A stretch of DNA of 64,000 bases. Origin: Salinibacterium sp. (GTDB lineage Bacteria > Actinomycetota > Actinomycetes > Actinomycetales > Microbacteriaceae). Made by a program: the position numbers and the translations under genes. Each line of letters opens with the position of its first letter. The first letter of the stretch is position 1. Positions 1 to 64,000 of this stretch are shown in pieces. The stretch lies in contig JAHBSZ010000002.1 of assembly GCA_019638845.1 (NCBI GenBank), positions 124,001 to 188,000 on the forward strand. Direction: 5' to 3'. The notes beneath the pieces are model-generated. The model made no database searches. It was not told the DNA's origin and saw nothing but the letters and a program-made list of their open reading frames with translations.

Positions 1-417
1 CATGCTTTCGAGCATCGCGGACTGGGTCTTCGGACTCGCCCGATTGATTTCGTCACCGATCACAATGTTGGCGAAGATGGGCCCCGGTTTGAATTCGAAC
101 TCCCGGGTCGCTTGGTTGTAGACCGACACCCCGGTGATGTCAGCAGGAAGCAGGTCGGGTGTGAACTGGACGCGCGACACCGAGCAATCGATGGTGCGGG
201 CGAGCGCCTTGGCGAGCATCGTTTTGCCAACTCCGGGAACGTCCTCGATCAGCAAGTGTCCCTGAGCTAGCAGCACAGTGAACGCCATCGTCACGGCGTC
301 ACGCTTTCCGTCGATCACCGTCTCGACTGTCGAAACCACCGCTTGCGCCTTGGCGTGGAAGACGTCATACGGCATCACCGGCACGTCCTCGTGCTTCATC
401 TCGAGATTCGACACCAT
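1..417 (-). CDS. MoxR-family AAA+ ATPase, N-terminal part
   Basis: This is the first 139 codons of a MoxR AAA+ ATPase; the C-terminal part lies outside the window. Visible are the Walker A region EDVPGVGKT (about residues 62-70) and the Walker B/following segment [17 protein letters not shown] near the window edge, both diagnostic of the MoxR clade. MoxR proteins are chaperone-like ATPases that usually act with a VWA-domain or DUF58 partner on membrane or cell-envelope complexes; no partner is visible here because the downstream side is cut off. The start chosen is the ATG at 415-417. The gene lies 54 bp downstream of the PLDc_N membrane-protein gene on the same strand and may be cotranscribed with it. 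Confidence 0.93.
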
Positions 418-471
418 ACGAGTCTGTCACGGGTGGCGGCTAGGTGGCGTGGCACATCCGTACAGAACGTT

Positions 472-822
472 TCACGCGGTGGGATCGGTCTTGCGGGCCT
501 GGAGCTTCGCCTCGAGGCGCCGGATCTCCGCCTGCTTCTCGTGGAAGACGATCTCCCGTTCGACTGCCGCGAGCTCGCTCTCGGTGGTGGATCGATCAGG
601 TGCTATCGCCGCGGATGGCCGGTCGAAACTGCTGGGCGCGGAACGCTGCCGATCCTTGCCGAGCGCGAGCCAGAGAATCGAACCGATGAGCGGGAGAAAA
701 ACGATCAGGAGCACCCATGCCACCTTGGGCATATACCGCACCCGCCAGCTATCGCTGGTGATCGCATCCACGATCGAGAAGATCATCACCGCAAGCAGAA
801 GCAGAGAGACGAGCTGAGCCAT
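472..822 (-). CDS. PLDc_N-domain small membrane protein
   Basis: This 116-residue protein has two hydrophobic segments at about residues 3-20 and 33-53, the second in the context PKVAWVLLIVFLPLIGSILWL, which is typical of the phospholipase D N-terminal (PLDc_N) domain found alone in many actinobacterial membrane proteins. The C-terminal third (about 65-116) is charged and probably helical, ending in a predicted coiled coil rich in E, R and K. No catalytic HKD motif is present, so enzymatic activity is not expected. The gene is divergent from cofD with about 50 bp between the starts, and its stop lies 54 bp before the moxR start. Its function is unknown. Confidence 0.85.
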   Translation of the reverse strand: MAQLVSLLLLAVMIFSIVDAITSDSWRVRYMPKVAWVLLIVFLPLIGSILWLALGKDRQRSAPSSFDRPSAAIAPDRSTTESELAAVEREIVFHEKQAEIRRLEAKLQARKTDPTA

Positions 823-873
823 ACCTCGATCCTATGGATCTGCTGAGTCCCCGACCAGAGCTACGGTTACGGG

Positions 874-1836
874 GTGAAGGTAGTAGTTCTCTCCGGTGGT
901 GTCGGCGGCGCACGGTTCCTGCTCGGAGTGCGTGAGCACTTCGCCGGAACGGATGCCGACATCACGGCAATCGTCAATGTGGGCGACGATATGTGGCTCA
1001 CGGGCGTGCGGATCGCGCCAGACCTCGACTCGATCATGTACGCGCTTGCGGGCGTCAACGACACTGAGCGCGGCTGGGGTCGTGCGGGCGAAACCGAGCG
1101 GGTGAGCGCCGAACTGCGCGCCTACGGTGTCGGCTGGCCGTGGTTCACTCTCGGCGACCTCGACCTCGGCACCCACCTCACTCGAACTCACTACTTGCGG
1201 GAGGGTCTCGGGCTCGCGGAGGCCACCCGGCGCATCACTGCGCGCTGGCCGCTGGGCGTGCGCCTCCTGCCCTCCACCGATCAGGAAGTCGAGACCCACG
1301 TGCACACCGCGGACGGGGTCATGCACTTCCAGGAGTGGTGGACCCGCCATCGTGCCGCCCTGCCCGCGCTTGAGTTCGAGTACCGCGGTGTCGTGGATGC
1401 ACGTCCCGCGCCCGGGGTGGTCGAGGCGATCGGCGCCGCCGACGTGATCCTTGTGGCGCCCTCCAACCCGGTCGTGTCGATCGGTCCGATTCTCGCGATT
1501 CCGGGCATCCGTGCGGCGTTGACTGCGGCAGCAGCGCCCGTTGTGGGCGTCTCCCCCATCATTGCCGGAGCCGTCGTGCGCGGCATGGCCGACGCGTGCC
1601 TCACCGCTATCGGCGTCGACACGAGCGCCGACGCCGTCGCCCTGCACTACGGCTCGCGTACGAACGGCGGCCTGCTCGACGCGTGGCTCGTCGACGAGAC
1701 GGATTCCGCGGGCATCCCCACGCTGTCTGCCGCGGGTATCCGCGCCGCCGCCGTCCCGCTCTGGATGACCGACCCCGCGACGACCGCCGCGATGGTCTCG
1801 GCCGCGCTAGAACTCGGCGCCCAGCCCGGCTCGTAG
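874..1836 (+). CDS. cofD: 2-phospho-L-lactate transferase CofD
   Basis: CofD (FbiA in mycobacteria) transfers the phospholactyl or phosphoenolpyruvyl moiety from its GDP-activated form to the riboflavin-derived precursor Fo, giving F420-0 or dehydro-F420-0. The N-terminus MKVVVLSGGVGGARFLLGV carries the nucleotide-binding glycine-rich loop of the family, followed by NVGDDMWLTGV and DSIMYALAG, both characteristic. The 320-residue length fits. The start is a GTG at 874, preceded by CTACGGTTACGG without a strong Shine-Dalgarno, so initiation may be close to leaderless. It converges with cofC, and the two 3' ends overlap by 30 bp. Assignment is supported by cofC and cofE beside it. Confidence 0.96.
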   Translation: MKVVVLSGGVGGARFLLGVREHFAGTDADITAIVNVGDDMWLTGVRIAPDLDSIMYALAGVNDTERGWGRAGETERVSAELRAYGVGWPWFTLGDLDLGTHLTRTHYLREGLGLAEATRRITARWPLGVRLLPSTDQEVETHVHTADGVMHFQEWWTRHRAALPALEFEYRGVVDARPAPGVVEAIGAADVILVAPSNPVVSIGPILAIPGIRAALTAAAAPVVGVSPIIAGAVVRGMADACLTAIGVDTSADAVALHYGSRTNGGLLDAWLVDETDSAGIPTLSAAGIRAAAVPLWMTDPATTAAMVSAALELGAQPGS

Positions 1837-2391
1837 CGCGGCCGTACGAGGGCCGAGTCGCGCGCGCGGGATCGCAGCGAGCGCCTCGGGTGAATCCACA
1901 TCGAGGCGCAGCCCACTCGTGACGGGTAGATCGAGTTCCCGGTAGCCGAGCGCCCGATGCGCGTCGCGGGATCCGGCTCCGAACGCGGGCACACTCCCGG
2001 TGATGAGTGATGTGCCTGTGCCCTCGGCATCCGGCACCATCACGTTCTTCTGAAGCGCGGCGGCGAGCTCATCCGGTCGAAGCGCGGGCAGGTCGGCGAG
2101 CAGCACCGCAGTGGGTCCGTCGAGCGTCGCGAGAGCCCGCGCGATCGCTCCGTTGAGGCCGTCGCCCGGTTGCTCGGTCATGACGCTCGCGCCGAGACTT
2201 GCGAATGCAGCAGATAGGGCTGGCCCACCGATCACGAGCACGGGCGCGACTCTCAGTGCGACCTCAACGGTATCCAGCGCCATCGCCTCGGCGAGCGCGA
2301 GCCTGTCTTCCGCAGCACCGCCGAGCCTCGATTTGGACGCCTCGGTACCCTTCACGGGCACCACGATCGTCCAGCTACTGCCCTGCCGCAT
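1807..2391 (-). CDS. cofC: 2-phospho-L-lactate (or PEP) guanylyltransferase CofC
   Basis: CofC (FbiD in mycobacteria) activates 2-phospholactate or phosphoenolpyruvate with GTP for CofD. The protein of 194 residues starts with [19 protein letters not shown], the family's nucleotidyltransferase loop, and continues with a [12 protein letters not shown] segment and [13 protein letters not shown], where the DLP acidic motif binds metal. The ATG at 2389-2391 overlaps the end of cofE by 17 bp, so translation of cofE and cofC is probably coupled. Its 3' end runs 30 bp into cofD on the opposite strand. Confidence 0.94.
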
Positions 2392-3136
2392 GCAACCCGG
2401 CTTGATAGCCCTCGTCCCAGGCCTCGGCCGTGCCCAGCCGGAACATGTCGTCGGCTGCGGGCCTGATCATCGCCGAAGCGCCCGGTTCATCGAGGTCGGC
2501 GACGAGGTGATCGAGTCCGCGAACGAGAGCGACGGGAATGCCCGATGCCTTGCCCTTGACGAGGTCGGCGGCGCTCGCGATTTCGTCGCCCACCGCGGCG
2601 ACCGTCACGTCGAGGCGGCGGCCGCCGGCATCCAGCTGACCGCGGAGGTCGTTGAGCACCCGGATGCCCGCTGCGCCGATAGCGACATCCGTCTGTCCCT
2701 GCCGCCACGGCCGGCCCAGAGTGTCGGTGATGATGACGCCCACGCGCACCCCGAATCGTTCGCGCAATGCCGAGCACAGCGCACGTGCGCTCGCATCCGG
2801 ATCGACGGGCAACAACAGCACGGTTCCTTCGGGCACGTTGCTCGCATCAACGCCCGCCGCCGCCAGCACCAACCCGAGTCGGTTCTCGACAATGCGGGTG
2901 ACGCCACCGGGGTGCTGTCGGCTCGCGACGATCCGCACGGTCTCCGCGGTTATCGCATCCTCGCGGTCGGCCGCCTCGATCTGGCGCCCCTCAGCCTTGC
3001 TCACAACCTTCGATGACACACAGACAATGTCGCCGTCGCGAAGCGCGCTTGACGCGACGGCATCTCCAATAATCGCCGCAAGGTCGTCGCCAACAGCGAT
3101 CTCGGGCAACCCTTCAACGCCGAACACCGTAAGCAT
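2375..3136 (-). CDS. cofE: Coenzyme F420-0:L-glutamate ligase CofE
   Basis: CofE adds gamma-linked glutamates to F420-0 using GTP. The 253-residue protein shows the family features VGDDLAAII near residue 18, [16 protein letters not shown] (about 38-53), the [19 protein letters not shown] metal/GTP segment (about 135-153) and [15 protein letters not shown] (about 180-195). It matches only the N-terminal half of mycobacterial FbiB: the C-terminal nitroreductase-like FMN domain that reduces dehydro-F420 is absent, so that step must be done elsewhere or be unnecessary. The start is taken as the ATG at 3134-3136; an adjacent GTG at 3137-3139 is an alternative. No good ribosome binding site is visible. 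Confidence 0.95.
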
Positions 3137-3495
3137 CACCGGACAAGCTTAGGCAACCGCACACCCAACTCCCTCGAAAGTGTGTCGCGTATGTTACGAA
3201 CAGGTGCTTCTGACATTTCGTTATGCCGGATGCCCGCGTTCCCCCAGTAAATCGGCATTTTCGGCCACATTGTCTGGGCCAAGAACGGGTTCCGAGATTA
3301 CACTTTGTAGCCTTTCGTCGCCGGAGAGGAGGCAGATTGTCGATTGTGACGCTACGCAGAGACGCCGACCATGAGACGCAAGGGCTTAGCCCTCGTTGTT
3401 CCGCACCGCCGTTGTTCCCGCACCGCTGCGGCCTCGACTAAACACCGGGTCGCACTCACCGCATTCGTCCATCCGACCCGTTAGGAACACAACAC
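3137..3495. other. Gene-free leader region before the ABC/amidohydrolase operon
   Basis: This 359-bp stretch separates cofE (minus) from the substrate-binding protein gene (plus) and must hold promoters in both directions. It contains the hexamer TACACT at about 3299, a possible -10 for the plus strand without a convincing -35; a distant inverted pair ATGCCG/CGGCAT at 3223-3228 and 3253-3258; and a short open frame behind a perfect AGGAGG (listed separately). A PucR-type regulator site may be here, but I cannot point to a convincing one. I looked for the conserved parts of a TPP riboswitch, which would be expected if the importer handled thiamine precursors, and did not find them. Confidence 0.5.
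3337..3441 (+). CDS. Possible small leader ORF (34 codons) upstream of the operon
   Basis: A TTG at 3337 sits four bases after a perfect AGGAGG (3327-3332), and an in-frame GTG follows at 3346. The frame then runs 34 codons, beginning MSIVTLRRDADHETQG and ending at TAA 3441, about 54 bp before the lipoprotein gene. The strong ribosome binding site in an otherwise gene-free leader is the only support. The peptide has no hydrophobic segment and two Cys residues in RC contexts, not the clustered cysteines of known cysteine-responsive leaders. It may be a chance frame in GC-rich DNA. Confidence 0.25.
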   Translation: MSIVTLRRDADHETQGLSPRCSAPPLFPHRCGLD

Positions 3496-4539
3496 ATGAA
3501 AAGCTCAACCCCATCCATCCGGCGCTTGCGTCGGGGACTCACCGCACTCCTCGCGGTAACCCTTAGCGCCGGCCTCACCGCGTGCGCTGCCCCCACTGCC
3601 GATCCCGGCAGCGAGACCTTGACCGACGTCAACTACCAACTCAGCTGGCTGAAAATCACCCAGTTCGGCGGCTTCTTCGCCGGTGACGCTCAGGGCTTCT
3701 ACAAGGAGGAAGGCATCGCGCCCACTTTCACCGCAGGCGGATCGAACATTCTGGCCTGGCAGCAGGTCGCCTCCGGCGCAGCCCTTCTCGGAGATGAAGA
3801 CCCCACTCTGTTGCTGCAGGCAATCGGCAGTGGCGAGGACCTCGTCGCGATCGGTGCGATATTCCAGAAGTCGCCGCTGGCGATCATGAGCATGTCGGAC
3901 AACCCCATCACGTCCGCCGCAGACTTCGAAGGCAAGACGATCGCCTACCCGGACAACGGCATCGGTTACCTCACGGTGGCGCTCGAAGCTCAGGGTGTCG
4001 ACATGTCGAAGGTGACGATCGTACCCGCCGGCGCCGACCCCACGCAGCTCATCACGGGCCAGGTGGATGGTTACGGCGGCTACGCGACGGCACAAGGCGC
4101 ATCCCTCGAGCTTCAGGGGCTCAAGATCAACTACCTCTACGTCGACGACCTGACCGCACCCAGCTACGGCAACGTCATCGTCACCACGCGCAAGAACATC
4201 GAGGAGAATCGCGACCTGTTGGTGCGATTCCTCACTGCCACGGTAAAGGGCTATGAGTGGATGAACGCGAACCCTGATGACGCCGCGGCAATCGTCGTCA
4301 ACGACGTGAACCCGACCGGTGGCCTCGACCTTGCTACCGAAGCCGCAGCCGCGAAAATCCAGGCTGATCTCATCAAGGGACCGAAGGGCGTACTGCGGCT
4401 CGACGTCGACAAGATGCAGAAGATCATTGATGCACTCGTCAAGGCCGGTACGATCCCGGCTCCGCTCAACGCAGCAGATGTCGTTGATACCTCGCTGCTA
4501 GACGACGTCTACGGCACCTCCACCTCACTCCTCAAGTAA
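3496..4539 (+). CDS. ABC transporter substrate-binding lipoprotein, NMT1/THI5 type
   Basis: This 347-residue protein has a lipoprotein signal peptide with positively charged start, hydrophobic core and lipobox LTAC, with the lipidated Cys at residue 30. The mature part begins YQLSWLKITQFGGFFAGDAQGFYKEEG, the hallmark of NMT1/THI5-like periplasmic binding proteins. Members of this fold bind thiamine pyrimidine precursors, formylaminopyrimidine, nitrate, taurine, sulfonates or various aromatics, so the ligand cannot be read from the fold. The sequence TTAGGAACACAACAC precedes the ATG. It opens the operon and is followed after 27 bp by an amidohydrolase-fold gene and then by the cognate ATPase and two permeases. 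Confidence 0.92.
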   Translation: MKSSTPSIRRLRRGLTALLAVTLSAGLTACAAPTADPGSETLTDVNYQLSWLKITQFGGFFAGDAQGFYKEEGIAPTFTAGGSNILAWQQVASGAALLGDEDPTLLLQAIGSGEDLVAIGAIFQKSPLAIMSMSDNPITSAADFEGKTIAYPDNGIGYLTVALEAQGVDMSKVTIVPAGADPTQLITGQVDGYGGYATAQGASLELQGLKINYLYVDDLTAPSYGNVIVTTRKNIEENRDLLVRFLTATVKGYEWMNANPDDAAAIVVNDVNPTGGLDLATEAAAAKIQADLIKGPKGVLRLDVDKMQKIIDALVKAGTIPAPLNAADVVDTSLLDDVYGTSTSLLK

Positions 4540-4566
4540 CACAACCACCTGGAAGGGCGAGAGCTC

Positions 4567-5298
4567 ATGATCATTGACGCGTACAACAACATCTGGGAAG
4601 CATCAGGGAACTCCGACTACCTCACCGGGGAGTCATTCACCGCGGAGGATCTCATCCCCTTTCTCGATGAGGCTGGCGTGGATATGGCCGTGGGCTGCTC
4701 GCTCGGCCAGGCGATTGACAACGACTACATCGCCAAGGTCGTGACCAAGTATCCCGACCGCTTCATCGGATTCGGCGGAGTCAACCCGCGGCTATCCGGA
4801 GCCGCCGAGACGGTCGCCGAGTGTGCCCGTCTCGGCCTCAAGGGCATCAAGCTCCACCCGACCCTCAATGGCTACCACTTTGCAGACCATGGCCTGCTCG
4901 ATCCGATCTTCAAGGCTGCGACCGACGAGGGCCTTATGATCCTCATCAACGCTCTGGACGACCCGTGGTGTGCACCGCTGTCGATCGAAGAGATCTCGCG
5001 CAACTTCCCCGAGGCCCCCGTGCTCATCGCGCACATGGGAACTGTCTGGAACACGACAGAGGCTCTCATCGTCTCGGAGCGCAATCCCCATATCTACCTC
5101 GAAACTTCGAGCACCCAGTTGCTCGAAGTGCAAACCGCCTACAAGCGCGTCGGCCCGGAGAAAATCGTGATGGGCACCGATTGGCCAGGAAGCGTCCCCG
5201 CACTCGAACGAGCCAAGATCGCCCGCGCGATCCCGAACGATGCCGATCGCGCCCTCATCGAAGGCGGCAACCTCGCCCGGCTCCTTAACCTCGCATGA
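4567..5298 (+). CDS. Amidohydrolase-fold (Amidohydro_2) protein lacking key metal ligands
   Basis: This 243-residue TIM-barrel protein resembles the ACMSD/PDC-hydrolase branch of the amidohydrolases: GLKGIKLHP (about 90-98), APVLIAHMG (about 150-158, H156) and KIVMGTDWPGSVP (about 199-211, D205) are in the expected order. However, the N-terminal metal motif, normally D-x-H-x-H, reads DAYNN, so both histidines (positions 6 and 8) are replaced, and the mid-barrel strand that normally carries a metal His reads MILINALDD with Asn at about 128. The protein may therefore work without the usual metal centre, or be non-catalytic. It is preceded by GGAAGGGCGAG and its stop overlaps the ATPase start by 4 bp. 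Its position between transporter genes is unusual. Confidence 0.85.
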   Translation: MIIDAYNNIWEASGNSDYLTGESFTAEDLIPFLDEAGVDMAVGCSLGQAIDNDYIAKVVTKYPDRFIGFGGVNPRLSGAAETVAECARLGLKGIKLHPTLNGYHFADHGLLDPIFKAATDEGLMILINALDDPWCAPLSIEEISRNFPEAPVLIAHMGTVWNTTEALIVSERNPHIYLETSSTQLLEVQTAYKRVGPEKIVMGTDWPGSVPALERAKIARAIPNDADRALIEGGNLARLLNLA

Positions 5299-6089
5299 AC
5301 GTTGCAGAGAAGGCCAATGTGGTCGTCGACGGCGTCGGCATGGATTTCGCCGTCAAAGGCGGAACCTTCACTGCGCTCAACGACATCGCTCTCACGCTCC
5401 CGCGCGGAAGCTTCACGACACTGCTCGGGCCGTCGGGCTGCGGCAAGTCCACGCTCCTGAGGATCGTCGCCGATGTGATCCAGCCCACACGAGGCACTGT
5501 CGACCTCTTCGGCATGACCGCCAGCGAAGCACGGATGAACGGACTCTTCGGTTTCGTCTTCCAAGATCCCGTGCTGCTGCCGTGGCGATCCGCACTCGGC
5601 AACATCGAGCTGCCGCTCGAGGCGCAGCACGTTCCCAAGGCGGAACGGCGTGAGCGCGCAATGGCGGTCCTCGAGCTCGTCGGGCTCGACGGGTTTGAGC
5701 ACCTGCTGCCCGCCAAGCTCTCGGGCGGTATGGCGCGCCGGGTCGCCATCGCCCGCGCGCTCGTCGTCGAGCCGAGCATCCTGTTCCTCGACGAGCCATT
5801 CAACGGACTCGACGAACTGCGTCGCCGCCAGATGAATGTCGAGCTCCAGCGCATCTGGAGTGCCACGGGGACCACGTCGCTGCTCGTCACGCACAACGTC
5901 GCCGATGCCGTCTTCCTCTCGGACACGGTCATCGTGATGGGGCGCAATCCGGGCCACATTATCGAGCGGCGCGAGATCGACCTTCCGCGGCCCCGGAGTA
6001 TCGACAACTCACTCTCGCCCGACTACATCGCCCATGAACGAGCCCTCACTGCCCTCCTGAGCGACGACTACAAGACTAGGGACGACTAA
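5295..6089 (+). CDS. ABC transporter ATP-binding protein (NitT/TauT type)
   Basis: The 264-residue ATPase energises import of the unknown ligand. It shows Walker A GPSGCGKST (45-53), a Q-loop FVFQDPVLLPW (about 88-96), the signature LSGGMARRV (about 142-150) and Walker B LFLDEP (about 163-168), with the switch His in LLVTHN. The signature has GGM in place of the more common GGQ, a variant seen in other NitT/TauT-type ATPases. The ATG overlaps the preceding stop by 4 bp, and its own TAA shares one base with the next ATG, so translation is coupled through the transporter. Confidence 0.95.
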   Translation: MNVAEKANVVVDGVGMDFAVKGGTFTALNDIALTLPRGSFTTLLGPSGCGKSTLLRIVADVIQPTRGTVDLFGMTASEARMNGLFGFVFQDPVLLPWRSALGNIELPLEAQHVPKAERRERAMAVLELVGLDGFEHLLPAKLSGGMARRVAIARALVVEPSILFLDEPFNGLDELRRRQMNVELQRIWSATGTTSLLVTHNVADAVFLSDTVIVMGRNPGHIIERREIDLPRPRSIDNSLSPDYIAHERALTALLSDDYKTRDD

Positions 6090-6853
6090 TGCGGGCCCTG
6101 CCGAGGCCCGTGCTCCCGGCGATCTATTTCGTACTGTTGTTCGCAGTCTGGCAGGTCGCCGGCCAGGCGCTCGCTGGTCCCGGAGCGGTACTCATTCCAC
6201 CGACCACGATCATCGAGACCATGGGCACGCGCTGGTATGCGCTGCTGCTCAACGCTGGCATCACGCTCGCTGAGGCGGGCCAAGGATTCCTGATCGGGTC
6301 GATATCCGCCATCGTGCTCACCGTTGTGGTCGACCGGTTCCGCGTCGTCGGCGAAGGCTTCTTTCGCCTCGCCCTCGTCATCTACTCCATCCCCGTGATC
6401 GCCATCGCAGCGCCGTTGACGGCGACTCTAGGACTTGGCACCGAGAGCAAGATCGCTGTCGCGGCGCTCTCCGCCTACTTCCCCGTGCTCGTCAACCTCA
6501 CCGGGGCCCTTCGCACCCTCGATCCGCGCATCGACGAACTAGGTCGCGTGCTCGCCATGGGATATACCCGCAAGCTTGTGAGCCTGAGAGCGCCGGCGGT
6601 GTTGCCTGCCCTCTTCTCCTCATTCAAAATCGCCGGACCTGCCGCATTCATCGGCGCGATCATCGCGGAGTGGATGGGTGCCGAAAGCGGCCTCGGCGTC
6701 ATGATCATCCAAGCGATGTTCAACTTCAACGTTCCGTTGCTGTGGACAGTGCTTGTGGTCGCCACAGCCTTGAACGGACTCATCGTGTTTCTCTTCGACG
6801 TTCTCGGCAAACTTGCCGCACCCTGGCACGACTCCTCGAAGGCGATCGCATGA
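6089..6853 (+). CDS. ABC transporter permease (BPD_transp_1) 1
   Basis: This 254-residue integral membrane protein has about six hydrophobic segments (residues roughly 6-24, 65-85, 97-118, 128-150, 178-195 and 222-245). The cytoplasmic coupling loop ELGRVLAMGYTRKLVSLRAPAVLPALFSSFK (about 152-181) matches the EAA-type loop that contacts the ATPase in NitT/TauT permeases. It begins at an ATG sharing one base with the ATPase stop and ends in ATGA overlap with a second permease gene, so the importer is probably a heterodimeric permease rather than the homodimer usual in this family. Confidence 0.93.
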   Translation: MRALPRPVLPAIYFVLLFAVWQVAGQALAGPGAVLIPPTTIIETMGTRWYALLLNAGITLAEAGQGFLIGSISAIVLTVVVDRFRVVGEGFFRLALVIYSIPVIAIAAPLTATLGLGTESKIAVAALSAYFPVLVNLTGALRTLDPRIDELGRVLAMGYTRKLVSLRAPAVLPALFSSFKIAGPAAFIGAIIAEWMGAESGLGVMIIQAMFNFNVPLLWTVLVVATALNGLIVFLFDVLGKLAAPWHDSSKAIA

Positions 6854-7623
6854 GCATCCTTGCCCCCCGCGACCAGCGACTGTCGCTCCCCAGCTGGGTC
6901 GTCACGCTCATCGTCGTCGTTATTGCCCTGGTCGTCTGGCAGATCGGGATCACCGTCGCCGGAACCTCCGCGAACGTGCTTCCCGGCCCCGTGCAGATCC
7001 TGCTTGGAGCGGATTGGTTGCGCGTCGCTGGCGCAGCTGCAAACACGATCTTCTCTACCCTTCTCGGTTTCGCGGTCGGCAACTTCGTCGGACTCGCGCT
7101 TGCCGTGCTCATCTGCGCGTCTCGCACGTTCTCTGACATCGTCTACCCGGCGGCTGTGGTGGTCCGAGCGATCCCCATCGTGGCCCTCGCCCCCTTCATC
7201 ACTCTCGCGTTCGGTCGCGGGCCCGGCGCAACTGTCGTTGTGGCGGCGCTCATCGTGTTCTTCCCGACGCTCGTCAATGTGATTCTGGGCCTGCGGTCGG
7301 TACCCGCAGAAGCTCTCGAACTGCTCAAGGTCATCAACGCGCCGACGGTGTTCTCCTACGCCCGGGTGCGGATCCCCTTCGCCATGCCCTCGTTCGTTTC
7401 CGCCCTAAAAATCTCCGCTCCCAACGCGGTGCTTGGCGTGATGACGGCAGAGTGGATCATCGGCGGCACCGGTCTGGGGCGCCTCGTCGTGCAATCGTGG
7501 CTCAGCCTCGATATCACCACGATGTGGAGTGCAGTGCTCGTCTCGGCGCTCGTGGCGTCGGTGCTCTTTAGCATCGTCGGCCTCATCGAACGTGCCCTCC
7601 TCGGCTGGGCTGTGCGCACGTGA
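6850..7623 (+). CDS. ABC transporter permease (BPD_transp_1) 2
   Basis: The second permease has 257 residues starting MSILAPRDQRLSLPSW, with hydrophobic segments at about 16-36, 65-90, 98-125, 130-150, 185-205 and 225-250. The loop EALELLKVINAPTVFSYARVRIPFAMPSF (about 154-182) is the ATPase-coupling EAA-like loop. I place the start at the ATG at 6850 because it overlaps the previous TGA in an ATGA motif and excludes an implausible soluble N-terminal extension. The gene ends in GTGA overlap with the downstream deaminase-like gene. It is related to, but clearly diverged from, the first permease. Confidence 0.93.
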   Translation: MSILAPRDQRLSLPSWVVTLIVVVIALVVWQIGITVAGTSANVLPGPVQILLGADWLRVAGAAANTIFSTLLGFAVGNFVGLALAVLICASRTFSDIVYPAAVVVRAIPIVALAPFITLAFGRGPGATVVVAALIVFFPTLVNVILGLRSVPAEALELLKVINAPTVFSYARVRIPFAMPSFVSALKISAPNAVLGVMTAEWIIGGTGLGRLVVQSWLSLDITTMWSAVLVSALVASVLFSIVGLIERALLGWAVRT

Positions 7624-8993
7624 GTGTCCGCGTAATCCGAGCTCGTACGCTGCTCGCGGCCGGGGAACCACCCCGCCATGACGCTGCCGTCGTCATCAAC
7701 GACGACGTGATCGGCTGGGTCGGCGACTGGTCAGACCTGGCGGGCAGCGTGAGCTCGGTTACCGAGGTCGACGGAGTCGTGAGTCCAGGATTCGTCGACG
7801 CGCATTCCCATCTGAGAGGCATTCCGCTCGATGAGCACGGACTGCCAGCGCGACAGTTCGAGGCGTGGATTTGCTCGCTCGCTGCGGCCTCAGACCTCGA
7901 CCCGCACGACGAGGCGTTGGTTGCCGGTGTCGGCTTGCTGGAGACAGGGGTGACGGCAGTTCAGGGCTTCGTGGATGCCTCGGCCGACGAGCAGACCGCG
8001 CTCGACCGTGCCCGAGCAGCGGCGCGCGGGCTCGCGAGCACCGGAATCCGCTCGTTGCTCGTGTTGGGGTTTGCCGATCGAGCGCTGCGTGCACCCGAGC
8101 CGGCTCTTGACGACTGGGAGCTCGTATCCGCGCTCCCCCCGCTCCTTCCTGCCAGTAGTGTCGCCCGCGTCGCACGAGAATGGCTCGACCAGAACGCGCC
8201 CGCGCGCACCGAGTACGGCATCGGGCCGGTGGGAGGGCAGTGGTCTAGCGACGCCCTCCTCGAAGCGCTCGCGAGCTGCGCAGGAAACCATCGGGTGCAC
8301 ACCCACCTGCACGAGAGCCGCCATCATCGCGACTGGCTCGCAGGGGCGCAGAGCCCTCTGGAACGACTTCGCTCAACAGGCTTGCTCAACGATCGGCTCT
8401 CCGGCGCGCACGGCGTTCACCTTCGTGCCGACGAACTCGATCTGATCGCTGCATCCGGCGCAAGCCTCGTGCACTGCCCCGCATCCAACGAGGCGCTCCA
8501 CGTCGGTCGGGCCGGTGTGGCCGAGTGGCTCTCCCGCGGCATCCCTGCCGGCATCGGCATCGACAGCCAGAACGTCGGCGCGCCCGACATGTTCGAGGTC
8601 ATGCGGGCCACCTTGGCAACCGCCCATCACGTCGACGACCCGATTTCCGCCGAGCAGGCCTTCATGATGGCGACAACCGGCGGTTCGCACGCGCTAGGGA
8701 TTGCGGGGGGCGGGCGAATCGCCGCGGGCTCCCCCGCCGATCTCATCGCCCTCGACCTTGAGGCAAGCACAGTGGACGACCTCGTCGCCAACGGTTCAGC
8801 AGACTGCGTGCGGAGCGTGTGGGTGGCTGGCGCACCCGTCGTCGTCGACGGCCGCAGCACCGTCGACGCCTCAGCCGCACGCACGCGGTTGACGGGCCAG
8901 CTCGCGAGCGACCGCGTCGCCCGCGAGGAGCGATTGGCCAAGCTTGCCGACACTCTCGACCTCGTAGAACAGCTCGCGGAGGCTCGACGGTGA
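7620..8993 (+). CDS. Amidohydrolase/deaminase of the cytosine deaminase-chlorohydrolase group
   Basis: This 457-residue enzyme has a complete amidohydrolase metal site: GFVDAHSHL (H62, H64), HTHLHES (about 227-233), SGAHGVHL (about 260-267) and GIGIDSQ carrying the catalytic Asp (about 317). HCPASNEAL before the last motif is typical of the ATZ/TRZ, guanine and cytosine deaminase clade, whose members hydrolyse amino, chloro or cyclic amide groups on N-heterocycles. The C-terminal tail of about 50 residues is charged and helical. The GTG start overlaps the permease stop by 4 bp. Together with the importer it suggests a nitrogen heterocycle as substrate, but that is inference. Confidence 0.88.
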   Translation: MSVRVIRARTLLAAGEPPRHDAAVVINDDVIGWVGDWSDLAGSVSSVTEVDGVVSPGFVDAHSHLRGIPLDEHGLPARQFEAWICSLAAASDLDPHDEALVAGVGLLETGVTAVQGFVDASADEQTALDRARAAARGLASTGIRSLLVLGFADRALRAPEPALDDWELVSALPPLLPASSVARVAREWLDQNAPARTEYGIGPVGGQWSSDALLEALASCAGNHRVHTHLHESRHHRDWLAGAQSPLERLRSTGLLNDRLSGAHGVHLRADELDLIAASGASLVHCPASNEALHVGRAGVAEWLSRGIPAGIGIDSQNVGAPDMFEVMRATLATAHHVDDPISAEQAFMMATTGGSHALGIAGGGRIAAGSPADLIALDLEASTVDDLVANGSADCVRSVWVAGAPVVVDGRSTVDASAARTRLTGQLASDRVAREERLAKLADTLDLVEQLAEARR

Positions 8994-9853
8994 TCGCCGA
9001 AGTAGCCGCGCCCGGTACCGCATCGCTGGGTGAAGCCCCGCGCTGGATGCCCTACGGCGGTCTACCGGACCGCCTGGTGTTCACCGACCTGCTGGCCGGC
9101 ACTATCTCCGCCCTCGATGGAGCATCCAGCACCGTTGTCGCGAGTTTCCCGGGCGAAACGGTGAGCGCACTCATTCCGCTCGACGACGGCGCAACGGCTG
9201 TCGCGCTCCATCGTTCCATCGCCATTCTGGGTTCCGACGGCTCGGAGGTTTCGCGCATCGCCCTCGACCTCCAGCCGGGAGCCCGCCTCTCCGACGCAAC
9301 GGCGGGCCCCACCGGACACATCTGGCTGGGCGTGGTCCCGGCTGGGGATAAGCCAATTGACGGCGCACTCATCCGACTCGAACGCGAAGGCTTCTCCGTC
9401 CAGCGCGAGAATGTCGGGTTCTCTAACGGGCTCGGTTTCACCGCTGCGGGCACGGAGCTCATCCACATCGACAGCGCGACCAACACCGTGTGGGGCATCC
9501 AGCACGATCGCCAGACCGGTGACCTCGGCGACGCTCGCCAGATCTTCCAGTGGACAGGCGAAGGTGATCTCGACGGACTCTGTCTGGATGAACTCGACCG
9601 AGCCTGGATCGCAATCTTCGGGGCGGCCCAGGTCATCTGCGTCGACCTGAACGGCACCGTCGTCGACCGAGTAACCGTCGCCGCACCTCGAGTCTCGAGC
9701 TGCACATTCGGCAACGAACGAACGCTGTACATCACCACCGCGCGCATTGACGCCCCCCGTGAGGAACTCGACGGGTACCCCGCCGCAGGCTCGCTCTTCC
9801 GGTGCGAACTGCCAGTGTCGGGCGGACCAGTATGGAAAGGACATCTACTATGA
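8990..9853 (+). CDS. SMP-30/gluconolactonase-family hydrolase
   Basis: This 287-residue six-bladed propeller protein belongs to the SMP-30/luciferin-regenerating family. The metal ligands expected for the family are present: Glu in SLGEAPRW (about 14), Asn in GFSNGLGF (about 145) and Asp in DLDGLCLDE (about 191). Family members are Ca/Zn-dependent lactonases or hydrolases acting on sugar and aromatic lactones. I choose the GTG at 8990 because it overlaps the previous TGA by 4 bp and gives a protein beginning directly with the first blade; longer versions only add an Arg-rich shadow sequence. The stop overlaps the next ATG in ATGA. Confidence 0.9.
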   Translation: MIAEVAAPGTASLGEAPRWMPYGGLPDRLVFTDLLAGTISALDGASSTVVASFPGETVSALIPLDDGATAVALHRSIAILGSDGSEVSRIALDLQPGARLSDATAGPTGHIWLGVVPAGDKPIDGALIRLEREGFSVQRENVGFSNGLGFTAAGTELIHIDSATNTVWGIQHDRQTGDLGDARQIFQWTGEGDLDGLCLDELDRAWIAIFGAAQVICVDLNGTVVDRVTVAAPRVSSCTFGNERTLYITTARIDAPREELDGYPAAGSLFRCELPVSGGPVWKGHLL

Positions 9854-11622
9854 CCATCGACTCGGGACTGAGAACACGCTCTGGACAAAAATTGCCCAAG
9901 GGTTCCGGCATGGGCGGTGGCATCGTGTCGGGGGTATTCGACCAATCCGAATCGATGCGCCCCACGATCTACGGCGAGCGCTGGGCGATCGTAGGCGGTC
10001 ACCCCATCGTGAGCGAGGTGGGCGCCGAGATTCTGCGCCGCGGCGGCAATGCCGTGGATGCCGGTGTCGCCGCCGGGTTCGCCTCCAATGTCGTGCAGGT
10101 AGAAATGTGCAACCTCGGGGGCATCGCCCCGATTCTCGTGCGGGCGAGCGGTTCGCCCGACGTCAAAGCGATCGCCGGGGTGGGAACGTGGGGTGCTCGG
10201 GCCAACCTGCAGGAGATCCTCACTCGCTACGACGGAACCATCCCGCTCGGTGGTGTCCCCTCGATCGTGCCGGGCGCCCTCTCGGGTTGGCTCACCGCAC
10301 TGAGCGGGTTCGGCACCATGTCCCTGCCCGACATCATCGCGCCGGCCATCGAACTCGCGCTGGAGGGCTTCCTCCTCGACCCGCGCACGGCGTCGCACCT
10401 TGCGGCCATGTCGGCGGGGTTCTCCCGCTGGGACTCGTCGATGGCGGTCTATCAGCCCGACGGGGTTGCCTTGAAGGCTGGCGAACGCCTCCGCCAGCCT
10501 GCGCTCGGAGCGACTCTGCAGCGACTCTCGGATGCCGCAACAGAGGCCCAGGTCGCAGGAGCCTCGAGGAAGGCAGCCATCGAGGCCGCCCACACCTTGT
10601 TCTATGCGGGAGACATCGCCGAGACGATCTGCACGTTCGTCAACGCTCGCGGCGGATACCTCGACCCGTCAGACCTCGCGGGCTTCCGCGCGGAAGTGAC
10701 GCCAGCGCCCGCCGTCGACTTCGGTGGCTGGAGGGTGCACGTAACGCCCACCTGGTCGCAGGGGCTCGTCATCGCGCAGGCGTTGGGAGTACTGGAGCGG
10801 CGGGGTATCCGCAATCTGGAATCGACATCGGTGCAGTTCTCACACGAAGTGATTGAGGCGCTCAAGCTCGCATTCAGCGAGCGAGAACGCGCCTACGGCG
10901 ATCCGCGGTTCACGAGCGAAACTGCCGCGCAACTCCTGGATCCCGACCACCTCGAAGCCCTCGCTGCCATGATTGGCGAGCGGGCACTTCCCAACACCCC
11001 CACCACCCCTCAGGCCGGTGTCGCGCTGCCCTCGACGACGGCGATTGTCGTCGTCGATGCCGACGGAACCGCGTTCTCCTGCTCTCCGAGCGACACGATC
11101 GACGGGGCGCCGATCATCCCCGAACTCGGTATTCTCTGCTCGCCTCGCGGCGTGCAGAGCAGGCTGATCCCGGGTCACCCGAATGAACTCAGGCCGGGCG
11201 GGCGCCCGTGCATCACGCCCGCGGCAGTCATTGCTCTCGGCGTCGACGACAACATCTGGGCGGCCGCCTGCCCGGGCGGTGACGTCATCGTTCAGGCAAT
11301 CGTGCAGGCAATGCTGCAGTACGACGTTGTCGGCAAGTCGGCGCAGGCAGCGGTCGAAGCACCGCGGCTATTCGGATCGAGCTATCCGGGCGCCTTCCAT
11401 CCACACCCCGTAGGTGAGTCCCTCGTATTCGTCGAGGCAGGCCTCGGCGAGGAAGTCGCTGCGGGGCTCGCCGAACGCGGCCACGAGATCATCGACTGGC
11501 CCGCCAACGAGTTCGATGCGGGCAGTGTGCAAACCATCATTTCGACGTCGACCCCCGGCGGAGCACGCTTGCTCGCCGCCGGTGCAGATTCAAGGAGGAC
11601 CGCATATGCCTACGCACGATGA
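9850..11622 (+). CDS. Gamma-glutamyltransferase-fold Ntn hydrolase, no signal peptide
   Basis: The 590-residue protein is a gamma-glutamyltransferase/cephalosporin acylase-type Ntn hydrolase. HPIVSEVGAEILRRGGNAVDA (about 51-71) is the family's conserved start, and LPSTTAIVVVDADG marks the autoproteolysis site, with the nucleophile expected at Thr396. The residues after the nucleophile differ from classical glutathione-active enzymes (TTA instead of TTH, and SPSDTIDG in the loop), and the binding loop reads ACPGGDVIVQ. There is no signal peptide, so it should act in the cytoplasm. ATGA overlap with the SMP-30 gene sets the start. It may cleave a gamma-glutamyl or other amide intermediate of the operon's pathway. 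Confidence 0.9.
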   Translation: MTIDSGLRTRSGQKLPKGSGMGGGIVSGVFDQSESMRPTIYGERWAIVGGHPIVSEVGAEILRRGGNAVDAGVAAGFASNVVQVEMCNLGGIAPILVRASGSPDVKAIAGVGTWGARANLQEILTRYDGTIPLGGVPSIVPGALSGWLTALSGFGTMSLPDIIAPAIELALEGFLLDPRTASHLAAMSAGFSRWDSSMAVYQPDGVALKAGERLRQPALGATLQRLSDAATEAQVAGASRKAAIEAAHTLFYAGDIAETICTFVNARGGYLDPSDLAGFRAEVTPAPAVDFGGWRVHVTPTWSQGLVIAQALGVLERRGIRNLESTSVQFSHEVIEALKLAFSERERAYGDPRFTSETAAQLLDPDHLEALAAMIGERALPNTPTTPQAGVALPSTTAIVVVDADGTAFSCSPSDTIDGAPIIPELGILCSPRGVQSRLIPGHPNELRPGGRPCITPAAVIALGVDDNIWAAACPGGDVIVQAIVQAMLQYDVVGKSAQAAVEAPRLFGSSYPGAFHPHPVGESLVFVEAGLGEEVAAGLAERGHEIIDWPANEFDAGSVQTIISTSTPGGARLLAAGADSRRTAYAYAR

Positions 11623-12061
11623 AGCCGGAACCGCGAAGGCCTGGGCGTGGCACCACGCTGGCCTCGTGGTGGCCGACCTCGACGAGTCGATCGCGTTCTA
11701 CCGTGACGCGCTCGGCTATGAGGTCGAGTTCCTCGTTCGCGACATGGACACGCAATTCCAGCGCACCGTGGGCGTGGACGGCGTTGTCTGCGACCTCACT
11801 CAACTGATTGCCCCCTACAGCGGGACCCGGCTCGAACTCATTGCAGTACGTGGAGTTCCCGAGGGCATCGACCCCCGACTTCCCGTGCATGTCGGGGTTG
11901 GTCACGGTGCCTACCAGGTTGCCGACCTCGAGGCCTCGATTGCCGGCCTCGTCGAGCGTGGCGGTTCCCTAATGGGCGAGATCGTGGAGTTCGAGGAGGG
12001 TCCGGCCGTGTACTGCTGGAGCCCCACAGGAACCGTCGTCGAATTGGAGCAGCCATGGTGA
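11606..12061 (+). CDS. VOC-superfamily (glyoxalase/dioxygenase-like) protein
   Basis: This 151-residue protein is a two-module vicinal oxygen chelate domain. The first beta-alpha-beta module contains HHAGLVVADLDESIAFYRDALGY (about 15-37), with a candidate metal His, and the second contains VGHGAYQVADLEASIAGL (about 98-115) and ends GTVVELEQPW with a candidate Glu ligand. VOC enzymes include glyoxalases, epimerases and extradiol dioxygenases; the sequence does not decide which. The ATG at 11606 has a perfect AAGGAGGA about seven bases upstream and overlaps the preceding gene by 17 bp. The 3' end overlaps the next start by 7 bp. Confidence 0.88.
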   Translation: MPTHDEAGTAKAWAWHHAGLVVADLDESIAFYRDALGYEVEFLVRDMDTQFQRTVGVDGVVCDLTQLIAPYSGTRLELIAVRGVPEGIDPRLPVHVGVGHGAYQVADLEASIAGLVERGGSLMGEIVEFEEGPAVYCWSPTGTVVELEQPW

Positions 12062-13035
12062 ACGCCAGCTGGAGTGACCGATACCGACTGATGGTGCTCA
12101 TGCGACGTTTCGAAGAAGCGTGCCTCACCGGGGTCGCAAGCAAAGCCGTGCACGGAGAATTGCACACGGCTATCGGCCAAGAGGCCATCGCCGTCGCTCT
12201 GTCCGAACACATCCGGGCGGATGATTCCCTCACCAGCACCCATCGGAGCCACCTTCACGCGATCGCCAAGGGCATCCCCCTGCGTCCGCTGCTTGCCGAG
12301 ATCTTCGAGAAGAAGACCGGAATGTGCGGCGGATTCGGTGGACACATGCACCTGTTCGATCGTGAACGGCGTTTCAGCACCACCGGCATCGTCGGCGCCT
12401 CACTTCCGGTGGCTCTGGGTCACGCCTACGCCTCCAAGTTGCGCGGCAGCGACGCCGTCGCCTTCGCCGTCGTGGGCGACGGCTCGGTGAACTCGGGTGG
12501 ATTCCACGAGACCATGAACATGGCGAGCGTGCTCGGGCTGGGCCTCGTCGTCATCATCGAGAACAACGAGTGGGCGATCTCCGTGCCCTTCTCGGCAGCG
12601 AGCGCGACTGCGACTCTTGCCGAGCGCGCTGTTGCCTATGCAGTGCCCGGCGAGCGCGTCGATGGTCTGGATGTGCAGGCCACGTCCGACGCCATCGGCC
12701 GTGCCGTCGCGCATGCGCGCACTGACGGTCCGGCGATCGTGGAAGCCATGTGCTACCGGTTCCGCGGACACTATGAGGGCGACCTCGACCTCTATCGCGA
12801 TCAGGGTGAGAAGTCTCTGCGCACCGAGACGAAAGATCCGCTTGTCCTCGCCCGGGCCTTCCTGAGTGATGGGATTCTCGATCCCGTGCTCCTCGATGAA
12901 CTCGAGCAGTCCGCCTCGGCCGAGATCGACGAGTTGCTCGCGAGCGTGCTCCTCGATGAGCAGCCCGATCCGGCGAGCGCGCGCGACCACGTTTTCACTT
13001 CGGGGCTCGCCCCGTTCGAAGGGATTCCCTCATGA
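12055..13035 (+). CDS. TPP-dependent 2-oxoacid/acetoin dehydrogenase E1 alpha subunit
   Basis: The 326-residue protein resembles pyruvate and acetoin dehydrogenase E1 alpha. The thiamine diphosphate motif runs from GDGS at 141-144 to NN at 170-171, and MCGGFGGHMHLF (about 90-101) and YRFRGHYEGD (about 232-241) are typical. E1 alpha/beta normally decarboxylates a 2-oxoacid (or cleaves acetoin) and passes the acyl group to a lipoyl E2. No E2 or E3 gene is in the operon, so it must borrow them or work non-oxidatively. It overlaps the VOC gene by 7 bp (ATGGTGA) and is coupled to the beta gene by ATGA. Confidence 0.92.
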   Translation: MVNASWSDRYRLMVLMRRFEEACLTGVASKAVHGELHTAIGQEAIAVALSEHIRADDSLTSTHRSHLHAIAKGIPLRPLLAEIFEKKTGMCGGFGGHMHLFDRERRFSTTGIVGASLPVALGHAYASKLRGSDAVAFAVVGDGSVNSGGFHETMNMASVLGLGLVVIIENNEWAISVPFSAASATATLAERAVAYAVPGERVDGLDVQATSDAIGRAVAHARTDGPAIVEAMCYRFRGHYEGDLDLYRDQGEKSLRTETKDPLVLARAFLSDGILDPVLLDELEQSASAEIDELLASVLLDEQPDPASARDHVFTSGLAPFEGIPS

Positions 13036-14051
13036 CCATCACCGAGATTGCACCCCGCAACATCAACATCTCCCAGGCGGTCGCCGAAGGCCTTCGTCTG
13101 GAGATGGAAGCCGACGAGAAGGTCCTCGTCATCGGAGAGGACGTGGCAACCCAGGGCGGCGTGTTCGGCTCGACCCGCGGGCTGCTGAAGGCGTTCGGAC
13201 CGCAGCGCGTGCTCGACACCCCGATCTCCGAAATGGCGTTCACTGGAATGGCCGTGGGGCTCGCGATGGACGGGTACCGGCCCGTCATCGAGATCATGTT
13301 CGTCGACTTCATCGGCGTGTGCCTCGAGCAGGTGTACAACGCGATCGCCAAGATTCCCTACATGTCGGGCGGGCGAGTGGACATGCCGGTCGTCATCAAG
13401 ACCGCGGGCGGGAATATCGGTTCCGCAGCGCAGCACTCCCAGACGCTGTGGGGGTTGTTCGCCCACCTTCCCGGTCTGCGCGTGGTCGCTCCCTCCAACC
13501 CTTACGACAGCAAGGGCATGATGGCCGCCGCCGTGCGGTCGAACGATCCTGTGGTGTTCATCGAGCACAAGGGGTTACTGCTCAAGCGAGCATCCGACTT
13601 CACCTTCGGGGCCTCGGTGCCGAAAGAGGCATACGACGTGCCCCTCGGTAGTGCGGCAATCGTGCGTCCCGGCTCCGACCTGACCATCGCGACACTCAGC
13701 GGATCGGTGCGGCACGCCGTAGCGGCCGCCGAGGTCGCAGCGGGCCAAGGCATCGATGTGGAGGTCATCGACCTGCGGAGCATCGTGCCGCTCGACTGGA
13801 ACACGGTGTGCGAATCGGTGGGCCGCACCCGATCGCTGCTCGTCGTCGACGAGGACTACTTGGGATTCGGCCTCAGCGGTGAACTGATCACCGGCGTCAT
13901 CGAGCGGCTCGGAATGGGTGCCATGGACTACGTCGGTCGCCACGGCAATCCCGGTGTCCCCGTCCCCGCCGCGCTCAGTCTCGAACAAGCGATAGTTCCC
14001 GACGCCGAGTCGATACTCGCGGCGATCATGCGAGCGGGGGCGGCACGATGA
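13032..14051 (+). CDS. TPP-dependent 2-oxoacid/acetoin dehydrogenase E1 beta subunit
   Basis: This 339-residue protein is the transketolase-like beta partner of the preceding E1 alpha. VLVIGEDVATQGGVFGSTRGL (about 31-51), TPISEMAFTGMAVGLAMDGYRPVIEIMF (about 61-88) and HSQTLWGLFAHLPGLRVVAPSNPYDSKGM (about 136-164) follow the family pattern, and the C-terminal transketolase domain has VEVIDLRSIVPLDW. The beta subunit supplies residues to the TPP site and mediates E2 contact. ATGA overlaps occur at both ends, which implies strict translational coupling with E1 alpha and the SDR gene. Confidence 0.93.
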   Translation: MTITEIAPRNINISQAVAEGLRLEMEADEKVLVIGEDVATQGGVFGSTRGLLKAFGPQRVLDTPISEMAFTGMAVGLAMDGYRPVIEIMFVDFIGVCLEQVYNAIAKIPYMSGGRVDMPVVIKTAGGNIGSAAQHSQTLWGLFAHLPGLRVVAPSNPYDSKGMMAAAVRSNDPVVFIEHKGLLLKRASDFTFGASVPKEAYDVPLGSAAIVRPGSDLTIATLSGSVRHAVAAAEVAAGQGIDVEVIDLRSIVPLDWNTVCESVGRTRSLLVVDEDYLGFGLSGELITGVIERLGMGAMDYVGRHGNPGVPVPAALSLEQAIVPDAESILAAIMRAGAAR

Positions 14052-14800
14052 GCCGCCGTCACGTCGTTGTCGTCGGAGGCGCCGGAGCCATCGGAAGTGT
14101 CGTAGCAACCGTGCTGGCCGAGCAAGGTATGCGCGTCACCGTCACCGATATGAGCGATACGGATGCACTTGTGACGTCGCTGGCCGGCGACGGGCATGCG
14201 GGGCTGAGGCTCGATGTGACCTCCCTCGAGGATGTGCACAGCGCCCTCGGAGTGAATCCGTCGGTGGGACGCTACGACGCTCTCATCTATGCCGCCGGCA
14301 CCAACTACACAGGCCCCGTCGCGACCACGGACTGGGCGGCATGGGACCGGGTGCTCACCGTCAACCTCCGCGGCGCGGCCTACGTCGGCCAGGCGCTCGC
14401 TCAGGGGCTTGAGGTCGACCCACGAGAGTGCAGCACCGTCTACTTCTCGTCGACTGCCGGTCTCGTCGGTGAGGGTGGTGCGAGCGTGTACGCCTCGTCG
14501 AAGTTCGGGCTCATCGGGTTCATGCAGTGTCTCGCCTCCGAAGTTGCGCAGTACGGCGCGCGGGTGAACGCCGTCTGCCCCGGCAACATCGATTCCCCGA
14601 TGCTGCGCACCCTCGCGGCGCAGGTCGCGGAACGCAATGGCGTTGCCACCGAGGAGACCCTCACCGAGTTCGCCTCATCCACCGCGTTCAAACGACTCAT
14701 CGACATTCGTGAGGTCGCGAACGTCGTCGCGTTCCTCGCGAGCGCAGCGTCGACGGGAATGAGCGGTCAATCGGTCGTCATCGACGGCCCGCCCAACTAA
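14048..14800 (+). CDS. Short-chain dehydrogenase/reductase
   Basis: This 250-residue classical SDR has the cofactor motif VVVGGAGAIGSVVA (about 7-20), an NNAG-equivalent region (YAAGTNY, about 80-86), the catalytic Ser in YFSSTAGLV and the YASSKFG catalytic Tyr/Lys pair (about 150-156). An Asp in VTDMSD at the end of the second strand favours NAD over NADP. The coenzyme loop GAGAIG lacks the usual first TG, reading VGGAGAIG. It is coupled to E1 beta by ATGA and followed after 12 bp by the M20 gene, and probably oxidises or reduces an alcohol/ketone in the same pathway. Confidence 0.9.
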   Translation: MSRRHVVVVGGAGAIGSVVATVLAEQGMRVTVTDMSDTDALVTSLAGDGHAGLRLDVTSLEDVHSALGVNPSVGRYDALIYAAGTNYTGPVATTDWAAWDRVLTVNLRGAAYVGQALAQGLEVDPRECSTVYFSSTAGLVGEGGASVYASSKFGLIGFMQCLASEVAQYGARVNAVCPGNIDSPMLRTLAAQVAERNGVATEETLTEFASSTAFKRLIDIREVANVVAFLASAASTGMSGQSVVIDGPPN

Positions 14801-14812
14801 AGGGGAGCATTC

Positions 14813-15976
14813 ATGATCGACTTCGACAAAGTTGTCGCCGACACCCGCACGCTCATCAGCATCGAAAGCACCAACCCGGGGGTTCTCGAAGCGCAGTGTG
14901 CCGATTGGGTCGAGCAGCGGCTGCGCGGTATGGGCCTCGAACCGCACCGTCACCCCGTAGAGGACGGCCGCGACAACGTGAGCGTGATCATCCCGGGCAA
15001 GGATCGCACGGCGCCACGACTCGTGTTCGTGTCTCACCTCGACACGGTACCCATCGGCGTCGGGTGGACCCGCGACCCGCTGGGCGGGGTGATCGAGGAT
15101 GGCCTGCTCTACGGTCGCGGCGCGTGTGACATGAAGTCGGGACTCGCGCTCACTCTCGGGCTGCTCGAAGCACTCACCACGAATGGCACCGTACCGCCCG
15201 CCGATGTCGTGGCCTTCTACACAGTGGACGAAGAAGCGCCCCGGATGCTCGGCGCCCACCAGCTCGTCACCGATGGACTGCTGCGCCCCGATGACCAGAT
15301 TCTCGCGCCCGAGCCCTCCGGTATGCGCCTGCGGATTGCCCAGATGGGACTGCGCTGGGTGACCCTGGCTGTGACGGGTCGCCAGTCGCACGCCGGACGC
15401 GCCCATCTCGGCGTGAACGCGGCCCACATCATGTCGCACATCATCGTCGAGCTCGAGTCGGTGTTTGCAGGCTTGCCGTTCGATGACGAGATCCTCGGGA
15501 AGCCGCGGTTCACGTGCGGCACGATCCACGGCGGTGTCGCCACCAACGTGGTGCCCGCTCATTGCGAGGCCGAACTCGACCTGCGCATTGTGCCGCCCCT
15601 CGTGCCCGAAGATGCCGTCCGCATTGTCGAACAGGTGGCCGCTCGGGTCGTCACGGGCTACCCCGGCTCGAGCTTCGAGGTGTCGACGCTGGGGGCCGCG
15701 CGGCCGCCGGTGCGGGCATCCGACGACTCGAAGATCGTCCGCTCGCTGCGCGACTCGTACCTGCGTCTCACCGGAGCGCTGCCCGAGATCGGGGGTGCCG
15801 ACGGCCACGAAGCGTACACAGACTCTGCGATGATTGCGGCACTCACCGGCTCAACCTCAAGCACCGTGCTCGGGCCCGGAGCGACCGATGAAGCGCACAC
15901 TGCTGATGAGTTCGTCCCGCTCGCCGACATCGAATTGGGCTGCCGACTGTTGTGGGACATGATCGAGAGATGGTGA
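14813..15976 (+). CDS. M20-family metallohydrolase (ArgE/DapE-like)
   Basis: This 387-residue di-zinc amidohydrolase has the M20 ligands in order: VSHLDTVP (H75, D77), RGACDMKSG (D106), TVDEEAP (catalytic and bridging Glu pair at about 138-139), an Asp/Glu position in APEPSG (about 163) and the last His in TDEAHTADEF (about 361). The lid/dimerisation domain lies between about residues 180 and 290. M20 enzymes hydrolyse N-acyl or N-carbamoyl amino acids and peptides. AAGGGGAGC precedes the ATG. Within the operon it could carry out a late amide hydrolysis releasing an amino acid or carboxylate. Confidence 0.92.
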   Translation: MIDFDKVVADTRTLISIESTNPGVLEAQCADWVEQRLRGMGLEPHRHPVEDGRDNVSVIIPGKDRTAPRLVFVSHLDTVPIGVGWTRDPLGGVIEDGLLYGRGACDMKSGLALTLGLLEALTTNGTVPPADVVAFYTVDEEAPRMLGAHQLVTDGLLRPDDQILAPEPSGMRLRIAQMGLRWVTLAVTGRQSHAGRAHLGVNAAHIMSHIIVELESVFAGLPFDDEILGKPRFTCGTIHGGVATNVVPAHCEAELDLRIVPPLVPEDAVRIVEQVAARVVTGYPGSSFEVSTLGAARPPVRASDDSKIVRSLRDSYLRLTGALPEIGGADGHEAYTDSAMIAALTGSTSSTVLGPGATDEAHTADEFVPLADIELGCRLLWDMIERW

Positions 15977-17679
15977 TTCGGCTGCCGCTGTACGGGCGCT
16001 CACAGAACGAGCTTCCTACTGTCGCGCAAGCGCTCGAATTCTCGACGATCATGCGGGGTGACCCTGTCGTGGTGGCCGGGGCGGCTGGCCTCGACCGACG
16101 CGTGCGCTGGGTGCACATGAGCGAGGCAGTCAACATCGAGGGACTCCTCCACGGCGGCGAATTGCTCCTCACCATGGGCATCGTGTTTCCCGAGGACCCG
16201 GCCGGATTGACCGAATACGTCGAACGTCTGGTCGAAACCAACGCCGCAGCCTTGGTGATTGGACTCGGTCCGCGCTACAAAGACCGATTGCCCGCAGCGC
16301 TCGTCGACGCTTGCGAGAAACACGGACTGCCCCTCATTGCGCTTCGGCGCAAGATCGCGTTCATCGATGTCACCGAGGAAGTACACGCCTCCCTCATCGA
16401 CGTTCAGGTGCGCGACCTGCAGGCGTCGGAGAGCATCCACATGATCTTCAGCGCGCTCGCCGTGCAGGGCAGCAAGCCCGAGATCGTGCTCAAGCAAGTG
16501 GCCAAGCTTTCAGGTTTCGCCGTCGTACTCGAGAACCAGTCGCGGCAGATCCTCGCCTTTGACCCCGCGGAACGTACCGCTGGGGACGTGCTCGCCGAGT
16601 GGGCCGAACATAGCCATCGACCGCAGAAGGCCGTGCGCACGTTCTACGACCCGCTGAGCGGCTGGCTGAAGACAACGGTCGGCGCCCGTGGCAATGACTG
16701 GGGGCGTCTTGTCTTGATGGCACCGTCGGCGGGAGCGCGCGACCTCGACGCCGCGCTCGACCCGACAATGACGGTGCCCCGCAGCCTCATCATGCTCATC
16801 GAGCGAGCGGCAACCACCCTCGCTATCGGCAGGCTCGTCGACCGCGAGTCGCAGTTGCTCGACCTCACGACACACAGCAATGTGCTCGGCCAGCTCCTTG
16901 CCGGCGGTCACGACGATGTCGAACTCGACCATCAAGCCCACGCCCTCGGCGTCTCATTCCAACAGACGCGGCTTGCCGGTCTGGCATTCCGAGCGCGCGG
17001 TGCTGCGGAGCTCAATCCGCGCGATCGGCAGCGCGGCCTGCGGGCTCTCGCAAGCTCGATCTCCGATATTGCGCGCGATGCGCGGCTCTCGTCGCTGGTT
17101 GCTCCGGTTGACGATTTCACCGTGGGCATGCTCACGAGCATCCCCCGCGGGTCGAGCGATCTCGCACTGGCGGGCACCATCGTGCAGCAACTTGAGGCGA
17201 CCGGAATGACGGTCATCGCCGCATCCGGTGGGTACGGGCATGGCATCGAACCAGCGCGCGCGGTGCTCCTCGACGCCATCGAAACCGTGGGTACCGCCCT
17301 CAGCATGTCGGTCGAGAGGGATGTCGTCACCGCCGCCGACTTGGGCGTACGCGGCCTCATCCACACCCTCCGCGACGATCCTCGGGTCATTCAGTTCAGC
17401 GAGCGCACTATCGGCCCGCTCGTCGCCTACGACGCCGCCAACCACACCGCGCTCGTGTCGTTGCTTCGACACTTCCTGGATGCCGGTCGCAACAAGACGG
17501 TTGCCGCCAAGCGCGCCTTCGTCTCCCGTCCGTGGATGCACGAACGGCTCCGGCTCATCGGCGACGTGCTCGGAGTCGAGTTGGAGAACGAGAGCGACTG
17601 TGTGAACTTGCAGGTAGCGCTGCTGGTCATGGATGCACAGCGCGACCGGGCGACCACCCACCGCAAGACCGCTCCCTAA
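15970..17679 (+). CDS. PucR-family transcriptional regulator
   Basis: This 569-residue protein has the PucR architecture: an N-terminal ligand-sensing domain (about 10-125, with the signature GLDRRVRWVHMSE), a central GGDEF-like CdaR region, and a C-terminal helix-turn-helix of the HTH_30 type, recognisable by LVSLLRHFLDAGRNKTVAAKRAFVSRPWMHERLRLI (about 497-532). PucR proteins control purine, nitrogen heterocycle and amino-acid catabolic genes. I prefer the ATG at 15970, which overlaps the M20 stop in ATGGTGA as another junction in this operon does; an ATG at 15952 is also in frame. It is the last gene of the operon and probably its regulator. Its stop lies 3 bp from a convergent gene. Confidence 0.9.
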   Translation: MVIRLPLYGRSQNELPTVAQALEFSTIMRGDPVVVAGAAGLDRRVRWVHMSEAVNIEGLLHGGELLLTMGIVFPEDPAGLTEYVERLVETNAAALVIGLGPRYKDRLPAALVDACEKHGLPLIALRRKIAFIDVTEEVHASLIDVQVRDLQASESIHMIFSALAVQGSKPEIVLKQVAKLSGFAVVLENQSRQILAFDPAERTAGDVLAEWAEHSHRPQKAVRTFYDPLSGWLKTTVGARGNDWGRLVLMAPSAGARDLDAALDPTMTVPRSLIMLIERAATTLAIGRLVDRESQLLDLTTHSNVLGQLLAGGHDDVELDHQAHALGVSFQQTRLAGLAFRARGAAELNPRDRQRGLRALASSISDIARDARLSSLVAPVDDFTVGMLTSIPRGSSDLALAGTIVQQLEATGMTVIAASGGYGHGIEPARAVLLDAIETVGTALSMSVERDVVTAADLGVRGLIHTLRDDPRVIQFSERTIGPLVAYDAANHTALVSLLRHFLDAGRNKTVAAKRAFVSRPWMHERLRLIGDVLGVELENESDCVNLQVALLVMDAQRDRATTHRKTAP

Positions 17680-17682
17680 CGC

Positions 17683-18405
17683 CTACTTGGCGGTGTAGCC
17701 GCCGTCGACGATGAGTTCGGTGCCGGTGACAAAGCTTGCGTCGTCCGAGATGAGATAGGCCGTCGCCGCAGCGATCTCCGTCGGGCGGGCGAATCTGCCC
17801 AGCGGGTGCATCCCCTCGACCAGGGTGCGAAAGTCCGGATGCGGCGCGAACTGTTCGCGAGTCATCGGAGTGTCCACGACGCCGGGACACACCGCGTTAG
17901 AACGGATACCCCGTGAGGCGTAGTCCACAGCGATCGCGCGGGAGAGCCCGATGACTCCGGCTTTGCTCGCGCAGTAGGCGGGTTCGTCGGCTGTCGCCAC
18001 GAGGCCAGACATCGAGGCGTGAAAGACGAGTGCCCCGGGTCCGCTCATCCGGATGATCGTGTGCTTCGCGACGAGGAAAGCTCCGGTCAGATTCACCGAC
18101 AGCACGCTGTTCCACTGCTTGAGCGTTGTCTCATGTAGCGGCACTTCGAGAGCGATACCAGCGTTCAGCACGGCGCCGTACACGGAACCGAACCGAGCGA
18201 CTACCTCATCGAGCGCCGCGGCGACGCTCACTTCGTCGGTAACGTCGCAGGCCAGCCCCAGTGCGGGTTCGGATGCGTTGGCGCGATCGGAGTCCAGGTC
18301 GAGGGAGACGGTGATGGCACCTTCGTCACGCAGGCGCTGAACTGTCGCCGCTCCGATTCCCGATCCCCCGCCAGTCACCACGATCACACGCTCATCCAGT
18401 CTCAT
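17683..18405 (-). CDS. Short-chain dehydrogenase/reductase
   Basis: This 240-residue classical SDR has TGGGSGIGAATVQ (about 10-22) for NAD(P) binding, an Asp-rich SLDLDSD after the second strand favouring NAD, VLNAGIALE (about 78-86), and Ser plus YCASKAG (about 143-149) as the catalytic residues. The end of the protein, TGTELIVDGGYTAK, is the standard SDR terminus. I use the ATG at 18403-18405, which puts the first strand directly at the N-terminus; an upstream in-frame start would add 18 unlikely residues. It converges on the pucR-like gene with only 3 bp between the stops and may belong functionally to the neighbouring operon. Confidence 0.88.
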   Translation of the reverse strand: MRLDERVIVVTGGGSGIGAATVQRLRDEGAITVSLDLDSDRANASEPALGLACDVTDEVSVAAALDEVVARFGSVYGAVLNAGIALEVPLHETTLKQWNSVLSVNLTGAFLVAKHTIIRMSGPGALVFHASMSGLVATADEPAYCASKAGVIGLSRAIAVDYASRGIRSNAVCPGVVDTPMTREQFAPHPDFRTLVEGMHPLGRFARPTEIAAATAYLISDDASFVTGTELIVDGGYTAK

Positions 18406-18500
18406 AGTTGCCACGGTAGCGTGGCGTCTACCCGATCCGGACGGCGCACCGAGTCTCATGACACAGTGTTGGCGGTAGGGGTTTTCCGGGCATCACTGCG

Positions 18501-18851
18501 TCACCGTGTATCCGGTACCTGTTCGGCCCACTGGGTGCCCCAGTCGCGCAGCGAATGGATGACCGGCTCGAGCGTGCGGCCGAGCGGCGTGAGCGAGTAC
18601 TCGACACGCGGCGGTACCTCGGGGTAGATCTCGCGGTGCACGAGACCCTGCTGCTCCATGGTGCGCAGCCGCTCGGTGAGGGTCTTGGGGCTGACACCGG
18701 TCAGCTCGGTGCGCAACTGGCCGAACCGACGGGTGCCGGCGAACAACTCGCGCAGGATCAGCAGCGTCCACTTGCCGTCAAGGATCGTCACCGAGCGTTC
18801 GATCGGACATCCGGGTGCACCCATCGGCCCAGCCTTTCCACAAGAGTTCAC
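18501..18851 (-). CDS. HxlR-family winged-helix regulator
   Basis: The 116-residue protein is an HxlR-type winged helix-turn-helix factor: CPIERSVTILDGKWTLLILREL (about 15-36) with the conserved Cys at 15, GVSPKTLTERLRTMEQQGLV (about 52-71) as recognition region, and YSLTPLGRTLEPVIHSLRDWG (about 85-105). HxlR proteins respond to reactive electrophiles or redox state through the N-terminal Cys. The gene is divergent from a four-helix membrane protein gene, and two related inverted repeats lie in the gap, so autoregulation and control of the neighbour are likely. The longer start, MNSCGK, is used; a Met at residue 10 is an alternative. Confidence 0.92.
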   Translation of the reverse strand: MNSCGKAGPMGAPGCPIERSVTILDGKWTLLILRELFAGTRRFGQLRTELTGVSPKTLTERLRTMEQQGLVHREIYPEVPPRVEYSLTPLGRTLEPVIHSLRDWGTQWAEQVPDTR

Positions 18852-18859
18852 TGAGGGAA

Positions 18860-18895
18860 ACTAGTTTCACAAATAGTGCCTACTTCACAAAGTAG
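18860..18895. promoter_or_regulatory. Two adjacent operator-like inverted repeats (HxlR candidate)
   Basis: Two related palindromes occur in tandem between the divergent genes. The first (18860-18877) reads ACTAGTTTCACAAATAGT, an imperfect dyad. The second (18880-18895) reads CTACTTCACAAAGTAG, with perfect 6-bp arms around CACA. Both are followed by TGC or GCC-like bases and share the core TTCACAAA, so they look like two copies of one binding site on the same helix face, 20 bp apart. HxlR family operators are commonly dyads of this size beginning with TA or ACTA. The link to the neighbouring HxlR gene is inference. Confidence 0.65.
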
Positions 18896-18962
18896 TGCGG
18901 CGGCGGCAGAGTTGGCAACCGGGCATCCCGCCCGACATTCCCACCCCTCTCAAGGAGAACCC

Positions 18963-19370
18963 ATGCGTCTGCTCGCCCTTCGAATCACCCTCGGCATCAT
19001 CGCCGCCTTCCAGCTCGCCTTCGGCAGCCTGTTTCTCGTCGCGCCCCTCTTCTATGGCGACCTCATCGGGTTGCCCGAAGCGCCCGCGTGGGTGGCCTGG
19101 ATCTTCGGCCTGTTCGGCGCGCGCGCCCTCGCGTTCGTGGTCGGGATGGTGTTGGCCATCCGCGACCCACAGCGCTACCGCTCGTGGATCGTCGCCATGA
19201 TTGTCGTGCAGGTGCTCGACGGAATCGTCACCCTCGGCCTCGTCGCCCAGGGCGTGCTCACCTTCGCGCAGGTCTCGACGGCGGGCTTCATGCCGATCGT
19301 GTTCGTGGTCGCGCTGGCGCTGCTGTTCCCGCGACGCGGGGTGGGGGCTGTGCCGTCCGCTAGCGCCTGA
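18963..19370 (+). CDS. Four-helix membrane protein of unknown function
   Basis: This 135-residue protein has four strongly hydrophobic segments at about 4-28, 40-62, 76-98 and 104-125, with short loops and no catalytic motif I recognise. The ATG at 18963 has CAAGGAGAACCC in front of it. The gene is divergent from an HxlR regulator and shares its operator region, an arrangement often seen for small membrane or DoxX-like proteins induced under electrophile stress. Its end is 11 bp past the stop of the convergent LLM gene, so the two 3' ends overlap by 11 bp. Confidence 0.8.
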   Translation: MRLLALRITLGIIAAFQLAFGSLFLVAPLFYGDLIGLPEAPAWVAWIFGLFGARALAFVVGMVLAIRDPQRYRSWIVAMIVVQVLDGIVTLGLVAQGVLTFAQVSTAGFMPIVFVVALALLFPRRGVGAVPSASA

Positions 19371-20403
19371 GCTTCGGCAGCACGTCGCGCCCGAAGACCT
19401 CGATCCACTCGCGTTGGTCGCGGCCTGCGTTGTGCAGGTAGATGCGGTCGAAGCCGAGATCTAAGTACTGCTGGATGTGGGCGCGGTGCGCGTCGAGGTC
19501 GGCGGTGACGAGCATCCGGCCCTCGAAGTCTTCGGGGCGCACCAGCCGCGCCAACTGCTCGAACTCGAATGGCGAACGGATATCGCTGCGCCCGAACCGC
19601 ATGCCGCCGTTGGGCCACTCGGCGAGCGCGTTGGTCATCGCCTGTTCGTCGGTGGGCGCCCAGCTCAGGTGCAGGCGCAGCACGCGGGTCTGGGTGGCGG
19701 GGTTGCGTCCGGCCTCTTTGGCGCCCTCGGCGAAGCGTTGCAGGAGGAAGGCGATCTTGTCGAGCGGGGCGCCTTCGGTGATCAGCCCGTCGACGGTGCG
19801 CCCGGCCCTGCGGGCGGTAACGGGCCCGGATGCCGCGACCATGATCTCGGGGGCGACCTCGGGCATGGTCCACAGCCGGGTGGATTCGAGCCGGTAGTAC
19901 TGGCCGTTGTGGCGCACATCCCGCTGGGCGAGGCCCGACGCGAACAGTTTCTTGATCACATCCACCGCCTCGAACATGCGGTCGATGCGCTCGTGGGCTT
20001 CGGGCCAGTAGAGCCCGGCGACGTGCTCGTTGACCGCTTCGCCGCTGCCGATGCCCAGCCAGTGCCGCCCCGGATACATCGCCGCCAGCGTCGCACTGGC
20101 CTGCGCCGTCAACGCCGGATGCGACCGAAAGGTCGGCGCCGTCACCCCGGTGCCCAGGTCGCCGGTGGTCGTCTGCCCGAGCGCGCTCAGCACATTCCAC
20201 ACGAAGGATGCCTCACCCTGCTGGGGCGTCCACGGCTGAAAGTGGTCGGTGGCCATAACCCCCGTGAACCCGTGCGCCTCGGCGTGCGCCGCTAACTCAA
20301 GCGCCTCCCGCGGCGGAAACCGCTCCAGCATGGCGGCGTAGCCGATGTGCGGGGCGGATGCCGCGGCTGAGGGGTTTGGGGTGGTGGGGGTTGCGCGGGG
20401 CAT
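19360..20403 (-). CDS. F420-dependent LLM-class oxidoreductase, G6PDH-like group
   Basis: The 347-residue TIM-barrel enzyme belongs to the F420-dependent part of the luciferase-like monooxygenase superfamily. ATDHFQPWTPQQGEASFVWNVLSALG (about 49-74), LGTGVTAPTFRSHPALTAQASATLA (about 81-105), PGRHWLGIGSGEAVNEH (about 109-125) and VAASGPVTARRAGRTVDGLI (about 188-207) follow the pattern of the family that includes F420-dependent glucose-6-phosphate dehydrogenase, but specific phosphate-binding residues differ, so the substrate is unknown. I use the ATG at 20401-20403; the open frame extends further upstream into non-coding sequence. A paralogue, fgd, lies 2.3 kb away. Confidence 0.88.
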   Translation of the reverse strand: MPRATPTTPNPSAAASAPHIGYAAMLERFPPREALELAAHAEAHGFTGVMATDHFQPWTPQQGEASFVWNVLSALGQTTTGDLGTGVTAPTFRSHPALTAQASATLAAMYPGRHWLGIGSGEAVNEHVAGLYWPEAHERIDRMFEAVDVIKKLFASGLAQRDVRHNGQYYRLESTRLWTMPEVAPEIMVAASGPVTARRAGRTVDGLITEGAPLDKIAFLLQRFAEGAKEAGRNPATQTRVLRLHLSWAPTDEQAMTNALAEWPNGGMRFGRSDIRSPFEFEQLARLVRPEDFEGRMLVTADLDAHRAHIQQYLDLGFDRIYLHNAGRDQREWIEVFGRDVLPKLRR

Positions 20404-20633
20404 GAGTCCATTGTGGCGCGGTTGGTTGCAGGCTGTGCAGCTGCGGAACCCTCGGAGGAACTCGAACCCCCAGACGGGCCCGTGGTACGGCCTTCCGTCT
20501 TCTCGAATCTGCGTGAGGTGCGATATCAGTCGAGGTGTCGGGAGTGACCGCCGAGCCGCTCGTGGCGGCGATGCCGTGGCATCCGTGACTTGTGCCGACA
20601 CCGTTGTCCGACGCCCGCCCTACCATCGGCCAC

Positions 20634-21326
20634 ATGAACATCATCATGATTCCCGGGTTCTGGCTGAATGGTGCCTCATGGGACGAGGTGGCGGCCCCGT
20701 TGCGCGACGCCGGCCATACCGTTCAGCAACTCACGCTGCCCGGCCTCGAGTCGCTCGACGCCGACCGCTCGGCCATCACTCTGCGCGATCACGTCGACGC
20801 CGTTGTCGCGGCGATCGACGCCTCCGGCGAGCCCGTCGTGCTCGTCGGACACAGCGGCGGCGGCCCCATCGCCTGGGCAGCGGCGGACACCCGGCCCGCA
20901 TCCGTCGCGCGCGTGATCTACGTCGACAGCGGACCCCTCGGTGACGGCGACGTCATCAACGACGAGCTTCCCGTGGTCGACGGCGAGGTTCCGCTGCCCG
21001 ACTGGTCGGTCTTCGAGGATGCCGACCTCACCGACCTCTCCGACGAGTTGCGCGAGCGCATGCGGCGCATCGCCATCCCCCAACCCTTGGGCGTCACCTC
21101 CGACGTGCAAGTGCTCAGCAACCCCGCACGCTACGACGTGGCATCCACCGTTATCTGCTGCGAATTCAGCAGCGAACAGCTACGCAAGTGGATGGCTGCT
21201 GGCGAGTTCGCCGAACTCGCAAGGGTCACCGACTACGAGCTCGTCGACCTGCCGACCGGGCACTGGCCGCAGTTCACGCGACCGGCCGACCTCGCCGCGA
21301 CGATCCTCGCGGCGGTCGACCGGTAG
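20634..21326 (+). CDS. Alpha/beta-hydrolase
   Basis: The 230-residue protein is a compact alpha/beta-hydrolase. The oxyanion-hole region is MIPGFWLNGASWD (about 5-17), the nucleophile elbow is VLVGHSGGGP (about 67-76, Ser72), and the C-terminal His is in LPTGHWPQFTRP (about 206-217). The HW(P/S)QF-RP ending is common in small esterases and EstC-like actinobacterial hydrolases. Substrate unknown. The start ATG at 20634 has no clear ribosome binding site. It stands alone, divergent from the LLM gene with a 230-bp gap that contains a tRNA T-arm-like sequence. Confidence 0.88.
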   Translation: MNIIMIPGFWLNGASWDEVAAPLRDAGHTVQQLTLPGLESLDADRSAITLRDHVDAVVAAIDASGEPVVLVGHSGGGPIAWAAADTRPASVARVIYVDSGPLGDGDVINDELPVVDGEVPLPDWSVFEDADLTDLSDELRERMRRIAIPQPLGVTSDVQVLSNPARYDVASTVICCEFSSEQLRKWMAAGEFAELARVTDYELVDLPTGHWPQFTRPADLAATILAAVDR

Positions 21327-21340
21327 GTAGGTGCGCCCCG

Positions 21341-22042
21341 CTACTCGCTGCTGGTCAGGATGCTCGCCGCGGTGTAGAGCGCCGAGGTCGTGTTGACGAG
21401 CAACGTGTCGGCGTCCGCGGTGTTGGCGACGCCCTGCACCGCGATCGCGAGGTTGCCCTGACGCACGATGTAGGTGCGGAACGCCCGCGCCGCGTCGGAG
21501 GTTCCCGCGACGGTGTCCATGAAGAAACCCCTACCGTCGGGGTCGGGGTCCGACACCGAAACCACAACGCCGATCGTGTCGGATCCTTGCGTATCGGTGA
21601 ATTTCGGGCAGTCGGCGACCGCCTTGTGGAAGTCGGCGAGGAAGGCTTCGGCGTCGGCATCCGTGGGAAACAACCGTGCTTGAACGGTGACGACCAAACC
21701 GCCAGTGATCAGGTGGGGCAGCCCGTAGAAGGTGTCCTGGCTGTTCACGTCGCGGTCGGGGAGGAGCAGAGGCCGCACTGTGTTGGCGCACTTCGCCGGG
21801 TCAATGACATCCGCGATGCTGCTCACGTTCGCGAGATACGTCTCAACGCTCGCCGTCGACAGGACGTTCTTCTCTGCCGTATAGCCGAGCTTGGCGAGGG
21901 ATGCCTGCGTGTCCTTCCCGAACAGAACCGTCTGGGCGTCGGCGTCGGCGAACGTCGCGGTACCGCCCGTTGTGGTGCCGGTGGCGCACCCACTGAGGAC
22001 GAGCAGAGCGACCGCGACGCCGAGCAGAGGCAACTTCTTCAT
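21341..22042 (-). CDS. Lipoprotein, PknH-like sensor-domain resemblance
   Basis: This 233-residue protein has a lipoprotein signal peptide (MKKLPLLGVAVALLVLSGC, lipidated Cys at 19). The mature domain has three cysteines in an arrangement (PAKCANTV, DCPKF) and a repeating strand/helix pattern reminiscent of the extracellular sensor domain of PknH-type proteins, for example in SSIADVIDPAKCANTVRPLL. The resemblance is weak, so the role is unknown; export to the outer face of the membrane is well supported. The start ATG at 22040-22042 is chosen because the signal peptide begins there. Confidence 0.75.
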   Translation of the reverse strand: MKKLPLLGVAVALLVLSGCATGTTTGGTATFADADAQTVLFGKDTQASLAKLGYTAEKNVLSTASVETYLANVSSIADVIDPAKCANTVRPLLLPDRDVNSQDTFYGLPHLITGGLVVTVQARLFPTDADAEAFLADFHKAVADCPKFTDTQGSDTIGVVVSVSDPDPDGRGFFMDTVAGTSDAARAFRTYIVRQGNLAIAVQGVANTADADTLLVNTTSALYTAASILTSSE

Positions 22043-22097
22043 GGTGCTGAGGGTACCGAGCATTTGTTGGTGAACCTGCGAGTGCGCCGTGTCACGA

Positions 22098-22679
22098 TCA
22101 CGCGAAGCGTTGCGCGGTCGCCTCGAGCTTCGCCCGGTAGGCGGCCCACCACTCGGCGTCGCCGTCCGGCAGGTTCGTGGAGTCGGCTCGATGACCGACC
22201 GACCCGTCGATGAGTTCGCGCAGGATGTCCGCATGTCCCAAGTGGCGGTTCAGCTCCGTGACCATGTGGATGATGATGCGATGCAAGGTGACCGGATTAC
22301 TCGCCTGATCCCACCACGGCACGCTCGTCTCCGTGTCGAGATCGAGCGCCTCGACAGTCGCGTCGGAGTGCGCCCAGACGCGCCGATATAGGTCGAGGAT
22401 CGACTCGGCCGACTCGTCCTCCGTCGCCCACATGTCGGCGTTGTCTTCCGCGTCCTCCGCGTTCCAGGGGAAGACATCCGGGAAGGGTCGGTCGAAGATG
22501 TCCCCGAGATAGCCCGCCTCGACGGTCGCCACGTGCTTGACGATGCCGAGGAGATTGGTTCCGGTGGGAACCAAAGGACGCCGCAAGTCGTACTCTGACA
22601 GCCCGTCGAGCTTCCAGAGGAGCGCCTCGTGGCCGAGCATGAGGTAGCGCTGCAGTGCCTGCTTGTCAGTGAGGGTCAT
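22098..22679 (-). CDS. DinB-like (DUF664) protein
   Basis: The 193-residue four-helix protein belongs to the DinB/DUF664 group. The metal-binding histidines of the fold are at positions in [14 protein letters not shown] (about 45-58) and the pair in [16 protein letters not shown] (about 140-155). DUF664 proteins are thought to be metal-dependent thiol (mycothiol or bacillithiol) transferases or detoxification enzymes; direct function here is unknown. Its ATG overlaps the stop of the fgd gene in a 4-bp ATGA, so the two are cotranscribed and coupled. Confidence 0.85.
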
Positions 22680-23683
22680 GCGAGCGAGCGTAGTCGTGGC
22701 GCCAGATCACGCTCAAACAGTTCGAGGAATCGGCGCTGGTCTTGCCCAGGGCCGTGAAAGACGAGGTGGTTGAGTCCGGCATCCGTATACTGCTTGATCT
22801 GTTCGACGACCGCGTCGGGGTCGGAACCGACGATCCAGCGGCTCGCGATCTGCTCGATTGGCAGGGCGTCGGCGGCGCGTTCCATCTCGATGGGGTCGGT
22901 GATGTCGTGCTTCTGCTCCTTGCTGAGCGCGAGCGGCGCCCAGAACCTCGTGTTCTCGAGGGCGGTGTCGGCATCGGTGTCGTACGAGAGCTTGATCTCG
23001 ATCATCCGGTCGATGCTCTCGAACTCGCGCTCCGCCTGGCCCGCGCCCTCCTTCACCGCCGGGATGAGCTCGTCTGTGTACAAACTCATGCCCTTACCCG
23101 AGGTGCAGATGAAGCCGTCGCCCGCGCGACCCGCGTAGCGCGCCACGAACGGTCCGCCGGCGGCGATGTACACCGGGATCGGAACATCCGGGCGATCGTA
23201 GATGCTTGCGTCGACAGTCTTGTAGTACTCGCCGTCGAAGTTCACGCGGTCGCCTGTCCAGAGGGCGCGCATGAGATCGACGGATTCCCGCAGCCGGGCG
23301 AAGCGTTCCTTGAACTCTGGCCAGTCCGCGGTCCAGCCGGTGGCAATCTCGTTGAGCGCTTCACCGGTGCCGACTCCGAGCATGATGCGGCCCGGATACA
23401 GGCACCCCATCGTCGCGAACGCCTGCGCAAGCACGGCGGGGTTGTAGCGGAACGTCGGCGTCATCACGGATGTCCCGATCGTGATGGTGCTCGTACGCTC
23501 CCCCACCGCCGCCATCCACGCCAAGGAGAACGGCGCGTGCCCGCCCTCGTGCCGCCACGGCTGGAAGTGGTCGCTGACCGCGACGCTCTCCATACCGTGC
23601 CCTTCCGCGGCGACCGCGATTTCGACGAGCTCGCGGGGGTCGAACTGCTCAGCAGAGGCCTTGTATCCGAGTTTGAGGGTCAC
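22676..23683 (-). CDS. fgd: F420-dependent glucose-6-phosphate dehydrogenase
   Basis: Fgd oxidises glucose-6-phosphate to 6-phosphogluconolactone and reduces F420 to F420H2, the main source of reduced F420 in actinobacteria. The 335-residue sequence follows the mycobacterial enzyme closely from end to end: [30 protein letters not shown] (with the catalytic His at about 40), [50 protein letters not shown] and [19 protein letters not shown]. The start is the GTG at 23681-23683, which reproduces the family's N-terminus. It forms a coupled pair with the DinB-like gene. Confidence 0.95.
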
Positions 23684-23747
23684 TGTTCCATTCTCTACCT
23701 GTTGGGGGTCGCCCTCGCTTGAGCGCCAATCTTCTCCGCACCAAATC

Positions 23748-23768
23748 TGTGGAGAGAACCTTTCCACA
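23748..23768. repeat. Short inverted repeat upstream of the HNH gene
   Basis: TGTGGA and TCCACA form a perfect 6-bp dyad separated by 9 bases, just upstream of the LexA box. It lies in the divergent promoter region of fgd and the HNH gene. It could be an operator or an RNA hairpin; no regulator can be assigned. Confidence 0.35.
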
Positions 23769-23774
23769 TTTGTA

Positions 23775-23786
23775 GAACATATGTTC
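23775..23786. promoter_or_regulatory. LexA (SOS) box
   Basis: GAACATATGTTC is a perfect palindrome matching the Gram-positive/actinobacterial SOS box, GAAC-N4-GTTC, and is flanked by TA and GA. It ends 22 bp before the ATG of a DUF222/HNH gene, a gene family known in mycobacteria (13E12 repeats) to carry LexA sites. The gene should be repressed by LexA and induced by DNA damage. The site also lies about 90 bp from the divergent fgd start and could affect it. Confidence 0.85.
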
Positions 23787-23808
23787 GAATCTCTGGGAGA
23801 ATTGACCC

Positions 23809-25218
23809 ATGCCCGATCTCCAGTCCGCCCTCGCCGTGCTCGCCACGGCGGCTGCCGACTGTGTCGAGGCCACTCCCGCGGCGAGCACCGTGTCCGACGA
23901 TGCGCTCCTCGCCTTCCAGCGGGAACTCGCGGCCTCAACCCGCCTGCTTGAAACCGCTGCTGCCTCGCTTGCGGCAGAAATCGCCCACCGCTCCCGTCGC
24001 GAACTCGGCTATCAGGGGCTCGCCCAGAAGCGCGGGGTACGCACCGCCGAGGCGCTCGTGCAGACCGTCACTGGTGCGAGCTCGGCCACCGCGCGCCGCC
24101 TCGTGCGAGTCGGCACCCTTGTGGCCCACAACGCCGGCCGCTACGAGCCCTCGGCCGAGCCGTGGCTCAGCGACATACTCGCCGCTGCAGGTCGGGGCGC
24201 GCTCTCCGGCGAGGCTGTTGACGCAATACGCTCCGGCCTGGGTGCCCCCTCCGACACCCTGAGCACGGATGCCCTCGCCGACGCCGCCCGCAGACTCCTC
24301 GCGCAGGCGGTGCAGGTCACGGTCGAGAAGCTGGCCGCGCTTGCCCGGGAGGCGCGCGACGACCTCGATGCGGCAGGAGTTGCCGCCCGCGAGCAGGAGT
24401 TGCGTGAGCGGCGGTACCTGCGGCTCTTCCCTCAGGCCGACGGGATGACTCGCATCGTCGGGTTGCTCGATCCAGAGTCGGCCGCGGTCGTGACCGCTGC
24501 CGTCGATGCCGCTACTTCACCGCGCCGTGGCGGTCCACGATTCGTCGACGATGACGAGGTCGCCCGAGCGGAACGAATCGTGAACGACGAACGGACCACA
24601 GAGCAGTTGGCTCTCGACGCGCTTGTTGAGCTCGTTGACGTGGCCACGCGCGGCGAGTCAGCGCACATCGTGGGCGCCCGGCGTCCCGAGGTGAAGGTAC
24701 TCGTCACCCAGAGCGACCTCACCAACGGGGTCGGCGTCGGTCGAATCGAAGGCCAGACCGCAGCGATCTCCATCCCATCCGTCGAACGGCTCGGTTGTGA
24801 CGGCGGGATGGTGCCCATCCTCTTCCGTCGCGATGGGGCGGTGCTCGACCTCGGTCGCCGCGAGCGACGACACAGCGCACCCCAACGAACAATGATCGCG
24901 GCCCGCGACGGTGGGTGCCTCGCACCGGGGTGCGATCGGCCTCCCTCCTGGACGGAAGTGCACCACATAATCCCGTGGAGTCACGGCGGGAAGACGTCAG
25001 TAAATGACGGTGTGCTGCTGTGTCGACACCATCACATGCTGATGCACAACAACGGGTGGGAAATTCGGCGAACGGGGAGCGAGTACTGGCTGTACCCGCC
25101 GCCGGGGGTGTCCGGGTTGTCACGTTTGCCAGGAGTGCCGGGAGATCCGTCGTCCGGCGAACCGGTGTTGCTCAGGTCGAAGAGTGCGCTCGCGGGGAGG
25201 CTCCGCCGTGCGAGCTAA
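23809..25218 (+). CDS. DUF222-HNH endonuclease-like protein (13E12 family)
   Basis: This 469-residue protein has an N-terminal, Ala-rich helical DUF222 domain (about residues 10-310) and a C-terminal HNH nuclease domain: [42 protein letters not shown] (about 367-408), with the zinc cysteines and the catalytic HH/H arrangement intact. Such genes are abundant, often multicopy, in actinobacterial genomes; they may be nucleases of mobile origin. GGGAGAATTGACC precedes the ATG, and a LexA box lies 22 bp upstream. After the HNH domain is a Gly/Pro-rich tail. It converges on coaD. Confidence 0.9.
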
Positions 25219-25232
25219 CCGGGCCCGCCCGG
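25219..25232. terminator. GC-rich hairpin between convergent genes
   Basis: CCGGGC-CC-GCCCGG forms a compact GC-only dyad right after the stop of the HNH gene and before the coaD stop on the other strand. There is no T-tract on either side, so intrinsic termination is doubtful; it may only slow polymerase. Confidence 0.3.
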
Positions 25233-25265
25233 GCGCCCTGCCCCTGCGCCGGCGCTACGTGAGCG

Positions 25266-25754
25266 CTACTCCGTGCGAGCCTGCAGGTAATTCGCCACCG
25301 CCGACGGCACGTACGGGCTGACATCCCCGCCGAGCGCGGCGACCTGCCGCACGAGCGAGCTGGAGACGTGAGCATGAGCAGGATTCGGAAGGAGGAACAC
25401 AGTCTCGACACCCGCGAGGTCGCGATTCACGATCGCCATAGGCGTCTCGTAGGCGACATCGATCTGGGAACGAATACCCTTCACGAGAACACTCGCGCCG
25501 ACATCCGTGCAGTAGTCCACGAGAAGCCCTACGCTCCAGCTCGTAACAGTGATGTTGTTCGGCAACCCGGCCTCGCGCACAGCCTGGTCGATCAGGGAGA
25601 CGCGCTGCGCTATCGGCAGCAGAGCAGTCTTGCCCGGATTGTGGACGACGAGCACATGCAGTTCGTCGAAGAGCCCAGCGGCCCGCTCGATCACGTCGAT
25701 GTGCCCAAGAGTGATGGGGTCGAAAGACCCAGGAACAACGGCGATCCTGTGCAT
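25266..25754 (-). CDS. coaD: Phosphopantetheine adenylyltransferase
   Basis: CoaD converts 4'-phosphopantetheine and ATP to dephospho-CoA, the penultimate step of coenzyme A synthesis. The 162-residue length is standard. The nucleotidyltransferase motif [10 protein letters not shown] (about 9-18) carries the conserved TxGH, and ISSSxxR is present as VSSSLVRQ (about 128-135). [13 protein letters not shown] (about 89-101) is also typical. The gene is followed upstream on the same strand by recG, a common arrangement with rsmD in Gram-positives. Confidence 0.97.
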
Positions 25755-25826
25755 GCCTCAACCCTATCGGCCCGACGTTTCCGGCCAGTTAAATGTCGCC
25801 CGATCGGCCGCCCGACGAGCACATAC

Positions 25827-28130
25827 TCAGTTCTTTGCCAGAAACGCTTCCGACTCAGCATCGAGCCGACGCTCGAGAGCATCCCGCAACTCGGTGTGCT
25901 CAGCCAGAGTCGGATCTTCCGCGAGAATCCCCGCAGCCAGTTCGCGCGCCTCCGCGATGAGTTCGCCATCCTTCGCCACCCGCACGAGCCGCAAACTCGA
26001 CCGCCCGCCGGACTGCGAACTGCCGAGCACATCGCCCTCTTGGCGCAGCTCCAGATCCTTGTTGGCAAGCTCAAAACCGTCAAGGGTGGATGCCACAGCC
26101 TCTACCCGCTCACGAGCCAACGTGAGCTCCTCTGCCGACGTCACGAACAGCGCCAACCCGGGCACACCACCGCGGCCGACCCGACCCCGCAGCTGATGGA
26201 GTTGCGACACCCCAAACCGCTCTGCATCGAGCACCACCATCGTCGAAGCGTTCGGCACATCGACACCGACCTCGATCACTGTGGTCGCGACCAGCACGTC
26301 AATGTCTCCGGCCGCGAACTCGCGCATGATGCGATCCTTCTCGTCGCTCGGCAAGCGACCGTGCAGCGGCTCGATCCGCTTCCCGGCCAGCGCGGGGTTG
26401 GCGCGAAGAGTGGCGAGCACGTCTGTGACATTGGCGGCGAGTAGGGCCGGGCCATGGGGGCCCGCGCCGCCGGGGATGTCCGCGCCGCCTGCCCCGCCTG
26501 CCCCGCCCGCGCCGCCGGGCGAACCTGGACTGCCCGAACTGACCCGAGCGGCCGATCGGGTAGTGGCGCTCGAGTCGGCGGTGAACACCGGTGCGCCCGG
26601 CTCGGTCACTGTCCGGTCGATGGCGGGCACCACCACGAACGCCTGGTGCCCCTTGGCGAGCTCTTCGGCCACACGTGCCCACACGCGTCCGACCCATCCG
26701 GGCTTCTCGGCAAGAGGCACGACGAAGCTCTCGATCGGGGAACGACCAGCGGGCAACTCAGCGATCGACGAGATGTCGAGGTCACCGAACACCGTCATCG
26801 CGACCGTCCGCGGGATAGGAGTCGCCGTGAGCACGAGCACGTGCGGGGGTTGGCGTCCCTTGAGCCGAAGCGCCTCGCGCTGCTCGACCCCGAACCGATG
26901 TTGCTCATCGACGACCACAAGCCCAAGATCGAAAAACTCGACATTGTCGGCGAGCAACGCGTGAGTACCGACGACGATATGAGCCGAACCCGAGACCGCC
27001 GCCAACAACGCCTTGCGCCGCTCCGCAACCGGAAGCTGACCAGTAAGCAACGTCGGACGCAACCGAGCGGCCAGATCGGGACCCAAGGTTCGCACGATCG
27101 ATCGCAGGTGCTGGTGAGCAAGAACCTCGGTCGGCGCGAGCAACGCGGCCTGACCACCCGATTGGGCAACAGCGAGCATCGCCCGCAACGCGACAAGAGT
27201 CTTACCCGAACCGACCTCACCCTGCACGAGTCGGTTCATCGGAACGGCTTCGGCGAGATCCCGCGCGATCTGCTCCCCCACCGAACGCTGGTCGCCCGTC
27301 AGGGTAAACGGGAGCGCAGCATCGAACCCCTCCAGCAGTGCCCCCGCCGTTCGCGCGGTCGCGGCAGTCTCACGCAGACGAGCGCGCTGCTGGAGCAGAG
27401 CCGCCTGAAGCACGAACGCCTCCTGAAAACGAAGAGCCTTGCGCGCAACACCCCAGTCGGCATCGACGTGCGGCCGGTGGATGAGTTCGAGAGCTCGCCC
27501 GAAGGGCACCAGCGATCGAGCTCGGCGCACGGCATCCGGAACCGGGTCATCGAGGGGCCCGAGCGTATCCAACACCACCCCGACGGCTTTCTGGATCTGC
27601 CAGCTCGCGACCGTCGACGTTGCCGGGTAGATCGGAATCGGCAATTCGGCCCACGCCTTAGCCTTGGCCGGGTCGGCCCGGATGCTGGCGTTCTCGGCAA
27701 GGTCGTCGACCAACTCCTCGAACAGCTCGTAGTCGGGGTGGGCGAGCTGAGCCGTGCCCTTGTAGTCCCCGACCTTGCCCGCGAAGATTCCCCGCACGCC
27801 GGGTTTGAGCTCGTTGGCCCGCCACGCTTGGTTGAAGAACGTGAGGGTCAGGATGCCCTTGCCGTCGCTGATCGTCACCTCGAGAATCGACCCGCGCTTG
27901 GCCCGCATCGGACGATGATTCACGGCAAGCACGTCGGCCACGATCGTGACATTCTCGTCGCGGGGAAGCTCATTGATCGAGCTCAACTCGCCACGGTGCG
28001 CATACCGCCGTGGGTAGTGGCTGAGCAGGTCACCCACGGTGCGCAGACCGAGGCCCTTCGCGAAGGCGGCCGCAGTGCGATCCCCGAGGGCGCGGTCGAG
28101 CTTCAGATCGAGGGGGGACGCGGATGCCAC
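25827..28130 (-). CDS. recG: ATP-dependent DNA helicase RecG
   Basis: RecG remodels stalled replication forks and branch-migrates Holliday junctions. The 767-residue protein has the OB wedge domain (about 50-180), Walker A GEVGSGKT (about 305-312), the DEQH box in VVVDEQHRFG (about 411-420), TATPIPRT (about 436-443) and the C-terminal helicase motifs ATTVIEVGVDVPNAS and QLRGRVGRG. Between the VVPAID strand and the LHGRLPSDEK motif of helicase domain 2 it carries an insertion of about 45-50 residues, low in complexity and rich in Gly, Ala, Ser and Pro (about 510-560, containing GGAGGAGGAGGAD), which most RecG proteins lack. It lies upstream of coaD. Confidence 0.95.
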   Translation of the reverse strand: MASASPLDLKLDRALGDRTAAAFAKGLGLRTVGDLLSHYPRRYAHRGELSSINELPRDENVTIVADVLAVNHRPMRAKRGSILEVTISDGKGILTLTFFNQAWRANELKPGVRGIFAGKVGDYKGTAQLAHPDYELFEELVDDLAENASIRADPAKAKAWAELPIPIYPATSTVASWQIQKAVGVVLDTLGPLDDPVPDAVRRARSLVPFGRALELIHRPHVDADWGVARKALRFQEAFVLQAALLQQRARLRETAATARTAGALLEGFDAALPFTLTGDQRSVGEQIARDLAEAVPMNRLVQGEVGSGKTLVALRAMLAVAQSGGQAALLAPTEVLAHQHLRSIVRTLGPDLAARLRPTLLTGQLPVAERRKALLAAVSGSAHIVVGTHALLADNVEFFDLGLVVVDEQHRFGVEQREALRLKGRQPPHVLVLTATPIPRTVAMTVFGDLDISSIAELPAGRSPIESFVVPLAEKPGWVGRVWARVAEELAKGHQAFVVVPAIDRTVTEPGAPVFTADSSATTRSAARVSSGSPGSPGGAGGAGGAGGADIPGGAGPHGPALLAANVTDVLATLRANPALAGKRIEPLHGRLPSDEKDRIMREFAAGDIDVLVATTVIEVGVDVPNASTMVVLDAERFGVSQLHQLRGRVGRGGVPGLALFVTSAEELTLARERVEAVASTLDGFELANKDLELRQEGDVLGSSQSGGRSSLRLVRVAKDGELIAEARELAAGILAEDPTLAEHTELRDALERRLDAESEAFLAKN
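26483..26530 (-). repeat. Low-complexity Gly/Ala/Pro insert inside recG
   Basis: The plus strand reads as near-repeats of GCCCCGCCT and CGCCGC, encoding PGGAGGAGGAGGAD in recG. The repeat keeps the reading frame, which suggests expansion of a GC-rich microsatellite within a loop that tolerates insertion. Confidence 0.7.
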
Positions 28131-28193
28131 GCTCCAACGCTACCCGGCCCGCGTGACAGGATTACCGGGGCACACCAGAAGAGAGCCCGAACC

Positions 28194-28988
28194 ATGACCA
28201 GCCCCACACCACAGCAGCGCGCGACAACCCGATGGCGGCCGAGCCCGATCTTCTTGGGGCTGATCCTCGTTTCGGTGGTGTCGGGCATCGCGCTCTGGAA
28301 CTGGGTGGGCTACGACGGCACCGCAAGCGGCGGGATCGGCATCCGTCTTATCGCCTTCGTGTTTGTGATTGCGTCCTGGGTGATCACGCTGTGCCTCCAC
28401 GAATTCGGCCACGCGATCGTCGCCTACCGCAACGGTGACCTCTCCATCGCGCACCGCGGGTACCTCACCCTCGACCCACTGAAGTACACGCACGTCATGT
28501 TCAGCATCGTGCTCCCCCTGATCTTCGTGCTGCTCGGCGGAATTGGGCTCCCCGGTGGTGCGGTGTTCGTAGACCGTCGCGCTCTCCGTACTCGCTTCGC
28601 CCACAGCGCCGTTTCTGCAGCGGGCCCCCTCATGAACGTCGCGGTCGCCATCGTGCTCGCGATTGCCCTCGCGTTCCACGAGGCGACCACTCCGTTCTGG
28701 GCCGCGATCGCGTTCCTCCTTTTCCTTCAGGTGACCGCAGCGATCCTCAACCTGCTCCCGATTCCCGGGCTCGACGGCTACGGCATCCTCGAGCCGTACT
28801 TGCCGCGCACGTGGGCTTCGCAGGCCGCACGCATTGCGCCGTTCGCGATCCTGGGGCTCTTCGCGATCCTGTGGATTCCCGCTCTGAACAGCGCATTCTT
28901 CGCCGGTATCAACGGCATCCTGTCACTGCTCGGTGTACCAGCGGGTTACGTCGGACTCGGGTACGGCCTGTTCCAGTTCTGGAGGTAA
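28194..28988 (+). CDS. Site-2-protease-like M50 family membrane metallopeptidase
   Basis: This 264-residue integral membrane protein has a zinc-protease motif HEFGH (H69, E70, H73) inside a hydrophobic helix and the second motif NLLPIPGLDGYGIL, whose Asp is the third zinc ligand, near residue 190. About six membrane segments are visible. M50 rhomboid-unrelated proteases of this compact type cleave membrane-embedded substrates; no PDZ domain is present, as in the YwhC/Rip-like minimal group. I use the ATG at 28194. The gene is divergent from recG with a 63-bp gap and is followed after 5 bp by rsmD. Confidence 0.9.
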   Translation: MTSPTPQQRATTRWRPSPIFLGLILVSVVSGIALWNWVGYDGTASGGIGIRLIAFVFVIASWVITLCLHEFGHAIVAYRNGDLSIAHRGYLTLDPLKYTHVMFSIVLPLIFVLLGGIGLPGGAVFVDRRALRTRFAHSAVSAAGPLMNVAVAIVLAIALAFHEATTPFWAAIAFLLFLQVTAAILNLLPIPGLDGYGILEPYLPRTWASQAARIAPFAILGLFAILWIPALNSAFFAGINGILSLLGVPAGYVGLGYGLFQFWR

Positions 28989-28993
28989 CGGCA

Positions 28994-29551
28994 GTGCCCC
29001 GCATCATCGCCGGATTCGCCGGATCACTCAGCATCGCGGTACCCGGCGCGGGAACCAGGCCGACAAGCGACCGCGTGCGCGAAGCAATCTTCTCGGCTCT
29101 CGAAGCACGCGACGCGATCGACGGGATGCGCGTGCTCGACCTCTACGCGGGCTCTGGCGCTCTCGGACTGGAGGCGGTGAGCAGAGGCGCCTCGCACGTG
29201 ACACTCGTGGATCGCAGCATCCGGGTGCCGAAGGCGAACGCAGCCCTCATCCTGCGCGCGGCACCGAAGGGCGTGAAACCCACCGTCGAAACCACCGGGC
29301 AACCGGTGCAAGCGTTTCTGGACTCGGCCCGCAGCTTTTGGGATCTGGTCTTCCTCGACCCGCCCTATGATCTCGGGCTCGGCGAACTACAGCACAACCT
29401 CGACGCTCTCGTGCCACGGTTGTCGCCCGGCGCCGTCGTCGTGCTGGAGCGCAGTTCGCGCACGCCCGCACCAGAGTGGCCCGACGGTCTGGAGTTGGAG
29501 CGCCGCAAAGATTACGGGGACACTGCGTTGTACTGGCTGGGGCTGAGCTAA
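28994..29551 (+). CDS. rsmD: 16S rRNA (guanine(966)-N(2))-methyltransferase RsmD
   Basis: RsmD methylates G966 of 16S rRNA. The 185-residue protein has RIIAGFAGS at its start, RPTSDRVREAIFSAL (about 22-36), the SAM-binding DLYAGSGALGLEAVSRGA (about 50-67) and the catalytic tetrapeptide in FLDPPYD (about 118-124). The start is the GTG at 28994, preceded by the strong GGAGGTAAC which also contains the last codon of the M50 gene, so the two are coupled. Its TAA overlaps the 3' end of thiL by 4 bp (convergent). Confidence 0.95.
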   Translation: MPRIIAGFAGSLSIAVPGAGTRPTSDRVREAIFSALEARDAIDGMRVLDLYAGSGALGLEAVSRGASHVTLVDRSIRVPKANAALILRAAPKGVKPTVETTGQPVQAFLDSARSFWDLVFLDPPYDLGLGELQHNLDALVPRLSPGAVVVLERSSRTPAPEWPDGLELERRKDYGDTALYWLGLS

Positions 29552-30591
29552 CCCGCAACCCCGTCCCACCCCGCGTACGGGTCCCACCCGGAGCGGGCCA
29601 GATACGGCGTACCGTCCACGAGGATGCCGTCCCCGTCATCAGCCAGATCGACGACACTGCCGATGGCGCGAAAGCCACCGGGCAGGTTGGTCCCGGCGGG
29701 GAAGGTCGCGAGCAGCGAGTGATCCTCTCCGCCATCGAGACACAACCGGGCGTCATGCGGTGCGTCGAACGGGAAACCCTGCGCGACCGCGGCGGCGGAC
29801 AGGTCAAGCGCGACTCCACTCGCAAGCGCGAGACGGCGGGAGTCGATCGCGAGACCATCGCTCAGGTCGAGCATGGCGGTGGCGCCGGCGAGCGCGGCGG
29901 CTTTGCCGTCCGCGATCGGCGGGTGCGGCGCGAGCTGGGCGGCGACGGCTGCCGGATGCTCGAGCTTCAGTGCGGCGGCGGCCGTGGCATCCGGCTCGCG
30001 GTCTGCGGTGCTGGCGTCTGCGGTGCTGGCGTCTGCGGTGCTGGCGAAGAGGAGCTCGAGCCCGAAGGCGGCGGCACCGAGCACTCCAGAGACGGCGACG
30101 ATGTCCCCGGGGCGAGCGCCCGAGCGGGTCACGGGCGCTCGGCCCTCAAGGTCACCGAATGCCGTCACGGCGATAGTGAGGGTGGCAGACACCGAGAGGT
30201 CGCCACCGACGACTCCGCAGTCGGGAGCGAGTGCCGCGCACCCGTCACGCAGTCCGTCAGCGAAGGCTTCGAGGAAGGCGACCTCGGTATCGGCCGGGGC
30301 AGCGAGAGCCACGACGAGCGCGGTCGGTACAGCGCCCATCGCGGCAACATCAGCGAGATTGGATGCCGCGGCCTTCCACCCGAGGTCGTGGGGCGTCGAC
30401 CAGGCCAACCGGAAGTCGGGCCCGTGAATCATCATGTCCGTGGTGATGACCACGCGGCCGTCCGGCACGGAGAGCACTGCGGCGTCGTCGCCGGGGCCGA
30501 GCAGTTCGCGCGCGGCGGCGGGAAGTCGCGGGAAAATGCGTGCGAGCACCTGTGATTCCCCGAGGGTGCCGAGAGTCTCGGGAAGCGTCAT
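29548..30591 (-). CDS. thiL: Thiamine-monophosphate kinase
   Basis: ThiL phosphorylates thiamine monophosphate to the active cofactor TPP. The 347-residue protein shows GPGDDAAVL (about 32-40), TTDMMIHGPDF (about 50-60), LGWKAAASNLADVAAMGA (about 70-87), GGDLS (about 128-132) and DLSDGLAIDSRRL, all as in the family. Between the two domains lies a tandem repeat ASTADASTADASTAD (about 182-196) encoded by three 15-bp units, probably in a surface loop. TPP made here would serve the E1 alpha/beta pair and others. The gene is divergent from the DUF3515 lipoprotein gene. Confidence 0.95.
   Translation of the reverse strand: MTLPETLGTLGESQVLARIFPRLPAAARELLGPGDDAAVLSVPDGRVVITTDMMIHGPDFRLAWSTPHDLGWKAAASNLADVAAMGAVPTALVVALAAPADTEVAFLEAFADGLRDGCAALAPDCGVVGGDLSVSATLTIAVTAFGDLEGRAPVTRSGARPGDIVAVSGVLGAAAFGLELLFASTADASTADASTADREPDATAAAALKLEHPAAVAAQLAPHPPIADGKAAALAGATAMLDLSDGLAIDSRRLALASGVALDLSAAAVAQGFPFDAPHDARLCLDGGEDHSLLATFPAGTNLPGGFRAIGSVVDLADDGDGILVDGTPYLARSGWDPYAGWDGVAG
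30002..30046 (-). repeat. Three-copy 15-bp tandem repeat within thiL
   Basis: The plus strand contains three exact copies of TCTGCGGTGCTGGCG. The period is a multiple of three, so each unit adds five residues (STADA in the thiL frame). Exact identity of the copies suggests recent slippage and probable length variation between strains. Confidence 0.9.
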
Positions 30592-30615
30592 GCTTCACAC
30601 GATAACCTGACCTCG

Positions 30616-31110
30616 ATGAGAACCCGTGCCCGCCTAGTGCCGATGCTGGCGCCGCTGCTGCTGCTCGCGCTTGCCGGCTGCTCCTCCACCGTCGCGCTCC
30701 CCGCCGCCACTGACGCAACCGACCCGGCGTGTGCTCGGGTTATCGTCGCCCTGCCGGATACGGTTGCCGGGCTCGACGCCCGAGAAACGAACGCTCAGGG
30801 CACCGGGGCGTGGGGCGACCCCGCCTTCGTGATCTTGCGGTGCGGAGTTGCCTCACCGCCGCCCACCTCGACGTCACCGTGCCTTGCAGTGGACGGGATC
30901 GACTGGATTCGCGACGACAGCAAAGACCCGAACTTCACCTTCACCACCTACGGCCGCACGCCGGCCGTCGAGGTACTGATCGACAGCGACGGTGACCCCG
31001 AGGTGGAGAACGACGGGGTTTCCGGCTTGGAAGCGCTCTCCGACCTGTCCGCTGCCGTCGGGGTTATCCCGCAGACGAGCAAGTGCATCTCGATTTCGGA
31101 TGCGGGCTAG
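30616..31110 (+). CDS. DUF3515-family lipoprotein
   Basis: The 164-residue protein has a lipoprotein signal (hydrophobic residues about 8-19, lipobox LAGC with Cys at 22) and a mature domain starting DPACARVIVALPDTVAGLDARET, which is the DUF3515 signature of actinobacteria. The two Cys in ILRCGV and SPCLAVDG may form a disulfide outside the cell. Function is unknown; genes of this family often lie next to ddl and thiL, as here. The 3' end overlaps an SDR gene on the other strand by 4 bp. Confidence 0.88.
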   Translation: MRTRARLVPMLAPLLLLALAGCSSTVALPAATDATDPACARVIVALPDTVAGLDARETNAQGTGAWGDPAFVILRCGVASPPPTSTSPCLAVDGIDWIRDDSKDPNFTFTTYGRTPAVEVLIDSDGDPEVENDGVSGLEALSDLSAAVGVIPQTSKCISISDAG

Positions 31111-31886
31111 TACAGCAGGTGTTTACCGCCATCGACGATGATGTCTTGGCCCGTCACGAACCGTGCGTCGATGAGAGCGATGATTGCTTCCGCGACATCT
31201 TCGGGCGTCGCCACCGACCCGAGCGGAATCAGCGCGGACTCCTTCTCACGACGCTCGGCCGCAACATCCTCACCGATGAGGTCGCCCATCCATCGGGAAG
31301 TGACCGACCCCGGCGAGACCGAGTTGACCCGCACCTCCGGAGCGAGTGCGACCGCAAGACCACGTGTGAGCTGGATCGTGCCAGCTTTCGACACACCGTA
31401 GGGAATCGATGAACCGGTCGCTCGATACCCCGCAATGGATGCCACGTTCACCACGCTGCCCTCGGATCTGCGCAACGCGGCCGCGGCCGCACGAGTGACC
31501 GTGAAGGCGCCACGGATGTTGACGCCAAGCACGAGATCCCAATCGTCATCGGTGATCGCATCGAGGTCGCCGAATGCGATCATCCTCGTCGCGCCTGCAT
31601 TGTTGACGAGGATGTCGATGCCGCCGAAGTCGGAGATCGTCGAGGCAACGAGTTGGGCGACGGCGGACTCGTCGCGCACGTCGGCGCGTACAGCCCGCGC
31701 CCGGCATCCGGCCGCAAGCAACTCGGCTACGACGGCTTCGGCTTCCTGCGTCGACCGCGAGTAGCTAACGACGACTGCTGAGGCTCCCCGAGCCGCGAGG
31801 GCGAGACAGACCGCGCGTCCGATGCCGGTACCACCGCCCGTGACGATCGCGACTGCGCCCGCGATTGTGTTGTCTGAATCCACCAT
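31107..31886 (-). CDS. Short-chain dehydrogenase/reductase (FabG-like)
   Basis: The 259-residue SDR has TGGGTGIGRAVCLAL (about 16-30), DVRDES (about 69-74), NNAGATRM (about 96-103), Ser in VNVASIAGY and YGVSKAG (about 161-167), and ends GQDIIVDGGKHLLY. VSYSRSTQEAE after the second strand, with Arg rather than Asp, suggests NADP preference. It follows ddl with a 1-bp gap on the same strand and so is probably the last gene of the leuCD-murA-plsC-gpsA-ddl run. Its substrate is unknown; nothing ties it to cell-wall synthesis. Confidence 0.88.
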   Translation of the reverse strand: MVDSDNTIAGAVAIVTGGGTGIGRAVCLALAARGASAVVVSYSRSTQEAEAVVAELLAAGCRARAVRADVRDESAVAQLVASTISDFGGIDILVNNAGATRMIAFGDLDAITDDDWDLVLGVNIRGAFTVTRAAAAALRRSEGSVVNVASIAGYRATGSSIPYGVSKAGTIQLTRGLAVALAPEVRVNSVSPGSVTSRWMGDLIGEDVAAERREKESALIPLGSVATPEDVAEAIIALIDARFVTGQDIIVDGGKHLLY

Positions 31887-31887
31887 G

Positions 31888-32976
31888 TCAGCGCGCTGTC
31901 TCGAGGCCGAGTTCGATGAGCTCGTCGATGAGTTCGGGGTAGGTCATCCCGCTCGCCGCCCAGCACTTCGGGAACATCGAGATGGGGGTGAAGCCCGGCA
32001 TCGTGTTGAGCTCGTTGACGATGAACTCGGTTCCGGTGAAGAAGAAGTCGACCCGAGCCAACCCTGAACCGTTGATCGCCTCGAACGCACGCGCGGCGAT
32101 CCGCTGCATCTCGGCGAGCTCGCCGTCGAGCAGCGAAGCCGGGCAGACGAGTTGGGCCGCCGAGTCGTCAAGGTACTTGGCATCGAAATCGTAGAAGCCG
32201 TCGCCCGCGACAATGATCTCACCGGCGAGGCTCACCCGGGGTGCCGAGCCGTCGCGACCGGAGAGCACTCCGCACTCCAGCTCCCGGCCCACGATCGCGG
32301 CCTCGATGAGTGCTTTGCCGTCTTCGGCCCACGCAGTCTCGAGCGCGGCATCCAGCTCCTCGGCAGACCGGACTTTCGTCACCCCCACCGACGACCCTGC
32401 ACGCGCAGGTTTGACGAACACGGGAAGCCCGAGGGCTGCGGCACGCCCCCGCCACAGGTCGTTGTCGCGCGACCACTGAGCGGGTGAGACCGTGACCCAC
32501 GGCGCGACGGCAACGCCTGCCGCTTCGAGTGCCGTCTTGGTGAAGTGCTTGTCCATGCCGAGGGCAGAGGCGAGAACGCCGTTGCCCACGTACGGGAGTC
32601 CGACCAGTTCGAGCATGCCTTGCACGGTGCCGTCTTCCCCGAACGGCCCGTGCAGGATGGGGAAAACCACGTCGACCTCGCCGAGCGAGGTGGTTGCGCC
32701 TGCGGCATCCGTCACCCGCAGTTCACGGGAGCTCGCCGAGGAAGGCCACAGCACACGCGAGCCGTTGTCGTCGACCATCGGCATCTTCGACGGATTGAGG
32801 GTAAAGAGGCTCGCGTCGTCAGGTTGGAGGGTGAACGCGCCGTCCTCGGTGATCCCGATCGGGATGACGCGGTACTTGGTGCGGTCGATCGCCGAGAGCA
32901 CGCCACCGGCAGTTGAGCAACTGATGGTGTGCTCGCTCGATCGTCCACCGAAGAGGAGGGCGACGGTCAGCATCAT
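31888..32976 (-). CDS. ddl: D-alanine--D-alanine ligase
   Basis: Ddl joins two D-alanines with ATP for the peptidoglycan stem. The 362-residue ATP-grasp protein has LLFGGRSSEHTISC (about 6-19), HGPFGEDGTVQGMLELVGLPYVGNGVLASALGMDK (about 109-143), FVKPARAGSSVGVTKV and the C-terminal RVDFFFTGTEFIVNELNTMPGFTPISMFPK, all matching Ddl. Its ATG overlaps the gpsA stop by 4 bp, giving coupled translation with the phospholipid genes upstream. Confidence 0.97.
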   Translation of the reverse strand: MMLTVALLFGGRSSEHTISCSTAGGVLSAIDRTKYRVIPIGITEDGAFTLQPDDASLFTLNPSKMPMVDDNGSRVLWPSSASSRELRVTDAAGATTSLGEVDVVFPILHGPFGEDGTVQGMLELVGLPYVGNGVLASALGMDKHFTKTALEAAGVAVAPWVTVSPAQWSRDNDLWRGRAAALGLPVFVKPARAGSSVGVTKVRSAEELDAALETAWAEDGKALIEAAIVGRELECGVLSGRDGSAPRVSLAGEIIVAGDGFYDFDAKYLDDSAAQLVCPASLLDGELAEMQRIAARAFEAINGSGLARVDFFFTGTEFIVNELNTMPGFTPISMFPKCWAASGMTYPELIDELIELGLETAR

Positions 32977-33977
32977 TCTCCCTGCGGGTGGTCGTCGGTA
33001 GTGAGGTGCGGGGCGATATCCCGCGGATTCAGAGTACCGGCAAGCACCTCGGCGACCTGGCTGACGATCGGCATCTCGACGCCCTTCGCGAGCGCAAGTT
33101 CGAGCACCGGAGCCACCGATGACAGTCCTTCAGCGGTCTGGTTCATCTGATTGATGACCTCGCTGAAGCTGTAGCCCTGGCCGAGCAGGCGACCCGCCGT
33201 GTTGTTGCGCGAGAGCGAACTCTCACAGGTGGCGATGAGGTCGCCGAGACCAGCGAGACCGGCGAGCGTTTCGGCCCGCCCGCCGTAGGCCACGGCGAAA
33301 TCGGTCATCTCGGCAAGTCCTCGGGTGATGATCGCGGCCTTGGTGTTCTCGCCGTACCCGACACCGTCGACGATTCCGATGGCGACCGCGATGAGGTTCT
33401 TGAGCACTCCTGCGAACTCGGTGCCGATCACATCGGTGTTCACGAACGAACGGAAGTATGGATTCGTGGCCGTCTTCGCGATGATCGTCGCGACTTCACG
33501 AGTCTCGGATGACACCACTGCCGCGGTGGGTTGCTCCTTGGCGATCTCGAGTGCGAGATTGGGCCCGGACACAACGGCGACCCGGTCGGGGTTGATACCC
33601 AGTTCCTGGATGATCACCTCACTCATCCGCGCGCGGGTGCCCTTCTCGACACCCTTCATGAGCGAGACCACAATCGCCTCGCTGGGGATCAACTCTTTGA
33701 TGATCCGCAGGTTTTCGCGCAACGCCTGAGACGGTACCGAAAGGTACACCTGCTCGGCGTCATCGAGCACATCGTGCAGGTTGGCACTCGCCCACAGGCC
33801 TCGCGGCAGGTTAATGCCTGGGAGGTAGTCGCTGTTGCGCTTGGACTGCGTGATCTCGCGCGCGAGCTCCGACCGGCGCGCCCACAAGCCCACATCCGAA
33901 CCGCCATCGGCGAGGATTTTCGCGAATGTGGTTCCCCACGAGCCTGCACCGAGGACTGCGACCTTGGTTGAACTCAC
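32973..33977 (-). CDS. gpsA: Glycerol-3-phosphate dehydrogenase [NAD(P)+]
   Basis: GpsA reduces dihydroxyacetone phosphate to sn-glycerol-3-phosphate for phospholipid synthesis. The 334-residue protein has the Rossmann motif VLGAGSWGTTFAKILADGG (about 8-26), MKGVEKGTRARMSEV, the active-site Lys in AGVLKNLIAVAIGIVDGVGYGENTKAAIITRGLAEM (about 189-224) and LAGLAGLGDLIATC. ATGA overlaps link it to plsC before it and ddl after it, so this is an envelope-precursor operon. Confidence 0.97.
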   Translation of the reverse strand: MSSTKVAVLGAGSWGTTFAKILADGGSDVGLWARRSELAREITQSKRNSDYLPGINLPRGLWASANLHDVLDDAEQVYLSVPSQALRENLRIIKELIPSEAIVVSLMKGVEKGTRARMSEVIIQELGINPDRVAVVSGPNLALEIAKEQPTAAVVSSETREVATIIAKTATNPYFRSFVNTDVIGTEFAGVLKNLIAVAIGIVDGVGYGENTKAAIITRGLAEMTDFAVAYGGRAETLAGLAGLGDLIATCESSLSRNNTAGRLLGQGYSFSEVINQMNQTAEGLSSVAPVLELALAKGVEMPIVSQVAEVLAGTLNPRDIAPHLTTDDHPQGE

Positions 33978-34708
33978 GTGAATCGTCCGATCTCGCTCTG
34001 GTCGTGTTCGGCCGGATCCCAGCGCTTCTGGGGCGGAGTCTCGTTCCGCAACTCCCCCAGCATTGTCGCCAGCGTGTTCATGAGCAGTTGAGTAGCTTCG
34101 GCGAGCGCCTTCGGGTCGGATGACCTGCCCTCAAACCGGGAAAGGTCGAGCGGCGGACCGAAGACGATATCGACCGGCTTGCGCGGGAACAGGCTCAACC
34201 GGCCATAGCGCGGGAGGATGCGCTGGGCACCCCAGCTCACCGCGGGGATGAGCGGGATTCCCGCATCCAATGCCGTGCGGACTGCGCCGAGCTTGCCGCG
34301 CATGGGCCAGAGCTCGGGGTCCCGTGTCAGCGTGCCTTCCGGATAGATCACGAGAGTGTGGCCGGCCGCCGCGATCCCGCGCGCGGTGGCGAGCGGATCG
34401 GCACCGGCCCCGCTGGTCCGCAGCACCGGAACTTGACCGGCCTTCGTGAGCATCCAGCCCAGGACCGGCACCCGGAACAGCGACTCCTTGGCTAGGAATC
34501 GCGGCATCCGCTTCAACCGGTACAACATGTAGCCGATCACGATGGGGTCGATGTTGCTGTAGTGGTTGGGAGACACCACTGCAGCACCCACCGTGGGCAC
34601 GTTCTCCGCACCGTGAGTGCGATATTTGCCGACGAGCTGCATGAACGGGATCAGCAGAAAAGCAAAAGTGCGGAAGATCGCGGTCTTCTCAGACCGAGCG
34701 GTGGCCAC
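33974..34708 (-). CDS. plsC: 1-acyl-sn-glycerol-3-phosphate acyltransferase
   Basis: This 244-residue membrane-associated acyltransferase has the PlsC motif I H-x4-D in VVSPNHYSNIDPIV (about 46-59), motif II near FRVPVLGWML, motif III YPEGTLTRD (about 120-128) and motif IV in GIPLIPAVSWG. It makes phosphatidic acid from lysophosphatidic acid, directly downstream of the pathway step served by gpsA. A hydrophobic segment lies at about 12-30. It begins 5 bp after murA ends and overlaps gpsA by 4 bp. Confidence 0.93.
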   Translation of the reverse strand: MATARSEKTAIFRTFAFLLIPFMQLVGKYRTHGAENVPTVGAAVVSPNHYSNIDPIVIGYMLYRLKRMPRFLAKESLFRVPVLGWMLTKAGQVPVLRTSGAGADPLATARGIAAAGHTLVIYPEGTLTRDPELWPMRGKLGAVRTALDAGIPLIPAVSWGAQRILPRYGRLSLFPRKPVDIVFGPPLDLSRFEGRSSDPKALAEATQLLMNTLATMLGELRNETPPQKRWDPAEHDQSEIGRFT

Positions 34709-34713
34709 CGGAT

Positions 34714-36081
34714 TCAGCCCTCGTAGACGAAGTCGGCCCCGAGTAGCCTGAGCTTGTCGATGAAATGCTCGTAGCCCCTGCTGATGATCCCGACATTCGT
34801 GACTGTTGACTGACCCTCGGCCGTCAAGGCCGCAATCAGGTGACTGAACCCACCGCGCAGGTCAGGGATCTCGATATCGGCACCGTGCAGGTGGGTCGGG
34901 CCGATGATGACTGCCGCCTGTTCGAGCGGACGACGCGGAACCCTGCGGCTTACGGACTCGATGCCGTCTTTGTGCACGACGATGTTCGCCCCCATCTCGA
35001 TGAGCGCATCGGTGAAACCGAGGCGGTTCTCGTACACGGTCTCGTGCACCACCGAGCGACCCTCGGCCTTGGTGAGGGCGACGATCAGCGGCTGCTGCCA
35101 GTCCGTCATGAATCCCGGATGCACATCCGTCTCCACCACCACCGGCTTGAGTGGCGTCCCCGGGTGGTAGAAGCGAATGCCGTCATCGTGGATGTCGAAC
35201 GCGCCCCCCACCTTGCGGAAGATGTTGAGGAAGGTCATCAGCTCCTGCTGGCGGGCCCCTCCCACGAAGATGTCACCCTCGGTGGCCAACGCTGCCGAAG
35301 CCCAACTCGCTGCCTCGTTGCGATCGAAGAGAGCACGGTGGTTGTAGCCCTCGAGCTTGTCGACACCCTCGATGAAGATCACCCGGTTGGGCTCGACGTT
35401 GATGATCGCGCCCATCTTCTGGAGGATCGCGATGAGGTCCATGATCTCGGGCTCGATGGCCGCGTTCTTGAGCTCGGTGACACCCTTCGCGAGCACCGCG
35501 GTGAGCAGCACCTGCTCGGTCGCGCCGACGCTCGGGTACGGCAACTCGATGTTCGCGCCGTGCAGGCCGTTGGGGGCCGTGAGCCGAATTCCCTCGTAGC
35601 TCTTGTCGACGATTGCGCCAAACGCGCGCAGGGCATCCATATGAAAGTCGATCGGCCGGTCGCCGATGCGGCAACCGCCGAGATCGGGGATGAGTGCTTC
35701 GCCCAGGCGGTGCAGGAGCGGACCACAGAACAGGATCGGGATACGACTGGAGCCGGCGAGCGCATCGATCTCGTGGAACTGCGCCTTGAGCACGTTGCTG
35801 GGGTCAAGCAGCAGTTCGCCCTCGCCCTGCTTGGTCACGGAGACGCCATAGGCCTCGAGCATGCCCGTCACAACATTCACGTCGCTGATGTCGGGCACGT
35901 TCTTGAGAATGCTCGGCGTCTCAGCCAGAAGGGCTGCGACCATTGCTTTGGTCGCGAGGTTTTTGGCCCCGCGGACTTCGATCCGACCGATCAGGGGCTT
36001 GCCGCCGTTGATGACGATCTTGTCGGAGAGGAGTCCCACTCTCTTGGCCGCCTTTTGGGCATCCTTAGTAAGAGAATTCAA
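34714..36081 (-). CDS. murA: UDP-N-acetylglucosamine 1-carboxyvinyltransferase
   Basis: MurA transfers enolpyruvate from PEP to UDP-GlcNAc, the first committed step of peptidoglycan synthesis. The 455-residue protein has GGKPLIGRIEVRGAKN (Lys/Asn pair of the active site at about 40-41), the loop GGCRIGDRPIDFH with the PEP-binding Cys (about 135) and GVSVTKQGEG. Retention of this Cys predicts normal fosfomycin sensitivity of the enzyme itself. The N-terminal extension of about 20 residues is longer than usual. It sits between leuD and plsC on the same strand. Confidence 0.96.
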   Translation of the reverse strand: MNSLTKDAQKAAKRVGLLSDKIVINGGKPLIGRIEVRGAKNLATKAMVAALLAETPSILKNVPDISDVNVVTGMLEAYGVSVTKQGEGELLLDPSNVLKAQFHEIDALAGSSRIPILFCGPLLHRLGEALIPDLGGCRIGDRPIDFHMDALRAFGAIVDKSYEGIRLTAPNGLHGANIELPYPSVGATEQVLLTAVLAKGVTELKNAAIEPEIMDLIAILQKMGAIINVEPNRVIFIEGVDKLEGYNHRALFDRNEAASWASAALATEGDIFVGGARQQELMTFLNIFRKVGGAFDIHDDGIRFYHPGTPLKPVVVETDVHPGFMTDWQQPLIVALTKAEGRSVVHETVYENRLGFTDALIEMGANIVVHKDGIESVSRRVPRRPLEQAAVIIGPTHLHGADIEIPDLRGGFSHLIAALTAEGQSTVTNVGIISRGYEHFIDKLRLLGADFVYEG

Positions 36082-36100
36082 TGCTCACCCTCTGTCTGTG

Positions 36101-36697
36101 TCATTTGGCCGGAATCGTCATGGGTCGCCACGCCTCGCGTCGCGACTCGAATTCCGTGATATCGGCCTCGTTACGCAATGTGAGCCCGATATCGTCAAGC
36201 CCTTCGAGCAAACGCCACCTAGTGTAATCGTCGATCACGAAAGGAAACTGCGTCTTGCCGACGGACACCGTCATGGCAACAAGGTCGACCGAGATCTCTA
36301 TTCCCGGATGCTCGTCGAGGATGAGCCAGATGGTCTCGATGTCTTTCTCGCTCAACTGAGCTGCGAGGAGTCCCTGCTTTCCAGCATTGCCCCGGAAGAT
36401 GTCGCCGAACCGTGGACTCAGTACCGCCTGGAACCCGTAGTCGCGCAGAGCCCAGACGGCGTGCTCGCGGCTCGATCCGGTGCCAAAGTTCGGGCCCGCG
36501 ACGAGAATGTTCGCTCCCACGTAGACGTCGCGGTTGAGGACGAAGTCGGGATCCTGCCGCCATGCGAAGAACAGAGCATCGTCGAAGCCGGTCTTCGTGA
36601 CGCGCTTGAGGAATTCTGCGGGGATGATCTGGTCGGTGTCGACGTTGGCCCGCTGCAGGGGAACGGCGACGCCGGTGATAACGCTTACGGGTTCCAT
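36101..36697 (-). CDS. leuD: 3-isopropylmalate dehydratase small subunit
   Basis: LeuD is the swivel subunit of isopropylmalate isomerase, which converts 2- to 3-isopropylmalate in leucine synthesis. The 198-residue protein has [15 protein letters not shown] (about 17-31), [41 protein letters not shown] (about 76-116), as in the family. The ATG at 36695-36697 shares one base with the leuC stop; a longer frame upstream would overlap leuC and is not needed. It is followed after 19 bp by murA. Confidence 0.96.
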
Positions 36698-38148
36698 CAG
36701 GCACCTACCTTCGCTGCGGTCTCCGGCATGGAGGAGTTTTCGAGATCCCAAGGGCTGGAGAGCGTGCCACGAATAGCGGTCGCGGCGGCGACGAGCGGCG
36801 AGACGAGATGAGTTCTGCCGCCCTTTCCCTGCCTGCCCTCAAAGTTGCGGTTTGAGGTCGACGCACAGCGCTCGCCCGGCGCAAGCTGGTCCGGGTTCAT
36901 TCCGAGACACATCGAGCAGCCCGCGAAGCGCCACTCGGCGCCGAACTCTTCGACGATCTTGTCGATCCCTTCTGCCTCGGCTTCGATACGAACGCGCGCA
37001 GAGCCGGGAACGACCATGACACGCACCCCGTCGGCCTTCTTCCGACCCTTGATGATGCTCGCGAAGGCGCGGAGATCTTCGATACGGGAGTTTGTGCACG
37101 AACCCATGAACACGGCATCGACGTGGATCTCCTTCATCGGAGTTCCCGCTTCGAGATCCATGTACTCGAGGGCTCGCTCGGCAGCGGCGCGATCGTTGGG
37201 GTCGTCGAAGGATGCCGGGTTCGGCACCGGCTCACTCAGCGAGACACCCTGGCCGGGGTTGGTACCCCAGGTGACGAACGGCTCGAGCGTGTTCGCATCG
37301 AGGTAGACCTCGGCGTCGAATACCGCATCGTCGTCGGTTGCGAGGGTCTCCCAATACTCGACCGCCGCATCCCATTCGGCGCCCGCTGGCGCGTGTGGGC
37401 GGCCCTTGAGGTACGCGTAGGTCGTGGCATCCGGAGCGACCATGCCAGCGCGCGCACCAGCCTCGATCGACATGTTGCAGACCGTCATGCGGCCTTCCAT
37501 GGAGAGCGAACGGATGGCGCTGCCGCGGAACTCGAGCACGTAGCCCTGACCGCCGTTGGTGCCGATCTGGGCGATGACGGCGAGGATGATGTCTTTCGCG
37601 GTGACGCCCGGCCGCAGTTCGCCCTCGACGGTGATGGCCATGGTCTTGAACGGCGCGAGCGGCAGCGTCTGGGTGGCGAGAACGTGCTCGACCTCGGAGG
37701 TTCCGATGCCGAAGGCCATGGCGCCGAATGCCCCGTGAGTGCTCGTGTGTGAGTCGCCGCAGACGACCGTGATGCCCGGCATGGTTAGGCCGAGTTGGGG
37801 GCCGACGACGTGCACGATCCCCTGCTCGATGTCGCCAAGCGAGTGCAGGCGCACCCCGAACTCCGCGCAGTTGTCGCGCAACGTTTGGATCTGCAGACGA
37901 CTCGTGAGGTCTGTGATCGGCTTGTCGATCGCGAGGGTTGGAGTGTTGTGATCCTCGGTGGCGATGGTGAGGTCGAGGCGTCGCACCGGACGCCCGGCGA
38001 GCCGGAGTCCGTCGAAAGCCTGGGGGCTCGTGACCTCGTGCAGGAGGTGCAGGTCAATGTAGATGAGGTCGGGATTGCCACCCTCACCCTTGACGACGAG
38101 GTGGTCATCCCAAACCTTCTCTGCGAGGGTGCGGGGTTTGCTGCTCAT
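36697..38148 (-). CDS. leuC: 3-isopropylmalate dehydratase large subunit
   Basis: LeuC is the [4Fe-4S] catalytic subunit of isopropylmalate isomerase. The 483-residue protein has the cluster ligands in [13 protein letters not shown] (about 344-356) and [13 protein letters not shown] (about 407-419), plus [32 protein letters not shown] near the N-terminal third. The start is the ATG at 38146-38148 behind GAAGAAGGATAGAAGC; a longer frame would run into the attenuator region. Expression is probably controlled by the leucine leader peptide directly upstream. Confidence 0.97.
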
Positions 38149-38183
38149 GCTTCTATCCTTCTTCGATCGAGGGGCCCAGCCAA

Positions 38184-38280
38184 GTCGCGGCGCTTTTGAC
38201 AAGCACAGATCTCCGCGACGAGGGAGGCCAGGTGACTAGGCCTCGTCGCGGCGACGAAGAAGGAGTCGATCGAGGTGCAT
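38184..38280 (-). promoter_or_regulatory. Leucine-type transcription attenuator upstream of leuCD
   Basis: The leuC leader can form three mutually exclusive hairpins from four segments (minus-strand order): segment 1 CTTCGTCG (38259-38252), segment 2 CCGCGACGAGG (38251-38241), segment 3 CCTCGTCGCGG (38223-38213) and segment 4 CCGCGAC (38190-38184). Pair 1:2 has 8 bp with a 3-base loop, 2:3 is a perfect 11-bp stem, and 3:4 has 7 bp. Segment 1 overlaps the last leucine codon and following Arg codons of the leader peptide, so a ribosome waiting for charged tRNA-Leu would block 1:2, favour 2:3 and prevent 3:4. This is the classical attenuation geometry. No U-run follows 3:4, so the effect could be Rho-dependent or act on translation. 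Confidence 0.75.
38236..38280 (-). CDS. Leucine-rich leader peptide of leuCD
   Basis: The 14-codon frame encodes MHLDRLLLRRRDEA followed by TAG. Leucine codons are 4 of 14 (positions 3, 6, 7, 8), with three in a row, as expected of a leu leader. The ATG at 38280 follows a possible extended -10, TGATACT (about 8 bases upstream), without a Shine-Dalgarno, so the transcript may be leaderless with translation starting at or near its 5' end. The stop lies in the loop of the 2:3 hairpin. Confidence 0.72.
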   Translation of the reverse strand: MHLDRLLLRRRDEA

Positions 38281-38351
38281 TGTTCGAGAGTATCACTCGC
38301 GCTGAGGCGAGTTGCGGAGGTGCTGATCCGGGCCAGCGGGTGCGAGCAGAG

Positions 38352-39386
38352 CTATCCGCGGCTCGGTCGCCGCGCATCCACCCGGATCTTGATGAGACTC
38401 GCAGCGGTGGCGACCGCCATCGACCCGATGATCACGCCCAGCGAGGTCCACGTGGAGATCTCCGGTGCCCACGCCACGCCGTGACCGCCGTTGATGAACG
38501 GCAACTCGTTCTCGTGCAGCGCGTGGAACACGAGCTTCACGCCGATGAACACGAGAATGAACGCGATCCCGTAGTGCAAATACTCGAGCTTGTCGATGAG
38601 ATCACCCAGCAGGAAATAGAGCTGGCGCAGTCCCATGAGGGCGAAGATGTTCGCCGTGAAGACGAGGAACGGGTCGGTAGTGATGCCGAAGATCGCGGGA
38701 ATCGAGTCGAGAGCGAAGATCAGGTCAGTGGTGCCGATCGCGATGAACACGACGAGAATCGGCGTGAACATCTTCTTGCCGTCAACAACCGTGCACAGTT
38801 TGCCGCCCTCGAACTGGTTGGAGATCGGAATGCGCTTGCGGAGGAACCTGATGACCCCGCTCTCGGTGTCCTCCATGTCGTCATGGCTCTGGAAGGCCTG
38901 CCGAACGGCCGTGTAGATCAGGAACGCCCCGAAAATATAGAAGATCCACGAGAAGTTCTCGATCAACTGGGCGCCGAGCAGGATGAAGATGCCGCGCAAC
39001 ACAAGCGCGATCACGATGCCCACCATGAGCACTTCCTGCTGGTACTTCCGGGGCACACTGAATCTGGTCATGATGATGACGAACACGAACAGGTTGTCGA
39101 TCGAGAGGCTGTACTCGGTAACCCAGCCCGCGATGAATTGTCCGGCGTGCTCGGCATCCCCGAGGATCAGCATGAGTAATGCGAAAACGAGGGCCAGACC
39201 GACATACAGCCCCACCCAGAGCGCCGACTCGCGCGTGCTCGGCACGTGCGGTCGGCGGTAGGCGAGGATCAGGTCGGCGACGAGGACGAGCACGAGTGCC
39301 GCGAGCGTGACGATCTCGAAGGTCGGGTTCAGTTTGGCTGACGGAGTGATTGCGGTGATCGCAGCGATGGTGATCTCGGAAAGCAC
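38352..39386 (-). CDS. TerC-family integral membrane protein (probable Mn2+ exporter)
   Basis: This TerC/Alx-family protein of about 344 residues has eight to nine membrane segments and the acidic motifs EYSLSIDNLFVF and FALDSIPAIFGITTDPFLVF, in which Asp residues within helices probably bind Mn2+. TerC proteins export manganese or supply it to secreted metalloenzymes. I place the start at the GTG at 39384-39386 because an ATG-initiated longer frame (from 39470) begins inside the upstream riboswitch; no strong ribosome binding site marks the GTG, so the start is uncertain by some residues. Control by the yybP-ykoY riboswitch supports a Mn2+ role. Confidence 0.9.
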   Translation of the reverse strand: MLSEITIAAITAITPSAKLNPTFEIVTLAALVLVLVADLILAYRRPHVPSTRESALWVGLYVGLALVFALLMLILGDAEHAGQFIAGWVTEYSLSIDNLFVFVIIMTRFSVPRKYQQEVLMVGIVIALVLRGIFILLGAQLIENFSWIFYIFGAFLIYTAVRQAFQSHDDMEDTESGVIRFLRKRIPISNQFEGGKLCTVVDGKKMFTPILVVFIAIGTTDLIFALDSIPAIFGITTDPFLVFTANIFALMGLRQLYFLLGDLIDKLEYLHYGIAFILVFIGVKLVFHALHENELPFINGGHGVAWAPEISTWTSLGVIIGSMAVATAASLIKIRVDARRPSRG

Positions 39387-39420
39387 GGGGATCCATTCGG
39401 AGAGGCGGGCAGGACAGGAC

Positions 39421-39523
39421 CCGAAAGTCTCTCCCGCAGTCCAGATTCTGGCTGCCGCTGGCCCGGACACGCAACGCTGCGGATCGTCTTGACGGGCTCA
39501 GCGAGGTGGGATACTCCCCTTCG
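39421..39523 (-). promoter_or_regulatory. yybP-ykoY (Mn2+) riboswitch upstream of terC
   Basis: On the minus strand the element opens with CGAAGGGGAGTATCCC and closes with CTGCGGGAGAGACTTTCG. These are the two conserved internal-loop strands of the yybP-ykoY class (GGGGAGUA and CGGGAGAGAC), and the flanking CGAAG and CTTTCG can pair as P1. Internal helices such as GTCAAGACG...GCGTTGCG are compatible with the variable arms. This class senses Mn2+ and commonly precedes TerC-family genes, as here. A TAGTCT at about 39535 may be the -10. Confidence 0.82.
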
Positions 39524-39555
39524 CTTTGCCTAGACTACCGGGTAATCTGGGCCGC

Positions 39556-39834
39556 ATGGGCAGCTCAGACGACATCCGTGACCAAGCTCGCAAACGCCTC
39601 AAGAACAAGGCCGACTTCAAGAACTATCTGTGGGTCTGGCTCGGGGTTTCGATCATCCTGACCGCGGTCTGGTGGATCTCCACTCCCGGCGGATACTTCT
39701 GGCCGGGATGGGCAATCGGCGGCATGGGGATCGCCGCCTTCTTCCAAGCGTTGGCCATCTACGGTCCCAACCGCGGCGCAATCACCGAGTCGGCGATCGA
39801 CGACGAAGTGCGTCGGATGAGCGGACAGAAGTAG
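39556..39834 (+). CDS. Two-helix (2TM domain) membrane protein
   Basis: This 92-residue protein has the 2TM-domain pattern: a charged N-terminal helix (RDQARKRLKNKADFKNYLW, about 7-25) followed by two membrane helices (about 26-45 and 52-71) and a short acidic tail. Family function is unknown. TAATCT lies eight bases before the ATG, so the transcript may be leaderless. The gene is divergent from terC, whose riboswitch starts about 30 bp away. Confidence 0.8.
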   Translation: MGSSDDIRDQARKRLKNKADFKNYLWVWLGVSIILTAVWWISTPGGYFWPGWAIGGMGIAAFFQALAIYGPNRGAITESAIDDEVRRMSGQK

Positions 39835-39855
39835 GCCCGCCTGACCGCTCATTGG

Positions 39856-40377
39856 TCACGGGGCGAGTGCGACGGCGAGCCAGAATCCGCCCAGCATCCA
39901 CGGGCCGAACGGGATCGCCACCCTGCGGTTCGCTCCGCGGAGCACCGCGACAAGGGCCGCGACACCGCCGAGGAGAAAACCGCCGAAGGTCGCTGCGACG
40001 AGTACTTCCCACCCCAGGTATCCCGCGAACAGGCCCACCAGCGCCGCGAGTTTGACGTCGCCCATGCCCATCCCGCCCGGTGAGAGCAGGGCTAGCAACA
40101 AATAGAAACCGCACAACACCACTGCTCCGACCAGCGCCCTCAGCCAGGCAGATACGTCACCCAGAAGCAACGCGTCGATGAGCAGCACGGGCAGGGATGC
40201 CGCGATGCCCGGCAGCACGAGACGATTCGGCAGGCGGTGCTCGGTGAGGTCGATCCACGACAGAGCGACACCGAGCGCGAGAAAACCCAGAAACGGGACG
40301 AGCGTGTAGGTTGCGCCGAGCCGCCACACCGCAGCTAGCGCGGCGAGAGCCGAGCATCCGGCGAGAGTCCATCGCAT
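39856..40377 (-). CDS. Prepilin peptidase (A24 family) catalytic domain
   Basis: The 173-residue membrane protein is a type IV prepilin peptidase core. The two catalytic aspartates lie in SWIDLTEHRLPN (about D43) and GMGDVKL (about D108), with about six hydrophobic helices between and around them. The N-terminal methyltransferase part with zinc cysteines is missing, as in short TadV/CpaA-like or actinobacterial versions. No pilin, ATPase or assembly gene is nearby, so its pilin substrate is encoded elsewhere. Confidence 0.9.
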   Translation of the reverse strand: MRWTLAGCSALAALAAVWRLGATYTLVPFLGFLALGVALSWIDLTEHRLPNRLVLPGIAASLPVLLIDALLLGDVSAWLRALVGAVVLCGFYLLLALLSPGGMGMGDVKLAALVGLFAGYLGWEVLVAATFGGFLLGGVAALVAVLRGANRRVAIPFGPWMLGGFWLAVALAP

Positions 40378-40416
40378 GCCCGGAGTATGCCGCGCGGGCG
40401 AGATTCGGGGCGGGAA

Positions 40417-40899
40417 CTATCCCCTGCTGGGCGCGAGTGTGAGGCCGACGAGACGGATGTCCGCCACGCCGGTGGGGCTCGCCGCGCGCATTGCCCCCTC
40501 CAGTTGCGTCCACGCCTTCGGGTAGCGGTCTGCGTAGCGGGCGAGACGCGCGTCGGAGTCGGTCTTCGAGAGCAGCTCCACCTGCGCCGGAACCCGCACG
40601 CGTGCACCGATACTGACGAACGCGACTCCGTTGGCTGCGAGGTTCTTGTACCAGGCGGCAGTGGTGCCGAAGCCGGATGCCACGTAGACGGTGTCGCCCT
40701 CCTGCTCAGCCCGTTCGAGCACCACCCAACGGGCCAGCCCCGTGGTTCTCCCGCGGTGCTCGAGCAGCAGAAGTCGGCCACGGAAGATCCAGCCGAGGCG
40801 GGCTCGGAACATCCAAATCGGAGATCGGACTACCCAACGGGTGCGGAGTGCCCCCGCGAAGGCCCTCGCGCTGAAGGACTCTCGACTCGACTGTTGCAT
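40417..40899 (-). CDS. Deazaflavin (F420)-dependent nitroreductase family protein
   Basis: The 160-residue split-barrel protein belongs to the Ddn/FDOR-A group of F420H2-dependent reductases. LLLEHRGRTTGLARWVVLE (about 44-62) and VYVASGFGTTAAWYKNLAAN (about 71-90) are the signature segments; the second binds the deazaflavin phosphate. The arginine-rich N-terminus is typical of membrane-associated members. Related enzymes reduce quinones, unsaturated esters or nitro drugs. It is a likely user of the F420H2 produced by Fgd in this window. An unrelated gene starts divergently about 110 bp away. Confidence 0.92.
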   Translation of the reverse strand: MQQSSRESFSARAFAGALRTRWVVRSPIWMFRARLGWIFRGRLLLLEHRGRTTGLARWVVLERAEQEGDTVYVASGFGTTAAWYKNLAANGVAFVSIGARVRVPAQVELLSKTDSDARLARYADRYPKAWTQLEGAMRAASPTGVADIRLVGLTLAPSRG

Positions 40900-41009
40900 G
40901 AGTGCAATATTTGCATCACGGCATCTTTATCGCAATGCCCCAGCCTCGCGAATCGGGCAGTAGCGTTGGCTCATCGGGCCGGCCGGGCCCGACGCCGCTC
41001 GGGTACGAC

Positions 41010-42242
41010 ATGCAGCGAAACGGACACGCAAGGGAGGCTGAGACGATCACGCCTCCCGACGCCGCCCTTCCCCTCGAGGGTCTGGTTGTCGCCGACTTCT
41101 CCCGCGTTCTCGCCGGCCCGCTAGCGACGCTGGCGCTCGCCGACCTTGGAGCCAGGGTCATCAAGGTCGAGCGCACCGGAACGGGCGATGACACTCGGCA
41201 GTGGGGCCCGCCGTTCTCGGAAAGCTCGAGCACGTATTTCGACGCCGTCAACCGCAACAAGGAGTCCATCGCGCTCGATCTCGGCTCCGCGGACGACGTG
41301 AAAGTAGCCGTCGCGCTCGCCGAACGAGCCGACATACTTGTCGAGAATTTTCGCTCAGGGGTAATGGATCGACTCGGGCTCGGCTACGACGCGATCAGCG
41401 CGCGCAATCCGCGGATCATCTACGCGTCGGTCACGGGTTTTGGCTCCGGCGCTGGTGCAGCGATGCCCGGCTACGACTTCGTCGTGCAGGCGCTCGGTGG
41501 CCTGATGAGTGTGACTGGAGCGGCCGACGGACCGGGAATGAAGTCGGGGGTCGCCCTTGTCGACGTGCTCACGGGCAAGGATCTCGTCGCCGGGGTGCTC
41601 GCGGCACTGCTCAGCAGGTCGGCGTCGGGACGAGGATCTCGGATCGAACTCGACTTGCTCTCGAGCTCGCTGGGTGCACTCGCGAACCAGGCACAGGCAT
41701 GGCTCGGTGCCGGAGTTCTTCCGGGAAGGCTCGGCAATGTGCATCCGTCGATCGCGCCCTACCAAACGCTCCGCTGCGCGGATGGTGACCTTGCGGTTGC
41801 GTGCGGCACTGACGGCCAGTTTCGTCAACTCGTCGACGCGCTGGGTGTTCCGGAGCTCGTCGCAGACGAGCGCTTCGTCGCCAACTCCGCCCGCGTGGTG
41901 AATCGAGTGCAACTGGTCGATCTGCTGGAGGCTCGGCTGGCCACCGACACGGCTGCGAACTGGGAGCGCGCGTTGGGTGAGCGCGGCGTTCCCGCGGGCC
42001 ATGTTGCCTCGATTGCCGAGGGCATCGAACTGGCCGAACGGCTCGGTCTCGACCCGACGCTTGAGGTCATCTCATCGAGCGGGGATCGGCGCGGGCGTCA
42101 GATTCGCAATTCGGTGCGCTGGACGCCCGCTCTCCCCGTGCGCTCCGCAGCACCTCCGCTGCTCGACGAGCACGGCGATTCGATCAGGACCTGGCTGGGT
42201 GCATCCCCCCGCCACACCAACGGAAAGGTACAAGCCTCGTGA
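41010..42242 (+). CDS. CaiB/BaiF-family CoA transferase
   Basis: This class III CoA transferase of about 410 residues has LPLEGLVVADFSRVLAGPLATLALADLGARVIKVE (about 20-54), the catalytic Asp in YDFVVQALGGLMSVTG (about 155-170; D156 in the GYDFVVQ motif) and GVALVDVLTGKDLVAGVLAAL. Family members move CoA between dicarboxylic or carnitine acyl groups. Its stop overlaps the start of an acyl-CoA dehydrogenase gene by 4 bp, and that enzyme is of the glutaryl-CoA type, so a succinyl-CoA:glutarate CoA transferase role is likely. Start at 41010 is the best of several in-frame ATGs but no ribosome site decides it. Confidence 0.88.
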   Translation: MQRNGHAREAETITPPDAALPLEGLVVADFSRVLAGPLATLALADLGARVIKVERTGTGDDTRQWGPPFSESSSTYFDAVNRNKESIALDLGSADDVKVAVALAERADILVENFRSGVMDRLGLGYDAISARNPRIIYASVTGFGSGAGAAMPGYDFVVQALGGLMSVTGAADGPGMKSGVALVDVLTGKDLVAGVLAALLSRSASGRGSRIELDLLSSSLGALANQAQAWLGAGVLPGRLGNVHPSIAPYQTLRCADGDLAVACGTDGQFRQLVDALGVPELVADERFVANSARVVNRVQLVDLLEARLATDTAANWERALGERGVPAGHVASIAEGIELAERLGLDPTLEVISSSGDRRGRQIRNSVRWTPALPVRSAAPPLLDEHGDSIRTWLGASPRHTNGKVQAS

Positions 42243-43408
42243 ACACCACGCAACCCGGCGACCTCATCGATATCGACAGCCTTCTCACTGCAGCAGAGCG
42301 GGAGTTCAGAGCAACTGTTCGCGACTATGTCGACACGCGCATCAAGCCGAACATCGCCGGCTGGTATGAGCGGGCAGAGTTCCCGGTCGAGATCATCCCG
42401 GAACTCGCCAACCTCGGGCTGCTCGGTATGCACCTCGAGGGGTACGGCTGCGCCGGGCGATCCGCCGTGGAGTACGGCATCGCCGCGATGGAGCTCGAGG
42501 CCGGGGATTCCGGGTTGCGGACCTTCGTGAGCGTGCAGGGGTCACTCGCGATGAGCGCGATCCACAAGCACGGCTCTGAAGAACAGAAGCAGCGGTGGCT
42601 GCCCGAGATGGCTGCGGGCCGTGTTGTCGGATGCTTCGGCCTGACCGAACCGACGGCGGGATCGGATCCCGGCAGCATGCAGACCCGTGCGAACCGTGAC
42701 GGCGACGACTGGGTGATCTCCGGCAGCAAGCGGTGGATCGGGCTCGCCTCGATCGCGCACATCGCGATCATCTGGGCGATGACCGACGACGGAGTGCGGG
42801 GGTTCATCGTCCCCACGTCGAGCGACGGGTTCACCGCCACCCCGATCCCCCAGAAACTCTCGATGCGTGCCTCCATCCAGTGCGACATCGACCTCGTCGA
42901 GGTGCGTGTTCCCGACTCGGCGATACTGCCGAACGCGCGCGGACTCTCCGGCCCATTCGCGTGCCTCGCCGAGGCGCGTTACGGCATCATCTGGGGAGTC
43001 ATGGGTGCCGCACGGGATAGCTACCTCGCCGCACTCGAGTACTCGCAGCAACGATTGCAATTCGGTAAGGCACTCGCTGGCTATCAGCTCACTCAGGCGA
43101 AGCTCGTCGACATGGCCTTAGAACTCGCCAAGGGGAGCTTGCTCGCACTCCATCTGGGCCGATTGAAGGATGCGGGACGCCTCGAACCGCACCAAATCTC
43201 AGTTGGCAAGCTCAACAACTGCCGAGAAGCGATCGCGATCTGCCGCGAAGCCCGCACGATCTTCGGCGGCAACGGGATCACCCTTGACTACTCGCCGCTA
43301 CGGCACGCCAACAACCTCGAAAGCGTGCGCACCTACGAGGGCACCGACGAAGTGCACACCCTCATCATCGGCAACCACATCACCGGCATTCCCGCGTTCC
43401 GCAGCTGA
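42239..43408 (+). CDS. Acyl-CoA dehydrogenase, probable glutaryl-CoA dehydrogenase
   Basis: This 389-residue flavoprotein has FGLTEPTAGSDPGSMQTRA (about 129-147) for FAD/substrate binding and the catalytic Glu in TYEGTDEVHTLIIG (E367). GDSGLRTFVSVQGSLAMSAIHKHGSEEQKQRWLP retains the Arg that binds the substrate's free carboxylate in decarboxylating glutaryl-CoA dehydrogenases, and the end NHITGIPAFR matches that subgroup. It would convert glutaryl-CoA to crotonyl-CoA and CO2. The GTG start is coupled to the CoA transferase gene by GTGA; a strong terminator follows at 43478. Confidence 0.9.
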   Translation: MNTTQPGDLIDIDSLLTAAEREFRATVRDYVDTRIKPNIAGWYERAEFPVEIIPELANLGLLGMHLEGYGCAGRSAVEYGIAAMELEAGDSGLRTFVSVQGSLAMSAIHKHGSEEQKQRWLPEMAAGRVVGCFGLTEPTAGSDPGSMQTRANRDGDDWVISGSKRWIGLASIAHIAIIWAMTDDGVRGFIVPTSSDGFTATPIPQKLSMRASIQCDIDLVEVRVPDSAILPNARGLSGPFACLAEARYGIIWGVMGAARDSYLAALEYSQQRLQFGKALAGYQLTQAKLVDMALELAKGSLLALHLGRLKDAGRLEPHQISVGKLNNCREAIAICREARTIFGGNGITLDYSPLRHANNLESVRTYEGTDEVHTLIIGNHITGIPAFRS

Positions 43409-43477
43409 CCTGAGCGCTCGTCTCGTCGCGCGATAGTCTGGGCGCTGTCGAACAGGGGCGCTGTCGTCCAGAACCAC

Positions 43478-43504
43478 AAAAACCCCCGGAGTTCCGGGGG
43501 TTTT
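43478..43504. terminator. Bidirectional intrinsic terminator
   Basis: AAAACCCCCGGA-GTT-CCGGGGG-TTTT is a perfect GC hairpin flanked by A-run and T-run, so it can stop transcription from the acyl-CoA dehydrogenase gene on the plus strand and from tRNA-Glu on the minus strand. Confidence 0.9.
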
Positions 43505-43512
43505 CGGTATCG

Positions 43513-43585
43513 TGACCCCAGCGGGATTCGAACCCGCGTTACCGCCGTGAGAGGGCGGCGTACTAGGCCTCTATACGATGGGGCC
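43513..43585 (-). tRNA. tRNA-Glu (CTC)
   Basis: The 73-base gene starts GGCCCCA and ends TGGGGTC plus discriminator A; acceptor pairing includes one G-U. The anticodon loop CCTCTCA within stem CCGC.../GCGG places CTC at the anticodon, which reads GAG. The T-arm is GCGGGTTCGAATCCCGC. CCA is not encoded. A terminator follows immediately. Confidence 0.95.
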
Positions 43586-43643
43586 GTCACGACAACTTTA
43601 CGAGTATGCCATATGGGGCAAGGCCTCGCCAAACGGGGGAACG

Positions 43644-44081
43644 ATGAGACACGTACGGCCGACAGCACTGCTCGCAACGGCGATCGTTGCGGCTTTGTCA
43701 CTGTCGGGATGCAACGTGCTCGCACCGACCCGCGACGCCGCCGGGTTGATCGTCGGGGAAGTGCAAATGCCGTCCACCGACGCCTGGGTCGGTGACTGCT
43801 TCAACTTCGTCGAGAACAGCAACTTCTCATACGCCACTGTTGTTCCGTGCACCGAACAACATAGCTACGTCGTCATCGGCAAGGGCACGCTTTCGGATCG
43901 ACGGATCGCGCGATTCGACAACATCCAGGTCGCCCTCATCCAGCTCTGCCAGAGCACCTTCGACGCTTACGCGGCGGACAAGAATCCGGCGCCCGAGCCG
44001 CAATACATCGTCGCGCGAAACACCCTGCCCGACGGTAGCGAGATCACCAACTACTCGTGTCTGGCTACCGACGCAGCGTGA
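43644..44081 (+). CDS. Lipoprotein with septum-formation-like domain
   Basis: The 145-residue protein has a lipoprotein signal (hydrophobic about 8-21, lipobox LSGC with Cys 23). The mature domain contains VGDCFNFVEN, VVPCTEQHSYVVIGKG and LCQSTFDAY, plus YSCLATD, i.e. four cysteines in the order seen in the actinobacterial septum-formation/DUF4190-associated domain. CTEQHSYV corresponds to the conserved C-x2-PH-like motif of that group. Role unknown; surface localisation is well supported. AACGGGGGAACG precedes the ATG. Confidence 0.8.
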   Translation: MRHVRPTALLATAIVAALSLSGCNVLAPTRDAAGLIVGEVQMPSTDAWVGDCFNFVENSNFSYATVVPCTEQHSYVVIGKGTLSDRRIARFDNIQVALIQLCQSTFDAYAADKNPAPEPQYIVARNTLPDGSEITNYSCLATDAA

Positions 44082-44094
44082 CCCACTAGCTTCT

Positions 44095-45030
44095 TCAGGG
44101 CGTGCGCTGGTCCAGGATGCGCAGCGCGTTCGGTACCGCCTCGATTTCGATCGGCAGGGTACCGAACCGCTCGCCGTCGGCATAGGCGACGATGCCCTCG
44201 GACTCGATCCTTATCCGCTTCGCCCGATGGATGACCACCCGTGGATCGGTGACATGCTCCCCCTTGAACACTCGGGGAAATACCCGCAGGAAGGACAGAC
44301 GCGAGAGCGCCTGCACGACGAGCACGTCGAACTCCCCGTCATCCACGAGTGCATCGGGAGTGACCTTCATTCCTCCGCCCAGTGACACGTTGTTACCCAC
44401 GCTGATGAGGGCGCCGCTGGTCACCAATTCCATATCGTCGATCACCAGTCGGTACGGGATCGGTTTGAGGCGGGCGAGCTCAAGCAACAGCGCGATGATG
44501 TAGCGGCTGGGGCCCTTCGGGTGTTCCATGTTGTTCGCGCGCTCGTTGACTATCGCGTCGAAACCCGCGGAGAGCACACAGGCGAACCAACGCTGCGCGG
44601 GTAGACCGGTTTCGTCATCCGTGTAGTCGACCCGGCCCGCATCGATCTCCCGCGCGGGTCGGTCGAGGGATGCCACGAGGGTCGCGATCGCTTGCTCGGT
44701 GTTCTCGTACGGAATACCGAGCCCGCGTGCCATGTCGTTGCCGGTACCGGAGGGAACCAACCCGAGCGGAACCTTCGTGCCGACCACCAAGTTGGTGCCC
44801 AGATTCACCATTCCGTCGCCACCCACGACGATGAGCGCATCCGGTTTGGCCGCGACCGCCTTGGCTCCGGCCACCATGAGCTGATCGAAGTCGGGCTCCT
44901 GCAAACTCACGACATCGTGGCCGAGGGCGCGCAGCGTCTGTACGACCGCGGGGCCGACATCCTTGCCTTTGCCGAAGGAGGCAGTCGGATTGATCGCCAC
45001 GACGAGTCGCTTGCGCTTCATGGGTCTCAT
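44095..45030 (-). CDS. Diacylglycerol kinase-family lipid kinase
   Basis: The 311-residue protein is a DagK/YegS-type lipid kinase: VVAINPTASFGKG (about 8-20), VVGGDGMVNLGTNLVVGTKVPLGLVPSGTGNDMARGLGI (about 66-104) and the C-terminal SLGGGMKVTPDALVDDGEFDVLVV (about 219-242) hold the nucleotide and Asp/Glu catalytic motifs. GGDGMVN replaces the usual GGDGT-x-N/H, a modest deviation. I place the start at 45030, where CAGGAGAAGCCGCCG precedes the ATG. It may phosphorylate diacylglycerol or another lipid in the inner leaflet. Confidence 0.92.
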   Translation of the reverse strand: MRPMKRKRLVVAINPTASFGKGKDVGPAVVQTLRALGHDVVSLQEPDFDQLMVAGAKAVAAKPDALIVVGGDGMVNLGTNLVVGTKVPLGLVPSGTGNDMARGLGIPYENTEQAIATLVASLDRPAREIDAGRVDYTDDETGLPAQRWFACVLSAGFDAIVNERANNMEHPKGPSRYIIALLLELARLKPIPYRLVIDDMELVTSGALISVGNNVSLGGGMKVTPDALVDDGEFDVLVVQALSRLSFLRVFPRVFKGEHVTDPRVVIHRAKRIRIESEGIVAYADGERFGTLPIEIEAVPNALRILDQRTP

Positions 45031-45153
45031 CGGCGGCTTCTCCTGACTGGCTTCATCGTCGTCACCGGCCAAGTATGTCGGTTTTCGGCGTCGCACACCG
45101 CGCCGTCATTGCGAACGACACCACGACCATTCCCGCGGCAATACGCTGAGAGT

Positions 45154-45789
45154 ATGAAGCTGACGAAGTTCGAGCACTCCTGTCTGGTCCTCGAGAAGGC
45201 CGGCGCCACTCTCGTTATCGACCCGGGATCGTTCACCACACCACTCATCGACGTGAACGGCGTCGTCGCCATCGTCATCACGCATGAACACGCCGACCAC
45301 TGGACTGCGGAGCACCTCGAACGTCTGCTCGAGCGCAACCCGAAGGCGCGCATCCTCGGGCCGGCGGGTGTCGCAGAGGCCGCGAGCGGCTTCGCGGTCG
45401 AGACCGTCAAGGATGGCGACGTCATCCAGGTCGATCCGTTTACGCTGCGGTTCTTCGGCTCGAAGCACGCCGTTATCCACTCGTCGATACCGGTCGTCGA
45501 CAATGTCGGCGTGCTCGTCGATGACGCCCTCTACTACGCGGGCGACTCGTACACCGTGCCGCCTGTCGCGGTCGAAACGCTCGCCGTTCCGATCGGTGCG
45601 CCGTGGCTCAAGATTGGCGATGCCATGGACTATGTGCTCGAGATCAAGCCGCGGCGAGCCTTCCCCGTTCACGACAGCGTGCTCTCCCAGATCGGCAAGG
45701 GGATGACTCGGGCCCGCATCGACATCGTCACGAAGCAGGGCGGCGGGGAGTTCTTCGTTCTCGAGACCGGGGAGTCCCTCGACCTCTAG
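45154..45789 (+). CDS. MBL-fold metallohydrolase (UlaG-like)
   Basis: The 211-residue protein begins MKLTKFEHSCLVLEKAGATLVIDPGSF and has the metal motif THEHADHW (about 43-50), His at AVIHSSIP (about 107), Asp in YYAGDSY (about 130) and a final His in FPVHDS, as in UlaG/YqjP-type metallo-beta-lactamase hydrolases. Substrate unknown. The longer upstream frame is antisense to dagK and discarded. The start lies divergently from dagK. Confidence 0.9.
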   Translation: MKLTKFEHSCLVLEKAGATLVIDPGSFTTPLIDVNGVVAIVITHEHADHWTAEHLERLLERNPKARILGPAGVAEAASGFAVETVKDGDVIQVDPFTLRFFGSKHAVIHSSIPVVDNVGVLVDDALYYAGDSYTVPPVAVETLAVPIGAPWLKIGDAMDYVLEIKPRRAFPVHDSVLSQIGKGMTRARIDIVTKQGGGEFFVLETGESLDL

Positions 45790-45795
45790 CGCGAG

Positions 45796-46287
45796 CTAAA
45801 GCACGAGGCGCATGAACGCGAGGTCAAGCCACTTGTCGAACTTGATCCCCACCTCGCGCATGATCTGCGGTGACTCGAAACCCAGTTGCTGATGCAAGGC
45901 GATCGACCCGCTGTTGCCTGCCTCGATCGCCGCGATCATCACGTGAACACCTCGTTCGCGGGCGAGCTCGATGAGGTCGACCATGAGCATCCGCGCGATT
46001 CCCTGCCGCTGGTATTGCTCGGCGACGTACACGGAGTTCTCGACGGTAAACCGATACCCGGTCCGCTCTCTCCACGGCCCGTACGCCGCGTACCCGGCCA
46101 CCACGCCGTCGATGTCGGCGACGATCACCGGATGCCCCGCCGCATCGTGCGCCGCAAGCCAACGCTCGCGGTCAGCGCGATCGGACTCGACCTCGGTCCA
46201 GATAGCCAGAGTGTCGCGAATCGCGGTGTTATGAATGGCGAGGATGGCGTCGACATCTGAATCGACTGCCGGACGGATGAGCAACAA
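45796..46287 (-). CDS. GNAT N-acetyltransferase, phosphinothricin acetyltransferase-like
   Basis: The 163-residue protein is a GNAT of the PAT/MddA type: IRPAVDSDVDAILAIHNTAI at the start, YRFTVENSVYVAEQYQRQGIARMLMVDLIELA (about 83-114) containing the acetyl-CoA binding QRQGIAR, and IEAGNSGSIALHQQLGFE (about 122-139). Members acetylate methionine sulfoximine, phosphinothricin or amino acids. Family membership does not by itself imply a herbicide-resistance role. It converges on the MBL gene with 6 bp between the stops. Confidence 0.9.
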   Translation of the reverse strand: MLLIRPAVDSDVDAILAIHNTAIRDTLAIWTEVESDRADRERWLAAHDAAGHPVIVADIDGVVAGYAAYGPWRERTGYRFTVENSVYVAEQYQRQGIARMLMVDLIELARERGVHVMIAAIEAGNSGSIALHQQLGFESPQIMREVGIKFDKWLDLAFMRLVL

Positions 46288-46308
46288 TCAGCCCTCAAGA
46301 ATGCTTTG

Positions 46309-46380
46309 CTGGGGTACCTGGACTCGAACCAAGAACAAAAGAATCAGAATCTTCCGTGTTGCCAATTACACCATACCCCA
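46309..46380 (-). tRNA. tRNA-Gln (CTG)
   Basis: The 72-base gene runs from TGGGGTA (5') to TACCCCA plus discriminator G. The anticodon stem GAAGA/TCTTT encloses TTCTGAT, giving anticodon CTG, which reads CAG. The T-arm contains GGTTCGAGTCC. CCA is not encoded. It lies between the GNAT gene and a membrane-anchored protein gene on the same strand. Confidence 0.95.
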
Positions 46381-46415
46381 ATGGGCTCGGGCCAAGCCTG
46401 AGCCGACTGTCTACT

Positions 46416-47105
46416 TTAGCCTACCCGTGGCGCGGCGTCATATTGGACCACGCAAAACCCGGTGCTTTCGCACGATGCAGTCGCTGAGATGTCGAAACCG
46501 AGCCGGTCGCCGGGCCCGAAAGTGAACTCGTAACTAGTGCCCGCGCGCGTGGCATCCTCGACCTCGGCGAACAGTGCCGTCATGTCGGGGGGCGCCCAGC
46601 CGAACTCCTCGCTGTGGCCCTGCAGAAGCGCGAGGGCGTCCCGGAATGGCAGGGCTCCGGAAGCCAGTGCAGCGATCCCGGTCACGAGACCGTTCTTCGA
46701 CGTCACCGTGAGTTCCGACACCGTGAGCCAGGTGCCACCGTGGCCCTCTCCCCCACCGTTGATGATGAGGTAATAGTCGTTGTCGGTGTCATCGTGAAAA
46801 CTGGGGCCGATCGTCGTGGCCCCGTCCCCGATGAGGTCAATCGCTGCGGCCTGAACCGGCGGGCGGGCGAAGTCGATCCGCACCCGTCGCGACTTCTCGA
46901 TGTAGTCGATGCCTTCAGCGCTGAACGACGACCAGTTAAGTTCGGTAACCTGCCCGACCGTGGGCTTCGGCAACGGGGTTCCGAGACCCTGATTGAGTAG
47001 CACTGCCGAGGTAGTGCCGATCGCGACGATCAGAACGAGCGTGATTGCGGCGGGGATCCATGCGAACCACCATGCCCGCTTGCGTTTGACGTCGAAGCTG
47101 GTCAC
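46416..47105 (-). CDS. Membrane-anchored extracytoplasmic protein, unknown
   Basis: The 229-residue protein has a basic N-terminus (VKRKRAWW) and one hydrophobic segment at about 15-37, which makes it a type II anchored or secreted protein. The rest is a soluble beta-rich domain with an acidic DDTDNDYYLIINGGGEG stretch, possibly a calcium-binding loop, and two nearby Cys near the C-terminus (SCESTGFC). I do not recognise a family. It lies 7 bp after the gltX stop on the same strand and may be cotranscribed with it. Confidence 0.75.
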   Translation of the reverse strand: MTSFDVKRKRAWWFAWIPAAITLVLIVAIGTTSAVLLNQGLGTPLPKPTVGQVTELNWSSFSAEGIDYIEKSRRVRIDFARPPVQAAAIDLIGDGATTIGPSFHDDTDNDYYLIINGGGEGHGGTWLTVSELTVTSKNGLVTGIAALASGALPFRDALALLQGHSEEFGWAPPDMTALFAEVEDATRAGTSYEFTFGPGDRLGFDISATASCESTGFCVVQYDAAPRVG

Positions 47106-47112
47106 GACTCGG

Positions 47113-48588
47113 TCACAGGGCGGCTCGAAGCTTCGCTATTCGAACGAGCGTCGACTCACGGCCCAACAACTCCATGGACTCGAACAGCGGGGGGCTGATG
47201 CGCCGACCGGAGATCGCTGTCCGCAAGGGCCCGAACGCGATCCGCGGCTTCAACTGCTTCCCGTCGATGAGCTCGGCGCGCAGGGCGGCTTCGATCGCCT
47301 CCGTGTTCCAAGGGGCAACGGCCGGCAGAACTGCGGCGGCGGCATCCAGCACCACAGCTCCCTCTTCGCCCGGCATAGCGTCTGCGGCGAAGTCAAGCTC
47401 GGCGTCGGCGGTGAACAGGAACGCAAGGAGGTCACGCGCCTCGCCCAGCAATTGCATGCGCTCTTGCACGAGCGGAGCCGCTGCGAGGAGCATCGACCGG
47501 TCGGCGTCATCCTTGATCAGATCGCCGAGATAGGGAAGGAGGCGATCAGCGAAGTCCTCGACGGTGAGCAACCGAATGTGGTCGCCGTTGATCGACTCGG
47601 CCTTCTTCACGTCGAAGCGCGCGGGGTTGGGGTTGACGTCGACAACATCGAATGCCGCGATCATCTCGTCGATCGAGAAGACGTCCCGGTCGTGCGTCAG
47701 TGACCAGCCCAAGAGGGCGAGATAGTTGACCAGACCCTCCGGGATGAACCCGCGATCCCGGTGGTGGAAGAGATTGGATTCCGGGTCCCGCTTGGAGAGC
47801 TTCTTGTTGCCCTCACCCATTACATACGGCAGGTGGCCGAAGCGCGGGATGAACTCCGCGATGCCGATCTCGATGAGAGCCGTGTAAAGCGCGATCTGCC
47901 GCGGCGTGGAGGAGAGCAGATCCTCGCCACGGAGCACGTGGGTGATCCCCATGAGCGCGTCGTCGACAGGGTTCACGAATGTGTAGAGCGGCGCCCCATT
48001 GGGTCGCACGACCACGAAATCAGTGAACGACCCAGCCGGGAACGTGATTTCGCCGCGAACGAGGTCGTCGAAACTCAGATCAGTGTCAGGGACGCGCAGG
48101 CGCAGCGCAGGCTGGCGCCCCTCTTTCTTGAAGGAGTCCCGCTCGGCTGCGGTGAGCTCGCGCTCGAAATTGTCATAGCCCTGCTTGGGGTCGCGACCCG
48201 CCGCAACGTTTCGAGCTTCGATTTCCTCGCCCGTCGCGTAGCTCTCGTAGAGATGCCCCGACGCGGTGAGTTTCTCGATGACCTCCTGATAGATCTCGGT
48301 GCGCTGCGACTGCCGATAGGGTTCGTTCGGCCCGCCGACGTCGATCCCCTCGTCCCAGTCGATGCGCAACCACCGCAGAGCGTCGAGAAGCTGCAGGTAG
48401 CTCTCCTCGCTGTCGCGCGCGGCATCCGTGTCCTCAATGCGGAAGACAAGCTTGCCACCCGTGTGACGTGCGTACGCCCAGTTGAAGAGTGCGGTCCGGA
48501 TGAGGCCGACATGCGGAGTCCCGGTCGGCGAGGGGCAGAACCGCACGCGAACGTCGGAACCAGTAGCTGTGGAGAATGTGGCGCTCAT
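47113..48588 (-). CDS. gltX: Glutamyl-tRNA synthetase
   Basis: GltX charges tRNA-Glu. The 491-residue class I synthetase has the HIGH-type motif in [23 protein letters not shown] (about 18-40; the first His is replaced by Pro-His spacing as PHVGL), FRIEDTD (about 49-55) and the KMSKS-type KLSKRDPES (about 262-270). The residues after it match the discriminating GluRS of actinobacteria, which also charge tRNA-Gln when GatCAB is present, but specificity cannot be read here. A 340-bp gene-free stretch with tandem repeats precedes it. Confidence 0.96.
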
Positions 48589-48929
48589 CGCCGATAAGTC
48601 TACGGTCCGTGGGTGCAGTCGCGGCCTGTCGTCGGCGGCCGGGACGGTGGGTGACCGGCCCGGCCCCGCGACGGTGGTGTTGGCAATTCAGGACCGCGAG
48701 CGCGCCAAAGCGCTTAACCTGTGCCCACGTTGCACCCTCGGCAGGGATTGTCCTGAGTTGCCGACGCCGGGCGAGCACGGAACCGGGCGAGCGCGGGACC
48801 CGGCGAGCGCGGGACCCGGCGAGCACGGGACCCGGCGAGCACGGAACCGGGGGCGAACGCGGGACCGGGTGAGCGCGGGACCCGGCGAGCGCGGGCGAGG
48901 GCCGTCGGCCGGCGGTGGCCGAGACGGAG
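48589..48929. other. Gene-free stretch between gltX and the FAH gene
   Basis: The first 180 bases probably contain the gltX promoter, though I see no convincing -10/-35 pair. The second part is a GC-rich array of about eight 16-bp repeats (listed separately). The open frames through the array are artefacts of the repeat and GC content. Confidence 0.6.
48773..48895. repeat. Tandem array of a 16-bp GC-rich unit
   Basis: Units of GAGCGCGGGACCCGGC and close variants start at 48773, 48789, 48805, 48821 and 48837, then one degenerate longer unit, another exact unit at 48871 and a partial one at 48887. Units at 48789, 48805 and 48871 are identical; others differ at one to three positions, mainly GCGCGG versus GCACGG. 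The 16-bp period is not a multiple of three, so it is non-coding. Each unit holds the GGGACCC-like dyad and could form hairpins. Confidence 0.88.
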
Positions 48930-49706
48930 CTAGGCGGCCCGGACGGGATTGCGGAGGGTGCCGATACCGGGGACGGAGATCTCGATCGTGTCGCCGTCGG
49001 CGAGCTGGCCCACGCCCGCGGGCGTTCCGGTCAAGATCACGTCGCCAGGAAGCAGAGTGAATACCGACGACGCGAAAGCAACAAGGGCTGGCACCGAGTG
49101 CACGAGGTCAGTAAACGGCGCGGACTGTCGGGTGTCGCCATTGAGGCGCGATTCGAGTGACTCCGTCGCAAGATCCAACTCGGTCTGAATGATGGGGCCG
49201 AGCGGGCAGAACGTGTCAAAACCCTTGGCGCGACCCCATTGGCCGTCTCGCTTCTGCAGGTCGCGCGCAGACACGTCATTGGCGATCGTGTAGCCGAAAA
49301 TGACGCTTGCCGCGTCTGACACCGGCACGTTTCGCGCGACGCTGCCGATGACGACAGCCAATTCACCCTCGAAATCAACATGGGTGCTCTGCTTGGGCAA
49401 CACGATCGCGTCGCCAGGACCGATTACCGACGTGTTTGGCTTGAGAAACATCATCGGCTCGTCAGGGACCTCATTGCCGAACTCCGCAGCGTGGGCGCGG
49501 TAGTTGCGTCCGATCGCGATGACCTTCGAGCGCGGAATCACCGGCGCGAGCAGGCGCACCTCCGTGATCGGGACGCGCTCGTCACGGGTGTCGAATCCCG
49601 AGAACAGCGGATCCCCCGCCAGCACGACCAAATCGGTACCGTCGAGAATGCCGTAACGAGGGTCCCCGCTACCGGCCGTGTTCAGGGAAAAGCGTGCGAT
49701 CTTCAT
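48930..49706 (-). CDS. Fumarylacetoacetate hydrolase-family protein
   Basis: The 258-residue protein belongs to the FAH superfamily: SKVIAIGRNYRAHAAEFG (about 60-77), the metal ligands in VDFEGELAVVIG (about 110-121) and YTIANDVSARDLQ (about 137-149), and GDVILTGTPAGVGQLADGD near the end. Members hydrolyse or decarboxylate 2-oxo-dicarboxylic acids, for example acylpyruvases and 2-hydroxyhepta-dienedioate isomerases. Divergent from an alpha/beta-hydrolase gene 15 bp away. The substrate is unknown. Confidence 0.92.
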   Translation of the reverse strand: MKIARFSLNTAGSGDPRYGILDGTDLVVLAGDPLFSGFDTRDERVPITEVRLLAPVIPRSKVIAIGRNYRAHAAEFGNEVPDEPMMFLKPNTSVIGPGDAIVLPKQSTHVDFEGELAVVIGSVARNVPVSDAASVIFGYTIANDVSARDLQKRDGQWGRAKGFDTFCPLGPIIQTELDLATESLESRLNGDTRQSAPFTDLVHSVPALVAFASSVFTLLPGDVILTGTPAGVGQLADGDTIEISVPGIGTLRNPVRAA

Positions 49707-49721
49707 GGCTACGATCGTGCC

Positions 49722-50336
49722 ATGGCTGTCGACCTACTGTGGACCGGACCCGAATCCGGCGTCGGGACTCTCGTGCTGGGACACGGGGCCGGGGCCGCGA
49801 TGGATTCCGTCGGGATGAACGACCTAGCTGACGTGCTCGCGAGCCGTGGCATCCGCACCGCGCGGTTCGAGTTCGGCTACATGGCCGCGCGGCGCGAGGG
49901 CGTCCGCAAACCACCGCCTCGCGCTGAGAGTCTCGCCGGCGAGTACCGTTCCGCGGTGGAGCAGATCGGCGGCGCGCCGTTCATCGGCGGACGTTCCATG
50001 GGCGGACGGGTCGCCACCCTTGTCGCCGACGAACTTCAGCCGCCCGGCGTCGTGTGCTTCGGATATCCCTTCCATCCGCCGGCCAAGCCAGAGCAATTGC
50101 GTACCGCTCACCTCGAGCACCTGCGAACACCCCTGCTCATCGTGCAGGGCACGCGCGACGAATTTGGCACGCGCGACGACGTCGCGGGGTACCGCCTCTC
50201 CCCAGCTGTTGAGCTTGTGTGGCTGGAAGACGGAGACCACGGGCTTCGACCCCGCAAAGCGATCTCCGGGTTCACGTACAAGCAGCACCTCGAGAGTGCC
50301 GCCGACGCCGCGCTCGCGTTTATTCGCGCCCGCTGA
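49722..50336 (+). CDS. Alpha/beta-hydrolase (KANL3/Tex30-like)
   Basis: The 204-residue protein has GTLVLGHGAGAAMDS (about 14-28) as oxyanion region, the elbow FIGGRSMGGRVATLVAD (about 87-103, Ser92) and the final His in EDGDHGLRPRK (about 165-175), which together define the small KANL3/Tex30 group of hydrolases. FGYPFHPPAKPEQLRTAHLEHLRTPLLIVQGTRDEFG is the second conserved block. Substrate unknown. The start lies divergently from the FAH gene with 15 bp between. Confidence 0.88.
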   Translation: MAVDLLWTGPESGVGTLVLGHGAGAAMDSVGMNDLADVLASRGIRTARFEFGYMAARREGVRKPPPRAESLAGEYRSAVEQIGGAPFIGGRSMGGRVATLVADELQPPGVVCFGYPFHPPAKPEQLRTAHLEHLRTPLLIVQGTRDEFGTRDDVAGYRLSPAVELVWLEDGDHGLRPRKAISGFTYKQHLESAADAALAFIRAR

Positions 50337-50347
50337 TCGCGCCCGCT

Positions 50348-51463
50348 CTAGTCGGCGATCGCGTCGAGCCTGGTCATCCAGCCGTGGCGATCGGCTATGC
50401 GGCCGTACTGAATGTCTGTGAGCTCTTGGCGCAGCGACAACGTGAGCTCGCCCGCCGGTGCCTCCGCGTCGCCGATCGTGAAGGCAGCGGCCTTGAATGC
50501 GGCGATGGGAACGACAACGGCGGCGGTACCGCACGCGAACATTTCCACGATCTCGCCGGATGCCACGCCCTCGCGCACCTCGTCGATGGTGACCCTGCGC
50601 TGCTCGACCGTGAGCCCGCGGTCTTTCGCGAGCTGCAGCAGCGAGTCGCGGGTGATCCCCTCAAGGATGCTCGGCGACTCCGGCGTCACCACTCGACCGT
50701 CGCGGTACACGAACACCACGTTCATCCCGCCTAGTTCTTCGATGTACCTGCCCTGCTCCGAGTCGAGGAACAGCACCTGGGCGCATCCGTGATCGTAGGC
50801 CTCCTGCTGAGCGATCAGCGATGACGCGTAGTTGCCGCCGGTCTTCGCTGCACCCGTGCCACCGCGGCCAGCGCGCGCGTAGTCGGTGGAAACCCAGATC
50901 GACACGGGAGCGACTCCCCCACTGAAGTAGGCACCCGCGGGGCTAGCGATGACGTAGTAGTTGACCTTCTTCGCCGGGCGCACCCCGAGGAAGGCCTCCT
51001 TCGCGAACATGAAGGGGCGCAGGTACAGACTCGTGTCTTCGGCTGACGGCACCCAGCGGGCGTCGACCGCGATGAGCTGTCGCAGCGACTCGATGAAGTA
51101 CTCGGTGGGCAACTCAGGAAGCGCGAGGCGCGCAGCGGAACGCTTCATCCGCTCGGCATTCATCTCGGGTCGGAACCCCCAGATCGAACCGTCCTCGTGA
51201 CGGTAGGCCTTGAGACCCTCGAAAACCTCCTGCGCATAGTGCAGCACGGCGGCCGCGGGGTCTAACGCGATCGGACCGTACGGTTGCACTCGGGGACGGT
51301 GCCACCCGCCCTGCTCGCTCCAGCAGATATCGACCATGTGGTCGGTGAAATGCTTGCCGAAGCCGGGCTCAGCGATGATGTCTGCGTGCTCGGCAGCCGA
51401 GCGGGCATCCTGGTTCTGCTTCACCAGGAACTGAAGCGTCGTGGGGGCGAGAAGGTTCTTCAT
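50348..51463 (-). CDS. ilvE: Branched-chain amino acid aminotransferase
   Basis: IlvE transfers the amino group from glutamate to the 2-oxoacids of leucine, isoleucine and valine. The 371-residue fold-type IV PLP enzyme has VLHYAQEVFEGLKAYRHEDGSIWGFRP (about 74-100), the PLP lysine in GGTGAAKTGGNYASSL (about 200-215), QVLFLDSEQGRYIEELGGMNVVFV and TRDSLLQLAKDRGL. The eukaryote/actinobacteria-type length is as expected. leuB lies 39 bp upstream on the same strand, so the two leucine-pathway genes may be cotranscribed. Confidence 0.96.
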   Translation of the reverse strand: MKNLLAPTTLQFLVKQNQDARSAAEHADIIAEPGFGKHFTDHMVDICWSEQGGWHRPRVQPYGPIALDPAAAVLHYAQEVFEGLKAYRHEDGSIWGFRPEMNAERMKRSAARLALPELPTEYFIESLRQLIAVDARWVPSAEDTSLYLRPFMFAKEAFLGVRPAKKVNYYVIASPAGAYFSGGVAPVSIWVSTDYARAGRGGTGAAKTGGNYASSLIAQQEAYDHGCAQVLFLDSEQGRYIEELGGMNVVFVYRDGRVVTPESPSILEGITRDSLLQLAKDRGLTVEQRRVTIDEVREGVASGEIVEMFACGTAAVVVPIAAFKAAAFTIGDAEAPAGELTLSLRQELTDIQYGRIADRHGWMTRLDAIAD

Positions 51464-51502
51464 GGGGTTCCTTAGTCGGGGAGTCTGTTAAGTGTGCGCC
51501 AG

Positions 51503-52546
51503 TTACCGCTGAGATACGAGAGCGGCAATTGCGTCGCCGACCTCCGCGGTCGAACGCTTCGTTGCACCCCGTGCGGCCAGATCGGCTTCCACTGCCGCTG
51601 TCACCTTGGCTGCGGCTTCCGTCTCGCCCCGATGCGCGAGCAGAAGTGCAACCGAAAGGATCGCCGCGGTGGGGTCGGCGAGCTGCTGGCCCGCGATGTC
51701 CGGAGCCGACCCGTGCACGGGCTCGAACATCGACGGGAAGGCGCCATCAGGGTTGATATTTCCCGAGGCCGCCAGTCCGATGCCTCCGCTGATAGCGGCT
51801 GCGAGATCGGTGATGATGTCGCCGAAGAGGTTGTCCGTGACGATGACGTCGAATCTACTCGGATTCGTGACGAGGAAGATAGTTGCCGCATCGACGTGGA
51901 GGTAATCCCAGACCACTTCGGGGAAATTGGCTGCCTCCGCGGTCACGATCCGTTGCCACAATGATCCGGAATGCGTGAGCACGTTGGTCTTGTGCACGAG
52001 CGTCAGTTTCTTGTTGCGCTGCTGGGCCTTCTCGAAGGCGAACCGCACCACGCGTTCCACTCCGAATGCGGTATTGACTGACACCTCTGTGGCGATCTCG
52101 TGCGGGGTTCCCACCCGGATGCGCCCACCATTGCCCACGTATGGCCCCTCGGTACCCTCCCGCACCACGAGAAAGTCCACATCTCCGGGGTTGGCCAGCG
52201 GAGAGGTGACGCCAGGGAAGATCGCCGACGGACGCAGATTCACGTAGTGGTCGAACGCGAACCGGAGCTTGAGGAGAAGTCCACGTTCGATGATCCCGTC
52301 GGCGAGTCGGACATCCCGTGGGTCTCCGCCGACAGCGCCCAGCAAGATCGCGTCGTGCTGCGCGAGTGCGTCCAGATCCGACTGTTCGATGATCGTGCCG
52401 GTTTCGAGGAAGTGACCCGCACCAAAGGGGAATTCGGTGGTGGTCACCGCCACCCCCGTGGCATTGAGGACCTTGAGTGCTTCGGCGATGACCTCAGGGC
52501 CGATACCGTCTCCGGGAATGATTGCGAGGGAGTGCGAAGTGGACAT
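51503..52546 (-). CDS. leuB: 3-isopropylmalate dehydrogenase
   Basis: LeuB oxidises and decarboxylates 3-isopropylmalate to 2-oxoisocaproate. The 347-residue protein has [16 protein letters not shown] (about 8-23), [25 protein letters not shown] (about 136-149), [13 protein letters not shown] (about 230-242) and [13 protein letters not shown] (about 270-282), with metal-binding Asp in the last two. The ATG at 52544-52546 gives the standard N-terminus. A DUF6458 gene starts divergently 62 bp away. Confidence 0.96.
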
Positions 52547-52608
52547 GTCACAACGATATCGGCAGCGCACCCCTTGGTTTTTCAGGGAACCTGAGTAGGG
52601 TCAGCCTC

Positions 52609-52866
52609 ATGAGTATTGGAACCGGAATCGTATTGTTCGTCATCGGCGCGATCCTCACCTTCGCCGTCAACCTCGAGAACTCCTATGTGAACCTCGACCT
52701 CGTCGGGTACATCCTGATGGGTGCAGGCTTCGTGGTCTTCGTCATCGGCTTGGTTCTCATGATGCGCAAGCGTCAGTCCGTTACGACCGTCACTTCAGGG
52801 GTTGACTCGAATGGCGGAAGCGTTTCAGAGCGTCGCACCTCGACAACGCCAGACGACGTCGTCTAA
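52609..52866 (+). CDS. DUF6458-like two-helix membrane protein
   Basis: The 85-residue protein begins MSIGTGIVLFVIGAILTFAVN, with hydrophobic segments at about 4-21 and 32-53, followed by a basic MRKRQ stop-transfer and a hydrophilic Ser/Thr-rich tail. This is the pattern of the DUF6458 membrane proteins of actinobacteria, whose role is unknown. Ala/Val-poor for the genome, it still follows normal codon use. Confidence 0.8.
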   Translation: MSIGTGIVLFVIGAILTFAVNLENSYVNLDLVGYILMGAGFVVFVIGLVLMMRKRQSVTTVTSGVDSNGGSVSERRTSTTPDDVV

Positions 52867-52885
52867 ACCGAACCCGCGGGAGTTG

Positions 52886-54478
52886 CTACTCGACGACGAT
52901 GTCGATCGCCCTCAGGAGATCGGCCTCGATAGCGGTACGCACCGAGTCGAGTAGTTGCTCCGGCACGGGAGAATCGACGATCAGCACGCTGAGCGCCTGG
53001 CCACCGCGGCTCTGGCGAGCTATCTGCATGCCCGCGATGTTGATGTTGGCCTCGCCGAACTCTTTGCCGTAGAGCGCCACGATTCCGGGTCGATCCCGGT
53101 AGATCATCACGATCAGGTGCTCAGCCAGCGGAACCTCGACGTCGTAGCCGTTGATCTCGACGATCTTCTGCGTCTGCTTCGTGCCGGTGAGCGTTCCCGA
53201 CACCGAGATGGTGTCGCCGCTCGACAGGGAGCCACGAATCGTGAGCAGGTTGCGATACTCCTCGCTTATGGCATCCGTCGTCAGCCGCACCGTGATCCCT
53301 CGCGCCTCGGCGAGCAACGGTGCGTTCACATAGCTGACCGATTCACTCACGATGTTCGAGAACACGCCCTTGAGCGCGGCGAGCTTGAGGACGTTGACGT
53401 CATGCTCGACGATCTCGCCGCGAACCTCGACATCGATAGTGGTGACGGGGCTGTCGGCGAGGCCCGCGAAGACCTGGCCAAGCTTTTCCATCAGCTGGAT
53501 GCCCGGCCGCACGTTCGGGTCGATGGCGCCGCCGGCCACGTTGACGGCATCGGGGACGAGTTCACCGTCGAGGGCGAGGCGAACCGAGCGGGCAACCGAG
53601 ACGCCGGCCTTCTCCTGCGCCTCATCGGTGGACGCTCCAAGGTGAGGGGTGAGAACCACATTGTCGAGCCCGAGCAGGGGCGAGGCGGTCGGAGGCTCGC
53701 TCACGAACACATCGAGACCGGCACCAGCGATCCGCTTGGATCGCAGGGCGGCGAAGAGGGCATCCTCGTCAATCAAGCCGCCGCGCGCCACGTTGACGAT
53801 GTAGGCGGTGGGCTTCATGAGTCCGAGCTGGTCGGTGCCGATCATCCCGGTTGTCTCGGGGGTCTTTGGCATGTGGATGGTAATGAAGTCCGACTGAGCA
53901 AGAAGCTCGGCGAGGGTCAGGAGAGTGACACCGAGTTGCTGCGCACGTGCGCTCGTGACGTACGGATCGAAGGCAACGACGTTCATGCCGAACGCCTGCA
54001 CCCGCTCCGTGATGAGCGCACCGATGCGACCGAGGCCGATGATGCCGATGGTCTTCTCGTAGAGTTCCGTGCCCGTGTACTTCGAGCGCGCCCAAGTACC
54101 AGCCGCGAGGTTCGCGTGTGCTGCGGGGATGTGCCGCGCGAGCGAGAGGATGTGGCCGACGGTCAACTCTGCCGCCGAGATGATGTTCGACGTCGGCGCA
54201 TTCACGACCATGACGCCTGCCGCGGTGGCGGCCTTAATGTCGACGTTGTCGAGGCCGACACCCGCACGGGCGACCACCTTCAGTCGCTTTGCTGCGGCAA
54301 TCGCCTCAGCATCGACGTTCGTCGCGGAACGGATCAGGATGGCACTCGCGTCTGCGAGGGCAGAGAGCAGAGCAGGGCGGTCGGTGCCGTCCACGGTAAT
54401 GACATCGAAGTCGGGCCCGAGGGCTTCGACGGTAGCGGGCGAGAGTTCTTCGGCGATCAATACGATCGGCTTGGCCAC
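52886..54478 (-). CDS. serA: D-3-phosphoglycerate dehydrogenase
   Basis: SerA starts serine synthesis by oxidising 3-phosphoglycerate. The 530-residue length and domain order match the mycobacterial type: catalytic domain, NAD-binding GLGRIGALITERV (about 146-158), catalytic Arg/Glu/His region in VNVARGGLIDEDAL and LTPHLGASTDEAQ, an intervening allosteric substrate-binding domain (about 318-455) and a C-terminal ACT domain starting HLIVMIYRDRPGIVALYG (about 456-473), the usual serine-feedback site. The start is the GTG at 54476-54478 behind GAAGGATTCGATCCC, which gives the family N-terminus AKPIVLIAEEL. Confidence 0.95.
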   Translation of the reverse strand: MAKPIVLIAEELSPATVEALGPDFDVITVDGTDRPALLSALADASAILIRSATNVDAEAIAAAKRLKVVARAGVGLDNVDIKAATAAGVMVVNAPTSNIISAAELTVGHILSLARHIPAAHANLAAGTWARSKYTGTELYEKTIGIIGLGRIGALITERVQAFGMNVVAFDPYVTSARAQQLGVTLLTLAELLAQSDFITIHMPKTPETTGMIGTDQLGLMKPTAYIVNVARGGLIDEDALFAALRSKRIAGAGLDVFVSEPPTASPLLGLDNVVLTPHLGASTDEAQEKAGVSVARSVRLALDGELVPDAVNVAGGAIDPNVRPGIQLMEKLGQVFAGLADSPVTTIDVEVRGEIVEHDVNVLKLAALKGVFSNIVSESVSYVNAPLLAEARGITVRLTTDAISEEYRNLLTIRGSLSSGDTISVSGTLTGTKQTQKIVEINGYDVEVPLAEHLIVMIYRDRPGIVALYGKEFGEANINIAGMQIARQSRGGQALSVLIVDSPVPEQLLDSVRTAIEADLLRAIDIVVE

Positions 54479-54595
54479 GGGATCGAATCCTTCAGTCAGT
54501 GGGCTCGGGTGCTGCTGCACAACCCCAGCAACTTTACTGCGTGCTCGGATGCCTCGGCGCCCGTGTGACGATATCTCTCGTCATGAGGCAAGCTG

Positions 54596-55723
54596 CTAGC
54601 GCGCGAGACGCAGTTCGATGACCTCGACCACGTGCGGGAACAACGGATGCGACGGGTCGAGCCCTGTGATCGTGGCGGCAAGGGCATCCGCTGCCGCACC
54701 ACTGGCGAGCATCGCCTGAAGGTCGACACTCTCGGCGTCGGCTTCCACATCGAATCGGAGTGCTGCGCCCACCGCGTTGAGCAGGTTCCACACCTCCATG
54801 CCGCGCTCCGCAAGCTCGGCGGCAGGACCGATGAACCGTTCGTTACGGCTGAGCTTGCGCAAGGGTCCCCGCCCCACGCGCTCACACGTGTCGGGGAGTG
54901 CAGGGTTGGAGATGCGCTTGAGCGTCTTCTCGATGTATGCCTGCTGCTCGTCGGGGTCGAAGCCGTGCTTGGCGACCAACAGCGCCTTCGTCTCCGCGAG
55001 GACCGCGCGGATCTCCGCCTGCAGCTCAGGGGTCGCCAGCGCTTCGCGGATCGAGACCCAGCCCCGATCGATGCCGTGATACGCGGCAGCGGCGTGCGCA
55101 GTATTGACGGTGAAAAGTTTGCGCTCGATGAACGGCTCAAGGTCGTCGACCCACGTCACGCCGTAGATCTCGGGAGTCTTGCCGTCGAAGGGGGTGCGGT
55201 CGACCACCCATTCAAAGAACGACTCGATCGTGACATCGAGGCCACCCGCTTGTTCGGGAACGATGCGGTCGATTGCGCAGTTCGCAAAAATCGCAGAGGC
55301 AGCGGGGTCGTGCTTGCGCACCTCGATGGCCAACAGGTCGGTACCGCCGATGGCGTTCTCGCAGGCGATAACCACGAGTGGCTCGGGATTGGTGCGGGCA
55401 GCGAGACCGGCGGCAATCACCGGAGCGACGAACTGAAGGATGCGCGCGCCGACCGCCGTCGTGACGATGTCCGCGGCCGCGATCTCGGCAATGACATCAG
55501 CCTCGTGACTCTTCGAATTGATGGCCCGATAGTTGTCGACGGTCTTCGTGACGGCTCCCTCGCCGACCTCGATGACCTCGTAGCTGTCGCGGGATTGCAG
55601 TGCACCGATGAGTTCTTCGCTCACATCGGCGAAGACGACCTCGTACCCGCTCTCGTGCAAGAATTGCGCGACGAAGCCACGGCCGATGTTTCCTGCCCCG
55701 AAATGTACCGCCGTCTTTCCCAT
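54596..55723 (-). CDS. mtlD: Mannitol-1-phosphate 5-dehydrogenase
   Basis: MtlD interconverts mannitol-1-phosphate and fructose-6-phosphate with NAD. The 375-residue protein has VHFGAGNIGRGFVAQFLHESGYEVVFAD (about 5-32), IACENAIGGTD (about 120-130), NCAIDRIVPEQ (about 151-161) and the polyol-dehydrogenase catalytic Lys/Asn/His region in ERKLFTVNTAHAAAAYHGI (about 203-221). No mannitol PTS component or regulator lies beside it, so uptake is encoded elsewhere or the enzyme makes mannitol for stress tolerance. Confidence 0.95.
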   Translation of the reverse strand: MGKTAVHFGAGNIGRGFVAQFLHESGYEVVFADVSEELIGALQSRDSYEVIEVGEGAVTKTVDNYRAINSKSHEADVIAEIAAADIVTTAVGARILQFVAPVIAAGLAARTNPEPLVVIACENAIGGTDLLAIEVRKHDPAASAIFANCAIDRIVPEQAGGLDVTIESFFEWVVDRTPFDGKTPEIYGVTWVDDLEPFIERKLFTVNTAHAAAAYHGIDRGWVSIREALATPELQAEIRAVLAETKALLVAKHGFDPDEQQAYIEKTLKRISNPALPDTCERVGRGPLRKLSRNERFIGPAAELAERGMEVWNLLNAVGAALRFDVEADAESVDLQAMLASGAAADALAATITGLDPSHPLFPHVVEVIELRLAR

Positions 55724-55774
55724 GAACCGAGTCTATTCGCGGCCTGCCATCGCAACACGAGCGGGCCGTTAGAC

Positions 55775-55787
55775 GGACGTCACGTCC
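55775..55787. promoter_or_regulatory. Palindrome upstream of the xanthine dehydrogenase operon
   Basis: GGACGTCACGTCC has perfect 6-bp arms around one central base and lies in the 85-bp gap between mtlD (minus) and the FAD-subunit gene (plus), 21 bp before the chosen ATG. Its position suggests an operator for the purine genes, but no regulator is encoded nearby in the window. Confidence 0.4.
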
Positions 55788-55808
55788 ATGGGGTTAACTC
55801 GTCACACG

Positions 55809-56588
55809 ATGGACCTGATTTACGTGCGCGAGGCCAGGGTGGCGAGTACCCGTTCAGCGCTGTCCCTTGCTCCCGGCGAGGTCGTGATCGGGGGCGGCAC
55901 GTGGCTCTATTCCGAAGAGCAGCCCGCCGACGTGACGGGGGTTGTCGACCTGATGGGGATGGGCTGGGAGCCCGTCACCCGATCCGATGACACACTCGTT
56001 ATCGCGGCCACGTGCACCGTCGAAACACTGAGAGCGCTGCCGGACTCTCCGCTCTTCCAACAGTGTGCCGACTCGCTCCTCGCGTCGTGGAAAATTCAAC
56101 GAATCGCCACTGTCGGCGGCAACATCGCACTCGCCCTTCCGGCGGGTCCGATGACCGCACTCGCCGTCGCACTTGACGCGACACTCGTGCTGTGGACCGC
56201 CGAATCGGAGCGTCGCGTCCCCGCCGCCGAGTTCGTCACCGGCGTGCGCGCCACGATTCTCGAGCCCGGCGAGATCCTGCGGGCCATCGAGATCCCTCTC
56301 GCGTCCCTGCACCGCACAGCGTTCCGCCGAATCTCGCTGTCACCCCTCGGCCGCACGGGAACCCTCGTGACCGGCCGCACGGATACCACGGGCACGACGG
56401 TCTTCTCGGTAACGGGTGGCACCGCTCGACCCCACCGCCTCGCGTTCGACGCTCCCCCGGCCCCAGCCGAAGTCGCCACGGCAGTGGACTCGATCGACGA
56501 CTGGCATCTCGATGCGCACGGCACGCCCGACTGGCGGCGCGCGATGAGCCTTGTCTTCGCCGAAGAGATCAGGGCGGAGCTGTCGTGA
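55809..56588 (+). CDS. Xanthine dehydrogenase-type FAD-binding subunit
   Basis: The 259-residue protein is the CoxM/XdhB-like FAD subunit of a molybdenum hydroxylase. The FAD motifs GEVVIGGGTWLY (about 20-31) and ATVGGNIALALPAGP (about 96-110) are present, and the C-terminal CO_deh_flav_C domain follows (about 160-259). It passes electrons from the iron-sulfur clusters to NAD or another acceptor. An ATG at 55788 is an alternative start, adding seven residues. It is coupled to the fused subunit gene by a 4-bp overlap. Confidence 0.9.
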   Translation: MDLIYVREARVASTRSALSLAPGEVVIGGGTWLYSEEQPADVTGVVDLMGMGWEPVTRSDDTLVIAATCTVETLRALPDSPLFQQCADSLLASWKIQRIATVGGNIALALPAGPMTALAVALDATLVLWTAESERRVPAAEFVTGVRATILEPGEILRAIEIPLASLHRTAFRRISLSPLGRTGTLVTGRTDTTGTTVFSVTGGTARPHRLAFDAPPAPAEVATAVDSIDDWHLDAHGTPDWRRAMSLVFAEEIRAELS

Positions 56589-59197
56589 AGTTCACGGTCA
56601 ACGGTTCTTCTGTCGACGCCGCACCGCGCCCCGGACAGGTGCTGCGGACCCTGCTGCGTGACCTCGAGCATTTCGAGGTCAAGAAGGGCTGCGACGCCGG
56701 TGACTGCGGCGCGTGCACAGTCCTACTCGATGGTGCACCGGTGCACTCGTGCATCTACCCCGCACATCGGCTCGACGGCGCGAGCGTCACCACGGTGTCG
56801 GGCCTCGGCACACCTGAGGCGCCGCATCCGATGCAGCAGGCATTCGTCGACGCGGGCGGATTCCAGTGCGGCTACTGCACGGCTGGGGTCGTGGTCACGG
56901 CGTCGACGTTCGGTGATGACGTTTCGCGGGACGACCTCCCTCGGCTGCTCAAAGGCAACCTGTGCCGCTGCACGGGCTACCGCTCGATCGGTGACGCGAT
57001 CTGCGGGGTGCACAACACCGAGCAGGCGGACGCGGGGGATGCCGCGGGCCGCTCGATCGCACCCCCCGCCGCCCTGCGCGTGGTGACCGGGACTGAGCCC
57101 TACACGCTCGACGTGAGAACCACGGGCCTTCTGCATCTTGCCGTGCTCGGATCACCCCACGCCCACGCGCGCATCCTGTCGATCGACGCGGCGGCGGCGC
57201 TCGCCATGGACGGGGTGCATGCGGTGCTCACTCACCTGGATTCCCCCGACGTGCTGTTCTCCACCGCCCGCCATGAGCACCGCACCGACGATCCCGATGA
57301 CACTCGCGTGTTCGACACCGTGGTCCGGTTCCGCGGCCAGCGCGTCGCGGCGGTCGTCGCGGAAAGTGCGGCGCTCGCCCAGCGCGCCGCCGCCGTGATC
57401 GCGGTCGAGTACGAGGAGCTGCCGGCGGTGTTCGATCCGCTGCTCGCACGAGAGCCGGGAAGTCCACTCGTGCACGGCGACAAAAGTGCGGAGTCGCGCA
57501 TCGGGGATGTGACCCGCAACACCGTGGCAGAGTTCCACGGCGAGCTGGGTGACGTAGCCGGCGCTGTGGCTGCTGCGGAGGCATCCGGCGGCGCGTCGTA
57601 CACCGGGGTGTGGCAGACCCAGCGCGTGAGCCATGCCGCACTCGAAACGCACGCAGCACGGGGCTGGCTCGATACTGAGGGGCGCCTGGTGATCCGCACG
57701 TCGAGTCAGGTGCCGTTCCTCGTGCGGGACGAGCTCGCCCACATCTTCTCTCTCGACCCCGCTCGCGTGCGGGTTTTCACGGCACGCGTCGGCGGCGGTT
57801 TCGGCGGCAAACAGGAACTGCTCACCGAAGACCTCGTGACCCTCGCCGTGCTCAGGACCGGCAAGCCGGTGCAATACGAGTTCACCCGCGGTGACGAGTT
57901 CACTATCAGCCCGACGCGGCATCCTATGCGGGTCGCAGTGACGGTCGCGGCCGATACTCACGGCACGCTCACCGCCCTCGCCGTTGACCAGCTCATGGAC
58001 ACCGGCGCGTACGGCAACCACGGCGTCGGCGTCATGTTCCACTCGATCCACGAGTCGGTCGAGGTGTATCGGTGCGCCAACAAGCGCGTCGATGCCCAAG
58101 CGGTGTACACCAACAACCTGCCGTCCGGTGCATTCCGCGGCTATGGCCTCGGGCAGGTGATCTTCGCGATCGAATCCGCGATGGACGAGCTCGCGCGCAC
58201 GCTCGCGATCGATCCGTTCGAGTTCCGCCGCAGAAACGTCATCCTGCCCGGGGACGACCTCGTCGTGACGTCGGTGGACGAGAAGAGCGACCTATCGATG
58301 GTCAGCTATGGGCTCGACCAGTGCCTCGACCTCACCGAGGCCGCACTCGATTACTCCCGATCGGGTCCCGCTGGCTGGCCGGTCGGCACCGGCATGGCCC
58401 TCGCCATGATCGCGACCATCGCACCCAGTGGGCACTACGCGACAGCCTCGGTCACCCTGCTCGAGCCCGACAGCTACGAGATCGCCGTGGGCACCGCCGA
58501 GTTCGGCAACGGCACCACGACGGTGCACGCCCAACTCGTGGCAACCGCTCTGGGTACGACCGTCGATCGCATCCGCATCCGGCAGTCCGACACGGATGCC
58601 GTCGCCTACGACACCGGAGCGTTCGGGTCGGCCGGGGTGGTCGTGGCGGGCAAAGCCCTGCTCGCGGCTGCCGAGAACCTGCGCGACCTGATCGCGGTGG
58701 AGGGCCCACGGCCCGGCCTCACCGCCGCCGCCACCCACGACGGAACCCCGCGCTCCGTCTCGTTCAACGTGCACGCGTTCCGGGTTGCCGTAAATCCGGC
58801 AACGGGAGAGGTGCGCATCCTCCAGTCGATCCAGGCCGCCGATGCAGGCTATGTCCTGAACCCCGAGCAGTTACGCGGCCAGATCGAGGGCGGCACTGCC
58901 CAGGCAATCGGCACCGCGCTGTATGAAGAAATGCAGCTCGACGGTGAGGGCCGCGTGCTGACCACCGCATTCCGCAACTACCACGTGCCGCAATTCGCGG
59001 ACATACCTACGACCGAGGTGTTGTTGGCCGAGACCTCTGACGCCCTCGGGCCGCTCGGAGCGAAGTCCATGAGTGAGGCGCCTTACAACCCCGTCGCGCC
59101 CGCCCTCGCCAACGCGATCCGGGATGCCCTTGGCCAACGGCCCCACGAACTGCCGATGTCACGCGACCGCCTGTGGCGGTTGGTCAACCCCGGCTAG
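56585..59197 (+). CDS. Xanthine dehydrogenase, fused [2Fe-2S] and molybdopterin subunits
   Basis: This 870-residue protein joins two parts normally encoded separately. Residues 1-150 form the iron-sulfur subunit, with plant-type cluster Cys 36, 41, 44 and 56 and second-cluster Cys 95, 98, 127 and 129. From about 160 the molybdopterin domain follows, with RVGGGFGGKQE, SGAFRGYGLGQ, GSAGVVVAGKA and KSMSEAPYNPVAPALANAI, whose Glu corresponds to the catalytic base. It hydroxylates hypoxanthine/xanthine or a related heterocycle at the Mo centre. The GTG start overlaps the FAD subunit stop. The nearby XdhC, deaminase and allantoinase genes support a purine substrate. Confidence 0.93.
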   Translation: MKFTVNGSSVDAAPRPGQVLRTLLRDLEHFEVKKGCDAGDCGACTVLLDGAPVHSCIYPAHRLDGASVTTVSGLGTPEAPHPMQQAFVDAGGFQCGYCTAGVVVTASTFGDDVSRDDLPRLLKGNLCRCTGYRSIGDAICGVHNTEQADAGDAAGRSIAPPAALRVVTGTEPYTLDVRTTGLLHLAVLGSPHAHARILSIDAAAALAMDGVHAVLTHLDSPDVLFSTARHEHRTDDPDDTRVFDTVVRFRGQRVAAVVAESAALAQRAAAVIAVEYEELPAVFDPLLAREPGSPLVHGDKSAESRIGDVTRNTVAEFHGELGDVAGAVAAAEASGGASYTGVWQTQRVSHAALETHAARGWLDTEGRLVIRTSSQVPFLVRDELAHIFSLDPARVRVFTARVGGGFGGKQELLTEDLVTLAVLRTGKPVQYEFTRGDEFTISPTRHPMRVAVTVAADTHGTLTALAVDQLMDTGAYGNHGVGVMFHSIHESVEVYRCANKRVDAQAVYTNNLPSGAFRGYGLGQVIFAIESAMDELARTLAIDPFEFRRRNVILPGDDLVVTSVDEKSDLSMVSYGLDQCLDLTEAALDYSRSGPAGWPVGTGMALAMIATIAPSGHYATASVTLLEPDSYEIAVGTAEFGNGTTTVHAQLVATALGTTVDRIRIRQSDTDAVAYDTGAFGSAGVVVAGKALLAAAENLRDLIAVEGPRPGLTAAATHDGTPRSVSFNVHAFRVAVNPATGEVRILQSIQAADAGYVLNPEQLRGQIEGGTAQAIGTALYEEMQLDGEGRVLTTAFRNYHVPQFADIPTTEVLLAETSDALGPLGAKSMSEAPYNPVAPALANAIRDALGQRPHELPMSRDRLWRLVNPG

Positions 59198-59212
59198 GTC
59201 GGATCGAGCCGC

Positions 59213-60568
59213 CTACCTCGCGGCGAGGTCGCGCGCTGCCGTCGCGGCCGCGCGGGCGATCTCCCGCTGGTCGACCCGGGAGAGCTCACCCTGCTCGACG
59301 ACGGTCTCGCCGTTGACGATCAGTTGGGCCACAGTCGGCATCGCGCCGAGAGTGAGCGCTGCGAGCGGGTCGGCGATACCCGCGTGCTCGACATCGTCGA
59401 TGCGCCACAGAGCGAGGTCCGCGAGCTTGCCGGGCTCGAGCGACCCGATCTCGTCCTGACGTCCGAGAACGCGCGCGCCGCCCATGGTTGCGACGCGCAA
59501 CACGTCGCGGCCGGTTATCGAATCCGCGCCCGAGCGCAGGCGATTCATGAGCAGTGAGTTCCGAATCTCAGTACCGAGCTGGCCGGACTCGTTCGAGGCG
59601 GCGCCGTCAACACCGAGTCCGACGGGGATCCCCGCCGCGAGCATCTCCACGATGGGGGCGATCCCGGCCGCGAGACGTGCGTTGGAGGACGGGCAGTGTG
59701 CCACCCCCGTGCCGGTCGCTGCGAACTTCGAGATGGAATGTTCATCGAGGTGGACGCAGTGCGCCATCCACACATCGTCGCCGAGCCAGCCGAGCGATTC
59801 CAGATAGTCGGTGGGCCCCATTCCGAACCGCTCGTGGCAGAACGCCTCCTCCTCGACGGTCTCCGAACCGTGAGTGTGCAGCCGCACGCCCAGGTCACGG
59901 GCGAGAACCGCGGCCTCGCGCAGGAGGTCCGACGTCACCGAGAAGGGCGAGCAGGGAGCGATGGCCACGCGCACCATGCTGTCGAAGCCTGGGTTGTGGT
60001 ACCGAGCTACGGCATCCGCGCTGGCCTGCAACGCGGCATCCGTGGTCTCGACTGCGAAGTCGGGCGGCAGACCGCCGTCGGACTCGCCGAGGTCCATCGA
60101 CCCGCGCGTGACGTGCAGGCGCAACCCCAATTCCGAGCCAGCGTCGATGATGCCGCCGAGGATGTCGCCGGAACCCTGAGGGAATACGTAGTGATGATCG
60201 GCGACCGTCGTGCACCCCGATCGCGCGAGCACCGACATCGCCCCGGCCGCGCCGGCCCGAACCAAGCCCGCGTCGATGCGCGACCACGACGGGTAGAGGG
60301 CTACCAGCCAGTCGAAGAGGATCGAGTCTTGCGCTATGCCCCGCGTGAGCCACTGGTAGAGGTGGTGGTGCGTGTTGACGAGCCCCGGCGTGAGCAAGTG
60401 ACCGGTGCCGTCGATCCACGTCGCACCCTCCGTAAGCTCGGATGGGGCGCTCCCCTCGCCGACCGCGACGATCCGTGAACCGTCGATGACCACATGGCCG
60501 CGCGGATGCTCGGTGCCGACCGAATCGACCGTGGCGACATAGGCGCCCTCAATAACTGTGCGGGTCAT
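59213..60568 (-). CDS. 8-Oxoguanine deaminase/guanine deaminase-like amidohydrolase
   Basis: The 451-residue amidohydrolase has LLTPGLVNTHHHLYQWLTRG (about 58-77, H67 and H69 as ligands), RLHTHGSET (about 231-239), WMAHCVHLDEH (about 268-278), GVAHCPSSNARLAAG (about 288-302) and the catalytic Asp in GLGVDGAASNES (about 319). The THHHLYQ motif is characteristic of 8-oxoguanine deaminases and related ATZ/TRZ enzymes; it would give urate from 8-oxoguanine. It overlaps xdhC by 4 bp and faces the xanthine dehydrogenase genes, which is consistent with purine salvage or breakdown. Confidence 0.9.
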   Translation of the reverse strand: MTRTVIEGAYVATVDSVGTEHPRGHVVIDGSRIVAVGEGSAPSELTEGATWIDGTGHLLTPGLVNTHHHLYQWLTRGIAQDSILFDWLVALYPSWSRIDAGLVRAGAAGAMSVLARSGCTTVADHHYVFPQGSGDILGGIIDAGSELGLRLHVTRGSMDLGESDGGLPPDFAVETTDAALQASADAVARYHNPGFDSMVRVAIAPCSPFSVTSDLLREAAVLARDLGVRLHTHGSETVEEEAFCHERFGMGPTDYLESLGWLGDDVWMAHCVHLDEHSISKFAATGTGVAHCPSSNARLAAGIAPIVEMLAAGIPVGLGVDGAASNESGQLGTEIRNSLLMNRLRSGADSITGRDVLRVATMGGARVLGRQDEIGSLEPGKLADLALWRIDDVEHAGIADPLAALTLGAMPTVAQLIVNGETVVEQGELSRVDQREIARAAATAARDLAAR

Positions 60569-61464
60569 GCGCGTACCGATCGTCGAGTGTGGATGGCACC
60601 GTCGAGGACGGTGAGGGGCAAAGCTGTGGTGTCCGTGCGTGCGGCGAGCACCTCGGCGAGGATCGAGATGGCGGTCTCTTGCGGCGTGCTCGCGCCGAGG
60701 TCGAGGCCGATCGGCGAATGCAAGGCCGCCAGCGCCGCCGGGGTGACACCGCGCTCGAGCAACGACGCGATGCGGCGATCGTGGGTGGCGCGCGAACCCA
60801 TCGCGCCGACGTAGGCGACCGGCAGCGCGAGAGCTTGGGCGATCAACTCGGCGTCGAACCGCGCATCGTGGCTCAGCACACAGATGACAGTGCGCTCGTC
60901 GATCGTGGTCGACGCAAGATATTCGGTGGGCCAGACGACAACTGTCTCAACGCCCGGAAAACGCTCAGCCGTTGCGAACAGTGGTCGTGGATCGACGACA
61001 GTGACGCGATAGCCCATGACGCGAGCGGCGGCGGCGAGCGCCGTCGAGAACTCCATGGCGCCGAAGATGATCATGCGCGACTCGACCGGGGGCCGTTCCG
61101 AGAAGTCCCGGCACACCTCGAGGTCACGGCCTTCGCGGAGGCCCGCCTCGAGCTCCGGGGTGAAGGGCTGAACGTGGACTCGGATGATCCCGCCACAGGT
61201 GAGTCCCACCGCGAATGCCGTCTCATCGCTCACGCCGTACTCGACGGTGTGAGCGGGGGCTCCCGCCAAGACGGCTTCGCACGCCTCGACGACCGCACCT
61301 TCGACGCATCCGCCGGCGATACTGCCGATCACCGCCTCACCGTCCCACGCCATCGAGGTGCCGACGGTGCGCGGGGCACTACCTTCGATCGAGATCGCCG
61401 TGGCCACGACGAGCACGCGACCGGCATCGACAGCGGCGAGCAGCCGGTCTGCGATCTCAAACAT
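60565..61464 (-). CDS. XdhC/CoxI-family molybdenum enzyme maturation protein
   Basis: XdhC-family proteins bind and sulfurate the molybdenum cofactor before its insertion into xanthine dehydrogenase. The 299-residue protein has VVATAISIEGSAPRTVGTSMAW (about 18-39), GSIAGGCVEGAVVEAC (about 46-61) with the conserved Cys, and a C-terminal Rossmann-like domain with IIFGAMEFSTALAAAARVMGYRVTVVDPR (about 135-163) and YVGAMGSR. The GAMEFS replaces the typical GAGHVA, a noticeable deviation. The start is the ATG at 61462-61464; the frame extends upstream only as shadow of the methyltransferase gene. Confidence 0.92.
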   Translation of the reverse strand: MFEIADRLLAAVDAGRVLVVATAISIEGSAPRTVGTSMAWDGEAVIGSIAGGCVEGAVVEACEAVLAGAPAHTVEYGVSDETAFAVGLTCGGIIRVHVQPFTPELEAGLREGRDLEVCRDFSERPPVESRMIIFGAMEFSTALAAAARVMGYRVTVVDPRPLFATAERFPGVETVVVWPTEYLASTTIDERTVICVLSHDARFDAELIAQALALPVAYVGAMGSRATHDRRIASLLERGVTPAALAALHSPIGLDLGASTPQETAISILAEVLAARTDTTALPLTVLDGAIHTRRSVRA

Positions 61465-61499
61465 GACACCAGCGTTGCACAACCATGGGTCTTGGCGCG

Positions 61500-62078
61500 C
61501 TAGTGGGCTCTCGCCACGAGCACCACGTCGATGGCAATGCCGTTCGGTGTCACGCGATCCACCTGGCGACACTCCACGATGTCGAGCACGGATGCCGCGT
61601 GAGTGAGTTCCTCGACCGTCGCGAGCACAGCGGGGTCTTGCGGACCGCCGACGCCTCGCACGAGGTTGTCCCGATCGTGGTTGATGAGCGCGAGTGTGCC
61701 GCCCGGGGCTAGGTATCCCGCGGCGGTGCCGATCGCGCGGGAGAGTTCCTCGGCGGGCAACTGCAGGTAGGCGATCACCACGAGGTCGACGAGGGTGGGG
61801 CTCACCCACGTCGTGGCATCCGCGACGACCCACTCCACGTCGACACCGAGCTCGGTCGCGCGCTCCTTGCCGGTCGCGAGTCCGACCGCCGAATAATCGA
61901 CGGCCGTGACCTCCCAGCCGAGGCCGGCGAGCCACAGCGCGTTGCGACCCTCCCCCGCGGCAAGGTCGACGGCGGTACCGGGGTCGAGGTGCTCGAGGGT
62001 CGCGGCAATCCAGGCGTTCGGTTCGCGCGACCACACGCCTGCCGTCTCGTAGCGGGCGTCCCAGTCTGATGCTTTCAT
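61500..62078 (-). CDS. Class I SAM-dependent methyltransferase
   Basis: The 192-residue protein has MKASDWDARYETAGVWSREPN and the SAM motif VDLAAGEGRNALWLAGLGWEVTAVDYSAVGL (about 37-67), with VADATTW as motif II and PGGTLALINHDRD as motif III. This is the tellurite-resistance/thiopurine-like methyltransferase group common in actinobacteria. The long frame upstream overlaps allB on the other strand and is spurious. Substrate unknown. It lies 35 bp upstream of xdhC on the same strand. Confidence 0.9.
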   Translation of the reverse strand: MKASDWDARYETAGVWSREPNAWIAATLEHLDPGTAVDLAAGEGRNALWLAGLGWEVTAVDYSAVGLATGKERATELGVDVEWVVADATTWVSPTLVDLVVIAYLQLPAEELSRAIGTAAGYLAPGGTLALINHDRDNLVRGVGGPQDPAVLATVEELTHAASVLDIVECRQVDRVTPNGIAIDVVLVARAH

Positions 62079-62189
62079 GGTGCCGACCCTATCCTTCGAA
62101 GATTCGGACGGGCGAGGCCGAACGCGACGCGGGCGCACGGGCGCGGGCGGCAATAATGGACAACGAGAGCGACAAGGGGCACTGCGCGC

Positions 62190-63497
62190 ATGACTGAGCA
62201 ATACGACCTGGTGGTGCGTGCGGCATCCGTGCTGATCGATGGAGTGTTCCGGCCAGCGGAGTTGGGAATCAGCGATGGCCGGATCGCCGCTATCGACGCG
62301 GGACCGCTGGAGGGCGATGCCTACATGACGCTCGAGAGCGACGAGGTGCTCCTGCCGGGAATCGTCGACACGCATGTGCACATCAACGAGCCCGGCCGCA
62401 CCGAGTGGGAGGGCTTCGCGACCGCGACCGCCGCCGCCGCCGCCGGTGGAGTCACCACGGTCATCGACATGCCGCTCAACAGCATCCCCGCGACCACCAC
62501 CGTCGAGGCGCTCGCGATCAAGAAGGCGGTCGCGACGGTTGCCGTGGACACCGGATTCTGGGGCGGGGCCGTACCGGAGAATCTCGGCAACCTGAAGCCT
62601 CTGCACGAGGCGGGAGTATTCGGCTTCAAAGCCTTTCTCGCACCGTCGGGTGTCGACGAGTTCGGCCACTTGGATGCCGACCAGCTCGGCGCGGCACTGG
62701 ACGAGATCGCGGCGCTCGGCAGCCTGCTCATCGTGCACGCGGAAGACCCCGGAGTGCTCGATGCCTACGCAAACGAGGGCGGCACCAACTACCACCGATT
62801 CGTCGAATCTCGACCCGAGGCAGCGGAAGTCACTGCCATCGAACGGGTCATCGCTGGCGTGCGTCGCACGGGCGCACGGGCGCACATCCTGCACTTGAGC
62901 AGCGCCGCCGCCCTGCCCGCTCTGCGAGCGGCCCGCGCCGACGGTCTTCCGATCACCGTGGAGACCTGCCCGCACTACCTGACCATGGCCGAGGAACAGG
63001 TGCCTGACGGCGCGACCCAATTCAAGTGCTGCCCGCCCATCCGCGACGAGTCCAACCGTGACGCCCTGTGGCAGGCGCTCGTGGACGGCGACATCGACAT
63101 CGTGGTGACCGACCACTCCCCCGCCACTGTCGAGCTCAAGACGCGTGGCGAGGGCGACTTCGGACTCGCCTGGGGTGGGATCGCCGGCCTTCAACTCGGG
63201 CTTGCCGCGGTGTGGACCGAAGCGGCGCGCCGCAGCATCCCCCTCGCTTCGGTGGTGGGTTGGATGTCACGGGGCCCGGCGGATCTCGTCGGACTCGGCC
63301 AGAAGGGCCGCATCGCCGTCGGCGCAGACGCCGACCTCGTGGCGTTCGCCCCCGACACGAGGTTCACGGTGCACAAGGAGGAACTCCTCCACAAGAACCC
63401 CGTGTGCGCGTACGACGGGCGCGAGTTGCGCGGCGTCGTCCGACGCACCTGGGTGCGCGGGCTGCCACCCGGCCACGGGGAGTTGCTCAGCCGATGA
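62190..63497 (+). CDS. allB: Allantoinase
   Basis: AllB hydrolyses allantoin to allantoate in purine-ring breakdown. The 435-residue cyclic amidohydrolase has GIVDTHVHINEPGRTEWEGF (about 57-76; H62, H64), the carboxylated Lys in GFKAFLAPSGVDEF (K147), IVHAEDPGVL (about 184-193), HILHLSSAAALP and DIDIVVTDHSPA (catalytic Asp at about 308). The FKCCPPIRDESNRDALW segment is typical of allantoinases rather than dihydropyrimidinases. The gene is coupled by ATGA to an MFS transporter gene. AAGGGG precedes the ATG. Confidence 0.95.
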   Translation: MTEQYDLVVRAASVLIDGVFRPAELGISDGRIAAIDAGPLEGDAYMTLESDEVLLPGIVDTHVHINEPGRTEWEGFATATAAAAAGGVTTVIDMPLNSIPATTTVEALAIKKAVATVAVDTGFWGGAVPENLGNLKPLHEAGVFGFKAFLAPSGVDEFGHLDADQLGAALDEIAALGSLLIVHAEDPGVLDAYANEGGTNYHRFVESRPEAAEVTAIERVIAGVRRTGARAHILHLSSAAALPALRAARADGLPITVETCPHYLTMAEEQVPDGATQFKCCPPIRDESNRDALWQALVDGDIDIVVTDHSPATVELKTRGEGDFGLAWGGIAGLQLGLAAVWTEAARRSIPLASVVGWMSRGPADLVGLGQKGRIAVGADADLVAFAPDTRFTVHKEELLHKNPVCAYDGRELRGVVRRTWVRGLPPGHGELLSR

Positions 63498-64000
63498 CGC
63501 TCACCAGCACCCCGCCTCGGGCGTGGGCGATGCTCGCCGTGGGTGTGCTTGCGCAAGTTGCGGGCACCGTCTTCGTCACGACGCCGGCGTTCCTGATCCC
63601 TCTCCTCCACCTCGAGCGCGGCATGTCGCTCGCGGATGCGGGACTGCTCGCCGCGGCGCCGACGACAGGCCTCGTGCTCACCCTCATTGCGTGGGGGGCA
63701 CTCGCCGACCGCATCGGCGAACGAGTGGTCATTGCTGGTGGCCTCGCGCTCACCGCCCTCGCAGCCCTCGGCGCTGTGTTCTCGAGCGGCTATGTCGCGC
63801 TCGGCATCTTCTTCCTGCTCGGGGGCATGGCTGCGGCAAGCACCAACGCAGCGAGCGGCCGCGTTGTTGTGGGGTGGTTTCCGAAGCACCGACGTGGGCT
63901 CGCGATGGGCATCCGGCAGATGGCTCCGCCCCTGGGGGTCACGATCTCTGCGGTGACGATCCCGGTGCTGGCGTCGGGTTCGGGTATCGCCACGGCCCTG
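63494..64000 (+). CDS. MFS transporter, N-terminal part
   Basis: The gene starts with an ATGA overlap with allB and runs off the window end after 169 codons. At least five membrane helices are visible (about 12-33, 43-66, 76-92, 96-115 and 140-165). The loop WGALADRIGERVVIAGG (about 59-75) is the conserved MFS helix 2-3 motif, and FPKHRRGLAMGIRQMAPPLG (about 123-142) is the next conserved block. Linkage to allB suggests import of allantoin or another purine product, but the substrate is not readable. Confidence 0.9.
   Translation, partial: MTLTSTPPRAWAMLAVGVLAQVAGTVFVTTPAFLIPLLHLERGMSLADAGLLAAAPTTGLVLTLIAWGALADRIGERVVIAGGLALTALAALGAVFSSGYVALGIFFLLGGMAAASTNAASGRVVVGWFPKHRRGLAMGIRQMAPPLGVTISAVTIPVLASGSGIATAL

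Follow-up and report, generated by a model that had tools for sequence, protein, structure and literature searches.

Formylaminopyrimidine salvage by ThiXYZ-YlmB combines an NMT1/THI5-type importer with an M20 hydrolase, YlmB, and both types of protein are encoded by the operon described here, from a 64,000-nucleotide stretch of Salinibacterium sp. DNA (the window); however, its importer precedes catabolic-type enzymes and no thiamine salvage enzyme is among its 14 genes. Acetoin and pyruvate dehydrogenases have E1-alpha and E1-beta subunits and the ThDP motif in common with the operon, but neither E2 nor E3 was detected among the 14 genes by Pfam. The hpxWXYZ genes form the oxalurate/oxamate branch of purine catabolism; alphaproteobacterial relatives of the operon share the GGT-AtzG-AtzE-AtzH order, and the one HpxZ/AtzH and the one AtzE tested pass their cut-offs (168.5 against 135 and 546 against 461, respectively). 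HpxX, HpxY and HpxZ are absent from the window region, and the hpx set, as far as the available part of its description goes, has no counterpart of the window's amidohydrolases (AH1 and AH2), E1-alpha/beta, SDR or VOC proteins.

The cyanuric acid operon atzDGEHF of Pseudomonas sp. ADP, as presented in the available part of PMC6219798, shares the logic of an amidase plus an N-carboxy decarboxylase, and allophanate hydrolase also occurs in some relatives of the window operon; in contrast, cyanuric acid hydrolase is not among the 14 genes, and the window's carbon skeleton probably passes to a ThDP enzyme. Actinobacterial GGT homologues of the LmbA/Ant6 type have the GGT fold, the Thr nucleophile and, it would seem, non-glutamyl substrates in common with the GGT-fold protein of the operon. 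The available part of PMC5519988 proposes an oxalyl-Thr intermediate for them and places their C-C bond cleavage in antibiotic biosynthesis, unlike the catabolic role proposed here. No published description of a pathway with this gene combination was found, in line with the earlier note, which had recognised none. We tentatively favor, at slightly less than even confidence, the reading that the operon encodes one undescribed catabolic pathway, in which a cyclic amidine would be converted to a ureide and its nitrogen released as ammonia before a final ThDP-dependent C-C cleavage.

Layout and conservation of the operon

Fourteen plus-strand open reading frames, all in one direction and putatively one transcription unit, occupy positions 3496-17679 of the window, and all 14 have a Pfam match above cut-off. 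The features of the region are:

3212..3223, + strand: upstream motif copy 1, putative operator, GACATTTCGTTA (consensus KACAYTTCGTAG)
3299..3310, + strand: upstream motif copy 2, putative operator, TACACTTTGTAG
3337..3346, + strand: conserved element TTGTCGATTG between the operator pair and SBP, from an alignment of four species
3496..4539, + strand: SBP, NMT1/THI5-type solute-binding lipoprotein (PF09084, 157 bits)
4567..5298, + strand: AH2, Amidohydro_2 TIM barrel, complete but lacking the HxH metal motif
5295..6089, + strand: ABC transporter ATPase (PF00005)
6089..6853, + strand: ABC permease 1 (PF00528)
6850..7623, + strand: ABC permease 2 (PF00528)
7620..8993, + strand: AH1, deaminase-type metal-dependent amidohydrolase of the 8-oxoguanine deaminase / TRZ-ATZ group (PF01979)
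8990..9853, + strand: SGL, SMP-30/gluconolactonase-like hydrolase (PF08450)
9850..11622, + strand: GGT-fold Ntn hydrolase (PF01019)
11606..12061, + strand: VOC (glyoxalase-fold) protein (PF13669, PF00903)
12055..13035, + strand: E1-alpha of a ThDP 2-oxoacid/acyloin enzyme (PF00676)
13032..14051, + strand: E1-beta, partner subunit of E1-alpha (PF02779, PF02780)
14048..14800, + strand: SDR dehydrogenase (PF13561)
14813..15976, + strand: M20 metallo-amidohydrolase, ArgE/DapE type (PF01546, PF07687)
15970..17679, + strand: PucR-family regulator (PF07905, PF13556)

Neighboring genes overlap at 11 of the 13 junctions. In gene order, the spacings (bp) are +27, -4, -1, -4, -4, -4 and -4 from SBP to GGT and -17, -7, -4, -4 and +12 from GGT/VOC to SDR/M20; the M20/PucR junction is -7 with the PucR ATG at 15970 or -4 with a GTG at 15973. 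The earlier note's figures for a one-strand set with overlap at nearly all junctions agree with this recount, and its importer with two permeases is present, although it left out the ATPase at 5295-6089. The order of all 14 genes is identical in three congeners (G021, G022, and G024), where overlaps occur at 10, 11 and 11 of 13 junctions when the start codon closest to the window's start is taken. The search for the same gene order in other actinobacteria, which the earlier note had proposed, was thus positive, and relatives beyond the congeners were found as well. A chance origin of the 14-gene arrangement is excluded. A promoter scan gave no consensus sites against 2.0 expected, and a terminator scan gave four matches against 7.1 expected.

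The two motif copies are paired at 86-87 bp spacing 5' of SBP in the window, the three congeners and L019, and the pair was not seen in L024 and L105, which are more distant NMT1-type operons. Single matches are not rare, with 6.9 expected in the window at two or fewer mismatches. The L019 counterpart of the TTGTCGATTG element is CTGTCGATTG. The predicted target of the PucR-family regulator is this unit, which would then be under PucR control.

Catalytic residues and family assignments

Gene content, conservation, the substitution pattern and the integrity of the catalytic residues were observed directly. The Amidohydro_2 gene had been called incomplete, but AH2 has its full length and belongs to a family that lacks HxH. 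It has the TIM-barrel fold, and DAYN replaces the strand 1 HxH that marks metal-dependent amidohydrolases. DAYN was found in AH2 of all four genomes recovered by whole-protein similarity of at least 66%, where the motif was not used as bait, in 5 of 5 members of one set, and in 38 of 38 of another that was mostly selected with MIIDAYN as bait. In the comparison with 3cjp (CAC3332), 3irs, ACMSD, and the gamma-resorcylate and isoorotate decarboxylases, AH2 has DAYN whereas most distant homologues (n = 26) have HxH (18, with HxQ in five, another motif in two and one unreadable).

A deaminase accompanies AH2 in both of its subfamilies. A cytidine-deaminase-fold protein was present in 45 of 46 subfamily 2 loci, its gene lay immediately 3' of AH2 in 42 of 45, and CAE-PCxxC was kept in all 45 proteins. 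AH1 was absent from four of the 27 subfamily 1 genomes; one locus stops at the contig end before the place of AH1. All 25 NCBIfam models among the matches listed for AH1 scored under cut-off. H227, H229, E232, H264 and D315, which we take to have the metal-binding and catalytic roles, were invariant (23/23), and HxH was present in 22 of 22 readable rows; judged by residues only, AH1 has the metal and catalytic set of the cog0402 group.

The GGT-fold protein scored below the cut-off of NCBIfam TIGR00066 (219.5 against 357.85 bits). The catalytic Thr and the oxyanion PGG are in place, as T396-T397 and P475-G476-G477 do not vary across 27 rows, and pairwise alignment with 2e0w puts a Val opposite an Arg of E. 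coli GGT, presumably R114, which binds the gamma-glutamyl carboxylate. Because of the low score and this Val, the gamma-glutamyltransferase function considered earlier is unsupported, and the protein is probably a different Ntn hydrolase. M20 was narrowly below the cut-off of TIGR01910 (212 against 217.6 bits), and its H75, D77, D106, E140, E141, E167 and H362 were invariant in 16 rows. Both E1 subunits scored below curated pyruvate/acetoin dehydrogenase cut-offs (E1-alpha, 267.5 against 393.85; E1-beta, 287.9 against 321), and G141-D142-G143 and E169-N170-N171 of E1-alpha were invariant in 23 rows; the description of the pair as an orphan E1 holds. SDR N106, S135, Y148 and K152 were invariant in 22 rows.

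Related operons and separability of the gene set

Related operons were detected in Actinomycetota, Alphaproteobacteria and a Trueperaceae/Gemmatimonadota cluster. VOC, E1-alpha, E1-beta, SDR, the GGT-fold hydrolase, AH1 and AH2 recur; the importer and the regulator are exchanged, as are SMP-30 with a metallo-beta-lactamase fold and M20 with AtzG-AtzE-AtzH/HpxXYZ. An oxygenase-fold protein occurs in six aquatic or other relatives, so that ring opening by hydrolysis alone does not hold for all of them. Even an aquatic Microbacteriaceae MAG of 1.3 Mb, which may be incomplete, retains the pathway genes.

The gene set is separable. G099, one of the four phylum-draw genomes with AH2 at 66% or above, has SBP-AH2-ABC-permeases-AH1 in the window's order together with a creatininase-family gene, and GGT, E1, M20 and SGL were not found within the 20 kb read; the parts can therefore separate. 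An Acidimicrobiia locus has GGT and M20 and lacks VOC, E1 and SDR, and aquatic Actinobacteria carry the two arms of the set on opposite strands. These loci would fit separate adjoining modules, namely importer-AH2-AH1 for a ring compound, GGT-M20 as an amide/ureide set for nitrogen and VOC-E1-SDR for the carbon of some other compound, a 2-oxo acid or acyloin, an explanation that we regard as unlikely but not negligible. Against it, AH2, GGT and E1-beta occur together in 26 of 27 subfamily 1 genomes from several phyla. These genomes were picked by AH2 (sisters by GGT); all 27 have GGT, and E1-beta lies within the locus in 23 and abuts its edge in three, where the match is by coordinates and the contig is presumed to be the same. 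Of 396 genomes drawn from the phylum, the same three were matched by GGT and by E1-beta (the window's own genome, G164 and G400), and the 17 bp GGT/VOC overlap crosses the proposed module border in four species.

Ureide-type enzymes and the proposed pathway

The strongest clue to the chemistry lies outside the window, in the ureide-type enzymes of related operons: allophanate hydrolase, a free AH_C domain and AtzGEH/HpxXYZ. AtzE and AtzH types were detected in all 10 alphaproteobacterial relatives and AtzG in nine, allophanate hydrolase or free AH_C in eight of 17 non-alphaproteobacterial genomes, and no genome among these 27 had both groups. The M20/AtzGEH split tracks phylogeny and may reflect one event. 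Allophanate hydrolase is the fifteenth gene in all three sister operons (597, 602 and 582 bits; 719 in L011; cut-off 511). The genus lacks urea carboxylase, the other component of urea amidolyase (0 of 27 genomes of the genus above cut-off), and the window strain, G021 and G024 have no urease, so that in these strains allophanate hydrolase hardly serves urea; urease is present in G022. Allophanate hydrolase was not found in the window genome at E <= 1e-40, and therefore the step either proceeds spontaneously there or has another catalyst, unless the ureide reading fails for this strain.

In the single-pathway reading, each chemical step, the step order and the substrate class are predictions from gene content. 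The substrate would be a small nitrogen ring whose amino group can be exchanged, for example an aminopyrimidine or amino-imidazolone among the cyclic amidines and guanidines, imported by the NMT1-type ABC system; the closest solved relative of SBP, of two found, binds a pyrimidine. AH1 would deaminate it hydrolytically to a cyclic ureide, and AH2 and the SMP-30-like enzyme may bring about a redox-free opening or rearrangement of the ring. M20 (AtzG-AtzE in the alphaproteobacterial versions) and an allophanate-hydrolase-type activity (there AtzH) would act on R-CO-NH-CO-NH2, the carbamoyl end leaving as ammonia and CO2. The GGT-fold hydrolase could then release ammonia from a leftover 2-oxo-type amide, which would become a 2-oxo acid. 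SDR and VOC would act on a hydroxyl/keto pair, and C-C cleavage with ThDP would fall to the E2-free E1-alpha/beta enzyme. The earlier interpretation fares partly well: it is supported in its reading of the genes as a single operon that imports and breaks down a nitrogen compound, with deamination followed by amide hydrolysis, whereas the incomplete Amidohydro_2 gene and the gamma-glutamyltransferase function are not.

That the operon is a modified Hpx/All purine branch, taking allantoin-derived ureides down to oxalurate and oxamate, is improbable. The HpxZ model that was passed and the PucR regulator speak for it, and the alphaproteobacterial order matches ggt-atzG-atzE-atzH of Enterobacteriaceae in the available part of PMC6219798. 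However, allantoinase, allantoate hydrolase and ureidoglycine transaminase are not among the 14 genes, the window operon lacks HpxX, Y and Z, and oxalurate leaves E1, SDR, VOC and AH1 without a role. The GGT-fold protein is also far from chain 5hft, which we take to be HpxW (64 bits, where the best match reaches 166). There is little probability that the operon breaks down the thiamine pyrimidine, as HMP or formylaminopyrimidine, with the 2-methyl group leaving as an N-acetyl or N-formyl that M20 takes off and the GGT-fold enzyme cleaving the C4 carboxamide that AH1 deamination would produce. M20 is of the ArgE/DapE deacylase type, AH1 is a deaminase-type enzyme, and the better of the two solved SBP relatives found is ThiY (3ix1, formylaminopyrimidine-binding protein, E 2e-18), whose ligand is a pyrimidine, but this likeness is weak evidence because just two such relatives were found, HMP has no ureido group of the kind indicated by the ureide-type enzymes and yields no 2-oxo acid for E1, and the alphaproteobacterial importer is of another class than the window's.

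Returning to the single pathway, it is possible, although on balance doubtful, that it is an undescribed cross-phylum route for a common dissolved nitrogen heterocycle, whose hallmark would be the pairing of the HxH-less AH2 family with a ring deaminase, either AH1 or, in the other subfamily, the cytidine-deaminase-fold enzyme, and which ends in an E2-free E1-alpha/beta ThDP lyase or decarboxylase. Because unrelated enzymes replace one another around a recurring core, the possible chemistry is narrowed and can be put to the test. If correct, the pathway would add a way for bacteria of soil, marine and fresh waters to break down organic nitrogen, would give functions to a clade of GGT-fold hydrolases, to an E1-alpha/beta pair and to the amidohydrolases that lack the metal motif, and would make AH2, GGT and E1-beta metagenome markers for users of the compound.

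The operon and its flanks

The operon was delimited by ORF and family assignment as follows.

3496-17679, + strand: 14-gene operon

Its genes encode, in order, an NMT1/THI5 lipoprotein (SBP), an Amidohydro_2 protein (AH2), an ATPase, two permeases, a deaminase-type amidohydrolase (AH1), an SMP-30-like protein (SGL), a hydrolase of the gamma-glutamyltransferase fold (GGT), a VOC protein, E1-alpha, E1-beta, an SDR, an M20 hydrolase and a PucR regulator. The assembly of this strain is 2.96 Mb. Eleven of the 13 junctions overlap in the window, in agreement with the overlapping junctions claimed in the earlier note, and the gene order, sought in other actinobacteria, was found again as the identical 14 genes in identical order in three sister genomes (G021, G022, and G024). 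A GGT orthologue was detected in 3 of 26 congeners.

The F420 biosynthesis genes CofD (+ strand), CofC and CofE (both - strand) lie upstream of the operon at 874-3139. The sisters' 20 kb loci yielded none of them, and the 5' neighbourhood of the operon thus differs between the window and the sisters. Downstream, a convergent SDR (17683-18459) lies 3 bp from PucR, in the place occupied by allophanate hydrolase in the sisters, and is followed by an HxlR regulator (18501-18851). An SDR with 80-89% identity to the convergent SDR also adjoins the operon in all three sisters.

Upstream of the SBP gene, KACAYTTCGTAG occurs twice at a spacing of 86-87 bp in the window (3212 and 3299), in the three sisters and in a Microbacterium locus (L019). 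The pair was not found in two more distant operons with an NMT1-type importer and PucR (L024 and L105). Single matches often arise at random, with an expectation of 6.9 for the window, but this frequency does not account for the conserved spacing and place of the putative operator pair.

Related clusters and the cohesion of the gene set

Species genomes were scanned for AH2 with the short motifs MIIDAYN and N[IV]WEASG[NT] as bait, which gave 72 loci, 25 belonging to a close subfamily and 46 to a second one, plus one partial locus. The comparison set comprised 27 genomes of AH2 subfamily 1, the window strain and its sisters included, of which 17 are non-alphaproteobacterial and 10 alphaproteobacterial. 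The duplicates L018 (of L009) and L025 (of L011), the partial L085 (42%), the later-found G099 and the 46 subfamily-2 loci, which were counted apart, were left out, as were the two contigs of G400 (L012 and its partner), which carry GGT and M20 on one and AH2 and E1-beta on the other. Counts were taken from an HMM matrix because homology-weighted gene calls were still wrong in some frames; bit thresholds were chosen after the table was seen, and weak cross-matches, such as allophanate hydrolase at 132-171 bits in alphaproteobacteria, were disregarded. The presence of AH2 in 27 of 27 genomes and, in part, its lack of an HxH metal motif follow by construction from the use of AH2 motifs as bait.

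GGT was detected in all 27 genomes and E1-beta in 26, three of these at coordinates abutting the locus edge; the sole genome without E1-beta is an Acidimicrobiia MAG. E1-alpha, E1-beta and VOC lie beyond the locus edge in three alphaproteobacterial loci, where E1-beta alone was sought. AH1 was present in 23 of the 27 genomes. Other enzymes divide by lineage: M20 (17/17) and the SMP-30-like protein (12/17) were confined to non-alphaproteobacteria (0/10 each in alphaproteobacteria), as was allophanate hydrolase or its free C-terminal domain (8/17, four of each, vs. 0/10), whereas AtzE and AtzH types (10/10) and a metallo-beta-lactamase-fold hydrolase (8/10) were confined to alphaproteobacteria (0/17 in the others). 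The alphaproteobacterium G465 has a distant M20 (33%), the M20 of Microbacterium 18062 is cut by the locus end, and the UBA3012 contig includes masked stretches. The alphaproteobacterial order is VOC, E1-alpha, E1-beta, SDR, GGT, AtzG, AtzE, AtzH, an oligopeptide-type importer, AH2 and AH1, from which Roseitalea departs in having VOC and GGT further downstream. The enzyme exchanges track phylogeny, and few events may underlie them.

Several clusters had features of their own. The near-identical clusters L027 and L028, from a Trueperaceae and a Gemmatimonadota MAG, may represent one organism or DNA binned twice, and L022 comes from a 3.0 Mb MAG titled Bifidobacterium breve, probably a misclassification. 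L035, from an Acidimicrobiia MAG, contains two tandem AH2 paralogues (9267-10747) with GGT and M20 adjacent and without E1. A RibD_C/DHFR-like reductase was present in 4 of the 27 clusters, ending the VOC-E1-SDR arm in L021 (2349-3191), L026 (3042-3887), and L039 (205-849) and standing in another place in L011 (2-1294), from which the Pfam match came. Matches to AH2 were found in 176 plasmid records, none at 60% identity or more and the best-ranked at 32%, so that plasmids showed no AH2 orthologue among these matches. The 46 loci of subfamily 2 (L040-L089) contain GGT (25/46), copper amine oxidase (22), creatininase (18) and isochorismatase-type hydrolases (12); E1-beta, M20 and AtzH of the kinds searched were not found in them. 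The allophanate hydrolase column of their table, probably mixed with ordinary amidases, was unused. These loci make up a further set for nitrogen catabolism that has not been described.

When 396 genomes drawn from the phylum were searched, GGT (E <= 1e-80) and E1-beta (E <= 1e-110) matched the identical three genomes, namely the strain's own, G164 and G400, and AH2 at 66% identity or more was found in those three and in G099. The G099 locus (L139, 8612-15116) follows the gene order of the window from SBP through AH2, the ATPase and two permeases to AH1 and then has a creatininase-family gene; GGT, E1, M20, and SGL were absent from the 20 kb read. This short form makes the importer, AH2 and AH1 a unit able to stand without the rest. 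It speaks for joint action of AH1 and AH2 and against an indivisible operon set. It slightly lowers the probability of the single-pathway reading proposed below and slightly raises that of a still unlikely alternative in which an importer-AH2-AH1 module, a nitrogen set and a VOC-E1-SDR carbon module lie side by side. G012 has an E1-beta homologue (52%) and none of the remaining operon genes in the 16 kb read.

AH2 and the catalytic residues of the other enzymes

The earlier note had taken AH2 to be incomplete; a truncated gene was rejected, AH2 being a full-length member of a family that lacks HxH. Bias from the bait was checked by a whole-protein search of the 396 genomes, in which all four matches at 66% identity or more carry DAYN in place of HxH. 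Among 26 related loci at 38% identity or less, which are part of many weaker matches, 18 had HxH, five HxQ and two another motif, and one was unreadable. At the level of sequence, HxH loss is a trait of the AH2 family here, yet it is not unique in the superfamily.

AH1 retains H227, H229, E232, H264 and D315 in 23 of 23 sequences (HxH in 22 of 22 readable ones). T396-T397 and P475-G477 of GGT were kept across 27 rows, the M20 metal ligands across 16, the E1-alpha ThDP motif across 23 and the SDR catalytic residues across 22; these residues presumably have their customary roles. An Arg of E. coli GGT (2e0w), which we take to be the substrate-binding R114, aligned with Val in the operon GGT. A true gamma-glutamyltransferase was rejected on this replacement and on a score under the curated cut-off, and curated cut-offs likewise excluded a pyruvate/acetoin dehydrogenase operon. 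PMC5519988 proposes an oxalyl-Thr intermediate for actinobacterial GGT homologues, and PMC12625717 assigns hpxW as oxamate amidohydrolase and hpxY as oxalurate amidohydrolase, with oxamate carbamoyltransferase given for hpxY in a legend. By analogy with that proposal and those assignments, the operon GGT plausibly acts on a 2-oxo-amide.

Allophanate hydrolase and the proposed pathway

An allophanate hydrolase gene follows PucR in all three sisters, and its scores of 597 (G021), 602 (G022), and 582 bits (G024) exceed the cut-off of 511. PucR of the window strain ends at 17679 and the convergent SDR at 17683, and the genome gave no allophanate hydrolase match at E <= 1e-40; in G008, a congener beyond the three sisters, an amidase matched more weakly (38%, E 2.8e-48). 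Urea carboxylase was not detected over the cut-off in any of 27 genomes of the genus. Urease was detected in five, including G022, and in none of the window strain, G021, and G024, for which a urea route was rejected on both counts. At least in G021 and G024, allophanate hydrolase is thus best read as belonging to the operon's pathway rather than as serving urea use.

Allophanate hydrolase couples removal of terminal carbamoyl nitrogen with decarboxylation. PMC6219798 describes the same coupling for AtzEGH chemistry. Ureide chemistry would thus explain why some relatives have AtzE/AtzH types and others, in their stead, allophanate hydrolase or its free domain. On the likeliest reading, the substrate would be imported and deaminated to a cyclic ureide, whose ring would then be opened; nitrogen would leave as ammonia, with a 2-oxo-amide hydrolase acting after the deaminase, and C-C cleavage by the ThDP enzyme would come last. 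We give this frame slightly less than an even chance and rate each single step below it. The best solved relative of SBP binds thiamine pyrimidine, a weak hint of a pyrimidine-sized ring. The nitrogen part of the operon resembles hpx and atz operons, but the window lacks their defining gene content, and an Hpx/All-type purine branch handling allantoin-derived ureides is improbable. A literature search, with most subscription journals outside its scope, found no published description of the operon's gene set. The operon is filed as a variant of ureide/heterocycle catabolism.
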